Below the pieces are notes generated by a model that was not told the DNA's origin, ran no database searches, and saw nothing but the letters and a program-made list of their open reading frames with translations. Below are positions 1 to 64,000 of a stretch of 64,000 nt of DNA, piece by piece (position 1 is the stretch's first letter; the number at the start of each line of letters is the position of its first letter). The stretch is from Flectonema sp. DT1601 (Eukaryota; Euglenozoa; Diplonemea; Diplonemida; Diplonemidae). The translations under genes and the position numbers were made by a program. The DNA is taken from contig OZ025826.1 of NCBI GenBank assembly GCA_964019425.1, positions 310,001 through 374,000 on the forward strand. The letters are read 5' to 3'.

Positions 1-3000
1 ACCCACAAACTGATCGTCACGCACACCGACAGGTCCGTCACCTCCGCGTCCGACGTCGAATCCCACGACGACGAGCAGATCCGGAAAGTCGCCTGCCGCA
101 CCGGCGATTTCGCCGGCGTCCCCGCAGCGTTTCCGTACTGGATCGACACCGCCCCCGCCCCCGACGCGATGTTCGACGTCCCCCCGTTCAGCGAACGCCG
201 CGCCTGCACCTCCAGTGCCCCGAACGTGTACTCGTTCGTCCCGATCTTCTCGAGCGACGCCCCGTTCATCACAGAGTGGATCGTGATGTCCGAGCTCACC
301 AGGTCCCCGCTCACCGCGTCCGTCGTCCACGTCGGCGCCGTTCCCTTCGGACTCGTCTGCGGTCCCCCCTCCGGCACGATCGTCGCGTTCCGCGAAGAGG
401 TCGAGTCGATCACGTCACCGGACACCGAGCTCACGTTGTGGAACACCACGTCCACGCTGAACCCGGTCGCGTCGAAGCTCGTCAGGTCCATCGAGTACTT
501 CGTGCATCCAGACCCCGCAGCCACTTCCGTCGGAGAACACAACGACACCGCCGTGCTCGTCACCCCGGCCACCTGCACGTACTGCCTCGGCGCCTGCGCG
601 TCCAGCCTCTCCAACGTGATCGCCGCCACGCAGCTGTACGCCTTCGTCGACGTCGGCCTCGATCCCGATCCCCCCGTCGACGAGTACACGAACCCGCTCG
701 CGTGGTACGTGATCTGCATGTCCTCCGGTACCCCCGTCGACGGAACGTTCCCTTCGAAGTACAACTTCGTGAACACCGCTCCCGCCGACGACATCCTCGC
801 CGACAGGATCGTCAACGAAGACGAAGACGGCGACGACGATGACAATCCCGAATCCGATTTCAACACGTACGTGTTGGTCCCCGAAGTAGTCTTTCGAGAC
901 ACATCCTTCTCGGTGTCCGTGAACACCCACCACCGAGGGTACATCACAGGAGTCGTCGTCCCCTTCGCATGCGCCTCCACCGTCACGTCGAACAGGTACG
1001 ACTTCGTGCTCCCGCTTTCGAAGCTCACCGCCAGCGGCGAAGTCACTCCCGGGGTGCACGTCATGTCGATGCTTTCGTACGCCCACGTCAGCGTCGCCAC
1101 CCCTCCAGAAGCTGCCCCGCTCGTCAGGTACGACTCAGGTCCCGCTCCCCAGGTCGTGTGGAACGTGAACTCGCAAGAGTAGCATGGCTTGTTCGGCCGC
1201 ATCGTCCACTGCGCTCCCCACTGCGTCCCCGACGACAGCGTCTTCGGCACGTACTTCGTCACCGCGCATCCCCCACTCGTCGACGTCGGGTCCGGGTACG
1301 CGCACTTCTTCGAAGCCGAAGCCGACACGCTCCCGTCCTTCCACATCACCACCTGGTCCCGGTTCGTTGCCCCGTTCGCCGGCGCCGGTCCGTTCAGCAG
1401 CGCGAAAAACTCTCCGTAGTGGAACTCGTCCTCCACGAACGTTCCCCCGATCTTCGTTCCCGCCACCGCCGTCACCACGATCCCGTCCTTCACCACCGAC
1501 GAAGTCTTGTCGAACGTCACCGACACCGTCGTCGCCGCAACCCGAACCGGCGTCACAACCGAAGCCTTGATGTCGGTGATCGCCGTCGACGTGTGCGCGA
1601 ACGTGAACAGCAGGCTGCATCCCCCACCCGTCACGTAACGCGAGCACTTGTTGTCCGACGCGTACACCCGGAAGTCCACCAACCACGACGCCCCATCCTG
1701 CTGCGGCGAGCTCACGATCAGCGTCTTCACCGCCGCCGGAGTCCCCTGCAAGTTGTCCGAGCTCGGGCTGCTGATCACCCCGAGCACCTTGCTCGACGTC
1801 CCCGACGAGTCCACCTTTGCCGACAACGACCACCCGGACATCGCCAAGTTCTTCAGGTCGATCGGCGACCCCTGCGAGTCCAACGGAGCGAACCGGAGAC
1901 GGTACGGCACCAGCGCCTCCAGGTACGAGCTCGCGTTCGCCTTGAACGTGTTCGCACTCGACGCATCCCCGATGAACGCAGGCGCCGGCACCCGGTTCGC
2001 CGTCAGCCCCATCGACGTGTCCAGAGGGGTGATCGACAGGAACTTGATCTGCGTCGGCAGCCTTCTCTTCACCTGCACCACCACCCGAGTCCAGTCCTCC
2101 GCCGTCGTACCCGTCCCCCGCGGATACGTCACGTTCAGGTACACGTTCCCCTCGGTGTTCCCCGCCTTCAGCTCCGGCGTGAACTTGTAAACATAAAATC
2201 CTCCCAGCTGCCACGCCACGTCCTTCGGCCGTCCGCTCTCGAAGCTCGACCCCACCAGCGCCGTCACCTCCGACGGCGTCCCCGTCGCAGAAGACAGAGA
2301 CGGGTAGTCCTGCGACGCATACAACACCGACAGCGTCCCGTTCGGTGCGAACTCCGGTCCCTTCCACCTCGCCTCGATCAGCAGCTGGCAAGGCTTCCCG
2401 CTCCAGCACGTCTTCAGGTAGCACGAAGGCTCCGCCGCCGAACACGAACTCGCCGAACCCGACGTCCCCGACATCGTCGACAGCGTCTCCACCTTGTCCA
2501 GCGACACCCCCGTCACAGGTCGTTCCTGGATGTTCACCCAGTGCGCAGCCGACTTCAGCGTACCCGACTCCGCCGTGAACCGGATCCCGCATCCGAACTC
2601 GTTCGCAGGGCAAGCCGACCGGTACTGCAGCCCGAACGACACCACTCCGTCCACCATCGACTGCCTCAACCCGTTCGTCGGCCACCCGTACTTCTTCGCC
2701 TTCCCCAGCGTGCACGCTCCCTCCGAGTTCTCGATCAGGAACGGCTCCCCGCTGCTCGCCTCCGGCTCCGTCCACCCATCCGTGCACACCAACCCAGCGA
2801 ACGACCCCGTCGACGGACACCTCTTCACGTCCACCGCGTACGATCCGAACGGCACGTCCGTTCCCGCACTCGACGACAACTTTACCAAATAGGTCACCTT
2901 CTTCCCAGAGTTCAGCAGAGGGGTCCTCGACACCTTCGACGTCTCCGCATCCGTCACGTTCGCAACCGGCACCACATCCGCCGAGTACATCGTCGCAACC

Positions 3001-6000
3001 GTATCCGTGTACGCCGTGAACCGCGACGAGCTGTCGAACACCACGTCGCTCGTCACCGACAGCTGAGAAGGCTGCCCCACCGTCCCGTCCCTCCAGTACC
3101 CGCTCCCTCCTCCCTGCAGCGCCAACCCTCCGTTGTACAGCTGGTACACCACCCCCTGCTTCGTCACCCGCTTCGCTCCGTACGTCGAGTTGAAGAACGC
3201 CGTCGTCGCCTCCCCCGCTTTGTACACGCAGATCTTGAACTGTTCCGAGCTACCCGGATTCGCCGGCGGCAAGATGAACTGGTCAACCGACGACGTCCAC
3301 GTGTCCCAAATCCCCGCCGACACGTTCGACGTCCGCAACATCCGAAACCACTCGTCCGCGCCCTGCGTGCTTCCCGTCGGCGTCAGCGTCGGCGCCGGGC
3401 ACACCTGCGACCCGTTCACCACCGTCACCAGGTCCGTCCCGAATCCCGCGCTGTTCTGCAGGGTGCACGCGATCCCCTCCCCATCCACCTGGTTGAACGA
3501 GCACCACGAAGACAACGAAGTCATCACCTGTCCCCCGCTTCCATCGTCCGTCACCCTCACATCCAACGCCGTCAGGTTCGTCTTCGTCGTCGGGTCCACC
3601 TGCACCTCCAGGAACGTCGGGTGCGAGAACAGTCCGTAGTCCCCGTCCGAAGACGGCAGCCAAAGCCACGGCTGCTCCACCGTCACCGACGAGTGCGCCA
3701 CCTTGTAGCACACCTTGTACTGTCCCGAGTTCAGCGGCACGTGGAACGTCGCCTTCACAGCGTTCGACGCATACGCCGAAAGAGACGGGCACAGCGCGTC
3801 CGCACGGGCTCCCGTCCCGACAGAGCAGTTCACCAGGTTCGTCGTCGAGTCCACAGCCGGTCCGAAGCAGTCGCCGTTCTTCACCGCCGTCCACGAACTC
3901 ACCGTTCCCCACGCCGCCCCAACTGGATCCGGCGGCAGCCTCTTCGAAGGCTGCTTCGCGAGCACCAACTTGAACTTGTTCGTCGTCCCGAGCGCCGTCG
4001 TCGTCGCCGTCGAGTACGAGTTGAACACGAACCCCGTGCTCGCCACCAGCGTTCCCGACCCCGCAGGCGTCGAGATGTAGTTCGTCGAAGCCCCTCCCAA
4101 CGCCACCGCCCCGCTCGTCGGTCCCGTGAACAGCGAAGTCACCGGACGCAATCCCGCGTCCAGCGTCCAACTCTTCAGCAGCGCAGGGGCCGTGTAGAAC
4201 GAGCTCCGCTTGTTCACGTCCCCGATCCGCAGCTGCCCCACGATGTGCGATCCCTGAGCCACTTCCACCCAACGCCTCGTCCCCAGCGTCCCCCCGAAAA
4301 CACTCGTCGAGAACGTCGTTAGCACACACACCCGGTACTCGATCTTCGCATCCGACGACGTCGGAGGCAGCGTCACCCTCATCGTCGCCACGTCGCTCGG
4401 ACCGTCCGACGGACCGAGGTCCTGCACCCCCTCCGCCCCTCCCTTCTCCAGCCCAACGTGCAGCGACTTCCCCCCGAATCGCAGCATCTCCGGCTTCCCT
4501 CCGCTGCACGCCCCGTGCGCATCCACGATCTTCGCCGCGTCCATCTTCGCGTTCGTGTTGAACGTATCCGAGTTCGCCGTCGCGTCGCACTTCTTCCCGT
4601 CCGCAGACAACGAACACCGCACGAAGTTCACCGTCGAAAGCCCGCTGTTCATCGGCTGGTTCCCCGCCGTCACGTACCAACGGATCCCGTTGTCCTTCAC
4701 CTTGTACTTCCCCGTGTTCCACCAAGACATCGTGTCGTTCGAACTGTTCATCGCCGAATACGACTGCAGCTGAATGCACAGGTGGTAGTCTCCCTCCCGG
4801 TGTGGTCCCTTCAGGTAAAAGTACACCTTCGTTCCCGTGCTTCCCTCAAAACCCAGCTTCGACGCCGCCGACGCGAACGGACCCCCCTCCGTCGAAGCCG
4901 CAGTCCCCAGGCAGTTGTTGTTGTTCATCTTCGGATCCGACCACACGAACTTCGCGTGGAACGCGTTCACCAACGGCAACCCCTCCGTCGTCGAACCCAG
5001 CGCAACCGGCACCGTCACCACGAACTTCGTCAGCTCTCCTCCCACCACCGTCGACAGCGCCTGCGGCGACACCGTCATCGCAGTCTTCGGCTCCACCTCC
5101 CACTGCCGCAGGATCGCCCAGTTCGCCGTCCCCGTCTGCCGGTAGCAGATCTTGTAGTAGTTCGCCGCCATGCTCGTCTCGCTGTACGAAGGCAGCGCGA
5201 TCGACGCCGCCAGAGAGTCGTGGTTCGAGTAGTAGTGGTCCCCCGGCACAATGTCGTCGTACACGTCCGACAGGTGCTTCACGTGCAGCGCCAGGTCCGT
5301 CGTCGACCCCGCCGACGGTCCGCACGTCTCGTTCGCGCACATCTTCATCGCCTCCTTCGACTGCGAGCACGGGTTCGCCTTGTACAAACCGTACAGCCCA
5401 CTCTTCTCGATCTTCCCCGCTCCCCCGATCGGGCAGTACAGCGACAGGTGCGTGTCCGCCATCTTCGGGTTCCAGTTCGACGGGTTCACGTCACACGGAT
5501 CCCACAGTCCCACCAGCCTCAGCACGTCTCCCGAATTGTCGCATCCACCCGGACACGGACCCCTCGGCGCCGCCGTCAGCTCCGACCGCGTGTCCGTCAC
5601 GATGAACAGCGCCTCCATCCCCGACCGGCTCTCGCTCACCGAAACCGCCAGCGTCCCGCTGTCCGCCACCGTCGTCAGCGAACTCGGCTGCGCCCACTGC
5701 CCTCTCTCGATGTACCCCCCGTGCGGCATCGGGTTGCTCGGATCGTTGATCGGCTGCCCGCTCGACGGCGACCACGCCGACAACTCCCTCCAGTTCCAAC
5801 CCCCCAGTCGGAAACACACCCGGTAAGTCGCCGCATCCGGCACCAGCATGTAGAACGCCACGCTGCTCGTCTTCGCCACGTCCGAAGACGATCCCAAGCA
5901 CTGCAACACGTCCTTGTTCCCCGCGTCCGCGCTGTTGCACTCCACCATCCCTCCGTTCTTGTTGTCCGCCCCCATCGTCGAGTCCCCGGTGAACTGCGGG

Positions 6001-8363
6001 TAGTCGCAAGGTTTCGACGAAGGAACCAGCCTCAGCCTGCTCCCCTTCGTCCCCTTCACCACCGTGTCTCCCGTCGTCGTCGTCCACGACCGAACCAAGT
6101 CCCAAGGACGCGAGTCCAGGTCAACTGCAGACGAACGGTTCGACTTCTCGATGATCATCGGTCCCCAGGTCCCCGCCCTCGTGTCGTTCATGTACCACGT
6201 CACCGTCTGCGGGTAGTCGATTCCGTCCGAAGCGCTCTCTCCCCAAGTCTGCGGCACCAGCGGGTGCGCCGACGTGCTCATCGTTCCCGGAACGTACATC
6301 GCGTTCAGGTGCAGCCACTTCGTCGGCGTCGATCCCACCCCGCTTCGGTGGAACGGAAGCACCCTCAGCCCGCTGTTCGCCACGCACCCGCTTCCCGTGT
6401 TGCATGTTCGGCGGTAGCACACGTACCACTGCGAGTACTCCGTGCTCGGAACGTACAGCGTCGAATACGTCTCCGACTGCGACGACGCCTCGTCGTTCCC
6501 ACCCCCCGCCACCGTCGGGTCCCCGGTCAAGTCCCTCGAAGCAATCCCGTACTGCGCCCCGAGGTCGATGTATCCGTACGTCGCGTCCGCCGCCCGGTAC
6601 CAGCATCCCACCGACGGCGACGATCCGTAGTCCGTCGTCCAATCCCTCCCGTAGCTCGTCGACTCCGTGAACCGCGACGTCGCAACCAACCGGAAGTAGT
6701 CCCCTCCCTGCGGAGCCCAGTAGTTCGCCTGCCTCTTGCTCGCCCGCACCAGAGGCTTCGTCATCGAAGTCGAGATCGCGTGCTGCTCCACGTGGCTCAG
6801 CGCCGCCACCGTGCTCAGCTTCCCGGAACCCGAGTCGTCGAACACGATCTCCCCCCAAGTTCCCGGAGTCAGGTCAGCCATCGACCATCCAACCTCCTCG
6901 GTCACCACCGTGAAGTACGCATTCGCCTCGTTCGACGGGCAACCCGCCGCCGACGTGCACCGGTACAGCTTCCTCCAAGCCGGCACCTGGTCGATGTTCG
7001 TCGTGTTCCCCTCCGACCTCCACTGCATCCGCTGCTCGCGTGACGAGAAGCACACGTCGTACTGGCTCCCCACCGACGTCGGCAGCCTCGCGTACACGTA
7101 CGCGTGCTTCGTCGTCTCCCCCCATCCTCCCGGCACCACCGTCACGTTCTCGTCGTTCACAGGCCAGTAGTTCCCCGATCCCGACCACGTGTCCAGCAGC
7201 GGGTTCGCGTACTGCGTCCCGAACAGACCCATCCCACCAGCCGTAGCTCCCTCCTTCAGCCCCACCAGCGCTTCCGGGCTCCACGTCCCGTCGTTCTCAA
7301 CGTACGCCGTTCCGAGGTACGGTTTCGTCGGCGACTGGAACTCGTACGTGCAAGCCTTCCCCTTCGGAACGATCTTCATCGCATCCCCGAGACCGCACAC
7401 CGACATCGTCGCGTAGTTCGTTCCCGCGCACGACGACGGAGAGTACGTGAAGTTCCACGTCGTTTCCGAACTCAGCAGCTGCACGATCGCGTACTGTCCC
7501 GCAGAAGCCTCCGGCAGGTAGTACCACGCGTTCGAAGCACTCGAAGTGAACACGTGCTGGTCCTTGACCTCGAATGCCGTCCACACATCGTGCGACTCCA
7601 CGTCCCACACCCCACCCTCATCGATGTGGTGTCGGAAGCAAATCACAAACGGCGTCGACGACGACGGCGCATCGAACGTCACGTGCGCTGAATCCACGAT
7701 CGACACGTTCAGAGCCTCCGACGTCGACAACCCGAACCCCTTCCTCGTCTGCAGCGCCGTCGCTCCCTGCACGTACCCACCGCAGTTGTCGTCGTACGTC
7801 GACGACCAAGCGAAGATCTTCACAGTCATCGCCGTATCGTCCGACACGTTGAAGTGCTTCACCGAAACCTGGTCGATCACCGAAATCGTTTTGATCTGCA
7901 CCCGAACCTCCTGCCCCTCCGAGAACGTCGATGGCGCGATGTTCAGTGTGTAGTTGTGTCTCCTCACCGTCGGCGACAGGGTCAGCGACGCCGTTCCCGT
8001 TGGAAGCGAAAGCGACTGCGTGAACGTCTGCGTCCCCGTCGGCAGCGACATGCTCACCGTCGCCGTCGGCAGAGACAGCGACACCGTCTGCGACGCCGTC
8101 CCCGTTGGCAGTGACTGCGACGTCGTGATCGTCGAGCTCGCCGACAGGGAACCCGACAACGAAAGGGAATCTGAACCACTCAAGCTCGCACTCATCGAAC
8201 TCGACGCACTGCCGGTTGGAAGTGACAGCGATACCGTCAATGAATCCGAAAACGTCGACGACAGAGAAAACGTTGCCGTCCTCGTCGCCCCGCTTACCGG
8301 CTCTACCATCGTCATCATCATCCACATCGCCGTCGTAATAAGAAGCTTCAACTTCATCCTCAT
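1..8363 (-). CDS. Giant secreted/surface protein with repeated Cys-Trp modules, 3' end outside the window
   Basis: One minus-strand frame stays open from an ATG at 8363 to the window edge, giving 2,787 codons with no stop or visible intron. The first ATG is followed by MRMKLKLLITTAMWMM, a basic-then-hydrophobic signal peptide ending near VSGA. Residues about 27-130 are a Ser/Thr/Leu-rich stretch with repeated SLPTGT units, a likely glycosylated stalk. The rest is a repeated module of roughly 100-200 residues that closes with a strand such as YRVCFRLGGWNW, YKICYRQTG, YHLCIQLQS, YKVCYKVAH or FKICVYKAG. There are many paired cysteines and N-x-S/T sites, and no enzyme motif. Codon use is extreme (TCG, ACG, GCG, CCG, GTG, CTG dominate), unlike the AT-leaning genes to the right. 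The Arg-rich plus-strand readings here are shadows. Extracellular location is inferred; adhesin or cell-coat protein is only a guess. Confidence 0.85.
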   Translation of the reverse strand, partial: MRMKLKLLITTAMWMMMTMVEPVSGATRTATFSLSSTFSDSLTVSLSLPTGSASSSMSASLSGSDSLSLSGSLSASSTITTSQSLPTGTASQTVSLSLPTATVSMSLPTGTQTFTQSLSLPTGTASLTLSPTVRRHNYTLNIAPSTFSEGQEVRVQIKTISVIDQVSVKHFNVSDDTAMTVKIFAWSSTYDDNCGGYVQGATALQTRKGFGLSTSEALNVSIVDSAHVTFDAPSSSTPFVICFRHHIDEGGVWDVESHDVWTAFEVKDQHVFTSSASNAWYYLPEASAGQYAIVQLLSSETTWNFTYSPSSCAGTNYATMSVCGLGDAMKIVPKGKACTYEFQSPTKPYLGTAYVENDGTWSPEALVGLKEGATAGGMGLFGTQYANPLLDTWSGSGNYWPVNDENVTVVPGGWGETTKHAYVYARLPTSVGSQYDVCFSSREQRMQWRSEGNTTNIDQVPAWRKLYRCTSAAGCPSNEANAYFTVVTEEVGWSMADLTPGTWGEIVFDDSGSGKLSTVAALSHVEQHAISTSMTKPLVRASKRQANYWAPQGGDYFRLVATSRFTESTSYGRDWTTDYGSSPSVGCWYRAADATYGYIDLGAQYGIASRDLTGDPTVAGGGNDEASSQSETYSTLYVPSTEYSQWYVCYRRTCNTGSGCVANSGLRVLPFHRSGVGSTPTKWLHLNAMYVPGTMSTSAHPLVPQTWGESASDGIDYPQTVTWYMNDTRAGTWGPMIIEKSNRSSAVDLDSRPWDLVRSWTTTTGDTVVKGTKGSRLRLVPSSKPCDYPQFTGDSTMGADNKNGGMVECNSADAGNKDVLQCLGSSSDVAKTSSVAFYMLVPDAATYRVCFRLGGWNWRELSAWSPSSGQPINDPSNPMPHGGYIERGQWAQPSSLTTVADSGTLAVSVSESRSGMEALFIVTDTRSELTAAPRGPCPGGCDNSGDVLRLVGLWDPCDVNPSNWNPKMADTHLSLYCPIGGAGKIEKSGLYGLYKANPCSQSKEAMKMCANETCGPSAGSTTDLALHVKHLSDVYDDIVPGDHYYSNHDSLAASIALPSYSETSMAANYYKICYRQTGTANWAILRQWEVEPKTAMTVSPQALSTVVGGELTKFVVTVPVALGSTTEGLPLVNAFHAKFVWSDPKMNNNNCLGTAASTEGGPFASAASKLGFEGSTGTKVYFYLKGPHREGDYHLCIQLQSYSAMNSSNDTMSWWNTGKYKVKDNGIRWYVTAGNQPMNSGLSTVNFVRCSLSADGKKCDATANSDTFNTNAKMDAAKIVDAHGACSGGKPEMLRFGGKSLHVGLEKGGAEGVQDLGPSDGPSDVATMRVTLPPTSSDAKIEYRVCVLTTFSTSVFGGTLGTRRWVEVAQGSHIVGQLRIGDVNKRSSFYTAPALLKSWTLDAGLRPVTSLFTGPTSGAVALGGASTNYISTPAGSGTLVASTGFVFNSYSTATTTALGTTNKFKLVLAKQPSKRLPPDPVGAAWGTVSSWTAVKNGDCFGPAVDSTTNLVNCSVGTGARADALCPSLSAYASNAVKATFHVPLNSGQYKVCYKVAHSSVTVEQPWLWLPSSDGDYGLFSHPTFLEVQVDPTTKTNLTALDVRVTDDGSGGQVMTSLSSWCSFNQVDGEGIACTLQNSAGFGTDLVTVVNGSQVCPAPTLTPTGSTQGADEWFRMLRTSNVSAGIWDTWTSSVDQFILPPANPGSSEQFKICVYKAGEATTAFFNSTYGAKRVTKQGVVYQLYNGGLALQGGGSGYWRDGTVGQPSQLSVTSDVVFDSSSRFTAYTDTVATMYSADVVPVANVTDAETSKVSRTPLLNSGKKVTYLVKLSSSAGTDVPFGSYAVDVKRCPSTGSFAGLVCTDGWTEPEASSGEPFLIENSEGACTLGKAKKYGWPTNGLRQSMVDGVVSFGLQYRSACPANEFGCGIRFTAESGTLKSAAHWVNIQERPVTGVSLDKVETLSTMSGTSGSASSCSAAEPSCYLKTCWSGKPCQLLIEARWKGPEFAPNGTLSVLYASQDYPSLSSATGTPSEVTALVGSSFESGRPKDVAWQLGGFYVYKFTPELKAGNTEGNVYLNVTYPRGTGTTAEDWTRVVVQVKRRLPTQIKFLSITPLDTSMGLTANRVPAPAFIGDASSANTFKANASSYLEALVPYRLRFAPLDSQGSPIDLKNLAMSGWSLSAKVDSSGTSSKVLGVISSPSSDNLQGTPAAVKTLIVSSPQQDGASWLVDFRVYASDNKCSRYVTGGGCSLLFTFAHTSTAITDIKASVVTPVRVAATTVSVTFDKTSSVVKDGIVVTAVAGTKIGGTFVEDEFHYGEFFALLNGPAPANGATNRDQVVMWKDGSVSASASKKCAYPDPTSTSGGCAVTKYVPKTLSSGTQWGAQWTMRPNKPCYSCEFTFHTTWGAGPESYLTSGAASGGVATLTWAYESIDMTCTPGVTSPLAVSFESGSTKSYLFDVTVEAHAKGTTTPVMYPRWWVFTDTEKDVSRKTTSGTNTYVLKSDSGLSSSSPSSSSLTILSARMSSAGAVFTKLYFEGNVPSTGVPEDMQITYHASGFVYSSTGGSGSRPTSTKAYSCVAAITLERLDAQAPRQYVQVAGVTSTAVSLCSPTEVAAGSGCTKYSMDLTSFDATGFSVDVVFHNVSSVSGDVIDSTSSRNATIVPEGGPQTSPKGTAPTWTTDAVSGDLVSSDITIHSVMNGASLEKIGTNEYTFGALEVQARRSLNGGTSNIASGAGAVSIQYGNAAGTPAKSPVRQATFRICSSSWDSTSDAEVTDLSVCVTISLW

Positions 8364-9007
8364 CTTCGGGCAGCTCGAACTCTTCTCTTTAAGACTTTCT
8401 TAGGTTGTTGTCTGTAGTGAGGGCACGACTTCTCACTTTCCAATATTTTCTCTCTTTTTTTTGTTTTTTTTTGTGTGTTGTCTTTGTGTTTTTTCAACCA
8501 CAAATTACCTTTTGCAGGTAAGTAAGCTGTGAGGGTGGAGGGTGGAAAGAAGATTATGCTTAGATTTTCAACAAACATTAAAAGAAGAAACTCAACGCAG
8601 TCCCTCCTTCAGTCACATAGACAGAGATTCAATTGAAGACAGAGAACAATAAAAAGAAACAAAAGAAAGAAAGACTTTTATTTCACTTCTATTGTAATTC
8701 CTGTTTATAAGAGGGGTGTGAAAAGTTATTTTATTGTTTAACCAGAATACTCGAAATAGTGATCTAAGTCGGTTGATCTACATGCGGCACACTACACTAC
8801 GAAGACTGTTAACAAATTGAATATTGTAAACTTGAAAAGGTCATCAGGTGATACTATTTATGTGAAGGATAGTTGTGTGAGTACATCGACTGAGAAGCCA
8901 ATAGATCAGTAAGGTAAAACCTCATCTGTACGAGACTGTTGCTATTCTGATGTGTGTTCTGATAATGTTCATAAGATAAGATGACCATGAACATCGATTG
9001 AGGTATT
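8364..9007. other. Intergenic spacer between two minus-strand genes
   Basis: AT-rich DNA holding the presumed promoter and 5' UTR of the giant gene on its left side and the 3' UTR of the PDZ/FG gene on its right. I see T runs near 8450-8490 and an A-rich stretch near 8640-8680. No supported gene or RNA is visible. Confidence 0.5.
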
Positions 9008-9439
9008 CTACCTCCCAAAACCAAATCCTCCCATCGCCGGTCGCTGTTGAGCTTGTCCCCAGCCGGCCGATTGCTGAGGTTGCCCCCAGCCAGGTTGTTG
9101 CTGTTGTTGTTGTTGCTGTCCCATTCCGCCTTGTTGCCCCATGCCTTGCTGCCCCATTCCACCTTGTCCCATAGCAAAGGGGTTATTTTGCTGTCCCATG
9201 CCTTGTTGCCCCATTCCTTGCTGGCCCATCCCCTGCTGCGGTTGTTGCTGGGCTCCAAAAGGAGAGTTCCCCATACCTCCAAATGGATTTGGGTTAGTAC
9301 CAAACTGTCCCTGTTGCTGACCCATGCCTTGCTGTTGACCCATTCCTTGTTGCTGTTGACCAAACCCCATTCCACTTTGCTGACCCATTCTCTGTTGTCC
9401 TTGGAATCCCGTTCCGAATGCATTCATGCCGCCCATTGG

Positions 9440-9473
<34 letters not shown>

Positions 9474-12400
9474 AAAGGAGTTCCTCCAATAACAGAAACA
9501 GGATAGCAAGCAGGGCATATTGACATCATCTTACTGACTTCCTCTGAGGTTTGAACTGCGTGACCATTCACTGCAACGATCTTCATTCCTGGTTTAAAAC
9601 CTGCCCTCTCTGCTGCCGCTCCTGGTCGGACAGCCTTGACAACACATTGCTGATCAGTCTGTTTTATTGGTGTTGGTTGTTGCTGTTTTCGACTTCATAG
9701 TTATTGTACCCCCCCCCCAGGTACTTGAAGGGGTAAGATAATATTTAATTACAATAAACGAAATAACATACCATCCCAATCTTCTCAGAAGTATGCTGGC
9801 GCATAATATTTAGAGTACCGGGTTGACCAGGTGCGAGAGTCGATTGCTGAGAATTATTAAACGGTTGTTGCTGCTGACCTAAGTTACCAAATTGCTGAGA
9901 TTGTTGAGGTTGCTGACCAAATCCCGGAGTTGTTTGTTGCTGACCGAAACCAGTTTGACCGAAGGGGTTGGTGTTCCCAGGTTGCTGCTGCTGTCCAAAG
10001 GGAGTCTGCTGCTGTTGCTGTGGTGGCTGTCCGAAAGGAGTTTGCTGCTGCTGTTGTTGTGGTGGTTGCTGTCCAAATGGATTAGGCCGCTGACCAAAGG
10101 GAGTCTGTTGCTGCTGCTGTTGCTGTTGCTGACCAGGCTGAGCAAAAGTACCTGCCTGCTGCTGTGGCTGACCAAAGGGAGTCTGTTGCTGCTGTTGACC
10201 AGGTTGAGCAAAGGTGCCCGTCTGCTGTTGCGGTTGGCCAAACGGAGTAGCACCCTGCTGCTGTTGTTGAGGTTGCTGTTGGCCAAATGGAGCAGCACCC
10301 TGTGGTTGTTGTCCACTCGGAGTGGTGCCCTGCTGCTGTTGTGGCTGTTGCTGTTGCTGGCCAAATGGAGTGGCACCCTGTTGCTGTTGCTGTGGCTGAC
10401 CGAATTGCGTGGTTGGCTGCTGCGGCTGCCCTGCCATCAAACCAAGTCCTGTCTGTCCCGTCGTCCCCGCTGCTGGTTGTGCCAGTCCCCCTGCTGCAGT
10501 AGGGGCCTGTCCAAACCCACCTGTTTGGCCGCCCCCTGTTACGCCAAACACTCCAGCAGCTGGTGTCGCTGCGGTAGAAGTGCCGAAAGCTGCGCTACTG
10601 GAAATGCCGAAAGCTGCGCTACTGGAAGTACCGAAAGCTGCGCTACTGGAAATGCCGAAAGCTGCGCTACTGGAAGTACCGAAAGCTGCGCTACTAGAAG
10701 TGCCGAAAGCTGCGCTACTGGAAGTACCGAAAGCCGCCGCGCTGGTTGCTGTTGTTCCAGAAGGAAAAGCATTAAGGGACGTGTTGCCGGATGGCCCAGA
10801 CAGTGCACCAAAAATAGCAGGCATGGCTCCAACAGGGGCGGGTGCCGTAGCTGAGACGGCACTTTCATCTTCAACTTCCACCTGAAAGGTGCTACCTGCA
10901 CCTCGAATTGTCTCTGTGTAGTGAGCGGAATCCCTCACAGCGATACCTGCTACTTTTACGATCTTCATTCCGATCTGCATCCCAGCCCGTGATGCAGGCC
11001 CACCAGCCTTTAACTTCGTAATAATTAAATCCTTCTCAGCAATACCACTACCGGCTTCACCAGGATTTTTAGTGATGGACAAAGCAATTGTTTTCTTAGC
11101 TGCAGGTGCTAGTGCTGGTGTAGGCGTTGCCAGTGCTGGTGCGGGTGCTGGCGTTGGTGCAGGTACCGCCGGGAATGATGTAGAAGCAGGAAAGGCAGTA
11201 GCTGAAGAAGAAGAAAAAGAAGAAGAGGAGGCAGCAGCCGAGGTAAAAGAAGGAACCACAAACGAGTCGCCAATTGACATCGCTGGAGGTGCAGACTTAC
11301 TCTCTGTCAGAGTTGACATCATTGTTGGTGCCACTGGAGCTTTGTCATCTTCCACTTCGACAACAAATGCATTCCCTGCAGCCCTAATAGCCGCCGTGTA
11401 GTTTGTGGAGTCGGTCACTTCAATTCCGGCTACCTTTACAATCTTCATTCCAATTTTCATACCAGCCCTGGCTGCGGGTCCGTTGTCTTTTAATTTTGTG
11501 ACAATCAAATCCTTTTCAGCGATTCCACTTCCGCTTTCATTTTGATTCTTAGAGATCGATAGAGAAATAGTCTTTTTAGGTTGCGGTACGGTCGGTGCTG
11601 GAGTGAAGGAAGACGGCATCAGTCCAGCCGCAGGTTTCTTATCCGCTTCCTCTGTTGGTAAGGCTGTCATAGTAAATGGCTTTGGCTCTTGCTTCACTTC
11701 TTCTTTAGCTTCAGTTGTTATCGGTTCTATGGGTTTGGTTGGAGGAGGGTTGTCAGATTGTGTTGGTAACTTCTTCATCGGAGTCATCGCATCCTTCAAG
11801 TCAGTCAACTCTTTCAGGATGGCAGGTGCTTTTGACGGATCGATATCGAACTTGTCAATTGAGCTCTGGCTGCTTACAAGTTCTTCAACATTCTTCTCAC
11901 TCATACCTGCCTCTGAAGCTGCCGTCAATAATTTCTGCATCCCATTAAGGTTTGAACCCTCGACCTCTCCTCCGCCACTTACTCTCCCAGGAGCTCTCCA
12001 CGGACTACGAAAAGTACCACTTGCAGGTGTTGCCTGAACTTCTGCAGCAGGGGTACTCGGCTGTTCAGAAGGTTTCTTCGATGTGATGTGTCTGAACAAA
12101 GGTCCCTTACCAGGAGCTGGAGTAGCCACTGAGTTATGCACAGGAGGTAAAGGTGTATTTCCAGGACTCCTGACGTAACCTGGTCCTGGAGAAGACAAAA
12201 TCGGATTGAAAATTTTCTTCTGCCGTTTAATTATTATTTTATTTACTTCTCCAATGCTGAGGCCGCAAGTAGAGAGCTCCTTCTTCGTCAACATGTTGAA
12301 GACGTCTAAGTCGTAGACGCCATTTAATTCTAAAATTGGAAAACACGCCTCACTAACTTGAAGATCGGTTAAGTGTTCTTTCAAACGAATAGAAATCTTC

Positions 12401-13575
12401 TTATCATCAGTGGGAGTAGTAACAAGAGGTGTTGATGTCTGCTGTGGCTTAGGAATTTTGACTTGTTTCTCATATGGAACTAAAATTGGGATATTTTCAC
12501 CTGCTGACGGACCATGGCTTACTACTCCTTCACTTGGTCTAATCACAATCGAAGGAGTTAGAGAAATATTAATTCTTCCCAATTTCTTTGACAAGACACC
12601 AACTGCCGCGGCACCCTCCGAGTTGTTAACTCGATTTGGGAACGGCATTTCCGAAGGTGCTTTAAAAGTGTTGTCTCCATTGAGTAACTTTACCCAAACA
12701 TTTGGAGGGTCACCACAAGGTATGTGCATTCTTATTGCTGCTTTGTGTGTTGATAATAGTTTATCGTCTAATGCTTTTATTCTACCAAAGTCACCCTCCA
12801 TTCTGATAGCTCGTTCTGATGCGAGTTCACTCTTTGAATAAGTTTCCGTGTGGGTAGAGAGTTTATCATCCAACTCTGAGAATAGTAATTTTATCGAAGC
12901 TTTCAGCTGATCTATTTTCATTTTTTTTTCTGAAATCCGAGGGCATCGTTTCTCCACAAGCGCCTTGTCAGTAGTCTTAGTGTCCAGCTCGGCAGTTATT
13001 TGAAATATTTCCTCTTGCACTTGTTGTTGGTGTTGTCGCAAACCTTCAGATCGACGCATTGCTTCCCGATGCATAGTCTTGGGTTCGAGCCATGATGAAA
13101 GCTGAAAATCATCAGGCGTAAGAGATGCGTTCACCGATTCTAACGAATAGGCGCAAGTTTGAGTTATTTTTTTGAGTGAATCGGTGATGTCATGAAGCTC
13201 TCTGTGGATGCCTGACATGCGTTCTTGCGCAGGTCGTGTGAAATTTTCAAAAACGACATTTGGGTCTTTTGGAAGTACAATTGAGGTAAGCTGCCTTCTT
13301 CTTCTAATTGGTAAGGGACGTTGTTCCTTTTGAGGAGTACACGCGAGGTTAACACGAAGCTGTTCTATTTCTAATTGGTATTCGATGTTGCGAATTTTTT
13401 CATTTTCAAGTTGTTCTGTCAAATTCTTCATCAGTTCTGCGTTCTCACATCTGTCGTCTCCTTCTTCACTCGAACCACCCGACGATGAATCTGTTTCACT
13501 TTCACCCACCTCATTGCTTGCCTCATCAGATAAGACTAAATTGTCTGTATCCTCACTTACAGAATCCGATAACAT
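9008..13575 (-). CDS. PDZ-domain protein with FG/GQQ nucleoporin-like repeats (two exons)
   Basis: Exon 1 is 13575-9772 (1,268 codons) and exon 2 is 9658-9008, about 1,484 aa in total. In order: an acidic Ser-rich N-terminus; a heptad-rich segment to about residue 260; a possible SAM-like fold at about 395-450 (LNGVYDLDVFNMLTKKELS); a Pro/Thr-rich linker; PDZ-like domains at about 665-745 and 832-905 (each with GSGIAEKDLIVTKLK-type and AGMKIGMKIVKVAGI-type strands); tandem SSAAFGTS units; a long Gln-rich stretch with many PFGQ/FGQ motifs; then in exon 2 a third PDZ-like unit (VKAVRPGAAAERAGFKPGMK) and an MGQQ-rich tail ending GFGFGR. FG repeats are typical of nuclear-pore proteins. PDZ domains are not part of any nucleoporin I know, so a pore role is inferred from the repeats only. 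The next gene is 1 kb upstream. Confidence 0.8.
9659..9771 (-). other. Spliceosomal intron in the PDZ/FG gene
   Basis: Donor GTATGTTATT follows codon ATG (EKIGM). Acceptor AAAACAG precedes ACT GAT CAG (TDQQC). The intron is 113 nt, phase 0. Without it the frame stops within a few codons; with it a third PDZ-like unit is completed. Confidence 0.85.
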
Positions 13576-13959
13576 ATTCGTGGTATTTAGAATATCTTAG
13601 GAGGGGGGATAAAACGAATACATCGGGTTCAGCCAAATCTGGTTGCAATGAAAAGAGACCAACACTTTGGTATTTTCTTGGAAGAAAATGAATTTTTTTT
13701 TTTAATATGCTCAATTCGACCTCTCTACCAGGAGACATATCGTGCAGCAATCTGAAAGCGTACGGTGTGAATGAAAGTTATATTAAAAATAAAATAATAA
13801 AAATAAATAAAAAAGGACAACAACACTTCATCTCACTTCACCAGATGACAATAGAAGATAGAAATAATCGTAAGAAATACAAATGGTTGACTGTTTTTTT
13901 TTACTAATAACATAAAGTGTGATCAACACACTGTACATTATATTATCTATCTTTTTTTC

Positions 13960-13992
<33 letters not shown>

Positions 13993-14577
13993 GTAAGGCA
14001 AGATAAGGGAAAGAACGATGAAACCCTCAAACCGTCGACACAGGTCCTGATAATCCTAATTGTCTCTCAGGCTATCAATGACCTGTCTTGAAGAAGATAG
14101 AAAACCTTTTTAAAACTTACATCGCGTTAGTCATCCTTAACTGCTCACTTACACAGGTCCTCATATATAAAAGAAAGACAACAAGACTAGATTTTAACCC
14201 AAACCATACAGAAATTCGAAATACAAACTAAAATTTGCTTTGTTTATATAACGAAAATCCCGTTAGTTAGTTAGCAAAATACAAACTGATGACTACGAGG
14301 GGTCTGGGTAGCCAGCATCAGTAAGGACCCAATCGCGAAGATTGTAGTTTCAACTAGTATCGGCTGAAAGTGATTGACTTCCAGTTCCCAACGTTAGAAA
14401 CTAATTTAAAACTGAAGAAAAGCTAAAAAGTTTACATGTTTAGTTGCTTTTTTTTTTTTAAGAATAATAGCTCCTACGATACTTGTTTTAATAGCAAAAA
14501 AAAAAAAAAAGAAAAAAAACAGAATACCAACAGCAAGGCTAACTATAAAACAAATTAAAAAAAAAAATAATAATCTA
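13576..14577. other. AT-rich intergenic region
   Basis: About 1 kb with T and A homopolymers (13945-13992, 14450-14520). It would contain the promoter of the PDZ/FG gene and the 3' UTR of the 14.6-15.6 kb gene. A stretch around 14286-14390 is less AT-biased and has box C-like (TGATGAC) and box D-like (CTGA) motifs, but too little to call a snoRNA. Confidence 0.4.
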
Positions 14578-15555
14578 TTAGCTACAAAGCATCACCTTAA
14601 CAGCTCCCGTGTCGATAATATCATCAGAATCTTCAGAAACTTCATCAAGTGAATCTATCTCAGACCTACACAGAGTTCTTTCTTTTAGTTCAGGAGAGTC
14701 ATCTGAATCTTCACTATCAGATGATAAAACATGACCTTCACATTCATACACAGTTATAATAGACTGAGGGATTACTGGTGATATGTGAGATGGTGATGCA
14801 TCCCACACAACACCATCAACAGACACTTCAATAAGAGGACTGCTGCTGAGGTAGTTCGCAGTAACATGACCTAAACAACCTGAGTTCACTTTTCTGTTGT
14901 TATCAAAGTAGACCTTACGTATACACTTAACAGGTGAACCAGGTAAGTATAATGGTATCCATGATGAATTAACTGAGACCCAACCTCCAGTGTCAATCTG
15001 AAATCTCGTACGGGTTCGGTTGGTTCGGAGAACAAATATCTTATCTCTATGTAATATCATACTACAAGGAGTAGTATCAGATTCATCACATGTTTTAAAA
15101 ACAGGTACATGATGATCTCTTGACAGCTGTAAACATGAAACCGGAAGTTGTAAATTTTCTCTTCTACAAGTAAAACAATCATCATCATTAGGCATGTGAA
15201 CAGTAATTGAAGTAAGTGTTTGTAATCCATTATCTACTAGTTCTGATATTATTACTTCCGATCCCGTTGGAATTGAACCGATAGCAGTTGTCGTAAAGAC
15301 TCTATCACCAACTCTGAATATATCATCTCCAACCCCCTCATTAATAAAAGGATACATCGGTCCTTCAGCAGCTCCCCTCCCTAAAATTATACCACACTCG
15401 TTCACTGTCATTTCGGTATCGCTCTGACCTGAGGGTTTGGTGACAACCTTTTCCTTCGCCCAGTTACTTGCAGTCTTCACCTGGTCATAGACACCATCAC
15501 GTAGTCTTTTCACGGAATCTATATTTACAGAAGGCCATTTGATGTTCATATGCAC
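14578..15555 (-). CDS. Hypothetical protein, 325 aa, acidic C-terminus
   Basis: A single open frame from an ATG at 15555. I do not recognise the family. Residues about 75-110 (FRVGDRVFTTTAIGSIPTG) and about 205-265 (LYLPGSPVKCIRKVYFDNNR, then GCLGHVTANYLSSSPLIEVS) read like repeated small beta-barrel (SH3-like or KOW-like) units, an inference from hydrophobic patterning only. A CFTCRR motif lies near residue 130. The last 50 residues are Asp/Glu/Ser-rich (SSDSEDSDDSPE), as in many nuclear or CK2-phosphorylated proteins. There is no signal peptide or membrane segment. Codon use resembles the flanking host genes rather than the GC-rich giant gene. Confidence 0.65.
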   Translation of the reverse strand: MHMNIKWPSVNIDSVKRLRDGVYDQVKTASNWAKEKVVTKPSGQSDTEMTVNECGIILGRGAAEGPMYPFINEGVGDDIFRVGDRVFTTTAIGSIPTGSEVIISELVDNGLQTLTSITVHMPNDDDCFTCRRENLQLPVSCLQLSRDHHVPVFKTCDESDTTPCSMILHRDKIFVLRTNRTRTRFQIDTGGWVSVNSSWIPLYLPGSPVKCIRKVYFDNNRKVNSGCLGHVTANYLSSSPLIEVSVDGVVWDASPSHISPVIPQSIITVYECEGHVLSSDSEDSDDSPELKERTLCRSEIDSLDEVSEDSDDIIDTGAVKVMLCS

Positions 15556-16014
15556 TGAAAGAAATACTTTGAAGCTGATTTCACAGAATGAAATTTGAAA
15601 TTAAAAAATTCCGACTGAGGTTCAATACAAGTAGGTAGTCCACGACATTAGTAGAATGTCGACACTGAGATCTGTCGTAAGTCCCAGTCGCTCCATCAGA
15701 AGCTCCAACAAGTCAATAACTCCTCCGTACAGACTATCGTCCCACTGGTATGAAAAAGGCTAAAGGTCCACACCTACACCCTACAAACAACAAGTCGCTG
15801 TAGCGAGTGGTCATTGGCCACTATTCTTTGTACAGGTTTCTTTTCTTAGAAAAGATTTTATGCACACTCATGTAACATAAGGATCGCTGGTTCCGAGGGT
15901 TTGCTCTCCTGCCATACTTGCCTCTCACCTCCCGAAGAAAAAAGAAGGCAAAAAAGGGAGATGTGACAATTCATGTGAAAATGTATTCTCGAAAAAAGAT
16001 CAAGTAGTCACAAG
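15556..16014. other. Intergenic spacer upstream of the LINE fragment
   Basis: The presumed promoter and 5' UTR of the 325-aa gene. I see no other gene. The border with the truncated LINE is not sharp: A/G-rich sequence around 15935-16035 precedes the first recognisable coding triplets. Confidence 0.4.
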
Positions 16015-17829
16015 AGAAGAAAAACGAAACGAAGAAAACGTTGACAGCATCGACTTCGAACTGAGGAAGGTCGCCAGACTGGTTACTGGATGCAGCAAGT
16101 GTACGCCAAGAGAGTTACTGTTGTGGGAGTCTGACATGTATCCTTTTAAACGTCAGATTGAAAAGCAGACAAAAATTGCGTACTACAGGTATAAAGCCAT
16201 GACTTGGATACCTAATACAAACAGACTCGCCTCAACACAAAGCTACTGGGCTGGCCTAATCCCTGGCACTGATAGTCAGCGTGAAAGCCAGTGCTTAGTG
16301 CAGCCTGACTCGATGGAACCCTGGGTATCTCCGACGAACCTTAGGATTAGCAACAGCTGCGGATTTCCGAAGTCCGCGAACCCTGCGGTGGACAAAGAAA
16401 AATTCATGTCGTACATTGGAACGTTACCTCCTGTCGACATGGTAATCAACTGCGATGGTTCTTACTCTGCTTCCGGCGCGGCCGGTGCGGCTCATATTGC
16501 CAAGTCACGTAGCGGCCTTCGATCTGCATACGCGTCTAGGCTTTATCAAGCTGACTGCAGCTACAGGACTGAACAACATGCTCTGAAGAACGCGGCTAGA
16601 CATCTGAAAACGGTGTTTAGCAAAGATACTTCAATGAAATCCGTAAGGATATTCACGGACTCAAAATCCCTTCTGGATGAACTGCTGGGTGGAAGGTGCA
16701 GACAGAAGAATACTGAGTCCTTGAAGATACTGGAATACCTGCGCATGTGTGAAATGAAAGTGCATTTGCAATTCATCCCCTCGCACATTGGAATCGAGTT
16801 TCACGATGAAGTTGACGCGCTTGCAAAGGAAGCAGCGCACAACAAGAACATCCGACCTGTGCTAGTCAAAGGCACTTACTTCTCGCGATCATCACATGTT
16901 AAGCGCTGCATCAAAAAGGATCTGCTTAACGTGAGTGGTTACACCTGCTACAAACACCTCATCAGAGGCCGTTCCGTTAAATACCCTCCTGGGATGGAAA
17001 GAGCCGACGAGATACGGATAGCGAACTTCCGGACAGGATGTCACCCGCTAATTCAGAACTGGCGCAAGACGATCGACTGCCCATTTTGTGGCGAACCGTC
17101 CTCACAGGTTCACCTGCTACAGGGATGTCAATCTCCCAAACTCGACTCGGCCAGGTTCAAAATCCTGGGCTTCTCAACACTGACCGGCAAGTGGGATCGC
17201 GATCGAGAACTTATTATTGCCAACGAAATTCCTAACCTTGAAGCTCTCTTCACTTTGGCGTGGCTTCCATCACTCGCGTTGATCATAAGGTGGATGGAAC
17301 AGACATCTAACCTTAGACTTTGGAAGTAAAGTAGGTGACATGTAGTCGCCAATATCAATTTGTTATTATTTTAGTATTTTCATCATTATCAATCATCTCC
17401 TGGTTGGGTAACTGCACATCACCTTCGGTGTTGTCGCAGTGTCTCTTCCAACACTCCTGTCTCCTTCTTCTCCTATTCTCCTTATAAATTTCTCTTGAGG
17501 GCAGGCCTTCGGGCTGTTCAAGTGGTCTTTGACCACCGCTCTAGTTATATGCTCGACTCTTTGTTTTCCTTATCGATGGTAGGAATGGTAACCGAATTAG
17601 CTTCGTGTGTCCAATTTCAAGGACGCGTGACCATTTATTTTTCCGTTGCCGCTCTTCTTACGTCCTCAGGCGGAGCCTACCTATGTTTCCCGTGTTTTCC
17701 AATTTGTCAGACTTAAACCAAAAGAAAGTATAAAAGAAAGACAAAACAAAGAAGTGAAAAGAACAAAAACAAAGAGTCTGGAAGCACAAACGAGTGTAAC
17801 CAGAAAAAAAAAAGAAAAAAAACGAAGGT
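16015..17829 (+). mobile_element. 5'-truncated LINE (RNase H-bearing non-LTR retrotransposon), copy 1
   Basis: The fragment keeps the end of the reverse transcriptase region, an RNase H domain, a zinc knuckle, a roughly 490-bp 3' UTR (17330-17820) and an A-rich tail beginning after GTGTAACC. The body upstream of the C-terminal RT linker is gone, as expected from incomplete reverse transcription. An almost identical, more truncated copy follows head to tail (offset 1,180 bp), so this copy's tail abuts the next copy's first base. An RNase H domain after RT points to the I/R1/LOA/Tad-like clades; I cannot choose among them. Confidence 0.85.
16040..17329 (+). CDS. LINE ORF2 C-terminus: RT tail, RNase H, CCHC knuckle
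   Basis: The frame is open upstream of the first ATG (16136), reading ELRKVARLVTGCSKCTP, the conserved linker that follows the palm in LINE reverse transcriptases. RNase H acidic residues are visible in order: D in INCDGSYSASG, E in SYRTEQHAL, D in IFTDSKSLLDEL, D in DEVDALAKEAA. A CCHC knuckle follows (CPFCGEPSSQVHLLQGC) and the frame stops at 17329 after SNLRLWK. No RT catalytic motif remains, so the product could not reverse transcribe by itself. The RNase H part looks undamaged. Confidence 0.85.
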   Translation, partial: VDSIDFELRKVARLVTGCSKCTPRELLLWESDMYPFKRQIEKQTKIAYYRYKAMTWIPNTNRLASTQSYWAGLIPGTDSQRESQCLVQPDSMEPWVSPTNLRISNSCGFPKSANPAVDKEKFMSYIGTLPPVDMVINCDGSYSASGAAGAAHIAKSRSGLRSAYASRLYQADCSYRTEQHALKNAARHLKTVFSKDTSMKSVRIFTDSKSLLDELLGGRCRQKNTESLKILEYLRMCEMKVHLQFIPSHIGIEFHDEVDALAKEAAHNKNIRPVLVKGTYFSRSSHVKRCIKKDLLNVSGYTCYKHLIRGRSVKYPPGMERADEIRIANFRTGCHPLIQNWRKTIDCPFCGEPSSQVHLLQGCQSPKLDSARFKILGFSTLTGKWDRDRELIIANEIPNLEALFTLAWLPSLALIIRWMEQTSNLRLWK

Positions 17830-18996
17830 TATTCACGGACTCAAAATCCCTTCTGGATGAACTGCTGGGTGGAAGGTGCAGACAGAGGAATACTGAGTCC
17901 CTCAAGATACTAGAATACCTGCGCATGTGTGAGATGAAAGTGCATTTGCAATTCATCCCCTCGCACATTGGAATCGAGTTTCACGATGAAGTTGACGCGC
18001 TTGCAAAGGAAGCAGCGCACAACAAGAACATCCGACCTGTGCTAGTCAAAGGCACTTACTTCTCGCGATCATCACATGTTAAGCGCTGCATCAAGAAGGA
18101 TCTGCTTAACGTGAGTGGTTACACCTGCTACAAACACCTCATCGGAGGCCGTTCCGTTAAATACCCTCATGGGATGGAAAGAGCCGACGAGATACGGATA
18201 GCGAACTTCCGGACAGGATGTCACCCGCTAATTCAGAACTGGCGCAAGACGATCGACTGCCCATTTTGTGGCGAACCGTCCTCACAGGTTCACCTGCTAC
18301 AGGGATGTCAATCTCCCAAACTCGACTCGGCCAGGTTCAAAATCCTGGGCTTCTCAACACTGACCGGCAAGTGGGATCGCGATCGAGAACTTATTATTGC
18401 CAACGAAATTCCTAACCTTGAAGCTCTCTTCACTTTGGCGTGGCTTCCATCACTCGCGTTGATCATAAGGTGGATGGAACAAACATCTAACCTTAGACTT
18501 TGGAAGTAAAGTAGGTGACATGTAGTCGCCAATATCAATTTGTTATTATTTTAGTATTTTCATCATTATCAATCATCTCCTGGTTGGGTAACTGCACATC
18601 ACCTTCGGTGTTGTCGCAGTGTCTCTTCCAACACTCCTGTCTCCTTCTTCTCCTATTCTCCTTATAAATTTCTCTTGAGGGCAGGCCTTCGGGCTGTTCA
18701 AGTGGTCTTTGACCACCGCTCTAGTTATATGCTCGATTCTTTGTTTTTTCCTTATCGATGGTAGGAATGGCAACCGAATTAGCTTCATGTGTCCAATTTC
18801 AAGGACGCGTGACCACTTATTTTTCCGTTGCCGCTCTTCTTACGTCCTCAGGCGGAGCCTACCTATGTTTCCCGTGTTTTCCAATTTGTCAGACTTAAGC
18901 CAAAAGAAAGTATAAAAGAAAGACAAAACATAGAAGTGAAAAGAACAAAAACAAAGAGTTTGGTAGCACAGACGAGTGTAACCAAAAAAAAGAAAA
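17830..18996 (+). mobile_element. 5'-truncated LINE, copy 2, abutting tRNA-Asp
   Basis: It repeats copy 1 from the third RNase H motif (ATTCACGGACTC, 17831) through the 3' UTR with only scattered substitutions. Its coding remnant is 17831-18509 and its A-rich tail ends near 18996. The tRNA-Asp gene starts at 19017, so the 3' end lies about 20 bp upstream of the tRNA. Near identity between the copies implies that both arose recently, or that one is a tandem duplicate of the other. Confidence 0.85.
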
Positions 18997-19016
18997 TATC
19001 CGAAATTCCGGATATC

Positions 19017-19088
19017 TCCTCGGTAGTATAGAGGTCAGTATTTCCGCCTGTCACGCGGAAGACCCGGGTTCAATTCCCGGCCGGGGAA
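19017..19088 (+). tRNA. tRNA-Asp (anticodon GTC)
   Basis: A complete cloverleaf. Acceptor stem TCCTCGG pairs with CCGGGGA; D arm GTAT...GTAT; anticodon stem TCCGC/GCGGA encloses loop CTGTCAC with anticodon GTC; T arm CCGGG/CCCGG encloses TTCAATT. A T run follows at 19089, as expected for RNA polymerase III termination. An inverted repeat (ATATCCG...CGGATAT) occupies the gap between the LINE tail and the tRNA. Confidence 0.95.
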
Positions 19089-19205
19089 TTTTTTATTTTT
19101 GTTTTCTGTGAAAGTAAGTAAATAACTTATTCCATCAAGACCTACAAATGCACAGAGTGTCTCAGTGGACAGTTAGTGGAAAGGCAAAAGGCACATTTAA
19201 AACAA

Positions 19206-20573
19206 TCAGATGGTGGCCCAGGCAGGATTCTCACTGTAAATCGCCTTCAGTTCTGCCGCTGACAGCTGTAAGATTGCTGCAAGGATAGGAATAAGTGAAC
19301 CTCTTATCTCTTCATTGCGTGCAGTGAGAAAGTTCAGAACCACACCCTTCAAATAGTTTTGTTGCTGTGAGTAGGACAACTCTTCAGCGGTGGAGGGCTT
19401 TTCTTTTAGCTCTCCCTGGGCTTCCTTTCGCTCAATCACTTCCCTCTGAAGGTGCCAAATTCTCTTAGCCTGGTGGTCCTTCTCTTCTTCTAACTTGCGT
19501 ATCTGCTGGTGATATTCACGCACGTCTTCTGGTTCTGCTTTAGTTGTCGACTGTGCTGTGAAGGATTGTCTCTCTGCAGTCCATTGTTCCTTCTCTGCAG
19601 CCAGTTGTTCTACTTGATTCTGGTTGGTTTGTTGTCTTCACCTGTTCTCACTAGAACCAATTTCTTACTAGTGACACTTTGGCCACAAAATAATCAAAGC
19701 ACACCTGCAAGTGAACACTGTTCTTCATGATGTCATCCATTCGACCCTGTGCATGTGCAATGGCGCCTGCTTGTGCCTGTTTTTTTATTGTTTGGTCACT
19801 AATAATAATTACTGTATGAATGTTGACAAATTATTACTGTTATGTTACAATGAAAGGCATACTTCATCCACACGCATACTCATTTCATGAAGTTCTTCAT
19901 CATGGAGTTTATTAAGGTTACTTATTTTCATTTCATGAATATCCTTTTGCTCTAAAAGGGCTTGTCGGTGTTGAGTTGCAAGATTTCGTTTTTCAGTTTC
20001 AAAAGTGCGACGAGCAACTTCCACTTCAGTTGTGGCGATACCGAGTTGATGAGCCACAGCAATAGAGGCCTGAGCAGATTGGTCCTCAAGTTCAAGAAGC
20101 TCTGCTTCCTTTCTGTCTTTTTCTGATTGCATTACTTCCAACTCCTGTTGGGCAGCTTTGAGATCTTCTTCAAGATTGGAGTGTTTTGAATCTCTGTTGG
20201 CAATTTCTTTACCGCGCAACTTCATAGCTACATTTGTTCGCTCCTTAAAACGAGTGAATTCATCTGACACAGCAGTCTTTTCCTCTTCTAACCTTTCAAT
20301 TACTTTCCTCAATTCACCATCTTCGGTACCTTGTGGTTGCGGGGTTTGTTGCTTTTCACCAATTCCCTGTGAAAGCCTTTCATTTTGACCCTCTAACACC
20401 CGAACCCGTTCTTTCAGCTGCACCATCTCGCCTCTTTCCTTCTCTACGATGGCTGTCATTCTTACTCGCCACTTTTCCATCCGCTCCTTTCCTTTCCGGA
20501 CCTCATTCTTACTTAGGTTCAGTGCTTCGCGGAGATCATCCATGGTTGCATCTTCTCCCGGCTCGTCAGCCAT
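19206..20573 (-). CDS. GRIP-domain golgin (three exons)
   Basis: Exons are 20573-19863, 19776-19705 and 19619-19206, about 398 aa. The start is the ATG of MADEPGEDATMDDL; an in-frame ATG at 20624 (MSIHNQ) is an alternative. Nearly the whole protein is heptad-patterned coiled coil. The last 50 residues (NYLKGVVLNFLTARNEE through IYSENPAW) match a GRIP domain, which binds Arl1-GTP at the trans-Golgi and anchors golgins such as golgin-97 and golgin-245. The protein is short for a golgin, so it is probably a small golgin-97-like tether. Both introns are in phase 0 and removing them makes one continuous frame. The tRNA-Asp gene is 117 bp beyond its stop codon. Confidence 0.85.
19620..19704 (-). 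other. Intron 2 of the golgin gene
   Basis: Donor GTGTGCTTTG follows CAC TTG CAG; acceptor CAACCAG precedes AAT CAA GTA. 85 nt, phase 0. An AG nearer the donor (GAGAACAG) would put a TGA in frame, so the CAACCAG site is preferred. Confidence 0.75.
19777..19862 (-). other. Intron 1 of the golgin gene
   Basis: Donor GTATGCCTTT follows GTG GAT GAA; acceptor AAAACAG precedes GCA CAA GCA. 86 nt, phase 0. Confidence 0.8.
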
Positions 20574-21148
20574 TTTCCCCTGTGTTGGTTTAAAATGAAT
20601 AGAAACTTGATTGTGGATAGACACTTGCTAACTTATGTTGACAAAAACACAACTTATTTCTCCTGTCAGTAAACAGTAGTATGACTTCAACACTTTCTAA
20701 TACTAACTCAAATTACATAACCTAACCTTTGAAGGGCATATTACTGATTGCTGGTTGAAAAGATATGCGAAACTGACAAATCACTGAGAATAATAATTTT
20801 CTTCCAAACAACCTGAACGTAATGATTGATGTCGAAGGGGAATGATGAAACGGAATAGTTGAAACTAATAAAAGTGGCAAGAAGCTCAAAAAAAAAAAGA
20901 AAAGTACTTATTATTGTGAGTGACCAGAGTTGAAAACTACATTCCACAAAGGTGGAAATATGAACAGAAAAATTCGTAGTCGGTTGCGCACAAAACTGCA
21001 AACTTAAACTGAGAAGGGGCCAATAGCAGTTTATAATTATACATTAGACAGGTGTCAATAGAACTGATGTCATCTGTTCTCCTGCCTAAGGATGTCCATG
21101 TTGTTCAGCACAAAGTGAAAGCAGCAGCCAAAAAGAAAGTTTGCTGCC
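20574..21148. other. Intergenic spacer
   Basis: Holds the promoter and 5' UTR of the golgin gene and the 3' UTR of DCAF13. No convincing gene; short open frames here lack family resemblance. Confidence 0.45.
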
Positions 21149-22567
21149 TCACTCAACATTCTGAACGATGATGTTCTTCTTGATAGTCGGAGGTTCAAGT
21201 GTCTTTTTAGTGTTTGATTGCTGGTTGCGAAGCTTTCTAATTCTACTGTTGGCCATGACACGTTTCTTCTTTTGAGCAGTTTTGATGTATTTCGGAATCA
21301 TACGTTGGTTGTTGATCTTCTTAATTTCTTCAAACTCTCCGAATCTCTCCCTCAACTTGGCGTTGTATTCGAGTTTCTTCTTCTCTCTCAGATACAAATG
21401 CTTCAGTGGTGCGGAGGCATTCGCCTTCCAGATTCGCACAGAGTAGTCGTCACTACCGCTTACTATAAATTTATTATCGAGAGACCATTGGCAAGCCCAA
21501 ACTCGTCTCATTCTCTTTGTGTGGTAGACATCTCTGCTGCTTCCGTTACAAATATCCGTACCCCAGAGTCGAATTGTTTTATCAAAAGAAGAAGAAACGA
21601 TTTCCTTACCAGTTGGGGAGTAATCAACATCAAGTACCTGTTTTTTTATTATTTTATTATTTTTTTATTTTGAATAAGAATTAACCAAAAAAGGGACTTG
21701 ACATACAGCACCAACGTGAGACACAAAGACAAGCTGAGCCTTGTCCATCTTTCTAACGTCAAATTGGTACAGGTTGTGGTCCTCATTGGCGCAGACAAAG
21801 GTCATAGGCTCCATTGGATTCCAACAAAGTTTGTTAGTTTTCATAGTGAGGATTGATTTTTGAGTAGCCTGTTCTACTCTGCAATCATAAATACAAACAG
21901 CTCTGTCCGACATCGAGCACAGAATTAGATCTGTCTCAACTTTATTATAACGGCAACAGGTAATCTGATCTATTCCCCAGTTAAAAGATGAAATGGGTGC
22001 CTGACGTGTTAGGTCCCAAATATCTAAATTATAACCAGCCGTGGCCATCATTCCCTTCCCCCAATGATGATCGACAGATGTGAAACTCCTGTCACCTAAG
22101 TACTCAGCAAGTGGTCTTGCTTCTCCATGTGAATCCATTTGTTCGTTTCCGTCCATATCCCACAGACGAACAGATTTGTCAGTACTGCATGTCAGATACG
22201 AAGATCCGTCAGGACTCACAACAATACCAGAAACAGTACCCCTGTGAGCAGTTACTTGGTGACATAGTTGCCTTCTCTGTAAATTCCAAAGCCTCACCTC
22301 ACCATCATAACTCCCCGATAACAACAAAGACAAACTAGTCGGATCCTTGGCCATGCAGTTTACAGCGTCTGTGTGTCCTTCCAAAGCACAAACAAACGGT
22401 TTTGCAAACATTCTATCCAACTTGGCTGCCGTCAACGCTCGCTGGTACTCCTTCTGCCTATCAAAAGGGTGTAATTTGGGGTCCAGGTTTCGGTGCACTC
22501 TTGTCACATCGCTTCCCCTGTCTTTGGTGTGGTCCTTCTCACTGCGGGAGAGGATTTTGAACTTCAT
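21149..22567 (-). CDS. DCAF13: DCAF13/SOF1, WD40 protein of the small-subunit processome
   Basis: Exons 22567-21707 and 21637-21149 encode 449 aa, close to the 445 aa of human DCAF13. The start MKFKILSRSEKDHTKDRGSD is the conserved SOF1 N-terminus (MKVK.L.R). WD repeats follow, with recognisable ends such as GEVRLWNLQ, KSVRLWDMD, YNLDIWDLT, KTIRLWGTD and YSVRIWKAN. The C-terminal SOF1 domain has EYNAKLRERFGEFEEIKKI and a basic tail (AQKKKRVMANSRIRKLRNQ). The family acts in the nucleolus with U3 snoRNP in early 18S rRNA processing, and in animals also as a CUL4 substrate receptor. Nothing is missing or unusual. Confidence 0.95.
21638..21706 (-). other. Intron of DCAF13
   Basis: Donor GTATGTCAAG follows GTT GGT GCT; acceptor AAAACAG precedes GTA CTT GAT. 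69 nt, phase 0; joining gives SHVGAVLDVDYSPTG, a normal WD-repeat start. The pyrimidine/A-T tract before the acceptor is typical of introns in this window. Confidence 0.9.
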
Positions 22568-22826
22568 GTTGCTTTCCTAATAAGGGTAATAATGTTTAAG
22601 ATAGCACTCAAAATATGTTAACACTCTTGGTTCTCTAACTATAACACAAATTACTTAGTCAACATTGTCTGAGGTCTGCACCGCCTCAAATCAAAAACAA
22701 ATAATACAAAATATTCTACAACAGATGAATGCCATACACGGCACTTAAAAAAAATAACTGAAAACAATAAACATAAATAATTGCTATCAATCTCGCGACT
22801 GATTCGAGATTGATAAAAAGCAACAG
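22568..22826. other. Short intergenic spacer upstream of DCAF13
   Basis: AT-rich DNA separating the DCAF13 start codon from the stop codon of the next minus-strand gene. It presumably holds the DCAF13 promoter; no motif stands out. Confidence 0.4.
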
Positions 22827-25046
22827 CTAGTTGTCATAACCAGTCGGTTGATAAATCTTACGAAGTCTTTCTCGATCTCTCTCCCGCTGTTGTTCATGAG
22901 AAGCCTCCAAATCAATTGACGTGGTTGCACATGTGGGAGCAATCCAACGAGCCTGCCTTATCATTTTTGGAGGTGACACGAATCTAGTGTTCGCCGCTCC
23001 TGGGGAAGCAGATTGGTATTTTTGATACATCGGAGGAGGTTCACGTGGTGGTGGTGGCATGAGGTGCACAGCATTCTCTGGTTTTTGAAGAGTTCTCTCA
23101 GGTTCCTGAATTGGAGCAACAGCAGGTGTAGAAGTCACTAAAGGTGTAAAAGACTGCTGAGAACTTGGTTTCGGTTTTATCCAGCGGATATCTTCATTCG
23201 TTATTTGACTGACTGAACGATGAAGGTGTTCCGATTCATTTTGTGTTGCTGTATCAAGTGACGGCTGATTGGCTTCTGAGTTTCCCGGTTGGAATATTTC
23301 AACGGGGTAGAGTGGTACCCCCCGAGATTTCTTCGAACTCTTCCTCGAAACTAATTCACTGCTGATATTACTTTTTGATTTTTTAATTGTTGGGCGTTTT
23401 GAGTAATCAGACACTGAGGACTCCAGTGACGGTGATTCTCTCTTGGGCGGAGATAAAGTTTCCTGAAATGCCTTAACTTCCTGCTGTTGAAGCCTCAGAT
23501 CATTCAGTTCCTGTTGTTGCTCTTGCTGCAATTTCATAACCCGTTTGACATGTTCGTTTATTTCATTATCGTCTTCCTGTGTGTCGGTGGATATTACTTT
23601 AACTTGGCTATCAACCCACGCTCTCATGTTTCTGTGCTTTTGTCGCTCTTCTTTTCGTTTCATTTTCGCCCACCTTGACATTGTCGAAATTTGCTTTTGA
23701 AGTCCCGTTGTTTCCTTTCGAAGATGCTCCAAATAATTTCCTTTTGTCATTGAATCGACGTGTTCCCTCAGCATTAGTATTTCACGTTTCTGTTCTTCAG
23801 TAGCATTTGGATATTTTGGTTCCACAACTTCCTCTGGAGGGAGTTGATGGAATTTTCCATCTCTCCAAACTGGGGCATGGATTACTGTTTTGACCTCCCC
23901 TTTTTGATTGTCTTCATCGGAACTGAACCCAAGCATCAATGTTGTATCAGAAACACTTGATAAATCATCAACTATCTGCGCTTGTAATTGATCAAGTTGC
24001 AAGGCTTGCTCAGCCGTGAATTTTGCTTGAGATTCAACGTGTTTTTTTAAGGCAGCGATGGCACCCTGTTGTCTTCTAATTATGCTGGTTTTCATACCAT
24101 CAGTGAGACCTGTAATTTCGTCGTCATCATTAGGTACAAATCCAATATCGACATCAGCCATTGAACGCTTTAAAACAGCAAGTCTTGAAAGGATTGGTGC
24201 CTTGTGAGAAATAAGTAACTGCTGTGTTGTATCAAACGGAAGTCTACCTCCACACTGCGGACAGAACTTGTGGGTTGGTTCTAAGGTGTCAGAAGAACAA
24301 TGGGGACAGACTCCGGAGCTACTGTGAAAATCAGACTCTCTCGAAGACGCCGGAGACGTTTGTGCTTGCGATTTATATTCATGGCTTGTAAAGGTTCTCT
24401 GATCTAATTCTTGTGAAATTACTTGTTGTTGACCAGGACCAAGTGTTTGAAACTCAGTTGAAGCAGATTGAATTTCAGAATGGTCCGGTTCTGACTGGGC
24501 TTGAGATTCCGGTACGTCACTTTCCTCTCCTATCCTAAATCGCCGTTGCTGAACATTTTCTAGGACTCTACCAAGTGTTTGTCTAGCACTTAATAAATTA
24601 TGACCACCCGCACTCTTTGGGACAACTACAGAAATACTCCGCTGTCCAACTAGAATGTGTAGAGTTTCTGTTGTAGCATTCACCTCAGCTACCTGGACAT
24701 CAGTTACGTGGGTAGTTGGGAGATTCGTAGCAATTTTGAGTCCGTTTTCAGTATTAATTAGTATCAAGCTTCCACTAGTGATGAGAAATACCCTTCTACG
24801 AGGTCCCCCTGACTCGCCACCAATTCCTGATTGTACTTCTAAGGCATATTTCACATCTTTTCTTGCAAACTGAGACAATTTTCCAACTGGCTTCACTGTG
24901 TCCGGTAGCGCGTACTGTTCTGGAGGTGGTCCACTTGGTAACGGTGGTCGAAACTGGTCTGAATCTTGCCGCTTTATCTTTTCACTCTTCAATGACATAA
25001 CTGTTGATTGCCTGCTGGCAGCACTATTCCCCGATGCAACCGACAT
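22827..25046 (-). CDS. Zinc-ribbon protein with predicted coils, about 739 aa
   Basis: Read from the ATG of MSVASGNSAASRQSTVM (25046). The 12 codons upstream cross an acceptor-like TACAAACAG (25062-25070), so an intron in the 5' UTR is likely and this ATG is the probable start. Residues about 60-160 (KYALEVQSGIGG, RRRVFLITSGSLILI, VTDVQVAEVN, LHILVGQRSISVVV) alternate strands like a PH-type fold. At about 253-280 there is a zinc ribbon, CPHCSSDTLEPTHKFCPQCGG. Residues about 330-560 are charged and partly heptad-patterned (EEQKREILMLREHVDSM, KLQQEQQQELNDLRLQQQE). The tail is Pro/Ser-rich with PPPPREPPPMYQ. I do not recognise the family; a scaffold or cytoskeletal/trafficking role is only a guess. 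Confidence 0.75.
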   Translation of the reverse strand: MSVASGNSAASRQSTVMSLKSEKIKRQDSDQFRPPLPSGPPPEQYALPDTVKPVGKLSQFARKDVKYALEVQSGIGGESGGPRRRVFLITSGSLILINTENGLKIATNLPTTHVTDVQVAEVNATTETLHILVGQRSISVVVPKSAGGHNLLSARQTLGRVLENVQQRRFRIGEESDVPESQAQSEPDHSEIQSASTEFQTLGPGQQQVISQELDQRTFTSHEYKSQAQTSPASSRESDFHSSSGVCPHCSSDTLEPTHKFCPQCGGRLPFDTTQQLLISHKAPILSRLAVLKRSMADVDIGFVPNDDDEITGLTDGMKTSIIRRQQGAIAALKKHVESQAKFTAEQALQLDQLQAQIVDDLSSVSDTTLMLGFSSDEDNQKGEVKTVIHAPVWRDGKFHQLPPEEVVEPKYPNATEEQKREILMLREHVDSMTKGNYLEHLRKETTGLQKQISTMSRWAKMKRKEERQKHRNMRAWVDSQVKVISTDTQEDDNEINEHVKRVMKLQQEQQQELNDLRLQQQEVKAFQETLSPPKRESPSLESSVSDYSKRPTIKKSKSNISSELVSRKSSKKSRGVPLYPVEIFQPGNSEANQPSLDTATQNESEHLHRSVSQITNEDIRWIKPKPSSQQSFTPLVTSTPAVAPIQEPERTLQKPENAVHLMPPPPREPPPMYQKYQSASPGAANTRFVSPPKMIRQARWIAPTCATTSIDLEASHEQQRERDRERLRKIYQPTGYDN

Positions 25047-25780
25047 TGTTTGGACCAAACCCTGTTTGTAAAAAAAGAACATTAATAATCACTCTAACAA
25101 TTAATTCCTCCAGTGATTGAAGATGAACGATTACATCGAGTAATCATGGTATGGTATGGTCTTCAACATCCATCCTCTTCCCCTCCCTCGGACACCAGTC
25201 CACATGTAACGTTCTTAAAGTGATTCAGCTTGTCAAGTTCATCAATTATCATGCGAGTTCTTTATATTCATAATACCGTAATTATAAATATCATGGTGTA
25301 TAAAAAGTCTCCAAATCTCCAAAAAATGGCCAAATCCACCATCTTTATTATATCCAAAGTTTTTTTAGTACAATCATTCACAGAAAACACTTAGCAAAAT
25401 TCGGATTCCAGAAAAAAAAAGAATTTTTTTGACCTTTTTTTTTTGACTTTCTGATACTAAATTTTGAACTGGTTAAAGTTCTCAAGCTGGTATTGTGTAC
25501 CAACCTGGTGGGGGATTGATAACTATGTCTTGAATGTTGAGGTCTTCCAGATACATATCAAATAACGTTGTTGGTAGCTGGTTGCACACCAGTCTTAATG
25601 AATGATGTCAAAATCGTTGACCGGGTTTTTTTTTTTTTTGTACCTACAAACCCATTGTTCGGTAGAAAGAGAATTGTGGCAGCGTAACTACCTATTCCTT
25701 TATTAGGATTTTCTACCGGTTGCGCACAAACAAAATAAAAGTGTGAGTTAGTAAGTAAAAAGTGAAGTTTGCCGATTCTT
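25047..25780. other. AT-rich intergenic region
   Basis: Promoter and 5' UTR region of the zinc-ribbon gene, then DNA with A and T runs (25410-25445, 25625-25640). No supported gene. Confidence 0.4.
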
Positions 25781-26368
25781 TTTTTTGGGGGGTCTGGTTG
25801 CAGGTTGTGTGTCTCCTGCTTCGCGGGGGCTTTGGTCACGTTTCTAACCTCGCTCCCGCTCTTGTTCTCCCTCGTCCTCTACCGTGTGTTTTGGGTTGGC
25901 TCTGGGGTCTTGGCTCTGTCTTTTCCTCGACTCTTGAGACCTCCTTCGTGGAGTCCCTAGCGCCTCCCCCCTTTCGAGAAGTCTAGGACCCTTCGTGTTG
26001 GATCCCCTTCTCTCTCCCTCATCTCTCCTTGGGTGCTTTTCTCACTCTGTGATGACGACCTTGTGACCAGCTCTACTCCTGCCACACCTTGTCCGTCTCG
26101 CTCCGCCGGCTCCGGGCGTACTCCCGCGTCCGTGAACGAGGTCAGGCAGCCCGTGGGCCCGTGTGCGTACCCCATTGTGTCGGGTGAGTCTCCCTTACCT
26201 ACCCGACGCAGTGTGGGTTTCCTATTGTAACTCCGCGGAGCCTGTTCCCTCGTGGTGCCCTCCACTGGCTCCGGTTCCTTCTGCTTGCGTCTCTTCCTCT
26301 TCGCTTTCCTGCTCGGGTCTGGGGAGAGCACCTCTATCCTCTCCCTCCTTCTCCCTTGAGGCGATCGG
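25781..26368 (-). other. GC-rich, purine-biased segment of unknown nature split by the hAT element
   Basis: On the minus strand this DNA is strongly G/A-rich. It continues on the far side of the hAT-like element (27977-28062), so the transposon inserted into it. A minus-strand open frame of 124 codons (26331-25957) is basic and low-complexity and does not resemble a known protein. It may be part of another repetitive element or a gene fragment; I cannot tell. Confidence 0.35.
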
Positions 26369-27976
26369 CAGGGTGGAGGTGTTCACGATTTTTCACTTCG
26401 CTACATGAAAATTCACGATTTTTCACGATTTTTCACTTAATTTTTTGCTGCTTTTTGGTAGTGAAATCCTGTGAAAATGTGTGAAAATGTGTGAATTCTA
26501 GTGAAAAAAGTGAGTGATATCCAGATGAGAGTACTTGATGAGGCGCTTGTTGCGCTGCAAGAATGTGAGAACCCACCTGAGGAATGGAATACCTCGAAGC
26601 GGGCATGATAACACATAGCATGCAAATGCTAAGCTTCCGAAGCGCCCATTCGTAACCTTCTCTTTAAATGGGCACGCCCTAAAAGAGATGCGGTGCTTCT
26701 TGCGAAGCCAGTAAGCAAACGACCGATTTCCACGTATGAAGAAGCACAGCGTTACTATTGAACGGAGGAAGTCACTGAGGCCAAAGTACTTCGCAATCCA
26801 GGAGGCAATGCAATGAACTCGGTGTGTAGGCTCCGGGATGAGGCAGATATTGCCATCTTGGTCAAATAATTTAAACCCCCTGTATTCTGATCCACCCCGA
26901 TCACTGAGCGCAGAGGTAATCGTGCAAGTTGACAGAAGTGGTGGTGTCGGATCAGTGATTAAGATTCCGAGCTGCTGGAAGTGGTGCAGCGCACGTCGTA
27001 GTGTGTCACAGAATGATTTACTTTGAGCTTGGTGGCTCTGTGTCAGTCTGCATGCAAGACTATAGCATGCAGTCGTAGCTGTAGCAGCAGTGATGTGCAG
27101 CGCTGAAGAATTTTCTGTCACAGATGTTGCGTCACTTACTAGGCAGAAGGTACTCTCCCGGTTGCGAATGAGAAACACACAATCCTGCACATACAACCAC
27201 CGGATCATCTCTCTTCGTGCAGCCCAATAACTGACGGAGTCAAGACCATGAAGCTGGCGGGTAAACTGCGGAATGCGGCGCATGGCGATGTGCTGCAAGA
27301 GGATCGGGACAACTGTACTTGGTGGCTGTGGGCGGTGATGCAGGGTCCCAGCAACAGTGTATTGCGATACACCGTCAACCTCACCAATCTTCTCATCGCA
27401 CCAGATCAGCATGCCATCCGTGCCAGCAACACGAGCCCTAACCTCCAAGTCATCTTCAACTTCTAGTCCCATACATCTAGCAGCTTTGATCTGCTAGTCA
27501 CATACAGCAAGATCTCTGCTAGCAAGGAATCGCGAAGTTGCACTGTTACTCTTACGAGAGCCATGTGAATGCATTACCACAATTATAAACTGTAGAGAAC
27601 GATAGGATTAACAAGCACCACCACTTCAACGATCACCACACATGCCTATCAACCCACCTGTGCTAGAATAGTTCAGCAACCACATGAAACTGTAACAAGA
27701 GCTGGATTAAAGAGAAGTAGTATTAACAATAAACTGTAGAGAACGATAGGATTAACAAGCACCGATGACAACTACGAAGCAATGCAGTTCAGGCCCCCTG
27801 AGTAGTTTTTTTTACCAAACCACAAATCTCAATATCAAAATTCACGAAAATTCACGATTTTTCACCATGTTTTTGGCAGTGAATTTTCGTGAATTTTCGT
27901 GATAGGTAGTGACAACTCGTGACAAACCGTGAAGGATCGTGAAAATCCGTGAAAATTCGTGAAACCTCCACCCCTG
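26369..27976 (-). mobile_element. hAT-like DNA transposon
   Basis: Ends are inverted: left CAGGGTGGAGGTG, right (reverse complement) CAGGGGTGGAGGT. CAGGG-type ends are characteristic of hAT. The 8 bp outside are GCGATCGG (left) and CCGATCGC (right), identical at the six central bases. The first and last 120-170 bp are packed with TTCACGA/TTCGTGA-type motifs (26380-26520 and 27840-27965), resembling subterminal transposase-binding repeats. The element is only 1.6 kb and encodes one 324-aa frame, so it is probably a deletion derivative. Confidence 0.65.
26498..27472 (-). CDS. Possible hAT-type transposase fragment, 324 aa
   Basis: The open frame lies centrally between the inverted ends. LVSDATSVTENSSALHIT could hold the first catalytic Asp with the following small residues, and HRVHCIASWIAKYFGLSDF resembles the hAT C-x2-H helix preceding the insertion domain, though with S in place of H. 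It is about half the usual length of 500-700 aa and lacks an N-terminal BED finger and a clear C-terminal dimerisation block. The hAT assignment rests mostly on the element's ends; the protein alone would be ambiguous. Confidence 0.45.
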   Translation of the reverse strand: MGLEVEDDLEVRARVAGTDGMLIWCDEKIGEVDGVSQYTVAGTLHHRPQPPSTVVPILLQHIAMRRIPQFTRQLHGLDSVSYWAARREMIRWLYVQDCVFLIRNRESTFCLVSDATSVTENSSALHITAATATTACYSLACRLTQSHQAQSKSFCDTLRRALHHFQQLGILITDPTPPLLSTCTITSALSDRGGSEYRGFKLFDQDGNICLIPEPTHRVHCIASWIAKYFGLSDFLRSIVTLCFFIRGNRSFAYWLRKKHRISFRACPFKEKVTNGRFGSLAFACYVLSCPLRGIPFLRWVLTFLQRNKRLIKYSHLDITHFFH

Positions 27977-28062
27977 CCGATCGCCTCATCCCTTCCTGTA
28001 CCTCCTCGCCTGCCGTTCACCTGAGCTCGGGGTGGACTCTCCCATTTCCGCCTGCTTTTTTT

Positions 28063-28112
28063 TAAACAGGAGTTAAGATCACTTATTTGAGATAACACAT
28101 ATACAAGAGCAT
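28063..28112 (+). repeat. Partial copy of subterminal sequence E
   Basis: T run, AAACAG, then GAGTTAAGATCACTT and a degenerate ACACATA...CGAGAGC-like stretch. This matches the E sequence at 36880-36940 and its inverted copy E' near 58350-58400. Here it leads straight into a B array in the opposite order from that at 36.8 kb. Confidence 0.65.
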
Positions 28113-28705
28113 ATTTTCCGTCCTGGTCAAGACGCTAAACTGATTGTTTTTTTCTTTAAAAAATAAATAAAAAGAATAAAAAAAAAATAAAAAAAAAGGA
28201 ATAAACAATTTTATCATTGTTTTTTTTTATCGATCGACTATGTCGATCACTTTCTATTTTCCGTCCTGGTCAAGACGCTAAACTGATTGTTTTTTCTTTA
28301 AAAAATATTAAAAAGGATTTAAAAAAAAAAAAAAAAAAAAAAAAGAGTAAACAATGTTATCATTGTTTTTTTATCGATCGACTATGTCGATCACTTTCTA
28401 TTTTCCGTCCTGGTCAGGACGCTAAACTGATTGTTTTTTCTTTAAAAATAAATAAAAAGAATAAAAAAAAAAAAAGGAATAAACAATGTTATCATGGTTT
28501 TTTTTATCGATCGACTATGTCGATTACTTTCTATTTTCCGTCCTGGTCAAGACGCTAAACTGATTGTTTTTTCTTTAAAAAATAATAAAAAGGATTAAAA
28601 AAAAAAAAAAAAAAAAAGAATAAACAATGTTATCATTGTTTTTTTTATCGATCGACTTTGTCGACTAATTTCTATTTTCCGTTTTTTTTTTCTTTAAAAA
28701 ATAAA
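28113..28705 (+). repeat. B minisatellite array, forward orientation
   Basis: About five units of 110-135 bp. Each holds three inverted repeats: ACAATG-TTAT-CATTGT, GATCGAC-TAT-GTCGATC and CGTCCTG-GTC-AAGACG (or the perfect CGTCCTG-GT-CAGGACG), then CTAAACTGATTG and A/T runs. The units differ mainly in homopolymer length. Confidence 0.9.
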
Positions 28706-29984
28706 GGGAAAACCTCTAATTCCACGTAAATGTTACTGAAATGTCCGATTTCAACATGAAAGTTTCCGAAATGGACAGCTCCACACAAAATAGTTTCCGA
28801 AATGGACAGCTCCACACACGAAAGTTTCCGAAATGGACAGCAAAAAAAAAAAAAAAAATTTTGTTGGCAAAAAAAAAAATGAATTTTTTTTTTTTTTTTT
28901 CTCCGTTGCCTGCACCCAAAAAAACTTTTCGCTAGTGAACAACTTTTTTTTTCCCGCATAAAATTGCTATGGTAGGTAATTTCATTTTCGCTGTTCAGTA
29001 AACGGAAAGGTTTTTCTTTCGCTATTCACTGAAAGTGATATTCGGATTTTTCGCTGTTCGGTAAGAAAACAAGGTTTTTCTTCGTTCCCAAATACACCGG
29101 GATGGCCGAGATGGGTTGGTTCTCAATGAGGGAAGGAGTAATTTAAGGTAAAGCAAGTGCTGTAATTACAACTAATACGTGCAGGGCCTGAATCAACCTC
29201 TTAGTACTCCCTTTTCAACAGGTGACATAATAATATATACTAGTAGCTCGCTAATCAAGTGAAAGTTAGTAGCGGATTAGTTCGGCTGATTGAATCTTTA
29301 GAAAAGTGTTCCGTGGGCTACTTTCACAGAAACTCCGAAAGGACAGTACTGTGTGGCTCAGTGAGGTGATCTCAGACTTGAGAACACTAAATGGTTTCGC
29401 CACTCCACAGCTATTCATGTCAAGCCCTAGGCCGCTGATCATGTACACTTGGTTTTTGCGCTCTCATACCTCATCTTGGTTGGTACGACGTGTAGCGGAG
29501 ACTTGTCTCTGCGTAGGTGACCCGGCCCTGCACACATACCGAGCTGTATCACTCTTCTAAAGATTCATGATGTTGGATTTCTCTTGTCTCCTATCTGACG
29601 CTTGTGATGCACCTCTAGTATTTTAATACACTCTGAATTCTCATGGTTGTATGAGCTGACATGTCGGGTGTCTCTACCCGAAATTCGTCCATCCCTATAC
29701 CTGGCCCTGCACACATACCGAGCTATGCCGATCCAGGGGCGCAGTCAGGCCCAGGCCCAGGTCACACAGGTTCGGTGTATTTCACTCATCTCGACGGATG
29801 GCCTTGCCTTACGTAGGAAAAAAAAATTTTTTTGGGAGAAAAAAAAATCCCCATGACTTTGGGCGACCCTGAAATGCACTGGCAGTAAGCTATAAAAAAA
29901 AAAAAAACAGCTGTCCATTTCGGAAACTTTCATGTTGAGATCGGACATTTCAGAAACTTTTTTGTGGAATTATAGTTTTTCCCA
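28706..29984. mobile_element. Non-autonomous Mutator-like element (MULE-3)
   Basis: Long inverted ends of about 75 bp start GGGAAAACCTCTAATTCCAC on the left and GGGAAAAACTATAATTCCAC on the right strand; both contain CATGAAAGTTTCCGAAATGG. The flanking 9 bp are identical (AAAAATAAA at 28697-28705 and 29985-29993), the target duplication length of MULEs. The interior has no transposase. It contains a tRNA 5'-half-like stretch (GGGATGGCCGAGATGG, about 29100) and two copies of GGCCCTGCACACATACCGAG (29524 and 29703). Confidence 0.85.
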
Positions 29985-30169
29985 AAAATAAATAAAAAGA
30001 ATTTCAAAAAAAAAAAAAAGAATAAACAATGTTATCATTGTTTTTTTATCGATCGACTATGTCGATCACTTTCTATTTTCCGTCCTGGTCAAGACGCTAA
30101 ACTGATTGTTTTTTCTTTAAAAAATAATAAAAAAGATTAGGAAAAAAAAGAAAAAAAAAAAAAAAAAAA
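29985..30169 (+). repeat. B minisatellite, forward orientation (continuation right of MULE-3)
   Basis: One and a half units continuing the array interrupted by MULE-3, ending in an A run where a repeat A fragment begins. Confidence 0.85.
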
Positions 30170-30239
30170 GACCAGAAGAGGAAGAGAAAATGAAAAGGTA
30201 TAATATTATTGTGGGGATATGAGGGATAGCAGGGAGATG

Positions 30240-30242
<3 letters not shown>
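30170..30242 (+). repeat. 3' fragment of repeat A
   Basis: Matches the last 70 bp of repeat A (ACCAGAAG... GGTATAATATTATTGTGG ... GGGAGATGCTC). It marks the point where B arrays switch from forward to reverse orientation. Confidence 0.75.
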
Positions 30243-30273
<31 letters not shown>

Positions 30274-30615
30274 CTTTTAATTATTTTAAAGAAAAAACAA
30301 TCAGTTTAGCGTCTTGACCAGGACAGAAAATAGAAAGTAATCGACATAGTCGATCGATAAAAAGAAACAATGATAACATTGTTTATTCCTTTTTTTTTTT
30401 TTTTTTTTTTTTCATTCTTTTTATTTATTTTTAGAGAAAAAACAATCAGTTTAGCGTCCTGACCAGGACGGAAAATAGAAAGTAATCGACATAGTCGATC
30501 GATAAAAAAACAATGATAACATTGTTTATTCTTTTTTTTTATTTTTTTTATATTCTTTTTTATTAATTTTGAAAAAAAAAAAACAATCAGTTTAGCGTCT
30601 TGACCAGGACGGAAA
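30243..30615 (-). repeat. B minisatellite array, reverse orientation
   Basis: Three units in the orientation opposite to 28.1-30.2 kb, starting with a T run after GATGCTC and ending at GGACGGAAA, where repeat A copy 1 begins. Confidence 0.9.
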
Positions 30616-31016
30616 GCTGAATTTCGATAAAGTGGGAAGTAACGGACTGGGAGCTTTTGGCTCCTGCCCTATTCCCGATGTAAACTTTCTTTTTTTTTTT
30701 TTTTTTTTTTAACAGGCCCAAAGGGCGACAATGATGGTTGCTGACCAAGGAATAATATTCAAATGAATTTTCGTTTCAAAGAAACGAACAGAATTAAGAG
30801 AGAGGCAGAGAAAAAAAAAAAAAGAAAGAAAAGAAAAAAAAATATGAAGAGGAAATAATCAAACATGAAAAAATAAAAAAAAAAAAAAATAAAATATAAA
30901 TAAAAAACGTTGTATGAAAAAGGAAAAAAAAGAAAAAAAAAAAAAAAAACCAGAAAAGGAAAGAGAAGATGAAAAGGTATAATATTATTGTGGGGATATG
31001 AGGATAGCAGGGAAAT

Positions 31017-31020
<4 letters not shown>
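30616..31020 (+). repeat. Dispersed repeat A, copy 1
   Basis: Starts GCTGAATTTCGATAAAGTGG; contains GGGAGCTTTTGGCTCC (a perfect inverted repeat), a T run ending AACAGGCCCAAAGGGC, TTCGTTTCAAAGAAACGAA (another inverted repeat), purine-rich A runs, AACGTTGTATG and a 3' end ATGCTC followed by a T run and a B array. Full-length copies are about 400-420 bp. No coding capacity. Confidence 0.85.
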
Positions 31021-31048
<28 letters not shown>

Positions 31049-31384
31049 ATTTATTATTTAAAAAAAAGGAAACAATCAGTTTAGCGTCTCGATCAGGACG
31101 GAAAATAGAAAGTGATCGACATAGTCGATCGATAAAAAAACAATAATAACATTGTTTATTCTTTTTTTTTATTTATTTTAAATTCTTTTTATTTATTTTT
31201 TAAAGGAAAAAAAAAAAACGGAAAATAGAAATTAGTCGACAAAGTCGAACGATAAAAAAAAACAATGATAACATTGTTTATTCTTTTTTTTTTGTATTTT
31301 TTTTTATTCTTTTTATTAATTTTGAAAAAAAAAAAAAAAACAATCAGTTTAGCGTCTTGACCAGGACGGAAAATAGAAAGTGAT
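31021..31384 (-). repeat. B minisatellite array, reverse orientation
   Basis: About three units, including one short unit that lacks the CAATCAGTTTAGCG...GGA block, bounded by repeat A on both sides. Confidence 0.9.
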
Positions 31385-31791
31385 CTGAATTTCGATAAAG
31401 TGGGAAGTAACGGACTGGGAGCTTTTGGCTCCTGCCCTATTCCCGATGTAAACTTTCTTTTTATTTTTTTTTTTTTTTTTTAAACAGGCCCAAAGGGCGA
31501 CAATGATGGTTGCTGACCAAGGAATAATATTCAAATGAATTTTCGTTTCAAAGAAACGAACAGAATTGAGAGAGAGGCAGAGAAAAAAAAAAAAAAAAAA
31601 AAGAAAGAATAGAAAAAAAAAATATGAAGAGGAAATAATCAAACATGAAAAAAAAAAAAAAAAAAAAAATATATAAATAAAAAACGTTGTATGAAAAAGG
31701 AAAAAAAGAAAAAAAAAAGACCAGAAAAGGAAAGAGAAAATGAAAAGGTATAATATTATTGTGGGGATATGAGGATAGCAGGGAGATGCTC
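31385..31791 (+). repeat. Dispersed repeat A, copy 2
   Basis: Near-identical to copy 1, again followed directly by a reverse-orientation B array. This copy is the left outer arm of the mirror structure discussed in the findings. Confidence 0.85.
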
Positions 31792-31905
31792 TTTTTTTTT
31801 TTTTTTTTTTTTTTTTTATTTATTATTTAAAAAAAAGGAAACAATCAGTTTAGCGTCTCGATCAGGACGGAAAATAGAAAAAATAGTCGATCGATAAAAA
31901 AACAA
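31792..31905 (-). repeat. B minisatellite, reverse orientation, interrupted by MULE-1
   Basis: One unit. MULE-1 inserted into its AAAAAACAA tract, which is duplicated on the other side (34418-34426), after which the unit resumes with TGATAACATTG. Confidence 0.9.
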
Positions 31906-32137
31906 GGGAAAACCTCTAATTCAACAAAAATAGTTTGCGAAATCGCCAACTCCCTACAAAAAAAAGTTATCCACCAGGACTCGAACTTGACCCGAAAAAT
32001 TGACCATCGGCCGAAATATTAGGGAAAAAAGTTACCGCACCGGGACTCGAACTTGACAGATTTTTTTAAAAAAAAAAATTCTTAATTTTTATTACAAAGT
32101 TTTTTTGTTGCAGCTTTCCACAAAAAAAAATTAAAAG

Positions 32138-34072
32138 ATGCCTGCTACTACTTATGCTGTTGGAGACTACTTCCGCACACAGGAAGAACTGATCCAGACT
32201 GTGTTTCGGGTGAACACTGTGCTAGGACACAGCTGCAGGGTGCAGAGAAGGTGCCCCACGTACCTCACCCTCGCCTGTCCAAACGACGAATGCCAATGGA
32301 CGGTGAAGGCAAAGGTGGTGGAGGGGGAGTGCCGCGTGACGAAGGTGGAGAGTCACACTTGCGCACCTGGGGAAGCGAGGCGGGGCTGCGATGGCACGTC
32401 GGACTGGATTTCCAGTATTTTGGAAGAGAAGGTAGCCAGTCAGTTTGACTACGGGCCGAAACAAGCGGCAATTGACTTAAAGTCATTCCGCGACGTTGCG
32501 GTCCCCAAAAAGACTGTGGAGAGGGGTCTGGAGAAGGCCAAGGAGAAGGTCCACGGGTTGATGGGCGAGCAGTACGGCCTGATAGCACCGTACCTCACCG
32601 ACCTCCAACAGCGCAACAGCCAGATGTACTGGAACATCGAGAAGAGAGATGATGGTGCTTTTGAGAGGGTGTTTTGGTCTTTTGTGAGGCCAGAAACAGC
32701 TGAGCACCTGGCACCTGTCATCTGCAGCGATGCATGCAGTCTGACGGGTCCGTTTGGTGGGTGCTTGTTCATCACCGTGGGGATCGACGCCGAAAGGCAT
32801 GTTATGCCTTTAGCCTACTCGGTTGGAGTGGTCGAAAACCACGAGGGATGGGCATACCACCACACCCACCTGAAGAACCATTTTGGCGACCGACTGAAAA
32901 GGTTCGTCTTGATTTCCGACAGGCAGAAGGGGCTGGAGTCCGACACCTCCCTGCACGGAGTCGTGTTGCACCATGCTTTGTGCGTGCAGCACTTGGTTGG
33001 CAACGTGGCCAGCCAGACGAAGATACCGAAGGTTGATGCGACATTGTTAGTGTGGAAGATTAGCAAGCTAAGCATCGAAACAGAGGCCGAGACGTGCCTT
33101 CAAGGGATAAAGGACAAGTACGGAAAACGTGCCCATCGTTATCTGCTTAAGTCAAACCTTGAAAGGTGGTCAGACGCTTACTGGCCTTCGGGTGTCCCCA
33201 GATGCAACACCTACACCTCCAACGCGTCGGAATGCGTCAACGCCGTGTTCAAGGAGACTCGGCAAGGGAGTCTTTTATCTGTGATAAAGGACACCCGTTG
33301 TTGGACAACGGACACCTACGCCAGCCGACGCGAGATGCATGCTGACGTTCCTGCGAACTATCCGGTTCCGACAGTGGAGTTGTTCGTTCGGGGGAGTGCC
33401 ACCTCAGCAAACAACCATGCTGTCACACCACTGGGTGAAGGACAATGGGAAGTACGACGAGAACACGGGTGGTTGGTGTGTCTGAAAGATGGAACATTAG
33501 TGTGTGGCTGTCCTGATTTCCTCCGCCACAACCTACCTTGCATCCACACAGTCAGAGTATTGACACATCAGCGCAATAATGTCTTTACTCACGAAACCTC
33601 TTTGCCTCCCTACACCAGAATGAGCAGCTACAGAGAGCTCTACCGCGTCTCTGTGTACCCACAGGCGATACCTACCGGACAGCTTCAATTCGACGGCACG
33701 AAACCCCCTGTTGTGCAGAAGGGTGTCGGGAGAAGAAGAAAGGTTCGGATTCGCTCCAACGGTGAATCAAGGACCCTGACGTGCTCCAACTGCGACGCTA
33801 AAGGTCACAACAAACGAAGTTGTCGGAAACCAACCTCGCAATCATCAAAGCCAGCAGCAAAGCCAGCAGCGAAGAAAGCAGCAGCAAAGCCAGCAGCAAA
33901 GCCAGCAGCAAAGCCAGCAGCAAAGCCAGCAGCAAAGACAGTCAAGAAGAAGCGAAAGCGATGTGAATCCTCTGATTCGGACTCACAATCTTTAAGTGCA
34001 CAGTCATCCTACTCATCTTACTCAACTTCAACGACAGAGTCTTACTCAACTTCAACGACAGATTCTGACTGA
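32138..34072 (+). CDS. MULE transposase with FAR1-like, SWIM and CCHC zinc fingers
   Basis: 644 aa from ATG 32138. The N-terminal finger (residues about 32-80: CPTYLTLACPNDECQWTVKA ... ESHTC) resembles the FAR1/WRKY-GCM1 type of MuDR proteins. The MULE catalytic core is at about 190-320: first Asp in VICSDACSLTG, second in FVLISDRQKGLE, then the conserved HALCVQHL helix. A SWIM finger follows (CGCPDFLRHNLPCIHTVRV, about 450) and a zinc knuckle (CSNCDAKGHNKRSC, about 548). The tail has a KPAAKPAAK-type basic repeat, a KKKRKR nuclear-localisation-like cluster and a Ser/Thr-rich end. It would bind the inverted ends and carry out cut-and-paste transposition in the nucleus. Length and domain order are complete for the family. 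Confidence 0.92.
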   Translation: MPATTYAVGDYFRTQEELIQTVFRVNTVLGHSCRVQRRCPTYLTLACPNDECQWTVKAKVVEGECRVTKVESHTCAPGEARRGCDGTSDWISSILEEKVASQFDYGPKQAAIDLKSFRDVAVPKKTVERGLEKAKEKVHGLMGEQYGLIAPYLTDLQQRNSQMYWNIEKRDDGAFERVFWSFVRPETAEHLAPVICSDACSLTGPFGGCLFITVGIDAERHVMPLAYSVGVVENHEGWAYHHTHLKNHFGDRLKRFVLISDRQKGLESDTSLHGVVLHHALCVQHLVGNVASQTKIPKVDATLLVWKISKLSIETEAETCLQGIKDKYGKRAHRYLLKSNLERWSDAYWPSGVPRCNTYTSNASECVNAVFKETRQGSLLSVIKDTRCWTTDTYASRREMHADVPANYPVPTVELFVRGSATSANNHAVTPLGEGQWEVRREHGWLVCLKDGTLVCGCPDFLRHNLPCIHTVRVLTHQRNNVFTHETSLPPYTRMSSYRELYRVSVYPQAIPTGQLQFDGTKPPVVQKGVGRRRKVRIRSNGESRTLTCSNCDAKGHNKRSCRKPTSQSSKPAAKPAAKKAAAKPAAKPAAKPAAKPAAKTVKKKRKRCESSDSDSQSLSAQSSYSSYSTSTTESYSTSTTDSD

Positions 34073-34234
34073 CTTACTGGCCACTGACTTGTTCAACAAT
34101 GTTTATCCCTCTCTAAAAAGAAAACTCTGATTGCCATATGCATGTGTTTTGACACTTTTGCCACGTCTGGTCTTATTTTGAATTGCCTTTGTCACGCTCT
34201 CTTTTTCCATCAGGTTTTGGGTAAAAAAAAAAAA

Positions 34235-34307
34235 GGTCGTATCGGGATTCGAGCCGGGTACCTCTGGGATATAAGGTGGAGGTACTACCTCTCGACTAAC
34301 GGGTCGC
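34235..34307 (-). repeat. tRNA-like (Pol III promoter-like) module inside MULE-1
   Basis: On the minus strand, TAGTCGAGAGG fits the A-box consensus and GGCTCGAATCC differs from the B-box consensus at one base; a T run follows. The acceptor and T stems do not pair, so this is not a working tRNA but a tRNA-derived or SINE-like piece. Confidence 0.55.
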
Positions 34308-34417
34308 TGTAAAAAAAAGTTTTTTCCCTCTTTTTATTCATATCGGGGTGGGACGTTTTTTTTTTGTGATGAGTTGGCGATTTCGCAAACTATTTTTGTG
34401 GAATTAGGGGTTTTCCC

Positions 34418-35265
34418 AAAAAACAATGATAACATTGTTTATTCTTTTTTTTTTTTTTAAATTCTTTTTATTTATTTTTTTTTTTTTAAAGAAAAAAATG
34501 GAAAATAGAAATTAGTCGACAAAGTCGAACGATAAAAAAAACAATGATAACATTGTTTATTCTATTTTTTTATTTTATTTTTTTCTATTCATTTTTATTG
34601 ATTTTGAAAAAAAAAAAAAAAACAATCAGTTTAGCGTCTTGACCAGGACGGAAAATAGAAAGTGATCGACATAGTCGATCGATAAAAAAACAATGATAAC
34701 ATTGTTTATTCTTTTTTTTTTATTTTAAATTCTTTTTATTTATTTTTTAAAGAAAAAAAACGGAAAATAGAAATTAGTCAACAAAGTCGAACGATAAAAA
34801 AAACAATGATAACATTGTTTATTCTTTTTTTTGTATTTTTTTTATATTCTTTTTTATTAATTTTGAAAAAAAAAACAATCAGTTTAGCGTCTTGACCAGG
34901 ACGGAAAATAGAAAGTAATCGACATAGTCGATCGATAAAAAAACAATGATAACATTGTTTATTCTTTTTTTTTTATTTTAAATTCTTTTTATTTATTTTT
35001 TAAAGAAAAAAAACGGAAAATAGAAATTAGTCGACAAAGTCGAACGATAAAAAAAAAAACAATGATAACATTGGTTATTCTTTTTTTTATTTTTTTTTAT
35101 ATTCTTTTTTTTTTTTTTTTATTAATTTTGAAAAAAAAAAACAATCAGTTTAGCGTCTTGACCAGGACGGAAAATAGAAAGTAATCGACATAGTCGATCG
35201 ATAAAAAAAACAATGATAACATTGTTTATTCTTTTTTTTATTTTAAATTCTTTTTATTTATTTTT
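34418..35265 (-). repeat. B minisatellite array, reverse orientation, alternating long and short units
   Basis: Alternates long units (with CAATCAGTTTAGCGTC...GGACGG) and short units (missing that block and carrying GTCGACAAAGTCGAAC in place of the perfect GTCGAT stem), making a dimer period of about 240 bp. Confidence 0.9.
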
Positions 35266-35555
35266 GGGAAAACCTCTAATTCAACAAAAATAGTTTGCGA
35301 AATCGCCAACTCCCTACAAAAAAAAGTTGTCCACCAGGACTCGAACTTGACCCAAAGATTTGGCTTGCGGCGGGTTTTTTGTTTTTTAGCCTACCAAGCT
35401 GGGAAGAGTGCAAGGGTGGCTTGCGTCGGTTTTATTTATCGTCGGCCAAATTCTTGGCGGGACGCAAGCCCCCCCCCAACCCCCCAAGGGGGGGGAGCCG
35501 CTAATAAAAGCCTGCCTGTTCCGTACAAAGTCCAACCTGAAAAAACAAATTTGCA

Positions 35556-35960
35556 ACTGATGACTCTCTTAGGGTAGCCAAATGCCTCGTCTTCTAATTA
35601 AAGATGCGCATGAATGGACTGATGAGATTCCTTCTGTCCCTACCTACTATCTGGCGAACAGCAGTCAAGGGAACGGACTTGAAACTGTCAGCGGGGAAAG
35701 AAGACCCTGTTGAGTTTGACTCTAGTCGGGTGTAGTTATAGGTGGGAGGTTTACCAACAATGAAATACCACTACTCTTATCGTCGCTTTACTTATCCAAT
35801 GATGGGGGAACGGCAGCTGCCTCTTCGGAGGTTAGGGTCCTTTCGGATTTCGAAACTCGTAGCTTTTCCGATTCCAGCGACAAACGGGCTTCGGCTCGAC
35901 CGACTCGTTTGGAGACACCAGTCAGGTGGGGGGTTTGGCTGGGAGGAGGGCCACATTGAC
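35556..35960 (+). rRNA. LSU (28S-type) rRNA fragment, captured
   Basis: Recognisable blocks in the conserved order of domain IV: ACTCTCTTAGGGTAGCCAAA (consensus CTCTTAAGGTAGC, the R2 target region), TGCCTCGTCTTCTAATTA, GCGCATGAATGGA, GAGATTCC...TGTCCCTACCTACTAT, AAGGGAACGG, CAGCGGGGAAAGAAGACCCT, GTTGAGTTTGACTCTAGTC, AGGTGGGAG, TGAAATACCACTACTCTTAT and CAGGTGGGGGGTTTGGCTGG. It is a partial, probably degraded copy inside MULE-2, not a working rRNA gene. Beyond about 35960 similarity becomes doubtful. Confidence 0.85.
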
Positions 35961-36283
35961 GAAGGCTTCTAAGTCACGAACCTAAATCGATGATGAGGAT
36001 CGTTAAGCCACATTTCTAAAGGTCAAGCTTTTACTATGGTTCGAATGTGTCTGACAAAAATTACCTAATTTGGAATGCTGCTTGAAGTCTGGTGAATTTT
36101 GGTTGGAGGTCTTAGTCTCACTGGTGAACTGCACAGTAACATTTTAAAGTGATCGATCACACGGGAGGGGTCTTGGTGATTTATTGCAACGGGAATATGT
36201 CTCAACTCGACCAGTGGGTGATGAATCCGCCCTTTGACTATGTTTTGGTCACATTTTCCGTCATTACGAAAAAGAGAAAAAAA

Positions 36284-36358
36284 GGATGTCACGGGGTTCG
36301 AACCCGAGACCTCCGGGTCATGGTTCGGCGGTCATAACCAGTAGACCACCGGAGCTCC
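36284..36358 (-). repeat. tRNA-like module inside MULE-2
   Basis: On the minus strand: TGGTCTACTGG (A-box-like), a CCGCC...GGAGG arm, a perfect B box GGTTCGAACCC, then a T run. The acceptor ends (GGAGCTC and GACATCC) do not pair. A very similar 50-60-bp stretch recurs in an unrelated element at 61228-61283, so it is a shared tRNA-derived module. Confidence 0.6.
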
Positions 36359-36466
36359 GAAAATTCTGAAAGTTTTCCCGTCATGTTGGGTTGTTTCGAG
36401 CGGTTAAAATTTTTGTGATGAGTTGGCGATTTCGCAAACTATTTTTGTGGAATTAGGGGTTTTCCC

Positions 36467-36793
36467 TTTATTTTTTAAAGAAAAAAATGGAAAATAGAAA
36501 TTAGTCGACAAAGTCGAACGATAAAAAAAAAAAAAACAATGATAACATTGTTTATTCTATTTTTATTTTTTTTTTTATATTCTTTTTTATTAATTTTGTT
36601 TTTTTTTTTTTTTTTTTTTTTTTAATCCCTTTTTATTATTTCAAAGAAAAAACAATCAGTTTAGCGTCTTGACCAGGACGGAAAATAGAAAGTGATCGAC
36701 ATAGTCGATCGATAAAAAAAAACAATGATAACATTGTTTACTCTTTTATAATTTTTTTTATTTTTTTATTTGTTTTTAAAAAAGAAAAAGAAA
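36467..36793 (-). repeat. B minisatellite array, reverse orientation, abutting E
   Basis: Two units right of MULE-2, the last grading into an AT-rich stretch that resembles, in inverted form, the start of the right-hand B array at 58560. Confidence 0.85.
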
Positions 36794-37084
36794 ACAAGCG
36801 GAATTGATCATAATGGGTGGTAGGGGTTGTTATAACTTCGTTTGAAAATTCTTCTTTTTTGATTTCTTTTTTTTTTTTTTCTTTTTATAGGAGTTAAGAT
36901 CACTTCAGGAGACAACACATAAACGAGAGCAGCAAGCAGAGTTGACACTATCAATTCAAATTTGAAATACCGGGAATTTATTTACAAGGAGGTATCTCAA
37001 GTGACTTGGTATCTCTAGCGTGTCGGTATCTCTGGAGTGCTGGTATCTCGTATGTGCGTTGGTATCTCATGAGTGATGGTACGA
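36794..37084 (+). repeat. Subterminal sequence E (left arm) with GGTATCTC iterons
   Basis: Begins ACAAGCGGAATTGATCATAA and continues through GGAGTTAAGATCACTT to five GGTATCTC motifs spaced 17-20 bp (36990-37070). Its inverted counterpart E' is at 58158-58501. The order of the distinguishing spacers (…GTGTCGGTATCTC, GTGCTGGTATCTCG, TATGTGCGTTGGTATCTC) is the same in both arms. Confidence 0.85.
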
Positions 37085-40047
37085 TGAACGATGAGAGATC
37101 CAGTGGGATCACTCAGGGTCTAGTAGAGACCACCAATGTTGTGCGTTGATAGGCAAGGTGACCAACCTTGACATTCTTTCTTTTCTCTCCTGTTGTGACA
37201 AACACAAAATACACACACAGCTTACAGTGTGTTCTTTGTGTATGTTTTCTTCAGGTGTGAGTAGTTTTTTTGTTCTTGCTCTTCAGGGAGGGCCTTAGCC
37301 AAAAGCTAACAGTCCAAATCTCACCTGGAAATTCAACTCAGTCCTTGTCAGTTTTGGCATCAAACTTGTAATGGTTTAATCATTACAGGTTATTTACTGA
37401 AATATTTGTTCTAAAAGTTGCTAAGTATTTCTCACTTAGAAATTTTTTATTTTTTTATTTTCAGCTTAATTAGCTACAAATTGTTTCTACTAAGTGTTTC
37501 TCACTTAGATTTTTTTTTTGCTTTTCAGCTCCTTAAAAGCTGCTAAGTGTTTCTGCTAAGTGTTTCTCACTTAGAATTTTATTTTTATGTTCGTTTTCTA
37601 TCCCTTCTCCTATCCCTTTTGTTCAAAATGAGCGGGAGGAAATTCTCTCATTCACGCTAAGATGCACTCTGAACTTTGATTTTTTGATCTGAGTGTGAGG
37701 GAATGACCTGTTAGTGCATTGGGCATAGGCTGGGCTGCAGTTTAGATGTCTTAGGTGTTAATAGGGGGTTCCTCTTAGCATTTTTCTTTGTTCCCACCTT
37801 ATGATTTTCTTGAAGAAAAAAAATAGAAGTCATAATGGTGCTTCCCTCTGGAAGGGTTGTAAGCCATGGTGTCCAACTAAATTAAAGGACAAGTCTGGGA
37901 TAATCCCTGCCAGAGGGGCGAGTATTCTACCATGGTTGAAATACTCTGGCAACTGATCTTCAATTTTATGTTGTTTGTTAGCTGCTGGTGTATCCTGATC
38001 ATGTGTTGATACTTGCATTTTTTTATTTGTAATCTTCTATTACAATTCTCTTTCTGTTCTGGTCTGTTACTTCATTTGTCTTGTTTAACTTCAGTTATAT
38101 CCATTTTACTTTTTATTGTTTCCCATCTACTTTTTATTTTCTATTAGTTCTGGTCAGAAACTCCTGGGCAGCAAGAAGGAAAGCAGTTAAGTACTTCTGG
38201 GTGTTTGGCATCACCCCCCATAGTGAGCAAGTACAACAGGTAGCATTGGTAGTCTGTTGATCCTGAGTGATCCCAGCTACAGTTTTGTTTTTCTTTCTTT
38301 TTTTTAGAAGAAGATCAGGACATCCAAGCACTGCTGGATAGTTGCTGAATGCAGGGCCTGCCTGTGGCATTATAATAACAGGCTAAGTCATTTGTAGTTC
38401 ATAGTTTACCTTTGATTTTATAACTTCACACAGGGTACTATGAACGATGAGAGATCCAGTGGGATCACTCAGGGTCTAGTAGAGACCACCAATGTTGTGC
38501 GTTGATAGGCAAGGTGACCAACCTTGACATTCTTTCTTTTCTCTCCTGTTGTGACAAACACAAAATACACACACAGCTTACAGTGTGTTCTTTGTGTATG
38601 TTTTCTTCAGGTGTGAGTAGTTTTTTTGTTCTTGCTCTTCAGGGAGGGCCTTAGCCAAAAGCTAACAGTCCAAATCTCACCTGGAAATTCAACTCAGTCC
38701 TTGTCAGTTTTGGCATCAAACTTGTAATGGTTTAATCATTACAGGTTATTTACTGAAATATTTGTTCTAAAAGTTGCTAAGTATTTCTCACTTAGAAATT
38801 TTTTATTTTTTTATTTTCAGCTTAATTAGCTACAAATTGTTTCTACTAAGTGTTTCTCACTTAGATTTTTTTTTTGCTTTTCAGCTCCTTAAAAGCTGCT
38901 AAGTGTTTCTGCTAAGTGTTTCTCACTTAGAATTTTATTTTTATGTTCGTTTTCTATCCCTTCTCCTATCCCTTTTGTTCAAAATGAGCGGGAGGAAATT
39001 CTCTCATTCACGCTAAGATGCACTCTGAACTTTGATTTTTTGATCTGAGTGTGAGGGAATGACCTGTTAGTGCATTGGGCATAGGCTGGGCTGCAGTTTA
39101 GATGTCTTAGGTGTTAATAGGGGGTTCCTCTTAGCATTTTTCTTTGTTCCCACCTTATGATTTTCTTGAAGAAAAAAAATAGAAGTCATAATGGTGCTTC
39201 CCTCTGGAAGGGTTGTAAGCCATGGTGTCCAACTAAATTAAAGGACAAGTCTGGGATAATCCCTGCCAGAGGGGCGAGTATTCTACCATGGTTGAAATAC
39301 TCTGGCAACTGATCTTCAATTTTATGTTGTTTGTTAGCTGCTGGTGTATCCTGATCATGTGTTGATACTTGCATTTTTTTATTTGTAATCTTCTATTACA
39401 ATTCTCTTTCTGTTCTGGTCTGTTACTTCATTTGTCTTGTTTAACTTCAGTTATATCCATTTTACTTTTTATTGTTTCCCATCTACTTTTTATTTTCTAT
39501 TAGTTCTGGTCAGAAACTCCTGGGCAGCAAGAAGGAAAGCAGTTAAGTACTTCTGGGTGTTTGGCATCACCCCCCATAGTGAGCAAGTACAACAGGTAGC
39601 ATTGGTAGTCTGTTGATCCTGAGTGATCCCAGCTACAGTTTTGTTTTTCTTTCTTTTTTTTAGAAGAAGATCAGGACATCCAAGCACTGCTGGATAGTTG
39701 CTGAATGCAGGGCCTGCCTGTGGCATTATAATAACAGGCTAAGTCATTTGTAGTTCATAGTTTACCTTTGATTTTATAACTTCACACAGGGTACTATGAA
39801 CGATGAGAGATCCAGTGGGATCACTCAGGGTCTAGTAGAGACCACCAATGTTGTGCGTTGATAGGCAAGGTGACCAACCTTGACATTCTTTCTTTTCTCT
39901 CCTGTTGTGACAAACACAAAATACACACACAGCTTACAGTGTGTTCTTTGTGTATGTTTTCTTCAGGTGTGAGTAGTTTTTTTGTTCTTGCTCTTCAGGG
40001 AGGGCCTTAGCCAAAAGCTAACAGTCCAAATCTCACCTGGAAATTCA
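37085..40047. mobile_element. Short LTR-like element C, tandem (three terminal repeats, two internals)
   Basis: A terminal repeat of about 251 bp (TGAACGATGAGAG ... ACCTGGAAATTCA) occurs at 37085, 38441 and 39797. Two 1.1-kb internal segments lie between, a period of exactly 1,356 bp with near-perfect identity. This is the pattern left when two copies of an LTR-type element share a terminal repeat. No RT, integrase or capsid gene is present, so it looks like a TRIM-type non-autonomous relic, young by its identity. I found no clear target duplication, so the LTR assignment is tentative. Confidence 0.6.
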
Positions 40048-40084
40048 ACTCTCTCTTGTGCATTGGAGAAACGAAAAAGGACAA

Positions 40085-40185
40085 CGGAAAATAGAAAGTA
40101 ATCGACATAGTCGATCGATAAAAAAAAAACAATGATAACATTGTTTATTCTTTTTTTTTTAATTTAAATTCTTTTTATTTATTTT
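40085..40185 (-). repeat. Single B unit, reverse orientation, at the LINE1 3' border
   Basis: One short-to-medium B unit between the end of the C array and the truncated LINE1 coding region. Confidence 0.85.
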
Positions 40186-42230
40186 CTGCTTGTTGGGTCC
40201 CAGTAGGTGGCTGGGTTCTCTCAGCAGCGGCAATCCCGCCTGCTTAAAGATGGAGATGAACTCCTCCTTCACCCTCTTGTGTCGCTGGTGCACGTGGCCG
40301 TTTTTGATACAGATTGAGGCATGGTATCCCTGCCTATCCTGTGGGCCTGAGCATATCCTGCATACTGCCCCTTCCGCGAACAGCGCTGCGCCCAATCGCA
40401 TCCCACATGCGATCCTGAACGTCTCTGGGTCCATCGCGCACTCTTCATCTGCTTGTTGCAGCCATGCGCTCGCCTTATCCATGCGCAGGGAGAGCAGCCT
40501 CCCTTTATCGCGCGGGTCATTCGCCCCCGCCAGCAGGCAGTCTCTCTTGACCTGGTCCAGTTTCGCCGAGGACAGCCTCTGGGGGTTCGGCCCCGGCCCG
40601 TCTTCTTCTATCCTTAGCTCCTCCGGGAGGGCGAGGTTCAACCCCTTCTTCAGTGCTGGCATCAGCACCCCCTTGAACCCCTCCCACAGTGACTTGCTCA
40701 CCCCTTGGACTAATTCCAGGGATCCCAATAGTGTTGCTCCCCTGTGCTCTGCACATGACCGCAGCCCCAATCCCCCCATCCGGGTCGGCAGTTGTGCTTG
40801 CATCCACTTTGGCCCCTCCAGTGTCAGGCCCAACACTCGGCTCGCCGTGGACCTCATGCCCTTTGGGCCTGTTAAAAAAAATAAAACAAATAAAAAGAAA
40901 GTTTACATCGGGAATAGGGCAGGAGCCAAAAGCTCCCAGTCCGTTACTTCCCACTTTATCGAAATTCAGCTCGTCCACCTTCTGCATCGAGGTGTCCATT
41001 TTCCCATGCGTGCAGCATCGCATCAGGTGGGTCACCTTGCAGAAGCCCATGCATTGCCTTAGGAGCACCATGGCCACCTGCCGGTCCTGCAGGTCTGCTA
41101 GCAGCTCCGCTTTCTTCTCCAGCTGCGCCACCTTCCTGTCGACGAACTCCTGGCAGTGTTCCTCCGTCCCGAACGGTGCCCCCAGGAAGTCCCCGTTGTA
41201 CAGTGGGGGTCTCATCCCTTCCAACCCCCACCCCAAGGGCAGGGTGTTCTGGGCTGAGTCGAGCACGTGCGTCTGGCACTTGTCCGGCCTCAGCGTCAGC
41301 CCCAGCTCCGCCGTCTCCTTCTGCAGGATTTGGAGGGCCTTGTCTACCTGTTCCAGGGTGCCCGCCACCAGCCCATCGTCCAGGTAGAAGCACGCCAACT
41401 CCGGCTTCGCCTCCAACACCTTCTGCAGCGCCGGCTTGATTGCCAACGAGAACAGCAAGGGACCCCCCTGCTGAGCGCCCTCCTCCGAGCTCAGCCTCTC
41501 GTCCCCAAACAGCAACCACGTCGGCGCTCCGTAACACCAGCTGACCCAGCTCTCCAGCAGGGTATCCCTCGTCGAATCCAGGAACGCCCCCCTCTTCACG
41601 CAGTTGAAGGCGTTCGAGAAGTCTATCTTCACGAACACTTTCTGTGACGAGAGCGCGTGCTCCGCGCGGAACTCATGCAGGGTGTGCACCGCCGCCTCCA
41701 CTCCCCCCGACACCGCTACTCCCAGCTGTCTCACTTCTAGCAACGAGCTCCTCGCCTGGGACCTGTATGCCCCGCACAGGATCTTCGCCACCAGCCGCCT
41801 CCATGTTTCCCCCACCGCGACTGGCCGGTGCCCTTCTTTCTCCAGCGCCGTCAGGTTCGCCCCCGCCAGCAGCGGCGCTACTTCCCGCGGCGCCCTCCCG
41901 TTCGCCAGAATCCTCACCACCTCCGTGATCGAGGCTACCAGCCCGGCACCTCACCCCGCTCCACCACGTCCTTCAGGTGTTGCGGCGCGAGGCCCGAAGG
42001 CCCTCCACTCGACCCCCTGTGGAAGGAGCGTAGGCATGCTAGCAGCTCCACCTCTGCTATCTGCACCTCCTGCCCTGCCGTGGCCGATGGGTCCGCTCGC
42101 CCTCGGGTGTAGGGTGCGCATCTGCTCCAGCACCTTCTCGGTTCGTTCTGCTGGCGGCGGCGCGTCTAGGGCCGAGATCGCCTGTGACAGGCAACCCTCC
42201 CTCGCTAGCGACGTGGCCCTGTCGTTCCTT
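40186..42230 (-). CDS. LINE1 reverse transcriptase region
   Basis: Motifs in order: PSGLAPQHLKDVV; RPVAVGETWRRLVAK; VKIDFSNAFNCVKRG (first catalytic Asp); EEGAQQGGPLLFSLA; ACFYLDDGLVAG (catalytic YLDD); GLTLRPDKCQ; then the thumb (WMQAQLPTRMGGLGLR), a CRICSGPQDRQGYHASIC knuckle and a basic tail. One frameshift lies near 41937-41941, where EVPG-W-stop should run on into LVASITEVV. Repeat A copy 7 is inserted in the thumb; skipping 40947-40869 as an intron restores NFDKVGSPKGMRSTASRVLG in frame. It is probably inactive, given the frameshift and lost 3' end. RTs of this type are widespread in marine invertebrates and protists. Confidence 0.85.
40858..40970 (-). repeat. Repeat A, copy 7 (113 bp) inside LINE1 RT, with intron-like borders
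   Basis: Runs from GCTGAATTTCGATAAAGTGG through the T run and AACAGGCCCAAAGGGC, then stops, and coding resumes (ATGAGGTCCACG). On the minus strand a donor GTAACGG (40947) and acceptor TTTAACAG (40869) bound a 79-nt candidate intron whose removal keeps the RT frame. Confidence 0.75.
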
Positions 42231-42597
42231 GAATTTCGAAAAACGGACTGGGAGCTTTGGCTCCTGCCCTATTCCCGATGTAAACTTTCTTTTTATTTTT
42301 TTATTTTTTTTAACAGGCCCAAAGGGCGACAATGATGGTTGCTGACCAAGGAATAATTCGATAGAGTGGGAAGTAACGGCCTGGGAGCTTTTGGCTCCTG
42401 CCCTATTCCCGATGTAAACTTTCTTTTTATTTTTTTTTTTTTTTGACAGGCCCAGAGGGCGACAATGACTGTTGCTGACCAAGGAATAATATTCAAATGA
42501 ATTTTCGTTTCAAAGAAACGAACAGAATTAAGAGAGAGGCAGAGAAAAAAAAAAAAAAAGAAAGAAAAGAAAAAAAAAAAATGAAGAGGAAATAATT
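42231..42597 (+). repeat. Repeat A, copy 3 (two overlapping partial copies) inside LINE1
   Basis: Two 5' ends of repeat A lie in tandem (42231-42357 and 42358-42597), each with the GGGAGC...GCTCC and AACAGGCCCA or ACAGGCCCA blocks. The second runs on to GAAGAGGAAATAAT and stops. Orientation is opposite to LINE1. Confidence 0.8.
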
Positions 42598-43063
42598 TCT
42601 GGCTCTCCAGCACCCACTTCCGGAACACCGTGTACACGTCCCCCAGTTGGACCTTCTGCAGTTTCTCACTGCACCCCGGATGCATCGGCTGGTCCTGCCC
42701 GATGATCCCACAGCACACCGGACATTCCCGGAGGCCTAGCCTCGCCAACTGTCCATGCGTCAGCGGGTTGCCACTGAATGCGTGCTCGTCCACGTGTCTT
42801 AGGAGCTCCGCCCACTCCTTGAAGCCTCCCTTGTGTTTCGGGCACTCCGCTTGGGGGCACTCGTGCAGCTGGGCCTGTTGGGAGGCCGTCTGCAGCACTG
42901 CCGGCTCGCCTCCTACTGCTTGCGACAGCGGGCCTGGTGACACTAACTCCAACCTCCGGGCGCTCTGTAGCAGCCGCGCGACGCAGTCCTCGGATGCCTC
43001 CACTGGGTCGTAGTGACACCCGTTTTGCAGGGTCAAGAGTTTTTTTTTTTTTTTTGTTGTCAT
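42598..43063 (-). CDS. LINE1 N-terminal zinc-finger segment
   Basis: An open frame with CPQAECPKHKGGFKEWAELLRHVDEH (C-x4-C-x13-H-x3-H-like) followed by LRECPVCCGIIGQDQPMHPGC, the paired finger arrangement found at the N-terminus of RLE-type LINEs. Coding stops being recognisable at RKWVLESQK where repeat A begins, and presumably continued into KERQGHVASEGGLPV beyond it. The true start is not clear. Confidence 0.7.
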
Positions 43064-43179
43064 GACTTGCCCAATAATGACATATTGCTTTATTAATTAG
43101 TACATAGTATCCGTAAAACCCATTTTTTTTTTTATTTAAAATGTTGATTTTTTCAACAATAGGATTACTACAATAAGAA

Positions 43180-43374
43180 ATGTCATCAGTAGACATAATT
43201 CGGAAGATCGGACAACTTCAGTTTGAAAATGATGAAATAAAATCGAAAGTTTTAGCAGCAGCAATAAAAGAAGATTTAACACAAGTAGTTGAAGCTCTGT
43301 ATGACATTGATAAATCACTGTTGTCGAAAACTCTTTTAGCTCACACGGAATCAGGAGGTATGAAACCTGATTTT
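43180..43374 (+). CDS. Small orphan open frame, 65 codons before repeat A
   Basis: Begins MSSVDIIRKIGQLQFENDEIKS and ends in repeat A after GGMKPDF. It is helical and charged and does not match any family I know. It may be the first exon of a gene cut off by the repeat, or a chance frame. Low confidence. Confidence 0.3.
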
Positions 43375-43712
43375 TCATACAACGTTTTTTATTTATATCC
43401 GTTACTTCCCACCTTTTCGAAATTCTATATTTTTTTTTTTTTTTTTTTTTCATGTTTGATTATTTCCTCTTCATTTTTTTTTTTTTCTTTTCTTTTCTTT
43501 CTTTTTTTTTTTTTTTTCCTCTGCCTCTCTCTTAATTCTGTTCGTTTCTTTGAAACGAAAATTCATTTGAATATTATTCCTTGGTCAGCAACCATCATTG
43601 TCGCCCTTTGGGCCTGTTAAAAAAAATAAAAATAAAAAGAAAGTTTACATCGGGAATAGGGCAGGAGCCAAAAGCTCCCAGTCCGTTACTTCCCACTTTA
43701 TCGAAATTCAGC
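43375..43712 (-). repeat. Repeat A, copy 4, reverse orientation
   Basis: Runs from GCTGAATTTCG (43712) to CATACAACG (43375). A second piece of the A 5' end (GAATTTCGAAAAGGTGGG) is embedded near 43401-43430, so the copy is a composite. Nothing recognisable lies between it and the next element at 44003. Confidence 0.75.
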
Positions 43713-44002
43713 TTTTTGTGGAGCTATCCACTCTGCGGTCTTTTTAGGCCCCTCTATCTCCTTTGCTTTATAAGACCCAATGTTTCTTCTCATCCAATTG
43801 CTTTTCTCAAGTTGCCTCTTCGGCATTCATTTGCCAACCACATTATTTATCAAAATATATATTATAAACAAGTAGTTACTCCGATTTTTCTGTTTTAGAG
43901 CGTAGCTCGTTTTCCTTTAAACAGTATTTACCAAAAAAAAACTCTAGGGTTAGCTGCCCGAAATTAAAAAAAAAAGGAATAGTTTAAAAAAAAAAGATCT
44001 TA

Positions 44003-45486
44003 AAATACACACACAGCTTACAGTGTGTTCTTTGTGTATGTTTTCTTCAGGTGTGAGTAGTTTTTTTGTTCTTGCTCTTCAGGGAGGGCCTTAGCCAAAA
44101 GCTAACAGTCCAAATCTCACCTGGAAATTCAACTCAGTCCTTGTCAGTTTTGGCATCAAACTTGTAATGGTTTAATCATTACAGGTTATTTACTGAAATA
44201 TTTGTTCTAAAAGTTGCTAAGTATTTCTCACTTAGAAATTTTTTATTTTTTTATTTTCAGCTTAATTAGCTACAAATTGTTTCTACTAAGTGTTTCTCAC
44301 TTAGATTTTTTTTTTGCTTTTCAGCTCCTAAAAACTGCTAAGTGTTTCTGCTAAGTGTTTCTCACTTAGAATTTTATTGTTATGTTCGTTTTCTATCCCT
44401 TCTCCTATCCCTTTTGTTCAAAATAAGCGGGAGGAAATTCTCTCATTCACGCTAAGATGCACTCTGAACTTTGATTTTTTGATCTGAGTGTGAGGGAATG
44501 ACCTGTTAGTGCATTGGGCATAGGCTGGGCTGCAGTTTAGATGTCTTAGGTGTTAATAGGGGGTTCCTCTTAGCATTTTTCTTTGTTCCCACCTTATGAT
44601 TTTCTTGAAGAAAAAAAATAGAAGTCATAATGGTGCTTCCCTCTGGAAGGGTTGTAAGCCATGGTGTCCAACTAGATTAAAGGACAAGTCTGGGATAATC
44701 CCTGCCAGAGGGGCGAGTATTCTACCATGGTTGAAATACTCTGGCAACTGATCTTCAATTTTATGTTGTTTGTTAGCTGCTGGTGTATCCTGATCATGTG
44801 TTGATACTTGCATTTTTTTATTTGTAATCTTCTATTACAATTCTCTTTCTGTTCTGGTCTGTTACTTCATTTGTCTTGTTTAACTTCAGTTATATCCATT
44901 TTACTTTTTATTGTTTCCCATCTACTTTTTATTTTCTATTAGTTCTGGTCAGAAACCCCTGGGCAGCAAGAAGGAAAGCAGTTTAGTACTTCTGGGTGTT
45001 TGGCATCACCCCCCATAGTGAGCAAGTACAACAGGTAGCATTGGTAGTCTGTTGATCCTGAGTGATCCCAGCTACAGTTTTGTTTTTCTTTCTTTTTTTT
45101 AGAAGAAGATCAGGACATCCAAGCACTGCTGGATAGTTGCTGAATGCAGGGCCTGCCTGTGGCATTATAATAACAGGCTAAGTCATTTGTAGTTCATAGT
45201 TTACCTTTGATTTTATAACTTCACACAGGGTACTATGAACGATGAGAGATCCAGTGGGATCACTCAGGGTCTAGTAGAGACCACCAATGTTGTGCGTTGA
45301 TAGGCAAGGTGACCAACCTTGACATTCTTTCTTTTCTCTCCTGTTGTGACAAACACAAAATACACACACAGCTTACAGTGTGTTCTTTGTGTATGTTTTC
45401 TTCAGGTGTGAGTAGTTTTTTTGTTCTTGCTCTTCAGGGAGGGCCTTAGCCAAAAGCTAACAGTCCAAATCTCACCTGGAAATTCA
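44003..45486. mobile_element. LTR-like element C, truncated at the left
   Basis: A partial left terminal repeat, one internal segment and a complete right terminal repeat (45236-45486) ending ...AAATTCA. Very similar to the tandem at 37-40 kb. Treated as a relic without coding genes for replication. Confidence 0.65.
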
Positions 45487-45637
45487 ACTCATCGATATTG
45501 TTTCTGAGCCATTCTCTTTTCTATTTTTTTTTTTTTTTATTATTGCTACTTCACAACAAAAAAAAAAAGAAACACCGGGCCGGCGGTGTCATAAAGATAC
45601 TGGCAACCATCTCTCAGCCAACCCAGCCCCCGAGGCT

Positions 45638-46774
45638 TTGCAAGAGGCTATTTCGAGATCGGCTCTGGATGGGGATAAAACTTTAGTAGCCAAATGTCCT
45701 TTATGTTTTGAGACATACCTCAAAGGTCCAGTTGCGCATTTTAGACGTAACTGTAAGTTTAGTAAGGAATTTAAGGACTATACTGCAACTGGAAATATTA
45801 CTGCGCGGAAAAAACCGCACTAATTTCCAAATCTGCAAAAAACCGCACTAATTTTTCCACGCAGTAATATTTCCACCGCACTAATATTTCTGCTCAGAAG
45901 TGATTTTTTCTCCAGCTGCATTACTGCAACTGGAAATATTACTGCGCGGAAAAAACCGCACTAATTTTTCCGCGCAGTAATATTTCACCGCAGTAATTAT
46001 TCAGCGCAGTAATATTTCCAGTTGCAGTATTCTGCTGGTGCCTTACACAGCAAAAAAGCAACCAAATTTTTTTCTACCACCAAGTGGAAAAAACCGCACT
46101 AATCTTTTCTCAAAAAAACCGCACTAATTTTTCCGCGCAGTAATATTTCACCGCAGTAATTATTCAGCGCAGTAATATTTCCAGTTGCAGTAAGTCACGT
46201 TTTCCCCCATCTACCCACTCCCAAGTTAAAGATTGTTACCACTTACCTTGTCCAGATTGTGGTAAGCTTTTCAAAAGTATCGCTACGAGAGCGAAACACT
46301 GTGTTAACGGTACATGTAAAGGTACACCTCTGTCTCCCCTCACAGGGAATAATTCAGACCTGGAACCTCCCTTTGTAGGAGAATCTGTAGATTTTAAAAC
46401 TTCACAAACAGCTTTCGTTCCTTATAACTCTACAACACCCACTTTTACCCCGTTACACCCGTCTCGTCTCAAATTCCGATCTTTTGGAACTGAATGGAAG
46501 GACATCGACGTTTCTGCTGCAGAAAAACTTCAAACTTTCTCCGTCGAAACAGAAAACTCTTCAAAACCTGCCGACCAACTTGATAAGCTACTCAAAACGG
46601 TTTATCAAATATGTAGCGGTTTCTTTGAAGAAACAAAGCGGAATTTACCCCGCAAACAGAAATCAAGGGAAGAGGTCATCCTCGACCAAGAAAAACTTGA
46701 ATGTCGTCTGGAAATGAAACAGCTAAGACAGGAGCTCCGCAAATCTGGGCCTTCGAATTTCGAAAAGGTGGGAA
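45638..46774 (+). CDS. LINE2 N-terminal zinc-finger segment (interrupted by a MITE)
   Basis: First finger CPLCFETYLKGPVAHFRRNC, then a MITE at 45783-46190. If the MITE and one TA are removed, coding continues as FKDYKSRFPPSTHSQVKDC into a second finger, CPDCGKLFKSIATRAKHC. A charged region follows (EEVILDQEKLECRLEMKQLR) up to NFEKVG at the repeat A border. The start is uncertain, since the frame is open upstream into A-rich DNA near 45555. Fingers of this kind give target-site binding in R2-like elements. Confidence 0.7.
45783..46190. mobile_element. TA-flanked MITE in LINE2, with a second copy nested inside
   Basis: Ends CTGCAACTGGAAATATTACT and its inverse, flanked by TA on both sides (45781-45782, 46191-46192). 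A 104-bp copy of the same family lies inside it at 45924-46027, also TA-flanked. The interior is made of GCGCAGTAATATTTC-type inverted blocks. TA duplication and end type suggest Tc1/mariner-type mobilisation. No coding capacity. Confidence 0.8.
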
Positions 46775-47155
46775 GTAACGGACTGGGAGCTTTTGGCTCC
46801 TGCCCTATTCCCGATGTAAACTTTCTTTTTATTTTTTTTTTTTTTTTTAACAGGCCCAAAGGGCGACAATGATGGTTGCTGACCAAGGAATAATATTCAA
46901 ATGAATTTTCGTTTCAAAGAAACGAACAGAATTAAGAGAGAGGTAGAGAAAAAAAAAAAAAAAAAAAAAAAAAAGAAAGAATAGAAAAAAAATATGAAGA
47001 GGAAATAATCAAACATGAAAAAAAAAAAAAAAAATAAAATATAAATAAAAAACGTTGTATGAAAAAGGAAAAAAAGAAAAAAAAAAGACCAGAAAAGGAA
47101 AGAGAAAATGAAAAGGTATAATATTATTGTGGGGATATGAGGATAGCAGGGAGAT

Positions 47156-47159
<4 letters not shown>
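46755..47159 (+). repeat. Repeat A, copy 5, inside LINE2
   Basis: Full-length copy starting GAATTTCGAAAAGGTGGG, in frame with the LINE2 coding upstream, ending GAGATGCTC and followed at once by a B array. Confidence 0.85.
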
Positions 47160-47187
<28 letters not shown>

Positions 47188-47724
47188 ATTTATTATTTAA
47201 AAAAGGGAAACAATCAGTTTAGCGTCTCGATCAGGACGGAAAATAGAAATTAATCGACATAGTCGATCGATAGAAAAAAAACAATGATAACATTGTTTAT
47301 TCCTTTTTTTTTTTTTTTTTTTTTATTCTTTTTATTTATTTTTAAAGAAAAAACAATCAGTTTAGCGTCCTGACCAGGACGGAAAATTGAAAGTGATCGA
47401 CATAGTCGATCGATAAAAAAACAATGATAACATTGTTTATTCTTTTTTTTTTTTTTTTTTTTTTTTAAATCCTTTTAATTATTTTAAAGAAAAAACAATC
47501 AGTTTAGCGTCTTGACCAGGGCGGAAAATAGAAAGTAATCGACATAGTCGATCGATAAAAAAAAAACAATGATAACATTGTTTATTCCTTTTTTTTTTTT
47601 TTTTTTTTTATTCTTTTTATTTATTTTTAAAGAAAAAACAATCAGTTTAGCGTCCTGACCAGGACGGAAAATTGAAAGTGATCGACATAGTCGATCGATA
47701 AAAAAACAATGATAACATTGTTTA

Positions 47725-47758
<34 letters not shown>

Positions 47759-47871
47759 CTTTTAATTATTTTTTAAAGAAAAAACAATCAGTTTAGCGTC
47801 TTGACCAGGACGGAAAATAGAAAGTGATCGACATAGTCGATCGATAAAAAAACAATGATAACATTGTTTAT

Positions 47872-47906
<35 letters not shown>

Positions 47907-48020
47907 CCTTTTTATTATTTTAAAGAAAAACAATCAGTTTAGCGTCTTGACCAGGACGGAAAATAGAAAGTGATCGACATAGTCGATCGATAAAAAAAAA
48001 ACAATGATAACATTGTTTAT

Positions 48021-48056
<36 letters not shown>

Positions 48057-48427
48057 CTTTTTTTTTTTTTAAAGAAAAAACAATCAGTTTAGCGTCTTGA
48101 CCAGGACGGAAAATAGAAAGTAATCGACATAGTCGATCGATAAAAAAAACAATGATAACATTGTTTATTCTTTTTTTTTTTTTTTAAATCTTTTTATTTA
48201 TTTTTTAAAAAGAAAAGAAAAAAACGGAAAATAGAAATTAGTCAACAACGTCGAACGATAAAAAAAAAACAATGATAACATTGTTTATTCTTTTTTTTTT
48301 ATTTTTTTTTGTATTCTTTTTTATTAATTTTGAAAAAAAACAATCAGTTTTGCGTCTTGACCAGGACGGAAAATAGAAAGTGATCGACATAGTCGATCGA
48401 TAAAAAAACAATGATAACATTGTTTAT

Positions 48428-48465
<38 letters not shown>

Positions 48466-48862
48466 CTTTTTATTATTTTTAAAGAAAAAACAATCAGTTT
48501 AGCGTCTTGACCAGGACGAAAAATAGAAAGTGATCGACATAGTCGATCGATAAAATAAAACAATGATAACATTGTTTATTCTTTTTTTTTTTTTTTTTTT
48601 TTTTTTAAATCCTTCTTTTTATTTTTTAAAGAAAAAACAATCAGTTTAGCGTCTTGACCAGGACGGAAAATAGAAAGTAATCGACATAGTCGATCGATAA
48701 AATAAAAACAATGATAACATTGTTTATTCCTTTTTTTTTTTTTTTTATTCTTTTTATTTATTTTTAAAGAAAAAACAATCAGTTTAGCGTCCTGACCAGG
48801 ACGGGAAATAGAAAGTGATCGACATAGACGATCGATAAAAAAACAATGATAACATTGTTTAT

Positions 48863-48899
<37 letters not shown>

Positions 48900-49475
48900 T
48901 CTTTTTATTTATTTTTTAAAGAAAAAACAATCAGTTTAGCGTCCTGACCAGGACGGAAAATAGAAAGTAATCGACATAGTCGATCGATAAAAAAAAACAA
49001 TGATAACATTGTTTAATCTTTTTTTTTTTTTTTTTTTTTTATTCTTTTTATTTATTTAGAAAAAACAATCAGTTTAGCGTCTTGACCAGGACGGAAAATA
49101 GAAATTAGTCGACAAAGTCGATCGATAAAAAAACAATGATAACATTGTTTATTCTTTTTTTTTTTTTTTTTTTTAAATTCTTTTTATTTATTTTTAAAGA
49201 AAAAAAAAAACGGAAAATAGAAATTAGTCGACAAAGTCGAACGATAAAAAAACAATGATAACATTGTTTATTCTTTTTTTTATTTTTTTTTTTTTATTCT
49301 TTTTTATTAATTTTGAAAAAAAAAAAAACAATCAGTTTAGCGTCTTGACCAGGACGGAAAATAGAAAGTAATCGACATAGTCGATCGATAAAAAAACATT
49401 GATAACATTGTTTATTCTTTTTTTTTTTTTTTTTTTTTTAAATTCTTTTTATTTATTTTTTAAGAAGAAAAATAG
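46775..49475 (+). other. Candidate 2.7-kb intron formed by repeat A plus B array in LINE2
   Basis: A donor GTAACGG at 46775 and an acceptor AAAATAG at 49475 bound the insertion. Joining GTG GGA A with AG AAC GCT keeps one frame (NFEKVGK then NAVKWKEARTR). It uses the same donor position in repeat A as the 79-nt candidate in LINE1. Inference only; no transcript evidence. Confidence 0.4.
47160..49462 (-). repeat. Large B minisatellite array, reverse orientation, inside LINE2
   Basis: About 16-17 units of 115-150 bp, mostly of the long type, with T runs of very variable length (up to about 45). Stem sequences are almost invariant while loops and A/T spacers vary. The array ends in TTTTTAAGAAGAAAAATAG, where LINE2 coding resumes. 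Confidence 0.9.
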
Positions 49476-52400
49476 AGAACGCTGTCAAATGGAAAGAGGC
49501 AAGAACGAGAATGAAAAGGATTTTCCGAATGTATCGGAATTTAGAAAAGAAAAATTTATTCAAAAAATTACAAGATAAATTTCGTCAAAATCCGTTTACT
49601 GCCATAAAAGAAGAACTCCAAAAAGAAGATCCTCAACCCCCCTCCCTTGATATTCCAGAGGAAAAAATAATTGAACATTTTAAAAACAATTATTGTGACA
49701 ATGAAAAAAAAAAAACTGATTTCACCCATCCCTCTTTTTTACCTAAGTCTGACTACAAGACAATGGATGATATCCAGTTCCCGAGCTTCGAACAGTTTGG
49801 TATTCTCTTATCAAAGAAAAAAAACAAATGTGCCCCTGGTCCCAATTGCATACCTTATGTTGTATGGAAAAAGGTCCCAACTTTTATGGAAGCACTTTAC
49901 AAGGTATTAAAGAGAATTTTCGAACTCAAGGCCTATCCGGATAGTTGGGGCTTAGCATTTGTAACAATGCTCCCAAAGCCCAACTCCGATGGGAAAGACA
50001 TCTCGAAAACGAGACCGATAGCTGTGGGCAACTGCGACGGGAAAATTTTTAATACGGTTATTCAGGAAGCCGTCGCAAACCACACTCTTTCTAAATTTAA
50101 TTTTCAAAAAGGCTTTAGGAAAAGTGTCTCTGGGTGTATCGAACATGCCACGATCACCTCAGAGATTTTTAAAGAAGTGAAAGCTCTCCGGAAAAACCTA
50201 ACAATTGTCTGGGTGGATTTGGCAGATGCTTTCGGCTCAGTCAAACATCAATTAATTTTCTTTGCTTTAAAATATTTCGGAATTCACAAAAGAATAATCG
50301 GTTTCTATAAAAGGTATTATTCCTCCATGCGCGTCCAAATCAGAGTTGGAGAAGGCCTGACGCCCACTATCCCTTTTGAAGTTGGTGTCTTTCAAGGCTG
50401 CGTTTCCTCCCCAACCCTTTTTAATTTGGTATTCCAACTACTGCTCTTTTCCTTAGCAGTTCATCAACAGGAAGCCTACGAGTTTAACAATAAATCCCTC
50501 CAACTATTAGTTGCAGCTTTTGCTGATGATTTACAACTTACCACGTCATCAAAGGCGGGGGCAAAATTGCTAATCAAGTCGCTCGAACAGTTTCTTTCCT
50601 GGTCTCGTGGTATGAAAGCGAAACCCCAGAAATGCATTGCCCACAGCTTTGTACAAGGGAAACCAGCTAACCCGGACCTGAAGATTAACAATGTTCCGAT
50701 TACGAATCTCCAGGAAGCTGGAGAGTTCAAATACCTCGGGCGTTGGTTTGAGCCGAACGCCAAAGAACAGAAACTGCGAGAGCGCCTGACCACTTTTACC
50801 AGGAATTTTTTAAAAAAAGTCGACGCCATGCCACTATATGGGTCTCAGAAGGCTTGGTCTGTCCAACACTTGTTATTGTCAAGGTTAACATGGAGTTTAA
50901 TGATCCATGACTTATCTCTCCCTTTTGCCAAAAAATTGGACAAAATTATTAAACCTTTTTTGAAGAAATGGTGGGGATTTGTCCGCTCTGCGAACACAGT
51001 CATCCTTTTTACCGGTTCAAAGAACACTGTTGGTCTCAGACACAAAAGAGTTGAGACGCTATATAAACAAGCGCAATCAATTAAACTAGACATCCTCAGA
51101 TCCTCACAGGACTCTGACATGCACGGTGTCTACAATGTTATTATGGAGAAATCGTCCAATTGGTCGAAAAAGTTTTCAGCTTCTGCTGAGTGGGAGCGCC
51201 TTATTAAGTTTTTTTCTTACCGTTCTCTTGCGAAGCAATCAGCTGGTCTTGGTCACCGATTGCGCGATCTACGTACTACTCGCCCCGATCTCCTTAAGCG
51301 TTTTGAAGTGGAAGCCACAGATGAACTACTGAACTCTTTGAATAAATTACAAGTCCAAGGTCAGTGGAAGGAGTGGTCTAAATGTATGATAAACGACTTC
51401 ACCTGGAATAAGGTACTTAGGGAGGGAAATCCTGCCTATATCTCATTTCAACTGAAAGCGGTTACAAACACCCTCCCCTCACAAGATAATTTAAAGAGGT
51501 GGAACATCACCAATGTGGACCAAAATTGTGTTTTGTGTGGCAAAGTGAATCCTACCCTCAGGCATGTCTTAACAGGCTGTCCTGTCTCTTTAACACAAGG
51601 GAGGTTCACGTGGCGTCACGACAGCGTTCTAAAACGCATTGTTATCTTCTTGGAAGAGTTGATAATAAAAGCCAACAAAAGAAAAGAAAACCTCCCGCCT
51701 CCCTCTCAAACTTTTTTAAAAACAGGGGAAAATAAACCCCTAGAAAGAATTTCTAAAGAGACAGGCGAACTTTCACTAGCGAATGATTGGGTCATCCTCG
51801 ACGATGTCGGTGATAACCGCCTAATTGTTCCTCTTGAAGTGTGCCATGTCTCGTCCTCTCTAAGACCAGACATTTTTATTTATTCTTTTTTTGCGAAAAG
51901 AGCACTGATTCTGGAGCTGACGTGTCCAAATGAAGATCGTTTCGAAACCTCTCATGTCTTAAAGGAAAAGAAATACCTAAAGCTAAGAGACTCGATCATC
52001 GCTAATGGCTTCGACTGTAACATTTTTACTATTGAAGTTGGCGTACGAGGAAACATCTGCATGGACCAGCTGAACATCTGGACACGTCACATCGGTTCAC
52101 CTTTAGCACCAACAAAAGCTTTATTTTGTGAATGCACCAGAATCGCCAGACAGTGCTCATATGTTCTGTTCCAGACGAGGAACCTCCCCACGTGGCATTC
52201 AAGACCACTAATGCGCAGCATTAAAGAAGAACCTGCCACCGCAAGTTTTATAAAAGATGGTAAAGAAATCTTCCCTGTGGAAGAAGTCAAAATCCACAAA
52301 GTAACAAAACTGAAAACGATCGAAAAGCTCACCATTGAAAGATCGTGGCTTGAGAAATGTTTTATCTGGCAAACTTGTTACGCATCGGCTCTTTCTATTC

Positions 52401-52729
52401 TACTCATTGCCAATGGTTCTTCTTCCTCCCCGGCCCCTTCTTTTTTGTTAGATGAGGATGAGCTCACTGGACTCTCCTTGTCATTCTCTTCTATTTCTTC
52501 CATCTCTCTCCAGAATTCCCCACCTGAACTCATGTCAACGGGATCGCAAACACTTCCTGCTGATTTCGCTATAGTGATAAGAAGTCAATCTGACATGGGT
52601 TCCCAAACCCCATTGTACAATAAAAAAGAAGGAAGATTAAGGCTGAAACTTTCCTTGAAATGCCAGATTTTAGAAAACGAACTAGAACAAATGAAAGAAC
52701 GAATGTTTTATGTTCTATTTTTATTTTGA
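49476..52729 (+). CDS. LINE2 reverse transcriptase with CCHC and RLE endonuclease
   Basis: The frame is open upstream of the first ATG (49511), reading NAVKWKEARTR. RT motifs: KNKCAPGPNCIPYVVWK; TRPIAVGNCDGKIFNT; TIVWVDLADAFGSVKH (first Asp); GVFQGCVSSPTLFNLV; LVAAFADDLQLTT (FADD catalytic pair); GEFKYLGRWF. Then a CCHC knuckle with the signature C-x2-C...H-x4-C (CVLCGKVNPTLRHVLTGC) and QGRFTWRHDSVLKR, typical of R2-group proteins. The endonuclease has RPDIFIYSFFAKRALILELT followed by KEKKYLKLRDSI (PD-(D/E)XK-type). The enzyme would nick DNA and prime reverse transcription at the target. No stop interrupts 1,080 codons. Confidence 0.92.
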
Positions 52730-52731
52730 GT

Positions 52732-53664
52732 TGAATTTACCAGGTGAGATTTGGACTGTTAGCTTTTGGCTAAGGCCCTCCCTGAAGAGCAAGAACAAAA
52801 AAACTACTCACACCTGAAGAAAACATACACAAAGAACACACTGTAAGCTGTGTGTGTATTTTGTGTTTGTCACAACAGGAGAGAAAAGAAAGAATGTCAA
52901 GGTTGGTCACCTTGCCTATCAACGCACAACATTGGTGGTCTCTACTAGACCCTGAGTGATCCCACTGGATCTCTCATCGTTCATAGTACCCTGTGTGAAG
53001 TTATAAAATCAAAGGTAAACTATGAACTACAAATGACTTAGCCTGTTATTATAATGCCACAGGCAGGCCCTGCATTCAGCAACTATCCAGCAGTGCTTGG
53101 ATGTCCTGATCTTCTTCTAAAAAAAAGAAAGAAAAACAAAACTGTAGCTGGGATCACTCAGGATCAACAGACTACCAATGCTACCTGTTGTACTTGCTCA
53201 CTATGGGGGGTGATGCCAAACACCCAGAAGTACTAAACTGCTTTCCTTCTTGCTGCCCAGGGGTTTCTGACCAGAACTAATAGAAAATAAAAAGTAGATG
53301 GGAAACAATAAAAAGTAAAATGCATATAACTGAAGTTAAACAAGACAAATGAAGTAACAGACCAGAACAGAAAGAGGATTGTAATAGAAGATTACAAATA
53401 AACAAATGCAAGTATCAACACATAATCAAGATACACCAGCAGCTAACAAACAACATAAAATTGAAGATCAGTTGCCAGAGTATTTCAACCATGGTAGAAT
53501 ACTCGCCCCTCTGGCAGGGATTATCCCAGACTTGTCCTTTAATTTAGTTGGACACCATGGCTTACAACCCTTCCAGAGAGGGAAGCACCATTATGACTTC
53601 TATTTTTTTTCTTCAAGAAAATCATAAGGTGGGAACAAAGAAAAATGCTAAGAGGAACCCCTTA
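52732..53664. mobile_element. LTR-like element C, reverse orientation, truncated, inside LINE2
   Basis: One terminal repeat (52732-52983) and part of the internal segment, in the opposite orientation to the other C copies. It lies exactly between the RT-endonuclease frame and the coiled-coil segment of LINE2. Confidence 0.65.
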
Positions 53665-54825
53665 TACTTTAATGCGATGTCAGCCTCCCTTGAGAATGAC
53701 AAGCAGCTACTGAATGGATTGTCTATTGAGAACAAAGCATCCAAACAACGGGCCGCCGAGAGTGTATCTCACAGCCCACTCCCTTTAAATCTATCCGCAC
53801 CCCCATCTGTCTTTAACGTAGAAACGGAACAGAAAAAACGTGAACTATTGGAAAAAGAGAATCAACACCTGATCGCTGAATGTGATTTAGTGAAAAGTTC
53901 TCTTCTCTCATTAGTTCAAAGAACTAACTCTCTGGAGGAAAAAAGGACGAGCGAGCTGGCGCGACAATCACAAAGAGCGGACCACGCTGAAATGTTTTAT
54001 TTCAACTTACAACAAAGGTTCATTCTATTAAACAATGAATTAGAATCTAAGTGTAGGGATGAAACTGGAACAAAAATTCAACTCTATTTGTCTCAACAAG
54101 AGGTCGCAACATTGCGTGCTGGCCCTCAACTGTCCCATTTTTCCCAACAATTTTCCCCAACACCCCCTTTTTTATTCGAATCAACGTCCACGGTAAAGAA
54201 TTATCGACTCCCTCTCATCGCAACAACCTATTACTCCTGGACTCCCAAACCCCGTCTTTCCTTTTTTTTTAAACCTCATTCTCCATTGATCACGTTCCCT
54301 TCTGAACTGTCTCAAAGTAGACTACTGGTATCGTCTTCTGCTCAAACGGAACAAGAAAAAGACAGTGCGGCGACCTCATCGACGGAAGATTCACCTATTG
54401 CGAGGCAATGGTCCGAAGGTAGACTCGATTTACTGGACAACTACTGTCAAGCGGTAAGTGACTCTCTCCAGACAAATGAGAAAGTGGCGCTGCTCTCGGA
54501 AAAACTAGTGGAAGAGCAACGTCGATGCTCCGAGTTGAGCTATCAACAGAAGACTATCCATAAAGAACAACTGGATCATTCCATGTTGTTGATGGAGATG
54601 GCCAGTGAGCTCTCTGAGCAACTCTATTTGGCAAAAGACCAAAACAGAGCTCTCAAATTTCAGTTACAAACATGGGCAAATGGTTTTAACCCACCCGAAA
54701 AGGAAGCGCAAGAAGAAAATGAGACCCCAAAGCGTCCGAGGGAGCGCCTATCACAAAAAAAGCGAACTCCACCCTCAACGAATCCTCATGATCGCAGAAG
54801 AATCTTTTTAGATGACGATTGCTAA
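53665..54825 (+). CDS. Coiled-coil C-terminal segment of LINE2 (or separate small protein)
   Basis: Open for about 387 codons from the C element border (YFNAMSASLENDKQLLNG) to the stop after RRIFLDDDC. Two long heptad-patterned stretches (EQKKRELLEKENQHLIAECD; VALLSEKLVEEQRRCSELSY) flank a Pro/Phe/Ser-rich middle; the tail is basic with a KKRTPP cluster. The RT frame just before the C element also ends in heptads (LKCQILENELEQMKERMF), which suggests one protein with a coiled-coil extension that C later split. It is unlike the C-termini of R2 proteins I know. A host gene fragment is the alternative. Confidence 0.6.
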   Translation, partial: YFNAMSASLENDKQLLNGLSIENKASKQRAAESVSHSPLPLNLSAPPSVFNVETEQKKRELLEKENQHLIAECDLVKSSLLSLVQRTNSLEEKRTSELARQSQRADHAEMFYFNLQQRFILLNNELESKCRDETGTKIQLYLSQQEVATLRAGPQLSHFSQQFSPTPPFLFESTSTVKNYRLPLIATTYYSWTPKPRLSFFFKPHSPLITFPSELSQSRLLVSSSAQTEQEKDSAATSSTEDSPIARQWSEGRLDLLDNYCQAVSDSLQTNEKVALLSEKLVEEQRRCSELSYQQKTIHKEQLDHSMLLMEMASELSEQLYLAKDQNRALKFQLQTWANGFNPPEKEAQEENETPKRPRERLSQKKRTPPSTNPHDRRRIFLDDDC

Positions 54826-55137
54826 GTTCTAGTTTCTATTAGTATTAAATTATTTGTATTATTTTGTCGATATGTTTATGTCTGTCCGATCATAACGTCA
54901 ATCAGATTAATTGTTAATTGTAATTGGTTTGAGCGCTTATCAAAAAAAAAAAAAAAGCGAACTCCAACCTCAACGAACTTTCATGATCGCAGAAGAATCT
55001 TTTTAGATGACGATTGCTAAGTTCTAGTTTCTATTAGTATTTATTTATTTGTATTATTTTGTCGATATGTTTATGTCCGTCAGATCATAACGTTAATCAG
55101 ATTAATTGTCAACTGTTAATTGTAAATGGTCTAAACC
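54756..55137 (+). repeat. Tandem duplication of the LINE2 3' end
   Basis: Two copies offset by 195 bp (A run, GCGAACTCCA, CATGATCGCAGAAGAATC, GATGACGATTGCTAAG, then an AT-rich 3' UTR). The second starts after an A run of about 15, as if the 3' end had been reverse transcribed twice or a second truncated copy had landed in the tail. Confidence 0.75.
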
Positions 55138-57137
55138 GTACAACAGGTAGCATTGGTAGTCTGTTGATCCTGAGTGATCCCAGCTACAGTTTTGTTTTTC
55201 TTTCTTTTTTTTAGAAGAAGATCAGGACATTCAAGCACTGCTGGATAGTTGCTGAATGCAGGGCCTGCCTGTGGCATTATAATAACAGGCTAAGTCATTT
55301 GTAGTTCATAGTTTACCTTTGATTTTATAACTTCACATAGGGTATTATGAACGATGAGAGATCCAGTGGGATCACTCAGGGTCTAGTAGAGACCACCAAT
55401 GTTGTGCGTTGATAGGCAAGGTGACCAACCTTGACATTCTTTCTTTTCTCTCCTGTTGTGACAAACACAAAATACACACACAGCTTACAGTGTGTTCTTT
55501 GTGTATGTTTTCTTCAGGTGTGAGTAGTTTTTTTGTTCTTGCTCTTCAGGGAGGGCCTTAGCCAAAAGCTAACAGTCCAAATCTCACCTGGTAAACTCAA
55601 CTCAGTCTTTGTCAGTATTGGCATCAAACCTGTAATGGTTACATTAACTACCATTTCAACAGGTTATTTACTGAAATATTTGTTCTAAAAGTTGCTAAGT
55701 ATCTCTCACTTAGAAATTTTTTTATTTTTTTATTTTCAGCTCAATTAGCTACAAAGTGTTTCTACTAAGTGTTTCTCACTTAGATTTTTTTTTTTGCTTT
55801 TCAGCTCCTTAAAAGCTGCTAAGTATTTCTGCTAAGTGTTTCTCACTTAGAATCTTATTGTTATGTTCGTTTTCTATCCCTTCTCCTATCCCTTTTGTTC
55901 AAAAAAAGCGGGAGGAAATTCTCTCATTCATGCTAAGATGCACTCTGAACTTTGATTTTTTGATCTGAGTGTGAGGGAATGACCTGTTAGTGCATTGGGC
56001 ATAAGCTGGGCTGCAGTTTAGATGTCTTAGGTGTTAATAAGGGGTTCCTCTTAGCATTTTTCTTTGTTACCACCTTATGATTTTCTTGAAGAAAAAAAAT
56101 AGAAGTCATAATGGTGCTTCCCTCTGGAAGGGTTGTAAGCCATGGTGTCCAACTAAATTAAAGGACAAGTCTGGGATAATCCCTGCCAGAGGGGCGAGTA
56201 TTCTACCATGGTTGAAATACTCTGGCAACTGATCTTCAATTTTATGTTGTTTGTTAGCTGCTGGTGTATCTCGATCATGTGTTGATACTTGCATTTTTTT
56301 TTTATTTGTAATCTTTTACTACAATAACTCTTGCAATTATCTTTTCTTTTTTATTCTCTATCTGTTCTGGTCTGTTTCTTCATTTTTTTACATTAATAAT
56401 TACATTTTGTTCAAAAAGAAAAAAAAAGAAAAAAGATTTCATATTAGAAACTAGGAAACTAGGTTAACACCTAGTTAAAATTAAGACCGGTTAGTCAGTT
56501 TAAGGTCTTGTCTAGGACCAACATTCTTGTTTAACTTCAGTTATATTCATTTTACTTTTTATTGTTTCCCATCTGTTTTTATTTTCTATTAGTTCTGGTC
56601 AGAAACCCCTGGGCAGCAAGAAGGAAAGCAGTTTAGTACTTCTGGGTGTTTGGCATCACCCCCCATAGTGAGCAAGTACAACAGGTAGCATTGGTAGTCT
56701 GTTGATCCTGAGTGATCCCAGCTACAGTTTTGTTTTTCTTTCTTTTTTTTAGAAGAAGATCAGGACATTCAAGCACTGCTGGATAGTTGCTGAATGCAGG
56801 GCCTGCCTGTGGCATTATAATAACAGGCTAAGTCATTTGTAGTTCATAGTTTACCTTTGATTTTATAACTTCACATAGGGTATTATGAACGATGAGAGAT
56901 CCAGTGGGATCACTCAGGGTCTAGTAGAGACCACCAATGTTGTGCGTTGATAGGCAAGGTGACCAACCTTGACATTCTTTCTTTTCTCTCCTGTTGTGAC
57001 AAACACAAAATACACACACAGCTTACAGTGTGTTCTTTGTGTATGTTTTCTTCAGGTGTGAGTAGTTTTTTTGTTCTTGCTCTTCAGGGAGGGCCTTAGC
57101 CAAAAGCTAACAGTCCAAATCTCACCTGGTAAACTCA
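55138..57137. mobile_element. LTR-like element C, more diverged copy with a nested D-related insert
   Basis: A partial internal segment, a terminal repeat (from 55348), an internal segment and a second terminal repeat (56886-57137). The period is 1,538 bp because about 140 bp of D-related sequence (about 56384-56524) sits in the internal part. It differs from the other copies at more positions, so it is older. Confidence 0.65.
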
Positions 57138-57380
57138 ACTCAATCCAAGTTCCCAAGGCTTGGCATAGATTTGAGTGACGCCTTACTGGCCTCCTCATCC
57201 TCTATGAGTGGTGAGGGGGCCAGCAATGGTTTTTTTTTTTTTTCTCTTATTTCTTTTTTTCTTTTTCTTTTACTCTAATATGAAATATTTTTGAACAAAA
57301 TGTGATTATTAATTTAAAAAAAAAAAAAAAAAAATGTAAATGAATAATAAAAAAAAAAAAAAAAAAAAACATGCCTTGGG
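57138..57380. other. Short spacer with A/T runs
   Basis: Begins with GC-moderate unique sequence (57140-57230), then T-rich and A-rich runs. CTAATATGAAATATTTTTGAA near 57271 is the inverse of a stretch in the D insert at 56.4 kb. No gene. Confidence 0.4.
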
Positions 57381-57960
57381 AATACAACCAAAGCCCCAAT
57401 TAATCGGTCCTTTCTTTTTTCCTTCTTGTCAAGTGATCGCTCCACTCGTCGATCACCAAAACCGATTGTATTTATATCTGTTCTTTTCTCAACGATCGGC
57501 TATACCGATCATTTTTTTTTAAAAATAATTGTTTTCTTCTTCTCGACGATCAGATCCAATTGATCGACCTTTTCTTTTTTTTCCTTTATTCCTTCCATCC
57601 CTCCCGCTCCCCTTATTTTAATAAAAACAAGATCAGCTCAGCTTGATCGTTAAACTTTTTTTATTTATTTATTTTTTTTTTTTTATTTAAACTGATTGTA
57701 TTTATATCTGGTTATTTTTCTCAACGATCGGCTATGCCGATCGACCTTTAAAATAATTGTCTTCTTCTTCTCGACGACCAGATCCAATTGATCGACCTTT
57801 TCTTTTTTTTTTCCTTTATTCCTTCCATCCCTCCCGCTCCCCTTATTTTAATAAAAACAAGATCAGCTCAGCTTGATCGTTATTTATTTATTTATTTATT
57901 TTTTTTTTTTTGTTGGTCCTAGTCAAGACCTTAAACTGACTAATCGGTCTTAACTTTAAC
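57381..57960 (+). repeat. Hairpin satellite D, about two units, related in design to B
   Basis: Two tandem units of about 230-250 bp (57460-57655 and 57690-57885) with inverted repeats GATCGGC-TAT-GCCGATC, GATCAGATCCAATTGATC, GATCAGCTCAGCTTGATC and, at the end, GGTCCTAGTCAAGACC followed by TTAAACTGACTAATCGGTC. T-rich spacers lie between. Layout and loops match B while stem bases differ in pairs. Confidence 0.8.
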
Positions 57961-57984
57961 TAAGTGAATGAACCCTTCCCGTTT

Positions 57985-58125
57985 TCCTTTTCCCTTTATT
58001 ACTCTCTATCTGGTCTGTTATGTCATAAATCTCATATAATTTTATCATTCATTTTAATTTTCACTGTTTCCCATCTACATTTTATTTTCAAATAGTTCCG
58101 GTCTGTCTCTGAGGTTAAATAAAAC
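57985..58125. repeat. Diverged fragment of element C internal sequence
   Basis: TGGTCTGTTATGTCAT..., TTTCCCATCTAC and ATAGTTCCGGTC match the C internal segment (for example 38060-38160) at reduced identity. An old fragment. Confidence 0.55.
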
Positions 58126-58157
58126 TGATCATGTTAACTCAATATTTTTTTTTATTA

Positions 58158-58501
58158 TGTGCAAGAGATACCAACACGCAAGAGATACCAACGCACATAC
58201 GAGATACCAGCACTTCCGAGATACCGACACACAAGAGATACCAAGACACTTAAGATACCAGCAAGGACAGTGAGAGGTAGAATGAACTCTCCTCCTTGTG
58301 TCCGATCCTGATTATTTTTTGTTGAATTGGTAGTGTTACCTCAGTTTGCGACTCTCGTATCTGTGTTGTGTTAACTCATGTAAGTGATCTTAACTCCTGT
58401 TAAATAAAAAAAAAATTTCAAAAAAAAGAAATTAAAAAAGAAGAATTTTCAAATGAAGTTATATCAACCCCTGCCACCCATTATGATCAATTCCGCTTGT
58501 T
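58158..58501 (-). repeat. Subterminal sequence E' (right arm), inverted, with GGTATCTC iterons
   Basis: Inverse of E: six GAGATACC/AAGATACC motifs (58165-58265), then sequence ending ATGATCAATTCCGCTTGT at 58501. Identity with E is high in the first 110 bp from the outer end and in the iterons, lower between. Confidence 0.85.
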
Positions 58502-58559
58502 TTTTTTTTTTTTTTTTTCTTCTTTCTTTTCTTCAAATATAAAAAAAAATTAAAAAATA

Positions 58560-61012
58560 TAAAAGATGAAACAATGTTATCATTGTTTTTTTTATCGATC
58601 GACTATGTCGATTACTTCCAGTTTTCCGTCCTGGTCAAGACGCTAAACTGATTGTTTTTTTTTTTTTTTTAAAAAATTAATAAAAAGAATATAAAAAAAA
58701 AAAAAAAAGAATAAACAATGTTATCATTGTTTTTTTTTATCGTTCGACTTTGTCGACTAATTTCTATTTTCCGTTTCTTTTCTTTAAATAATAAATAAAA
58801 AGAATTTAAAATAAAAAAAAAGAATAAACAATGTTATCATTGTTTTTTTATCGATCGACTATGTCGATTACTTTCTATTTTCCGTCCTGGTCAAGACGCT
58901 AAACTGATTGTTTTTTTTCAAAATTAATAAAAAAGAATATAAAAAAAAAAAAAAAAAAAAAAAAGAATAAACAATGTTATCATTGTTTTTTTTTATCGTT
59001 CGACTTTGTTGACTAATTTCTATTTTCCGTTTTTTTTCTTTAAAAAATAAATAAAAAGAATTTAAAATAAAAAAAAAGAATAAACAATGTTATCATTGTT
59101 TTTTTATCGATCGACTATGTCGATCACTTTCTATTTTCCGTCCTGGTCAAGACGCTAAACTGATTGTTTTTTTTTCAAAATTAATAAAAAAGAATATAAA
59201 AAAAAAAAAAAAAAAAGAATAAACAATGTTATCATTGTTTTTTTTTTATCGTTCGACTTTGTCGACTAATTTCTATTTTCCGTTTCTTTTCTTTAAAGAA
59301 TAAATAAAAAGAATTTAAAATAAAAAAAAAGAATAAACAATGTTATCATTGTTTTTTTATCGATCGACTATGTCGATCACTTTCTATTTTCCGTCCTGGT
59401 CAAGACGCTAAACTGATTGTTTTTTTTTTTTTTCAAAATTAATAAAAAGAATAAAAAAAAAAAAAAAAAAGGAAAAACAATGTTATCATTGTTTTTTTTT
59501 ATCGTTCGACTTTGTCGACTAATTTCTATTTTCCGTTTCTTTTCTTTAAAGAATAAATAAAAAGAATTTAAAATAAAAAAAAAGAATAAACAATGTTATC
59601 ATTGTTTTTTTTATCGATCGACTATGTCGATCACTTTCTATTTTCCGTCCTGGTCAAGACGCTAAACTGATTGTTTTTTTTTTCAAAATTAATAAAAAAG
59701 AATATTAAAAAAAATACAAAAAAAAAAAGAATAAACAATGTTATCATTGTTTTTTTTTTATCGTTCGACTTTGTCGACTAATTTCTATTTTCCGTTTTTT
59801 TTCTTTAAAAAATAAATAAAAAGAATTTAAAATAAAAAAAAAAAAAAAAAGAATAAACAATGTTATCATTGTTTTTTTTTATCGTTCGACTTTGTTGACT
59901 AATTTCTATTTTCCGTTTTTTTTTCTTTAAAAAATAAATAAAAAGAATTTAAAAAAAAAAAAAAAAAAAAAAGAATAAACAATGTTATCATTGTTTTTTT
60001 TATCGATCGACTATGTCGATTACTTTCTATTTTGCGTCCTGGTCAAGACGCTAAACTGATTGTTTTTTTTTTCAAAATTAATAAAAAAGAATATAAAAAA
60101 ATACAAAAAAAAGAATAAACAATGTTATCATTGTTTTTTTTATCGATCAACTATGTCGATTACTTTCTATTTTCCGTCCTGGTCAAGACGCTAAACTGAT
60201 TGTTTTTTTTTCAAAATAAAAAAATATTAAAAAAAAAAAATAAAAAAAAAGAATAAACAATGTTATCATTGTTTTTTTTTATCGTTCGACTTTGTTGACT
60301 AATTTCTATTTTCCGTTTTTTTTTCTTTAAAAAATAAATAAAAAGAATTTAAAAAAAAAAAAAAAAAAAAAAGAATAAACAATGTTATCATTGTTTTTTT
60401 TATCGATCGACTATGTCGATTACTTTCTATTTTGCGTCCTGGTCAAGACGCTAAACTGATTGTTTTTTTTTTCAAAATTAATAAAAAAGAATATAAAAAA
60501 ATACAAAAAAAAGAATAAACAATGTTATCATTGTTTTTTTTATCGATCGACTATGTCGATTACTTTCTATTTTCCGTCCTGGTCAAGACGCTAAACTGAT
60601 TGTTTTTTTTTCAAAATTAATAAAAAAGAATATAAAAAAATACAAAAAAAAAGAATAAACAATGTTATCATTGTTTTTTTTATCGTTCGACTTTGTCGAC
60701 TAATTTCTATTTTCCGTTTTTTTTCTTTAAAAAATAAATAAAAAGAATTTAAAATAAAAAGAAAAAGAATAAACAATGTTATCATTGTTTTTTTTATCGA
60801 TCGACTATGTCGATTACTTTCTATTTTCCGTCCTGGTCAAGACGCTAAACTGATTGTTTTTTTTTTCAAAATTAATAAAAAAGAATATAAAAATAATAAA
60901 AAAAAAAAGAATAAACAATGTTATCATTGTTTTTTTTTATCGTTCGACTTTGTTGACTAATTTCTATTTTCCATTTTTTTTCTTTTTAAAAATAAAAAAA
61001 AAGAATTAAAAT
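58560..61012 (+). repeat. Large B array, forward orientation, long/short alternation
   Basis: About 19 units. From 58.6 to 59.8 kb long and short units alternate strictly (dimer of about 245 bp). From 59.88 to 60.55 kb a block of about 400 bp is repeated nearly exactly; both copies share the variant TTTTGCGTCCTGG (60031 and 60431). Confidence 0.9.
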
Positions 61013-61782
61013 CATAGATGGAAGTGCCCTACAATTTGGAGGGCGTGTAGGGCGCTTGTAGGGCGCTTTTAATATAAATATTATTTTGGAGGGCGCTTTT
61101 TTTTACCTTTTTTATTACTATAAGACAGCTAAATTGACGTCGACTTACACTGACGCACAAGTATTTTGACGCAGAAGCCAAAAATTTTTTTTGACATGCT
61201 TGGCAGTCTTTCGAAAAAGAGAAAAAAGGGTGTCACGGGGTTCGAACCCGAGACCTCCAGGTCATGGTTCGGAGGTCAACAATGGCAAAAACAATGGGCC
61301 ACTCCTTGAGAGCTTCCGGAGCCTGCTACAATCCCTGAAGCTGAAACTCATTTCAGTGGACGATGCATCCCAGATCTACAAGGAGCTGATTAGCCCGCAG
61401 AATGCACCGAGTCGAATATAGAGGGATTCGAGGAGGGAGAGTGCGTTCTTGCTAACCTGTTAATAGGCCGGTCTTCACGGTACCTTGTGAGAAAAAAAAG
61501 AAGTTTACTGGTGGCAAGTAAACTGATATCCCAGAGACGCATTTGATCGGGCGAACCGGAGAAAAGTCAAATAAGATGCGATTCGACCCTCGCTGAGGGC
61601 AGGGGTGTGTCAAAATGAGCTCGGCATTATATTAAATTTAATTAAAAAAGCGCCCTACGCGACCTCCAGCGCCCTATTTTGGCCCTACAATGGCCCTACA
61701 ATGGCCCTATTTTGGCCCTACAAATTTTTGTGGCTGATTTTCACCAGGCGCCCTCCAAATTTGGAGGGCACTTCCATCTATG
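61013..61782. mobile_element. Non-autonomous inverted-repeat element (CATAGATGG ends)
   Basis: Ends CATAGATGGAAGTGCCCT on both strands, then AGGGCG-rich blocks. The flanking TAAAAT is identical on both sides (61007-61012, 61783-61788), inside a B spacer. The interior has a tRNA-like module (61228-61283), tandem GGCCCTACAA/GGCCCTATTTT motifs (61678-61725), and a GC-richer stretch that may be captured host DNA (61290-61420). No transposase. The superfamily is not certain. Confidence 0.75.
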
Positions 61783-61788
61783 TAAAAT

Positions 61789-62498
61789 AAAAAAAAAAAA
61801 AAAAGAATAAACAATGTTATCATTGTTTTTTTTATCGATCGACTATGTCGATTACTTTCTATTTTCCGTCCTGGTCAAGACGCTAAACTGATTGTTTTTT
61901 TTTTCAAAATTAATAAAAAAGAATATAAAAATAATAAAAAAAAAAAGAATAAACAATGTTATCATTGTTTTTTTTTATCGTTCGACTTTGTTGACTAATT
62001 TCTATTTTCCATTTTTTTTCTTTTTAAAAATAAAAAAAAAGAATTAAAATAAAAAAAAAAAAAAAAGAATAAACAATGTTATCATTGTTTTTTTTATCGA
62101 TCGACTATGTCGATTACTTTCTATTTTCCGTCCTGGTCAGGACGCTAAACTGATTGTTTTTTCTTTAAAAATAAATAAAAAGAATAAAAAAAAAAAAAAA
62201 AAGGAATAAACAATGTTATCATTGTTTTTTTTTTATCGATCGACTATGTCGATTACTTACTATTTTCCGTCCTGGTCAAGACGCTAAACTGATTGTTTTT
62301 TCTTTAAAATAATTAAAAAGATTTAAAAAAAAAAAAAAAAAAAAAAAATGAATAAACAATGTTATCATTGTTTTTTTTTCTATCGATCAACTATGTCGAT
62401 TAATTAATTTCTATTTTCCGTCCTGATCGAGACGCTAAACTGATTGTTTCCTTTTTTTAAATAATAAATAAGAAAAAAAAAAAAAAAAAAAAAAAAAA
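61789..62498 (+). repeat. B array, forward orientation, right of the inverted-repeat element
   Basis: Five units; the last carries the CGTCCTGATCGAGACG variant also seen at the matching place in the left arm (31070-31100 and 31855-31870), next to repeat A. Confidence 0.9.
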
Positions 62499-63692
62499 GA
62501 GCATCTCCCTGCTATCCCTCATATCCCCACAATAATATTATACCTTTTCATTCTCTTTCCTTTTCTGGTCTTTTTTTTTTCTTTTTTTTCCTTTTTCATA
62601 CAACGTTTTTTATTTATATATCAGTCATTCCTTTTTTTTGCGAACAAAAAACACCATTTTCTCACCGCCTGAGCAAGGTTACACGATATGTTACTTTTGC
62701 TCGATTTTTTATTTTTTGGAATCGGGGAGGGTGCGATCTGTAAAATTAGGCATAGGGATATACTTTTAAACATGGTAAGTGCTGCTAAAAAGAGATAAAC
62801 GTCTCTTTGCAAAATTTCCTTGGTACTACTCAATGATAAATATTAATCCCAGACCTGGAATGGAAAGATCGAGAAAATCTGAGTAAAAAACACCCCTAAT
62901 TTTTTTTTTTTCACTATTTTTTCCCCCTTCTCCCGCACTCAAGAGATATGCACCTTTTTACTAACAAATCAACCCTAGTAGCAATTATGTAAGGAAAATG
63001 TTGCATCTGTGGTGGTGATAATGATCATTAAGTATCAAAGTAGGTCCAAAAAGACAGGTAGTAACAATCTGCCTCACCGGCACATGCTTAGTACTCTTTA
63101 ATATATTTTTGCTCGATTATTTTTTCTCTGGATCCCGCTGGACCGGCAGTGTAAAATTAGACCCTTCGATTAATTTTTAGTTTTGGTACTTGTCCACGGC
63201 TGAGCTGATTTAGTAAACCACAAAATCTCTTTTCTCAATTCGGGTGACAAGTATGTGATGCCAACCTCCCGATTTCGGACGGAAATGAACCCAATGATGC
63301 AGCGCATTAAAATGCCGCTTCGATCGAAAATTTTACAATTTTTTTTTGAAAATCTTTTTCAATGTCTAAAATTTGTTCGCAAAAAAAAGGAATGACTGAT
63401 ATATATATTTTTTTTTTTTTTTTTTTCATGTTTGATTATTTCCTCTTCATTTTTTTTTTTTCTTTTCTTTTCTTTTCTTTCTTTTTTTTTTTTTTTTCCT
63501 CTGCCTCTCTCTTAATTCTGTTCGTTTCTTTGAAACGAAAATTCATTTGAATATTATTCCTTGGTCAGCAACCATCATTGTCGCCCTTTGGGCCTGTTAA
63601 AAAAAATAAAAATAAAAAGAAAGTTTACATCGGGAATAGGGCAGGAGCCAAAAGCTCCCAGTCCGTTACTTCCCACTTTATCGAAATTCAGC
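62499..63692 (-). repeat. Repeat A, copy 6, reverse orientation, interrupted by a MITE
   Basis: Runs in reverse from GCTGAATTTCG (63692) to GAGCATCTCCC (62499), giving about 415 bp once the 779-bp insertion is set aside. It is the right outer arm of the mirror structure. On the minus strand it is entered in frame from the OTU reading frame. Confidence 0.85.
62621..63399. mobile_element. Non-autonomous MITE-like element with 28-bp perfect inverted ends
   Basis: Both ends read TCAGTCATTCC, a T run of 8, then GCGAACAAA; the flanks are TATATA on each side, so the duplication is TA or longer and cannot be fixed. TCAGT-type ends with TA suggest Tc1/mariner-type. The interior is non-coding and holds two similar stretches (TTTGCTCGATTTTTTATTTT and TTGCTCGATTATTTTTTCTC, each followed by TGTAAAATTAG). 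Confidence 0.75.
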
Positions 63693-64000
63693 GTCTGCTT
63701 TGGGTCCGATGGCCCTTCCACCACCAGCGTTTCCGTCCTCACCACGACGACGAAGCGGCACTGTAGGTCCTCTGCCATGACCTGTAGGGCCAATGCATCG
63801 CCCCAGCATCCATCCTCTTCCAACGCCCTCGCATATACTCCGAATGCGTCCGCGTCCTGGAAGAAGACCTCGAACCTTTCCCTGTTCTTGGTCAGGTATC
63901 CTGCCGTTCTCCTGCGGAGCTCTCCATGTCTGCCCTTCCACCCCTCTGGCGTCTCTAGGAGTTGGCACACACTCCTGAACAGGCAATTCCCATCCCCAAT
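63693..64000 (-). CDS. OTU-type cysteine protease domain fragment
   Basis: The frame enters from the right edge. GDGNCLFRSVCQLL is the OTU catalytic D-G-N-C motif; RRRTAGYLTKNRERFEVFF and EEDGCWGDALALQVMAEDLQ (the conserved W-G-D-x2-x-L-x2-A block) follow, then RFVVVV. The catalytic His region would be further on but is replaced by repeat A, entered in phase as KQTLNFDKVGS. OTU domains occur in some LINE proteins; given LINE1-like GC-rich composition, this is probably part of such an element. A host deubiquitinase fragment is the alternative. Confidence 0.75.

Follow-up and report, generated by a model that had tools for sequence, protein, structure and literature searches.

Hairpin-bearing tandem repeats of a diplonemid genome assigned to the 3' UTR of a young R2-like retrotransposon

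The R2 superclade of non-LTR retrotransposons, with the non-site-specific R2-like BLAG elements, is outlined in PMC7650587 as having a single long ORF that carries zinc-finger-like motifs at its N-terminus, a reverse transcriptase, and CCHC and restriction-like endonuclease motifs. The diplonemid element described here shares this plan, and its best solved relatives are R2 proteins. Unlike the R2 superclade, it has no fixed insertion site. It also differs from R2 and BLAG, as that source characterizes them, by the D and B repeat arrays of its long 3' UTR and by a C-terminal extension past the endonuclease motifs.

Tandem repeats inside retroelements are known from several groups. MoTeR and FoTeR likewise belong to the elements with a restriction-like endonuclease and carry tandem repeats of variable number, and MoTeR1 has its largest array near the 3' end. 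These elements are, however, fungal and telomere-associated, FoTeR arrays are mostly 5', and the units that PMC12857005 describes are not the hairpins found here. Ogre/PisTR-A, HeT-A, and the common cetacean satellite are given in PMC9659126 as cases of satellite-like arrays derived from a retroelement 3' end. Ogre is an LTR element, whereas the diplonemid arrays still lie within a young non-LTR element. SVA and LAVA contain an ordered VNTR with conserved end units, remodelled at the DNA level, but are non-autonomous primate elements whose VNTR is central and GC-rich, as portrayed in PMC4432496.

A report of 2023 gave the first nuclear genome of a diplonemid (PMC10161547), and the host of the present element is also a diplonemid, as its Sof1 homologue indicates. 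A dinoflagellate or perkinsid host had been considered and was set aside; a search with a spliced-leader pattern yielded 0 hits. The window is the whole stretch of 64,000 nucleotides that was analysed. A sequence-only reading had presented repeats B and D of this window as satellites, a name that proved misleading, as both belong to the 3' UTR of what we identify as one retrotransposon. The features are as follows.

45530..63689, + strand: one retrotransposon copy, spanning its 5' end (about 45530) through its 3' end and carrying nested insertions
45545: 5' marker of the copy, as in intact copies L045-L048
46190..46754, + strand: ORF part with the zinc-finger-like motif, in the same frame as in intact copies, interrupted by the next insertion
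46755..49472, - strand: reverse copy of this element, nested and 5'-truncated, absent from intact copies, junctions seen; its parts are S' (46755-47157) and a B array (47158-49459)
49473..52726, + strand: ORF part with the reverse transcriptase, zf-RVT, CCHC-RHD, and E-RPD-E endonuclease motifs
52727..53578, - strand: repeat E1 inside the ORF
53579..54825, + strand: ORF part, C-terminal extension
55138..57142, + strand: more E1 copies, between ORF and D
57386..57960, + strand: D, a pair of units, each about 230 bp, in the 3' UTR
57494..57510, + strand: first D unit, hairpin 1 with a broken inner pair
57726..57742, + strand: second D unit, perfect hairpin 1
57915..57930, + strand: hairpin 2 homologue of D
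57961..58568, + strand: linker of 17-bp AAGAGATACCA-type repeats
58569..62498, + strand: B array, 19 units found before an insertion near 61.0 kb, more beyond
58597..58613, + strand: first B unit, hairpin 1 (as an example)
58627..58642, + strand: first B unit, hairpin 2 (as an example)
62499..63689, + strand: S', the element 3' end, with an insertion dividing it (about 62633-63400)
63682-63689: 3' end of the copy, CGAAATTC
28112..30169, + strand: B units of another copy, with an insertion at about 28700-29983
30247..36780, - strand: B units of nested reverse copies, broken by S' copies and a MULE-like element

The ORF preceding D has RVT_1 (E 6.4e-26) and zf-RVT domains. Its closest solved relatives are R2 proteins (9nl2, E 7.4e-33), with LINE-1 ORF2 behind (2e-20 to 1e-19). 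A pattern search places CCHC-RHD and then E-RPD-E restriction-like endonuclease motifs in the ORF, using a pattern widened beyond the version in PMC12857005 such that two spacers differ slightly (11 for 9-10 and 8 for 9-21). The N-terminal part holds the zinc-finger-like motif, and the C-terminal extension runs several hundred residues beyond the endonuclease motifs. Frames of 1750-1770 codons are present in 35 of 43 scored copies, one of the 35 having an internal stop, and identity across all 43 is 99-100%. By these best matches and motifs, the element that carries B and D is assigned to the young R2-like non-LTR retrotransposons, and its sequence suggests that it may be active. A fixed target site is ruled out by the varied flanks at 29 element 3' ends, which are not those of an R2-type fixed insertion in ribosomal DNA. 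The same variation is found with regard to the spliced-leader gene insertion of CRE/SLACS; the spliced-leader gene of this host was not located.

Along the element, the ORF comes first and is followed by two D units, a linker, and the B array. The array usually closes with a distinct terminal B unit, and poly-A and then S' with its terminal hairpin come after it. D is in the same sense as the ORF, whose end lies about 420-570 bp before it at the four loci examined. It is a dispersed 575-bp segment; 40 of 577 candidates were scored, and the 39 other than the window copy are 97-99% identical. A B array stands behind D in the same orientation at 16 of 21 D-bearing loci examined and is absent downstream of D at five. 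The distance from D to the first B unit is 1206-1236 bp at 13 of the 21, and in most of the 21 loci the alignment is unbroken from D into B. Array length varies from 2 to 31 units among these copies; some of the counts are minima, as the array runs past the end of the sequence analysed. The last B unit gives way to a fixed segment ending in CGAAATTC and then to unrelated flanks. S' follows B at 16 of 19 starts by script, with a 17th by eye, and all 14 complete S' copies have B directly upstream. The 3' end is sharp, with dissimilar flanks and 5'-truncated copies, and bears the end hairpin in 28 of 29 cases; some copies are cut down to S' alone or to B and S'. Since D, B, and S' come in turn at regular places behind the ORF, B and D are tandem repeats of the 3' UTR. 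At the loci examined, they are placed at fixed element positions and not in arrays independent of a mobile element, as satellites would be. An array at 47-49 kb, ahead of the ORF, had suggested B as a 5' UTR promoter array. This was rejected because four intact 5' regions have no array and this one belongs to the nested truncated copy.

The hairpins described for B, GATCGAC-TAT-GTCGATC (hairpin 1) and CGTCCTGGTCAAGACG (hairpin 2), are found throughout B arrays. Those described for D are in place in part: GATCGGC-TAT-GCCGATC lies at 57726-57742 and GGTCCTAGTCAAGACC at 57915-57930, but the first D copy reads GATCGGC-TAT-ACCGATC, with its inner pair broken. Among sampled loci, this broken form matches the perfect one in frequency, with 20 distinct contexts (plus four further broken) versus 23. 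The parallel text noted behind the hairpins is also real, TAAACTGA being common to B and D. Against D, the hairpin 1 core gives 24 (dinucleotide-shuffle maximum 20) and the hairpin 2 core with its tail gives 33 (maximum 22), each reached by 0/500 shuffles of D; the whole B unit is less clear, its 33 being reached by 2/500. On both strands, folding of B and D segments gives z -2.3 to -3.7; the exception is D hairpin 2 on the sense strand, which does not fold as drawn (z -0.56). With that exception, the B and D hairpins are more than chance as hairpins. Within the window, the Rfam matches at gathering score consist of one tRNA (19017-19088), and no family matches the B or D hairpins.

A Hamming scan recovers 465 B units, and 461 pass the spacer filter: 280 of type 1 with hairpin 2, 176 of type 2, and 5 outside the pair tables. 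The outer pair of hairpin 1 is G-T, not G-C, in 162 of the 280 type 1 units. Type 2 units (GTTCGAC-TTT-GTCGACT and relatives) are shorter, and pair 2 is unpaired in 176/176. In hairpin 2 of B, pair 5 is C-A in 253 of 280 units.

The paired stem changes claimed between B and D hold for hairpin 1, where one full pair differs. In hairpin 2, three arm bases differ rather than two; the outer pair is changed on both sides, and the inner G-C becomes A-C. Under random placement, one complementary pair from two differences on 17 positions has a chance of about 0.017, and the hairpin 2 outcome, with three differences on 16 positions, about 0.06. Both values are flattering because the comparison was picked for its look.

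These changes had been read as selection on, or copying through, the folded form. For hairpin 1, this is not supported. Genome-wide, pair 5 has a left-arm change in 314 copies versus two two-sided changes (one pairing, one not), and the double changes searched number 0 at pair 6, the D form aside, and 0 at pair 7. One two-sided pair is observed versus 1.0 expected, a value reached by 397/500 shuffles. Percentage paired and covariation score exceed all 500 shuffles, a control that keeps no relatedness; the two-sided count is the measure least misled by relatedness. No two-sided change was found in hairpin 0 (453 copies) or in three further D hairpins. Rare variants number 15 in 28 stem sites versus 28 in 33 other sites (p 0.17), so stem depletion is not significant. 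Because the hairpins mostly mutate on one side, the B-D pairs are weak evidence for folding selection.

For hairpin 2, selection on folding is only suggestive. Two-sided change is seen at 3/7 pairs among 14 variants, is reached by 12/500 shuffles on the sense and 9/500 on the antisense strand, and exceeds all slid versions. It comes from D, a single linker lineage, and a lone unit, and the control takes no account of relatedness. Before the hairpin alignments, rows judged non-homologous or reverse-strand were dropped by hand (e.g., L012 AATTCAC..., L044 GATCTGC..., a run of T, and chance hairpin 2-like matches in genes). The linker homologue, the third, has A-T where some B units carry C-G. 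For hairpin 1, pairing is better on the sense strand (1937 vs 1790 of 1960 cells), for hairpin 2 on the antisense (1940 vs 1704), and therefore no single strand suits both.

B and D are probably diverged 3' UTR tandem-repeat modules of one young R2-like element, their hairpin variation being mostly decay. One ancestral 3' UTR module would have given rise to B, D, and the linker copy. Within B, most variation would reflect decay and subfamily change irrespective of pairing. The few paired changes may stem from the older divergence, either because hairpin 2 was once under constraint or because template switching corrected a quasi-palindrome. B looks like a satellite because the array probably changes length as a VNTR at the DNA level and spreads by retrotransposition. 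The best candidate for recognition by the reverse transcriptase would be the S' hairpin, kept at 28/29 3' ends, rather than the B/D hairpins. It is highly improbable that B is instead an independent satellite, for example centromeric, merely targeted by the retrotransposon. B arrays do cluster in repeat islands and elements do insert into them, but B occupies a fixed spot in 13/21 copies, S' is joined to it in 14/14 complete S' copies, and the 3' flanks of S' vary and are not always B.

The two-sided change of hairpin 2 above shuffles is not explained by plain decay. Template switching during DNA replication can also yield paired changes, as described for RNA hairpins in PMC8794818. Such correction, in replication or reverse transcription, would rewrite one arm from the other without selection; the restriction of paired change to the older B-D-linker divergence fits rare one-step events. 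As the source of the paired changes it is a possible but rather doubtful account. Thousands of young copies have almost no corrections (a single pairing double at pair 5 versus the 314 one-sided), and six copies with a G-T intermediate at hairpin 1 pair 6 mean that ordinary single steps are available too. It is unlikely that the hairpins, and hairpin 2 in particular, are under selection as RNA or single-stranded DNA structures and that the paired changes are compensatory; such structures could, for example, be putative multivalent binding sites for the reverse transcriptase of the element or a host factor. The hairpin 2 counts, the strong local folding, and the A-T homologue speak for this, while the one-sided change of hairpins 1 and 0 and the three further D hairpins, the opposite strand preferences, and the equally good spread of type 2 units with hairpin 1 broken (176/461) speak against it. 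There is little probability that hairpin 2 and its D and linker homologues form a functional module folding on the antisense strand, as first-strand cDNA or antisense RNA. Protein sites in DNA, palindromic and GATC-rich, with symmetry kept through dimer binding and not folding, are similarly improbable. GATC occurs 15 times in D versus 1.76 expected and 20 versus 9 in B, with only 11 versus 11.8 in the ORF part. This excess is not independent evidence because GATC belongs to the hairpin arms, and the symmetry is lost in type 2 units. We know of no binding protein for these repeats.

An apparent pair of structured satellites thus resolves into what appears to be one young R2-like retrotransposon of a diplonemid. 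It also serves as a caution: where copies can be counted in their thousands, two paired differences between two repeat consensuses tell little about selection. If the antisense module of hairpin 2 were real, its tandem copies would offer many landing sites, e.g., places where the second strand is primed or the reverse transcriptase is held, and copy number would tune activity. The assembly holds about 10,000 hairpin 1 forms (≤2 mismatches, D forms included), a copy number that makes the element a natural system for asking whether tandem hairpins in a retrotransposon tail influence mobility.

The tandem modules B and D, regarded in the sequence-only reading as two separate satellites, are both parts of one element. 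This element is a young R2-like non-LTR retrotransposon whose 3' UTR runs from D through a linker and a B array of variable length to an end hairpin. Genome-wide counts refer to the 89.5-Mb assembly of 92 contigs, in which contig 47 contains the window at bases 310001-374000. The copy in the window and the insertions within it are as follows:

about 45530 to 63689: retrotransposon copy
46755-49472, reverse: truncated copy of the same element (S', the segment after the B array, plus B), interrupting the retrotransposon ORF
52727-53578: insertion of the separate repeat E1, splitting the ORF
about 55138-57142: repeat E1, between the ORF and D
62633-63400: insertion splitting S', with terminal inverted repeats ATATATCAGTCATTCC / GGAATGACTGATATAT

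The B arrays at 28-36 kb are parts of other, nested copies of the element. One B array is interrupted by an ORF (32138-34072) with a weak match to MULE transposase (27.4 bits, cut-off 27.6) and shared ends such as GGGAAAACCTCTAATTC around it. E1 copies are found at 37078-40089, 43874-45528, 52727-53578, and 55138-57142; they are in tandem in places, with a period of 1356 bp, and contain 66-bp internal repeats bearing the hairpin CTAAGTG-TTTCT-CACTTAG. The window also holds an RVT_1 reverse transcriptase ORF (40517-41920, minus), belonging to a second family of retroelements, and a Sof1/DCAF13-like ORF (21665-22567, minus). The top named match of the latter is from Diplonema papillatum (73%), and a EukProt transcriptome protein is nearer still (86%), which places the host among the diplonemids.

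The hairpin sequences first reported for B and D are present in the window. B is composed of two unit types, often alternating, with a spacing of about 145 and 111 bp. Type 1 units contain hairpins H0 (AACAATG-TTAT-CATTGTT), H1 (GATCGAC-TAT-GTCGATC or ...GATT), and H2 (CGTCCTGGTCAAGACG), and type 2 units possess H0 and a damaged H1 without H2. The two units of D measure about 230 bp and contain H1 homologues; D ends with a single H2 homologue. The match of B's two hairpin cores to D exceeds 500 shuffles; that of the whole B unit is less clear, its score being reached by 2 of 500. GATC is enriched in D (57386-57960; 15 observed vs 1.76 expected) and occurs in the arms of several D hairpins.

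The linkage of D to B is observed across 21 D loci, namely 20 fetched loci of 10 kb and the window. Most align without a break to one locus, L027, from about 340 bp upstream of D through D, and in many the alignment extends into B units. A same-orientation B array lies downstream of D in 16 of the 21, and the first B unit begins 1206-1236 bp from the D start in 13. These runs comprise 2-31 counted units, some being cut by insertions or where the fetched sequence stops. No B array was seen downstream of D in the 10-kb stretches of the remaining five (L025, L030, L033, L034, L035). D is dispersed in the genome; 40 copies out of 577 candidates were scored, and the 39 from elsewhere share 97-99% identity. 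In a second subfamily, D is about 87-90% identical (L035:1-1140, L036:2393-2953). D has grown to about five units of 212 bp in L035, and thus the D array too can grow.

Upstream of D, a long same-sense ORF is present in the four loci examined, ending about 420 bp from D in L027 and 567-570 bp from it in L043, L033, and L025. The window ORF contains RVT_1 and zf-RVT domains, and R2 proteins are its closest relatives among those with solved structures (E 7e-33). It also carries CCHC-RHD and E-RPD-E motifs, found with a pattern from passages of PMC12857005 that was loosened by one residue at two spacers. All 43 scored ORF copies (of 854 candidates) are 99-100% identical over the whole query, and 35 have frames of 1750-1770 codons, one with an internal stop; the family is therefore young. 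Four intact 5' regions were fetched, and the one translated has what we name zinc-finger-like CxxC...H...C motifs. The ORF at L043:5595-9998 (minus) extends several hundred residues past the endonuclease motifs and includes, by eye, a coiled-coil-like stretch. A long ORF at L045:2154-3998 (minus), upstream of the retrotransposon, resembles by eye a pogo-type transposase that carries an additional domain at its C-terminus.

At the 3' end, the terminal B unit is usually distinct (H1 GATCAAC...GTCGATT, H2 CCTGATCGAGACG) and is followed by poly-A and then S'. A script placed a B-unit end 50-68 bp upstream of 16 of 19 S' starts; a 17th (L031) was recognized by eye, and the remaining two have none. 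S' terminates at ...CGAAATTC or a near form, beyond which the sequences diverge. S' ends were listed in 31 rows, of which one was empty and 29 could be used; 28 of these 29 keep the hairpin GGAGC-CAAAA-GCTCC. An S' start lies within 560 bp of the end in 14 of the 29, each with a B unit directly upstream; none was found within that distance for the other 15, one of whose sources starts too near to tell. This pattern is the look of 5'-truncated non-LTR retrotransposon copies. Since the flanks beyond the S' end vary, a single target site is excluded. For folding of the S' end, z is -2.65 (sense) and -1.31 (antisense); the hairpin there would be the likeliest recognition site.

Paired differences between the B and D stems had been taken to imply selection on, or copying through, the folded form. 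For H1, paired change does not go beyond expectation: among 25 distinct variants, two-sided change is seen at 1 pair vs 1.0 expected (a level reached by 397 of 500 shuffles). Across 280 type 1 units, the outer pair is G-T in 162, G-C in 113, and A-T in 5, pair 5 is G-C in 265, A-C in 13, and otherwise in 2, and each remaining pair departs in at most two units. None of the 176 type 2 units has complementary bases at pair 2 (T-C 158, A-C 15, T-T 3), and their pair 5 is G-C in 108, G-T in 67, and T-G in 1. Genome-wide, the left arm of pair 5 is changed in 314 places (all GATCAAC...GTCGATT among 100 listed) and both arms in 2, one of them pairing. Pair 6 as C or T with A or G, four of the nine double changes, occurs 0 times genome-wide, the D form G-C being counted apart; G-T, one step from the B form and one from the D form, occurs 6 times. 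A pattern count of two-sided change at pair 7 also gave 0 genome-wide, and forms within one mismatch of the D form number 675. Percentage paired, two-sided-change cells, and covariation score for H1 are higher than in any of the 500 shuffles or any slid version, though related sequences can exceed shuffles without structure. H0 is identical in 422 of 453 copies, with no two-sided change in any, and for three further D hairpins the number of such changes is 0 across 10, 37, and 60 distinct contexts. Rare variants number 15 over 28 stem sites vs 28 over the 33 sites elsewhere (p 0.17). The power of the test is limited, since with so little variation double changes should be few in either case.

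H2 departs from this pattern: its 14 distinct variants show two-sided change at 3 pairs vs 0.9 expected (12 of 500 shuffles), exceeding every slid version. Pair 1 is C-G or G-C, pair 5 is C-G or A-T (C-A in most), and pair 6 is T-A, C-G, or T-G. The A-T form belongs to CGTCATGGTCATGAC, a third homologue found in a second subfamily's linker (5 distinct contexts); a pattern covering it occurs 214 times genome-wide, and among 100 places listed, 2 carry CGTCTTGGTCAGGAC in its place. On the antisense strand, the frequent C-A pair reads as U-G, and 95.9% of cells pair there vs 81.6% on the sense strand (14 variants). Over 280 units, 1940 of 1960 H2 cells pair antisense vs 1704 sense, and H1 is the opposite (1937 sense vs 1790 antisense), so no single strand explains both. 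In D, the drawn H2 is not formed on the sense strand (z -0.56) and is replaced on the antisense by another stem of 10 bp. The H2 changes come from a small number of lineages, one represented by a single unit, and fall short of proof. The paired changes among B, D, and linker may reflect an old constraint on H2 or template switching, as treated in passages of PMC8794818.

Passages on the D. papillatum genome (PMC10161547) mention R2 and SLACS reverse transcriptases alongside numerous dispersed repeats and describe no B- or D-like repeats. Among the open-access papers listed by the searches, neither the element nor its hairpin arrays are described in any title or abstract opening. Array length would change at the DNA level, and the arrays would travel with the element. 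Such behaviour would be like that of SVA/LAVA VNTRs, for which passages of PMC4432496 report both length change at the DNA level and carriage with the element, and like that of retroelement 3' ends, which can seed satellites according to passages of PMC9659126.
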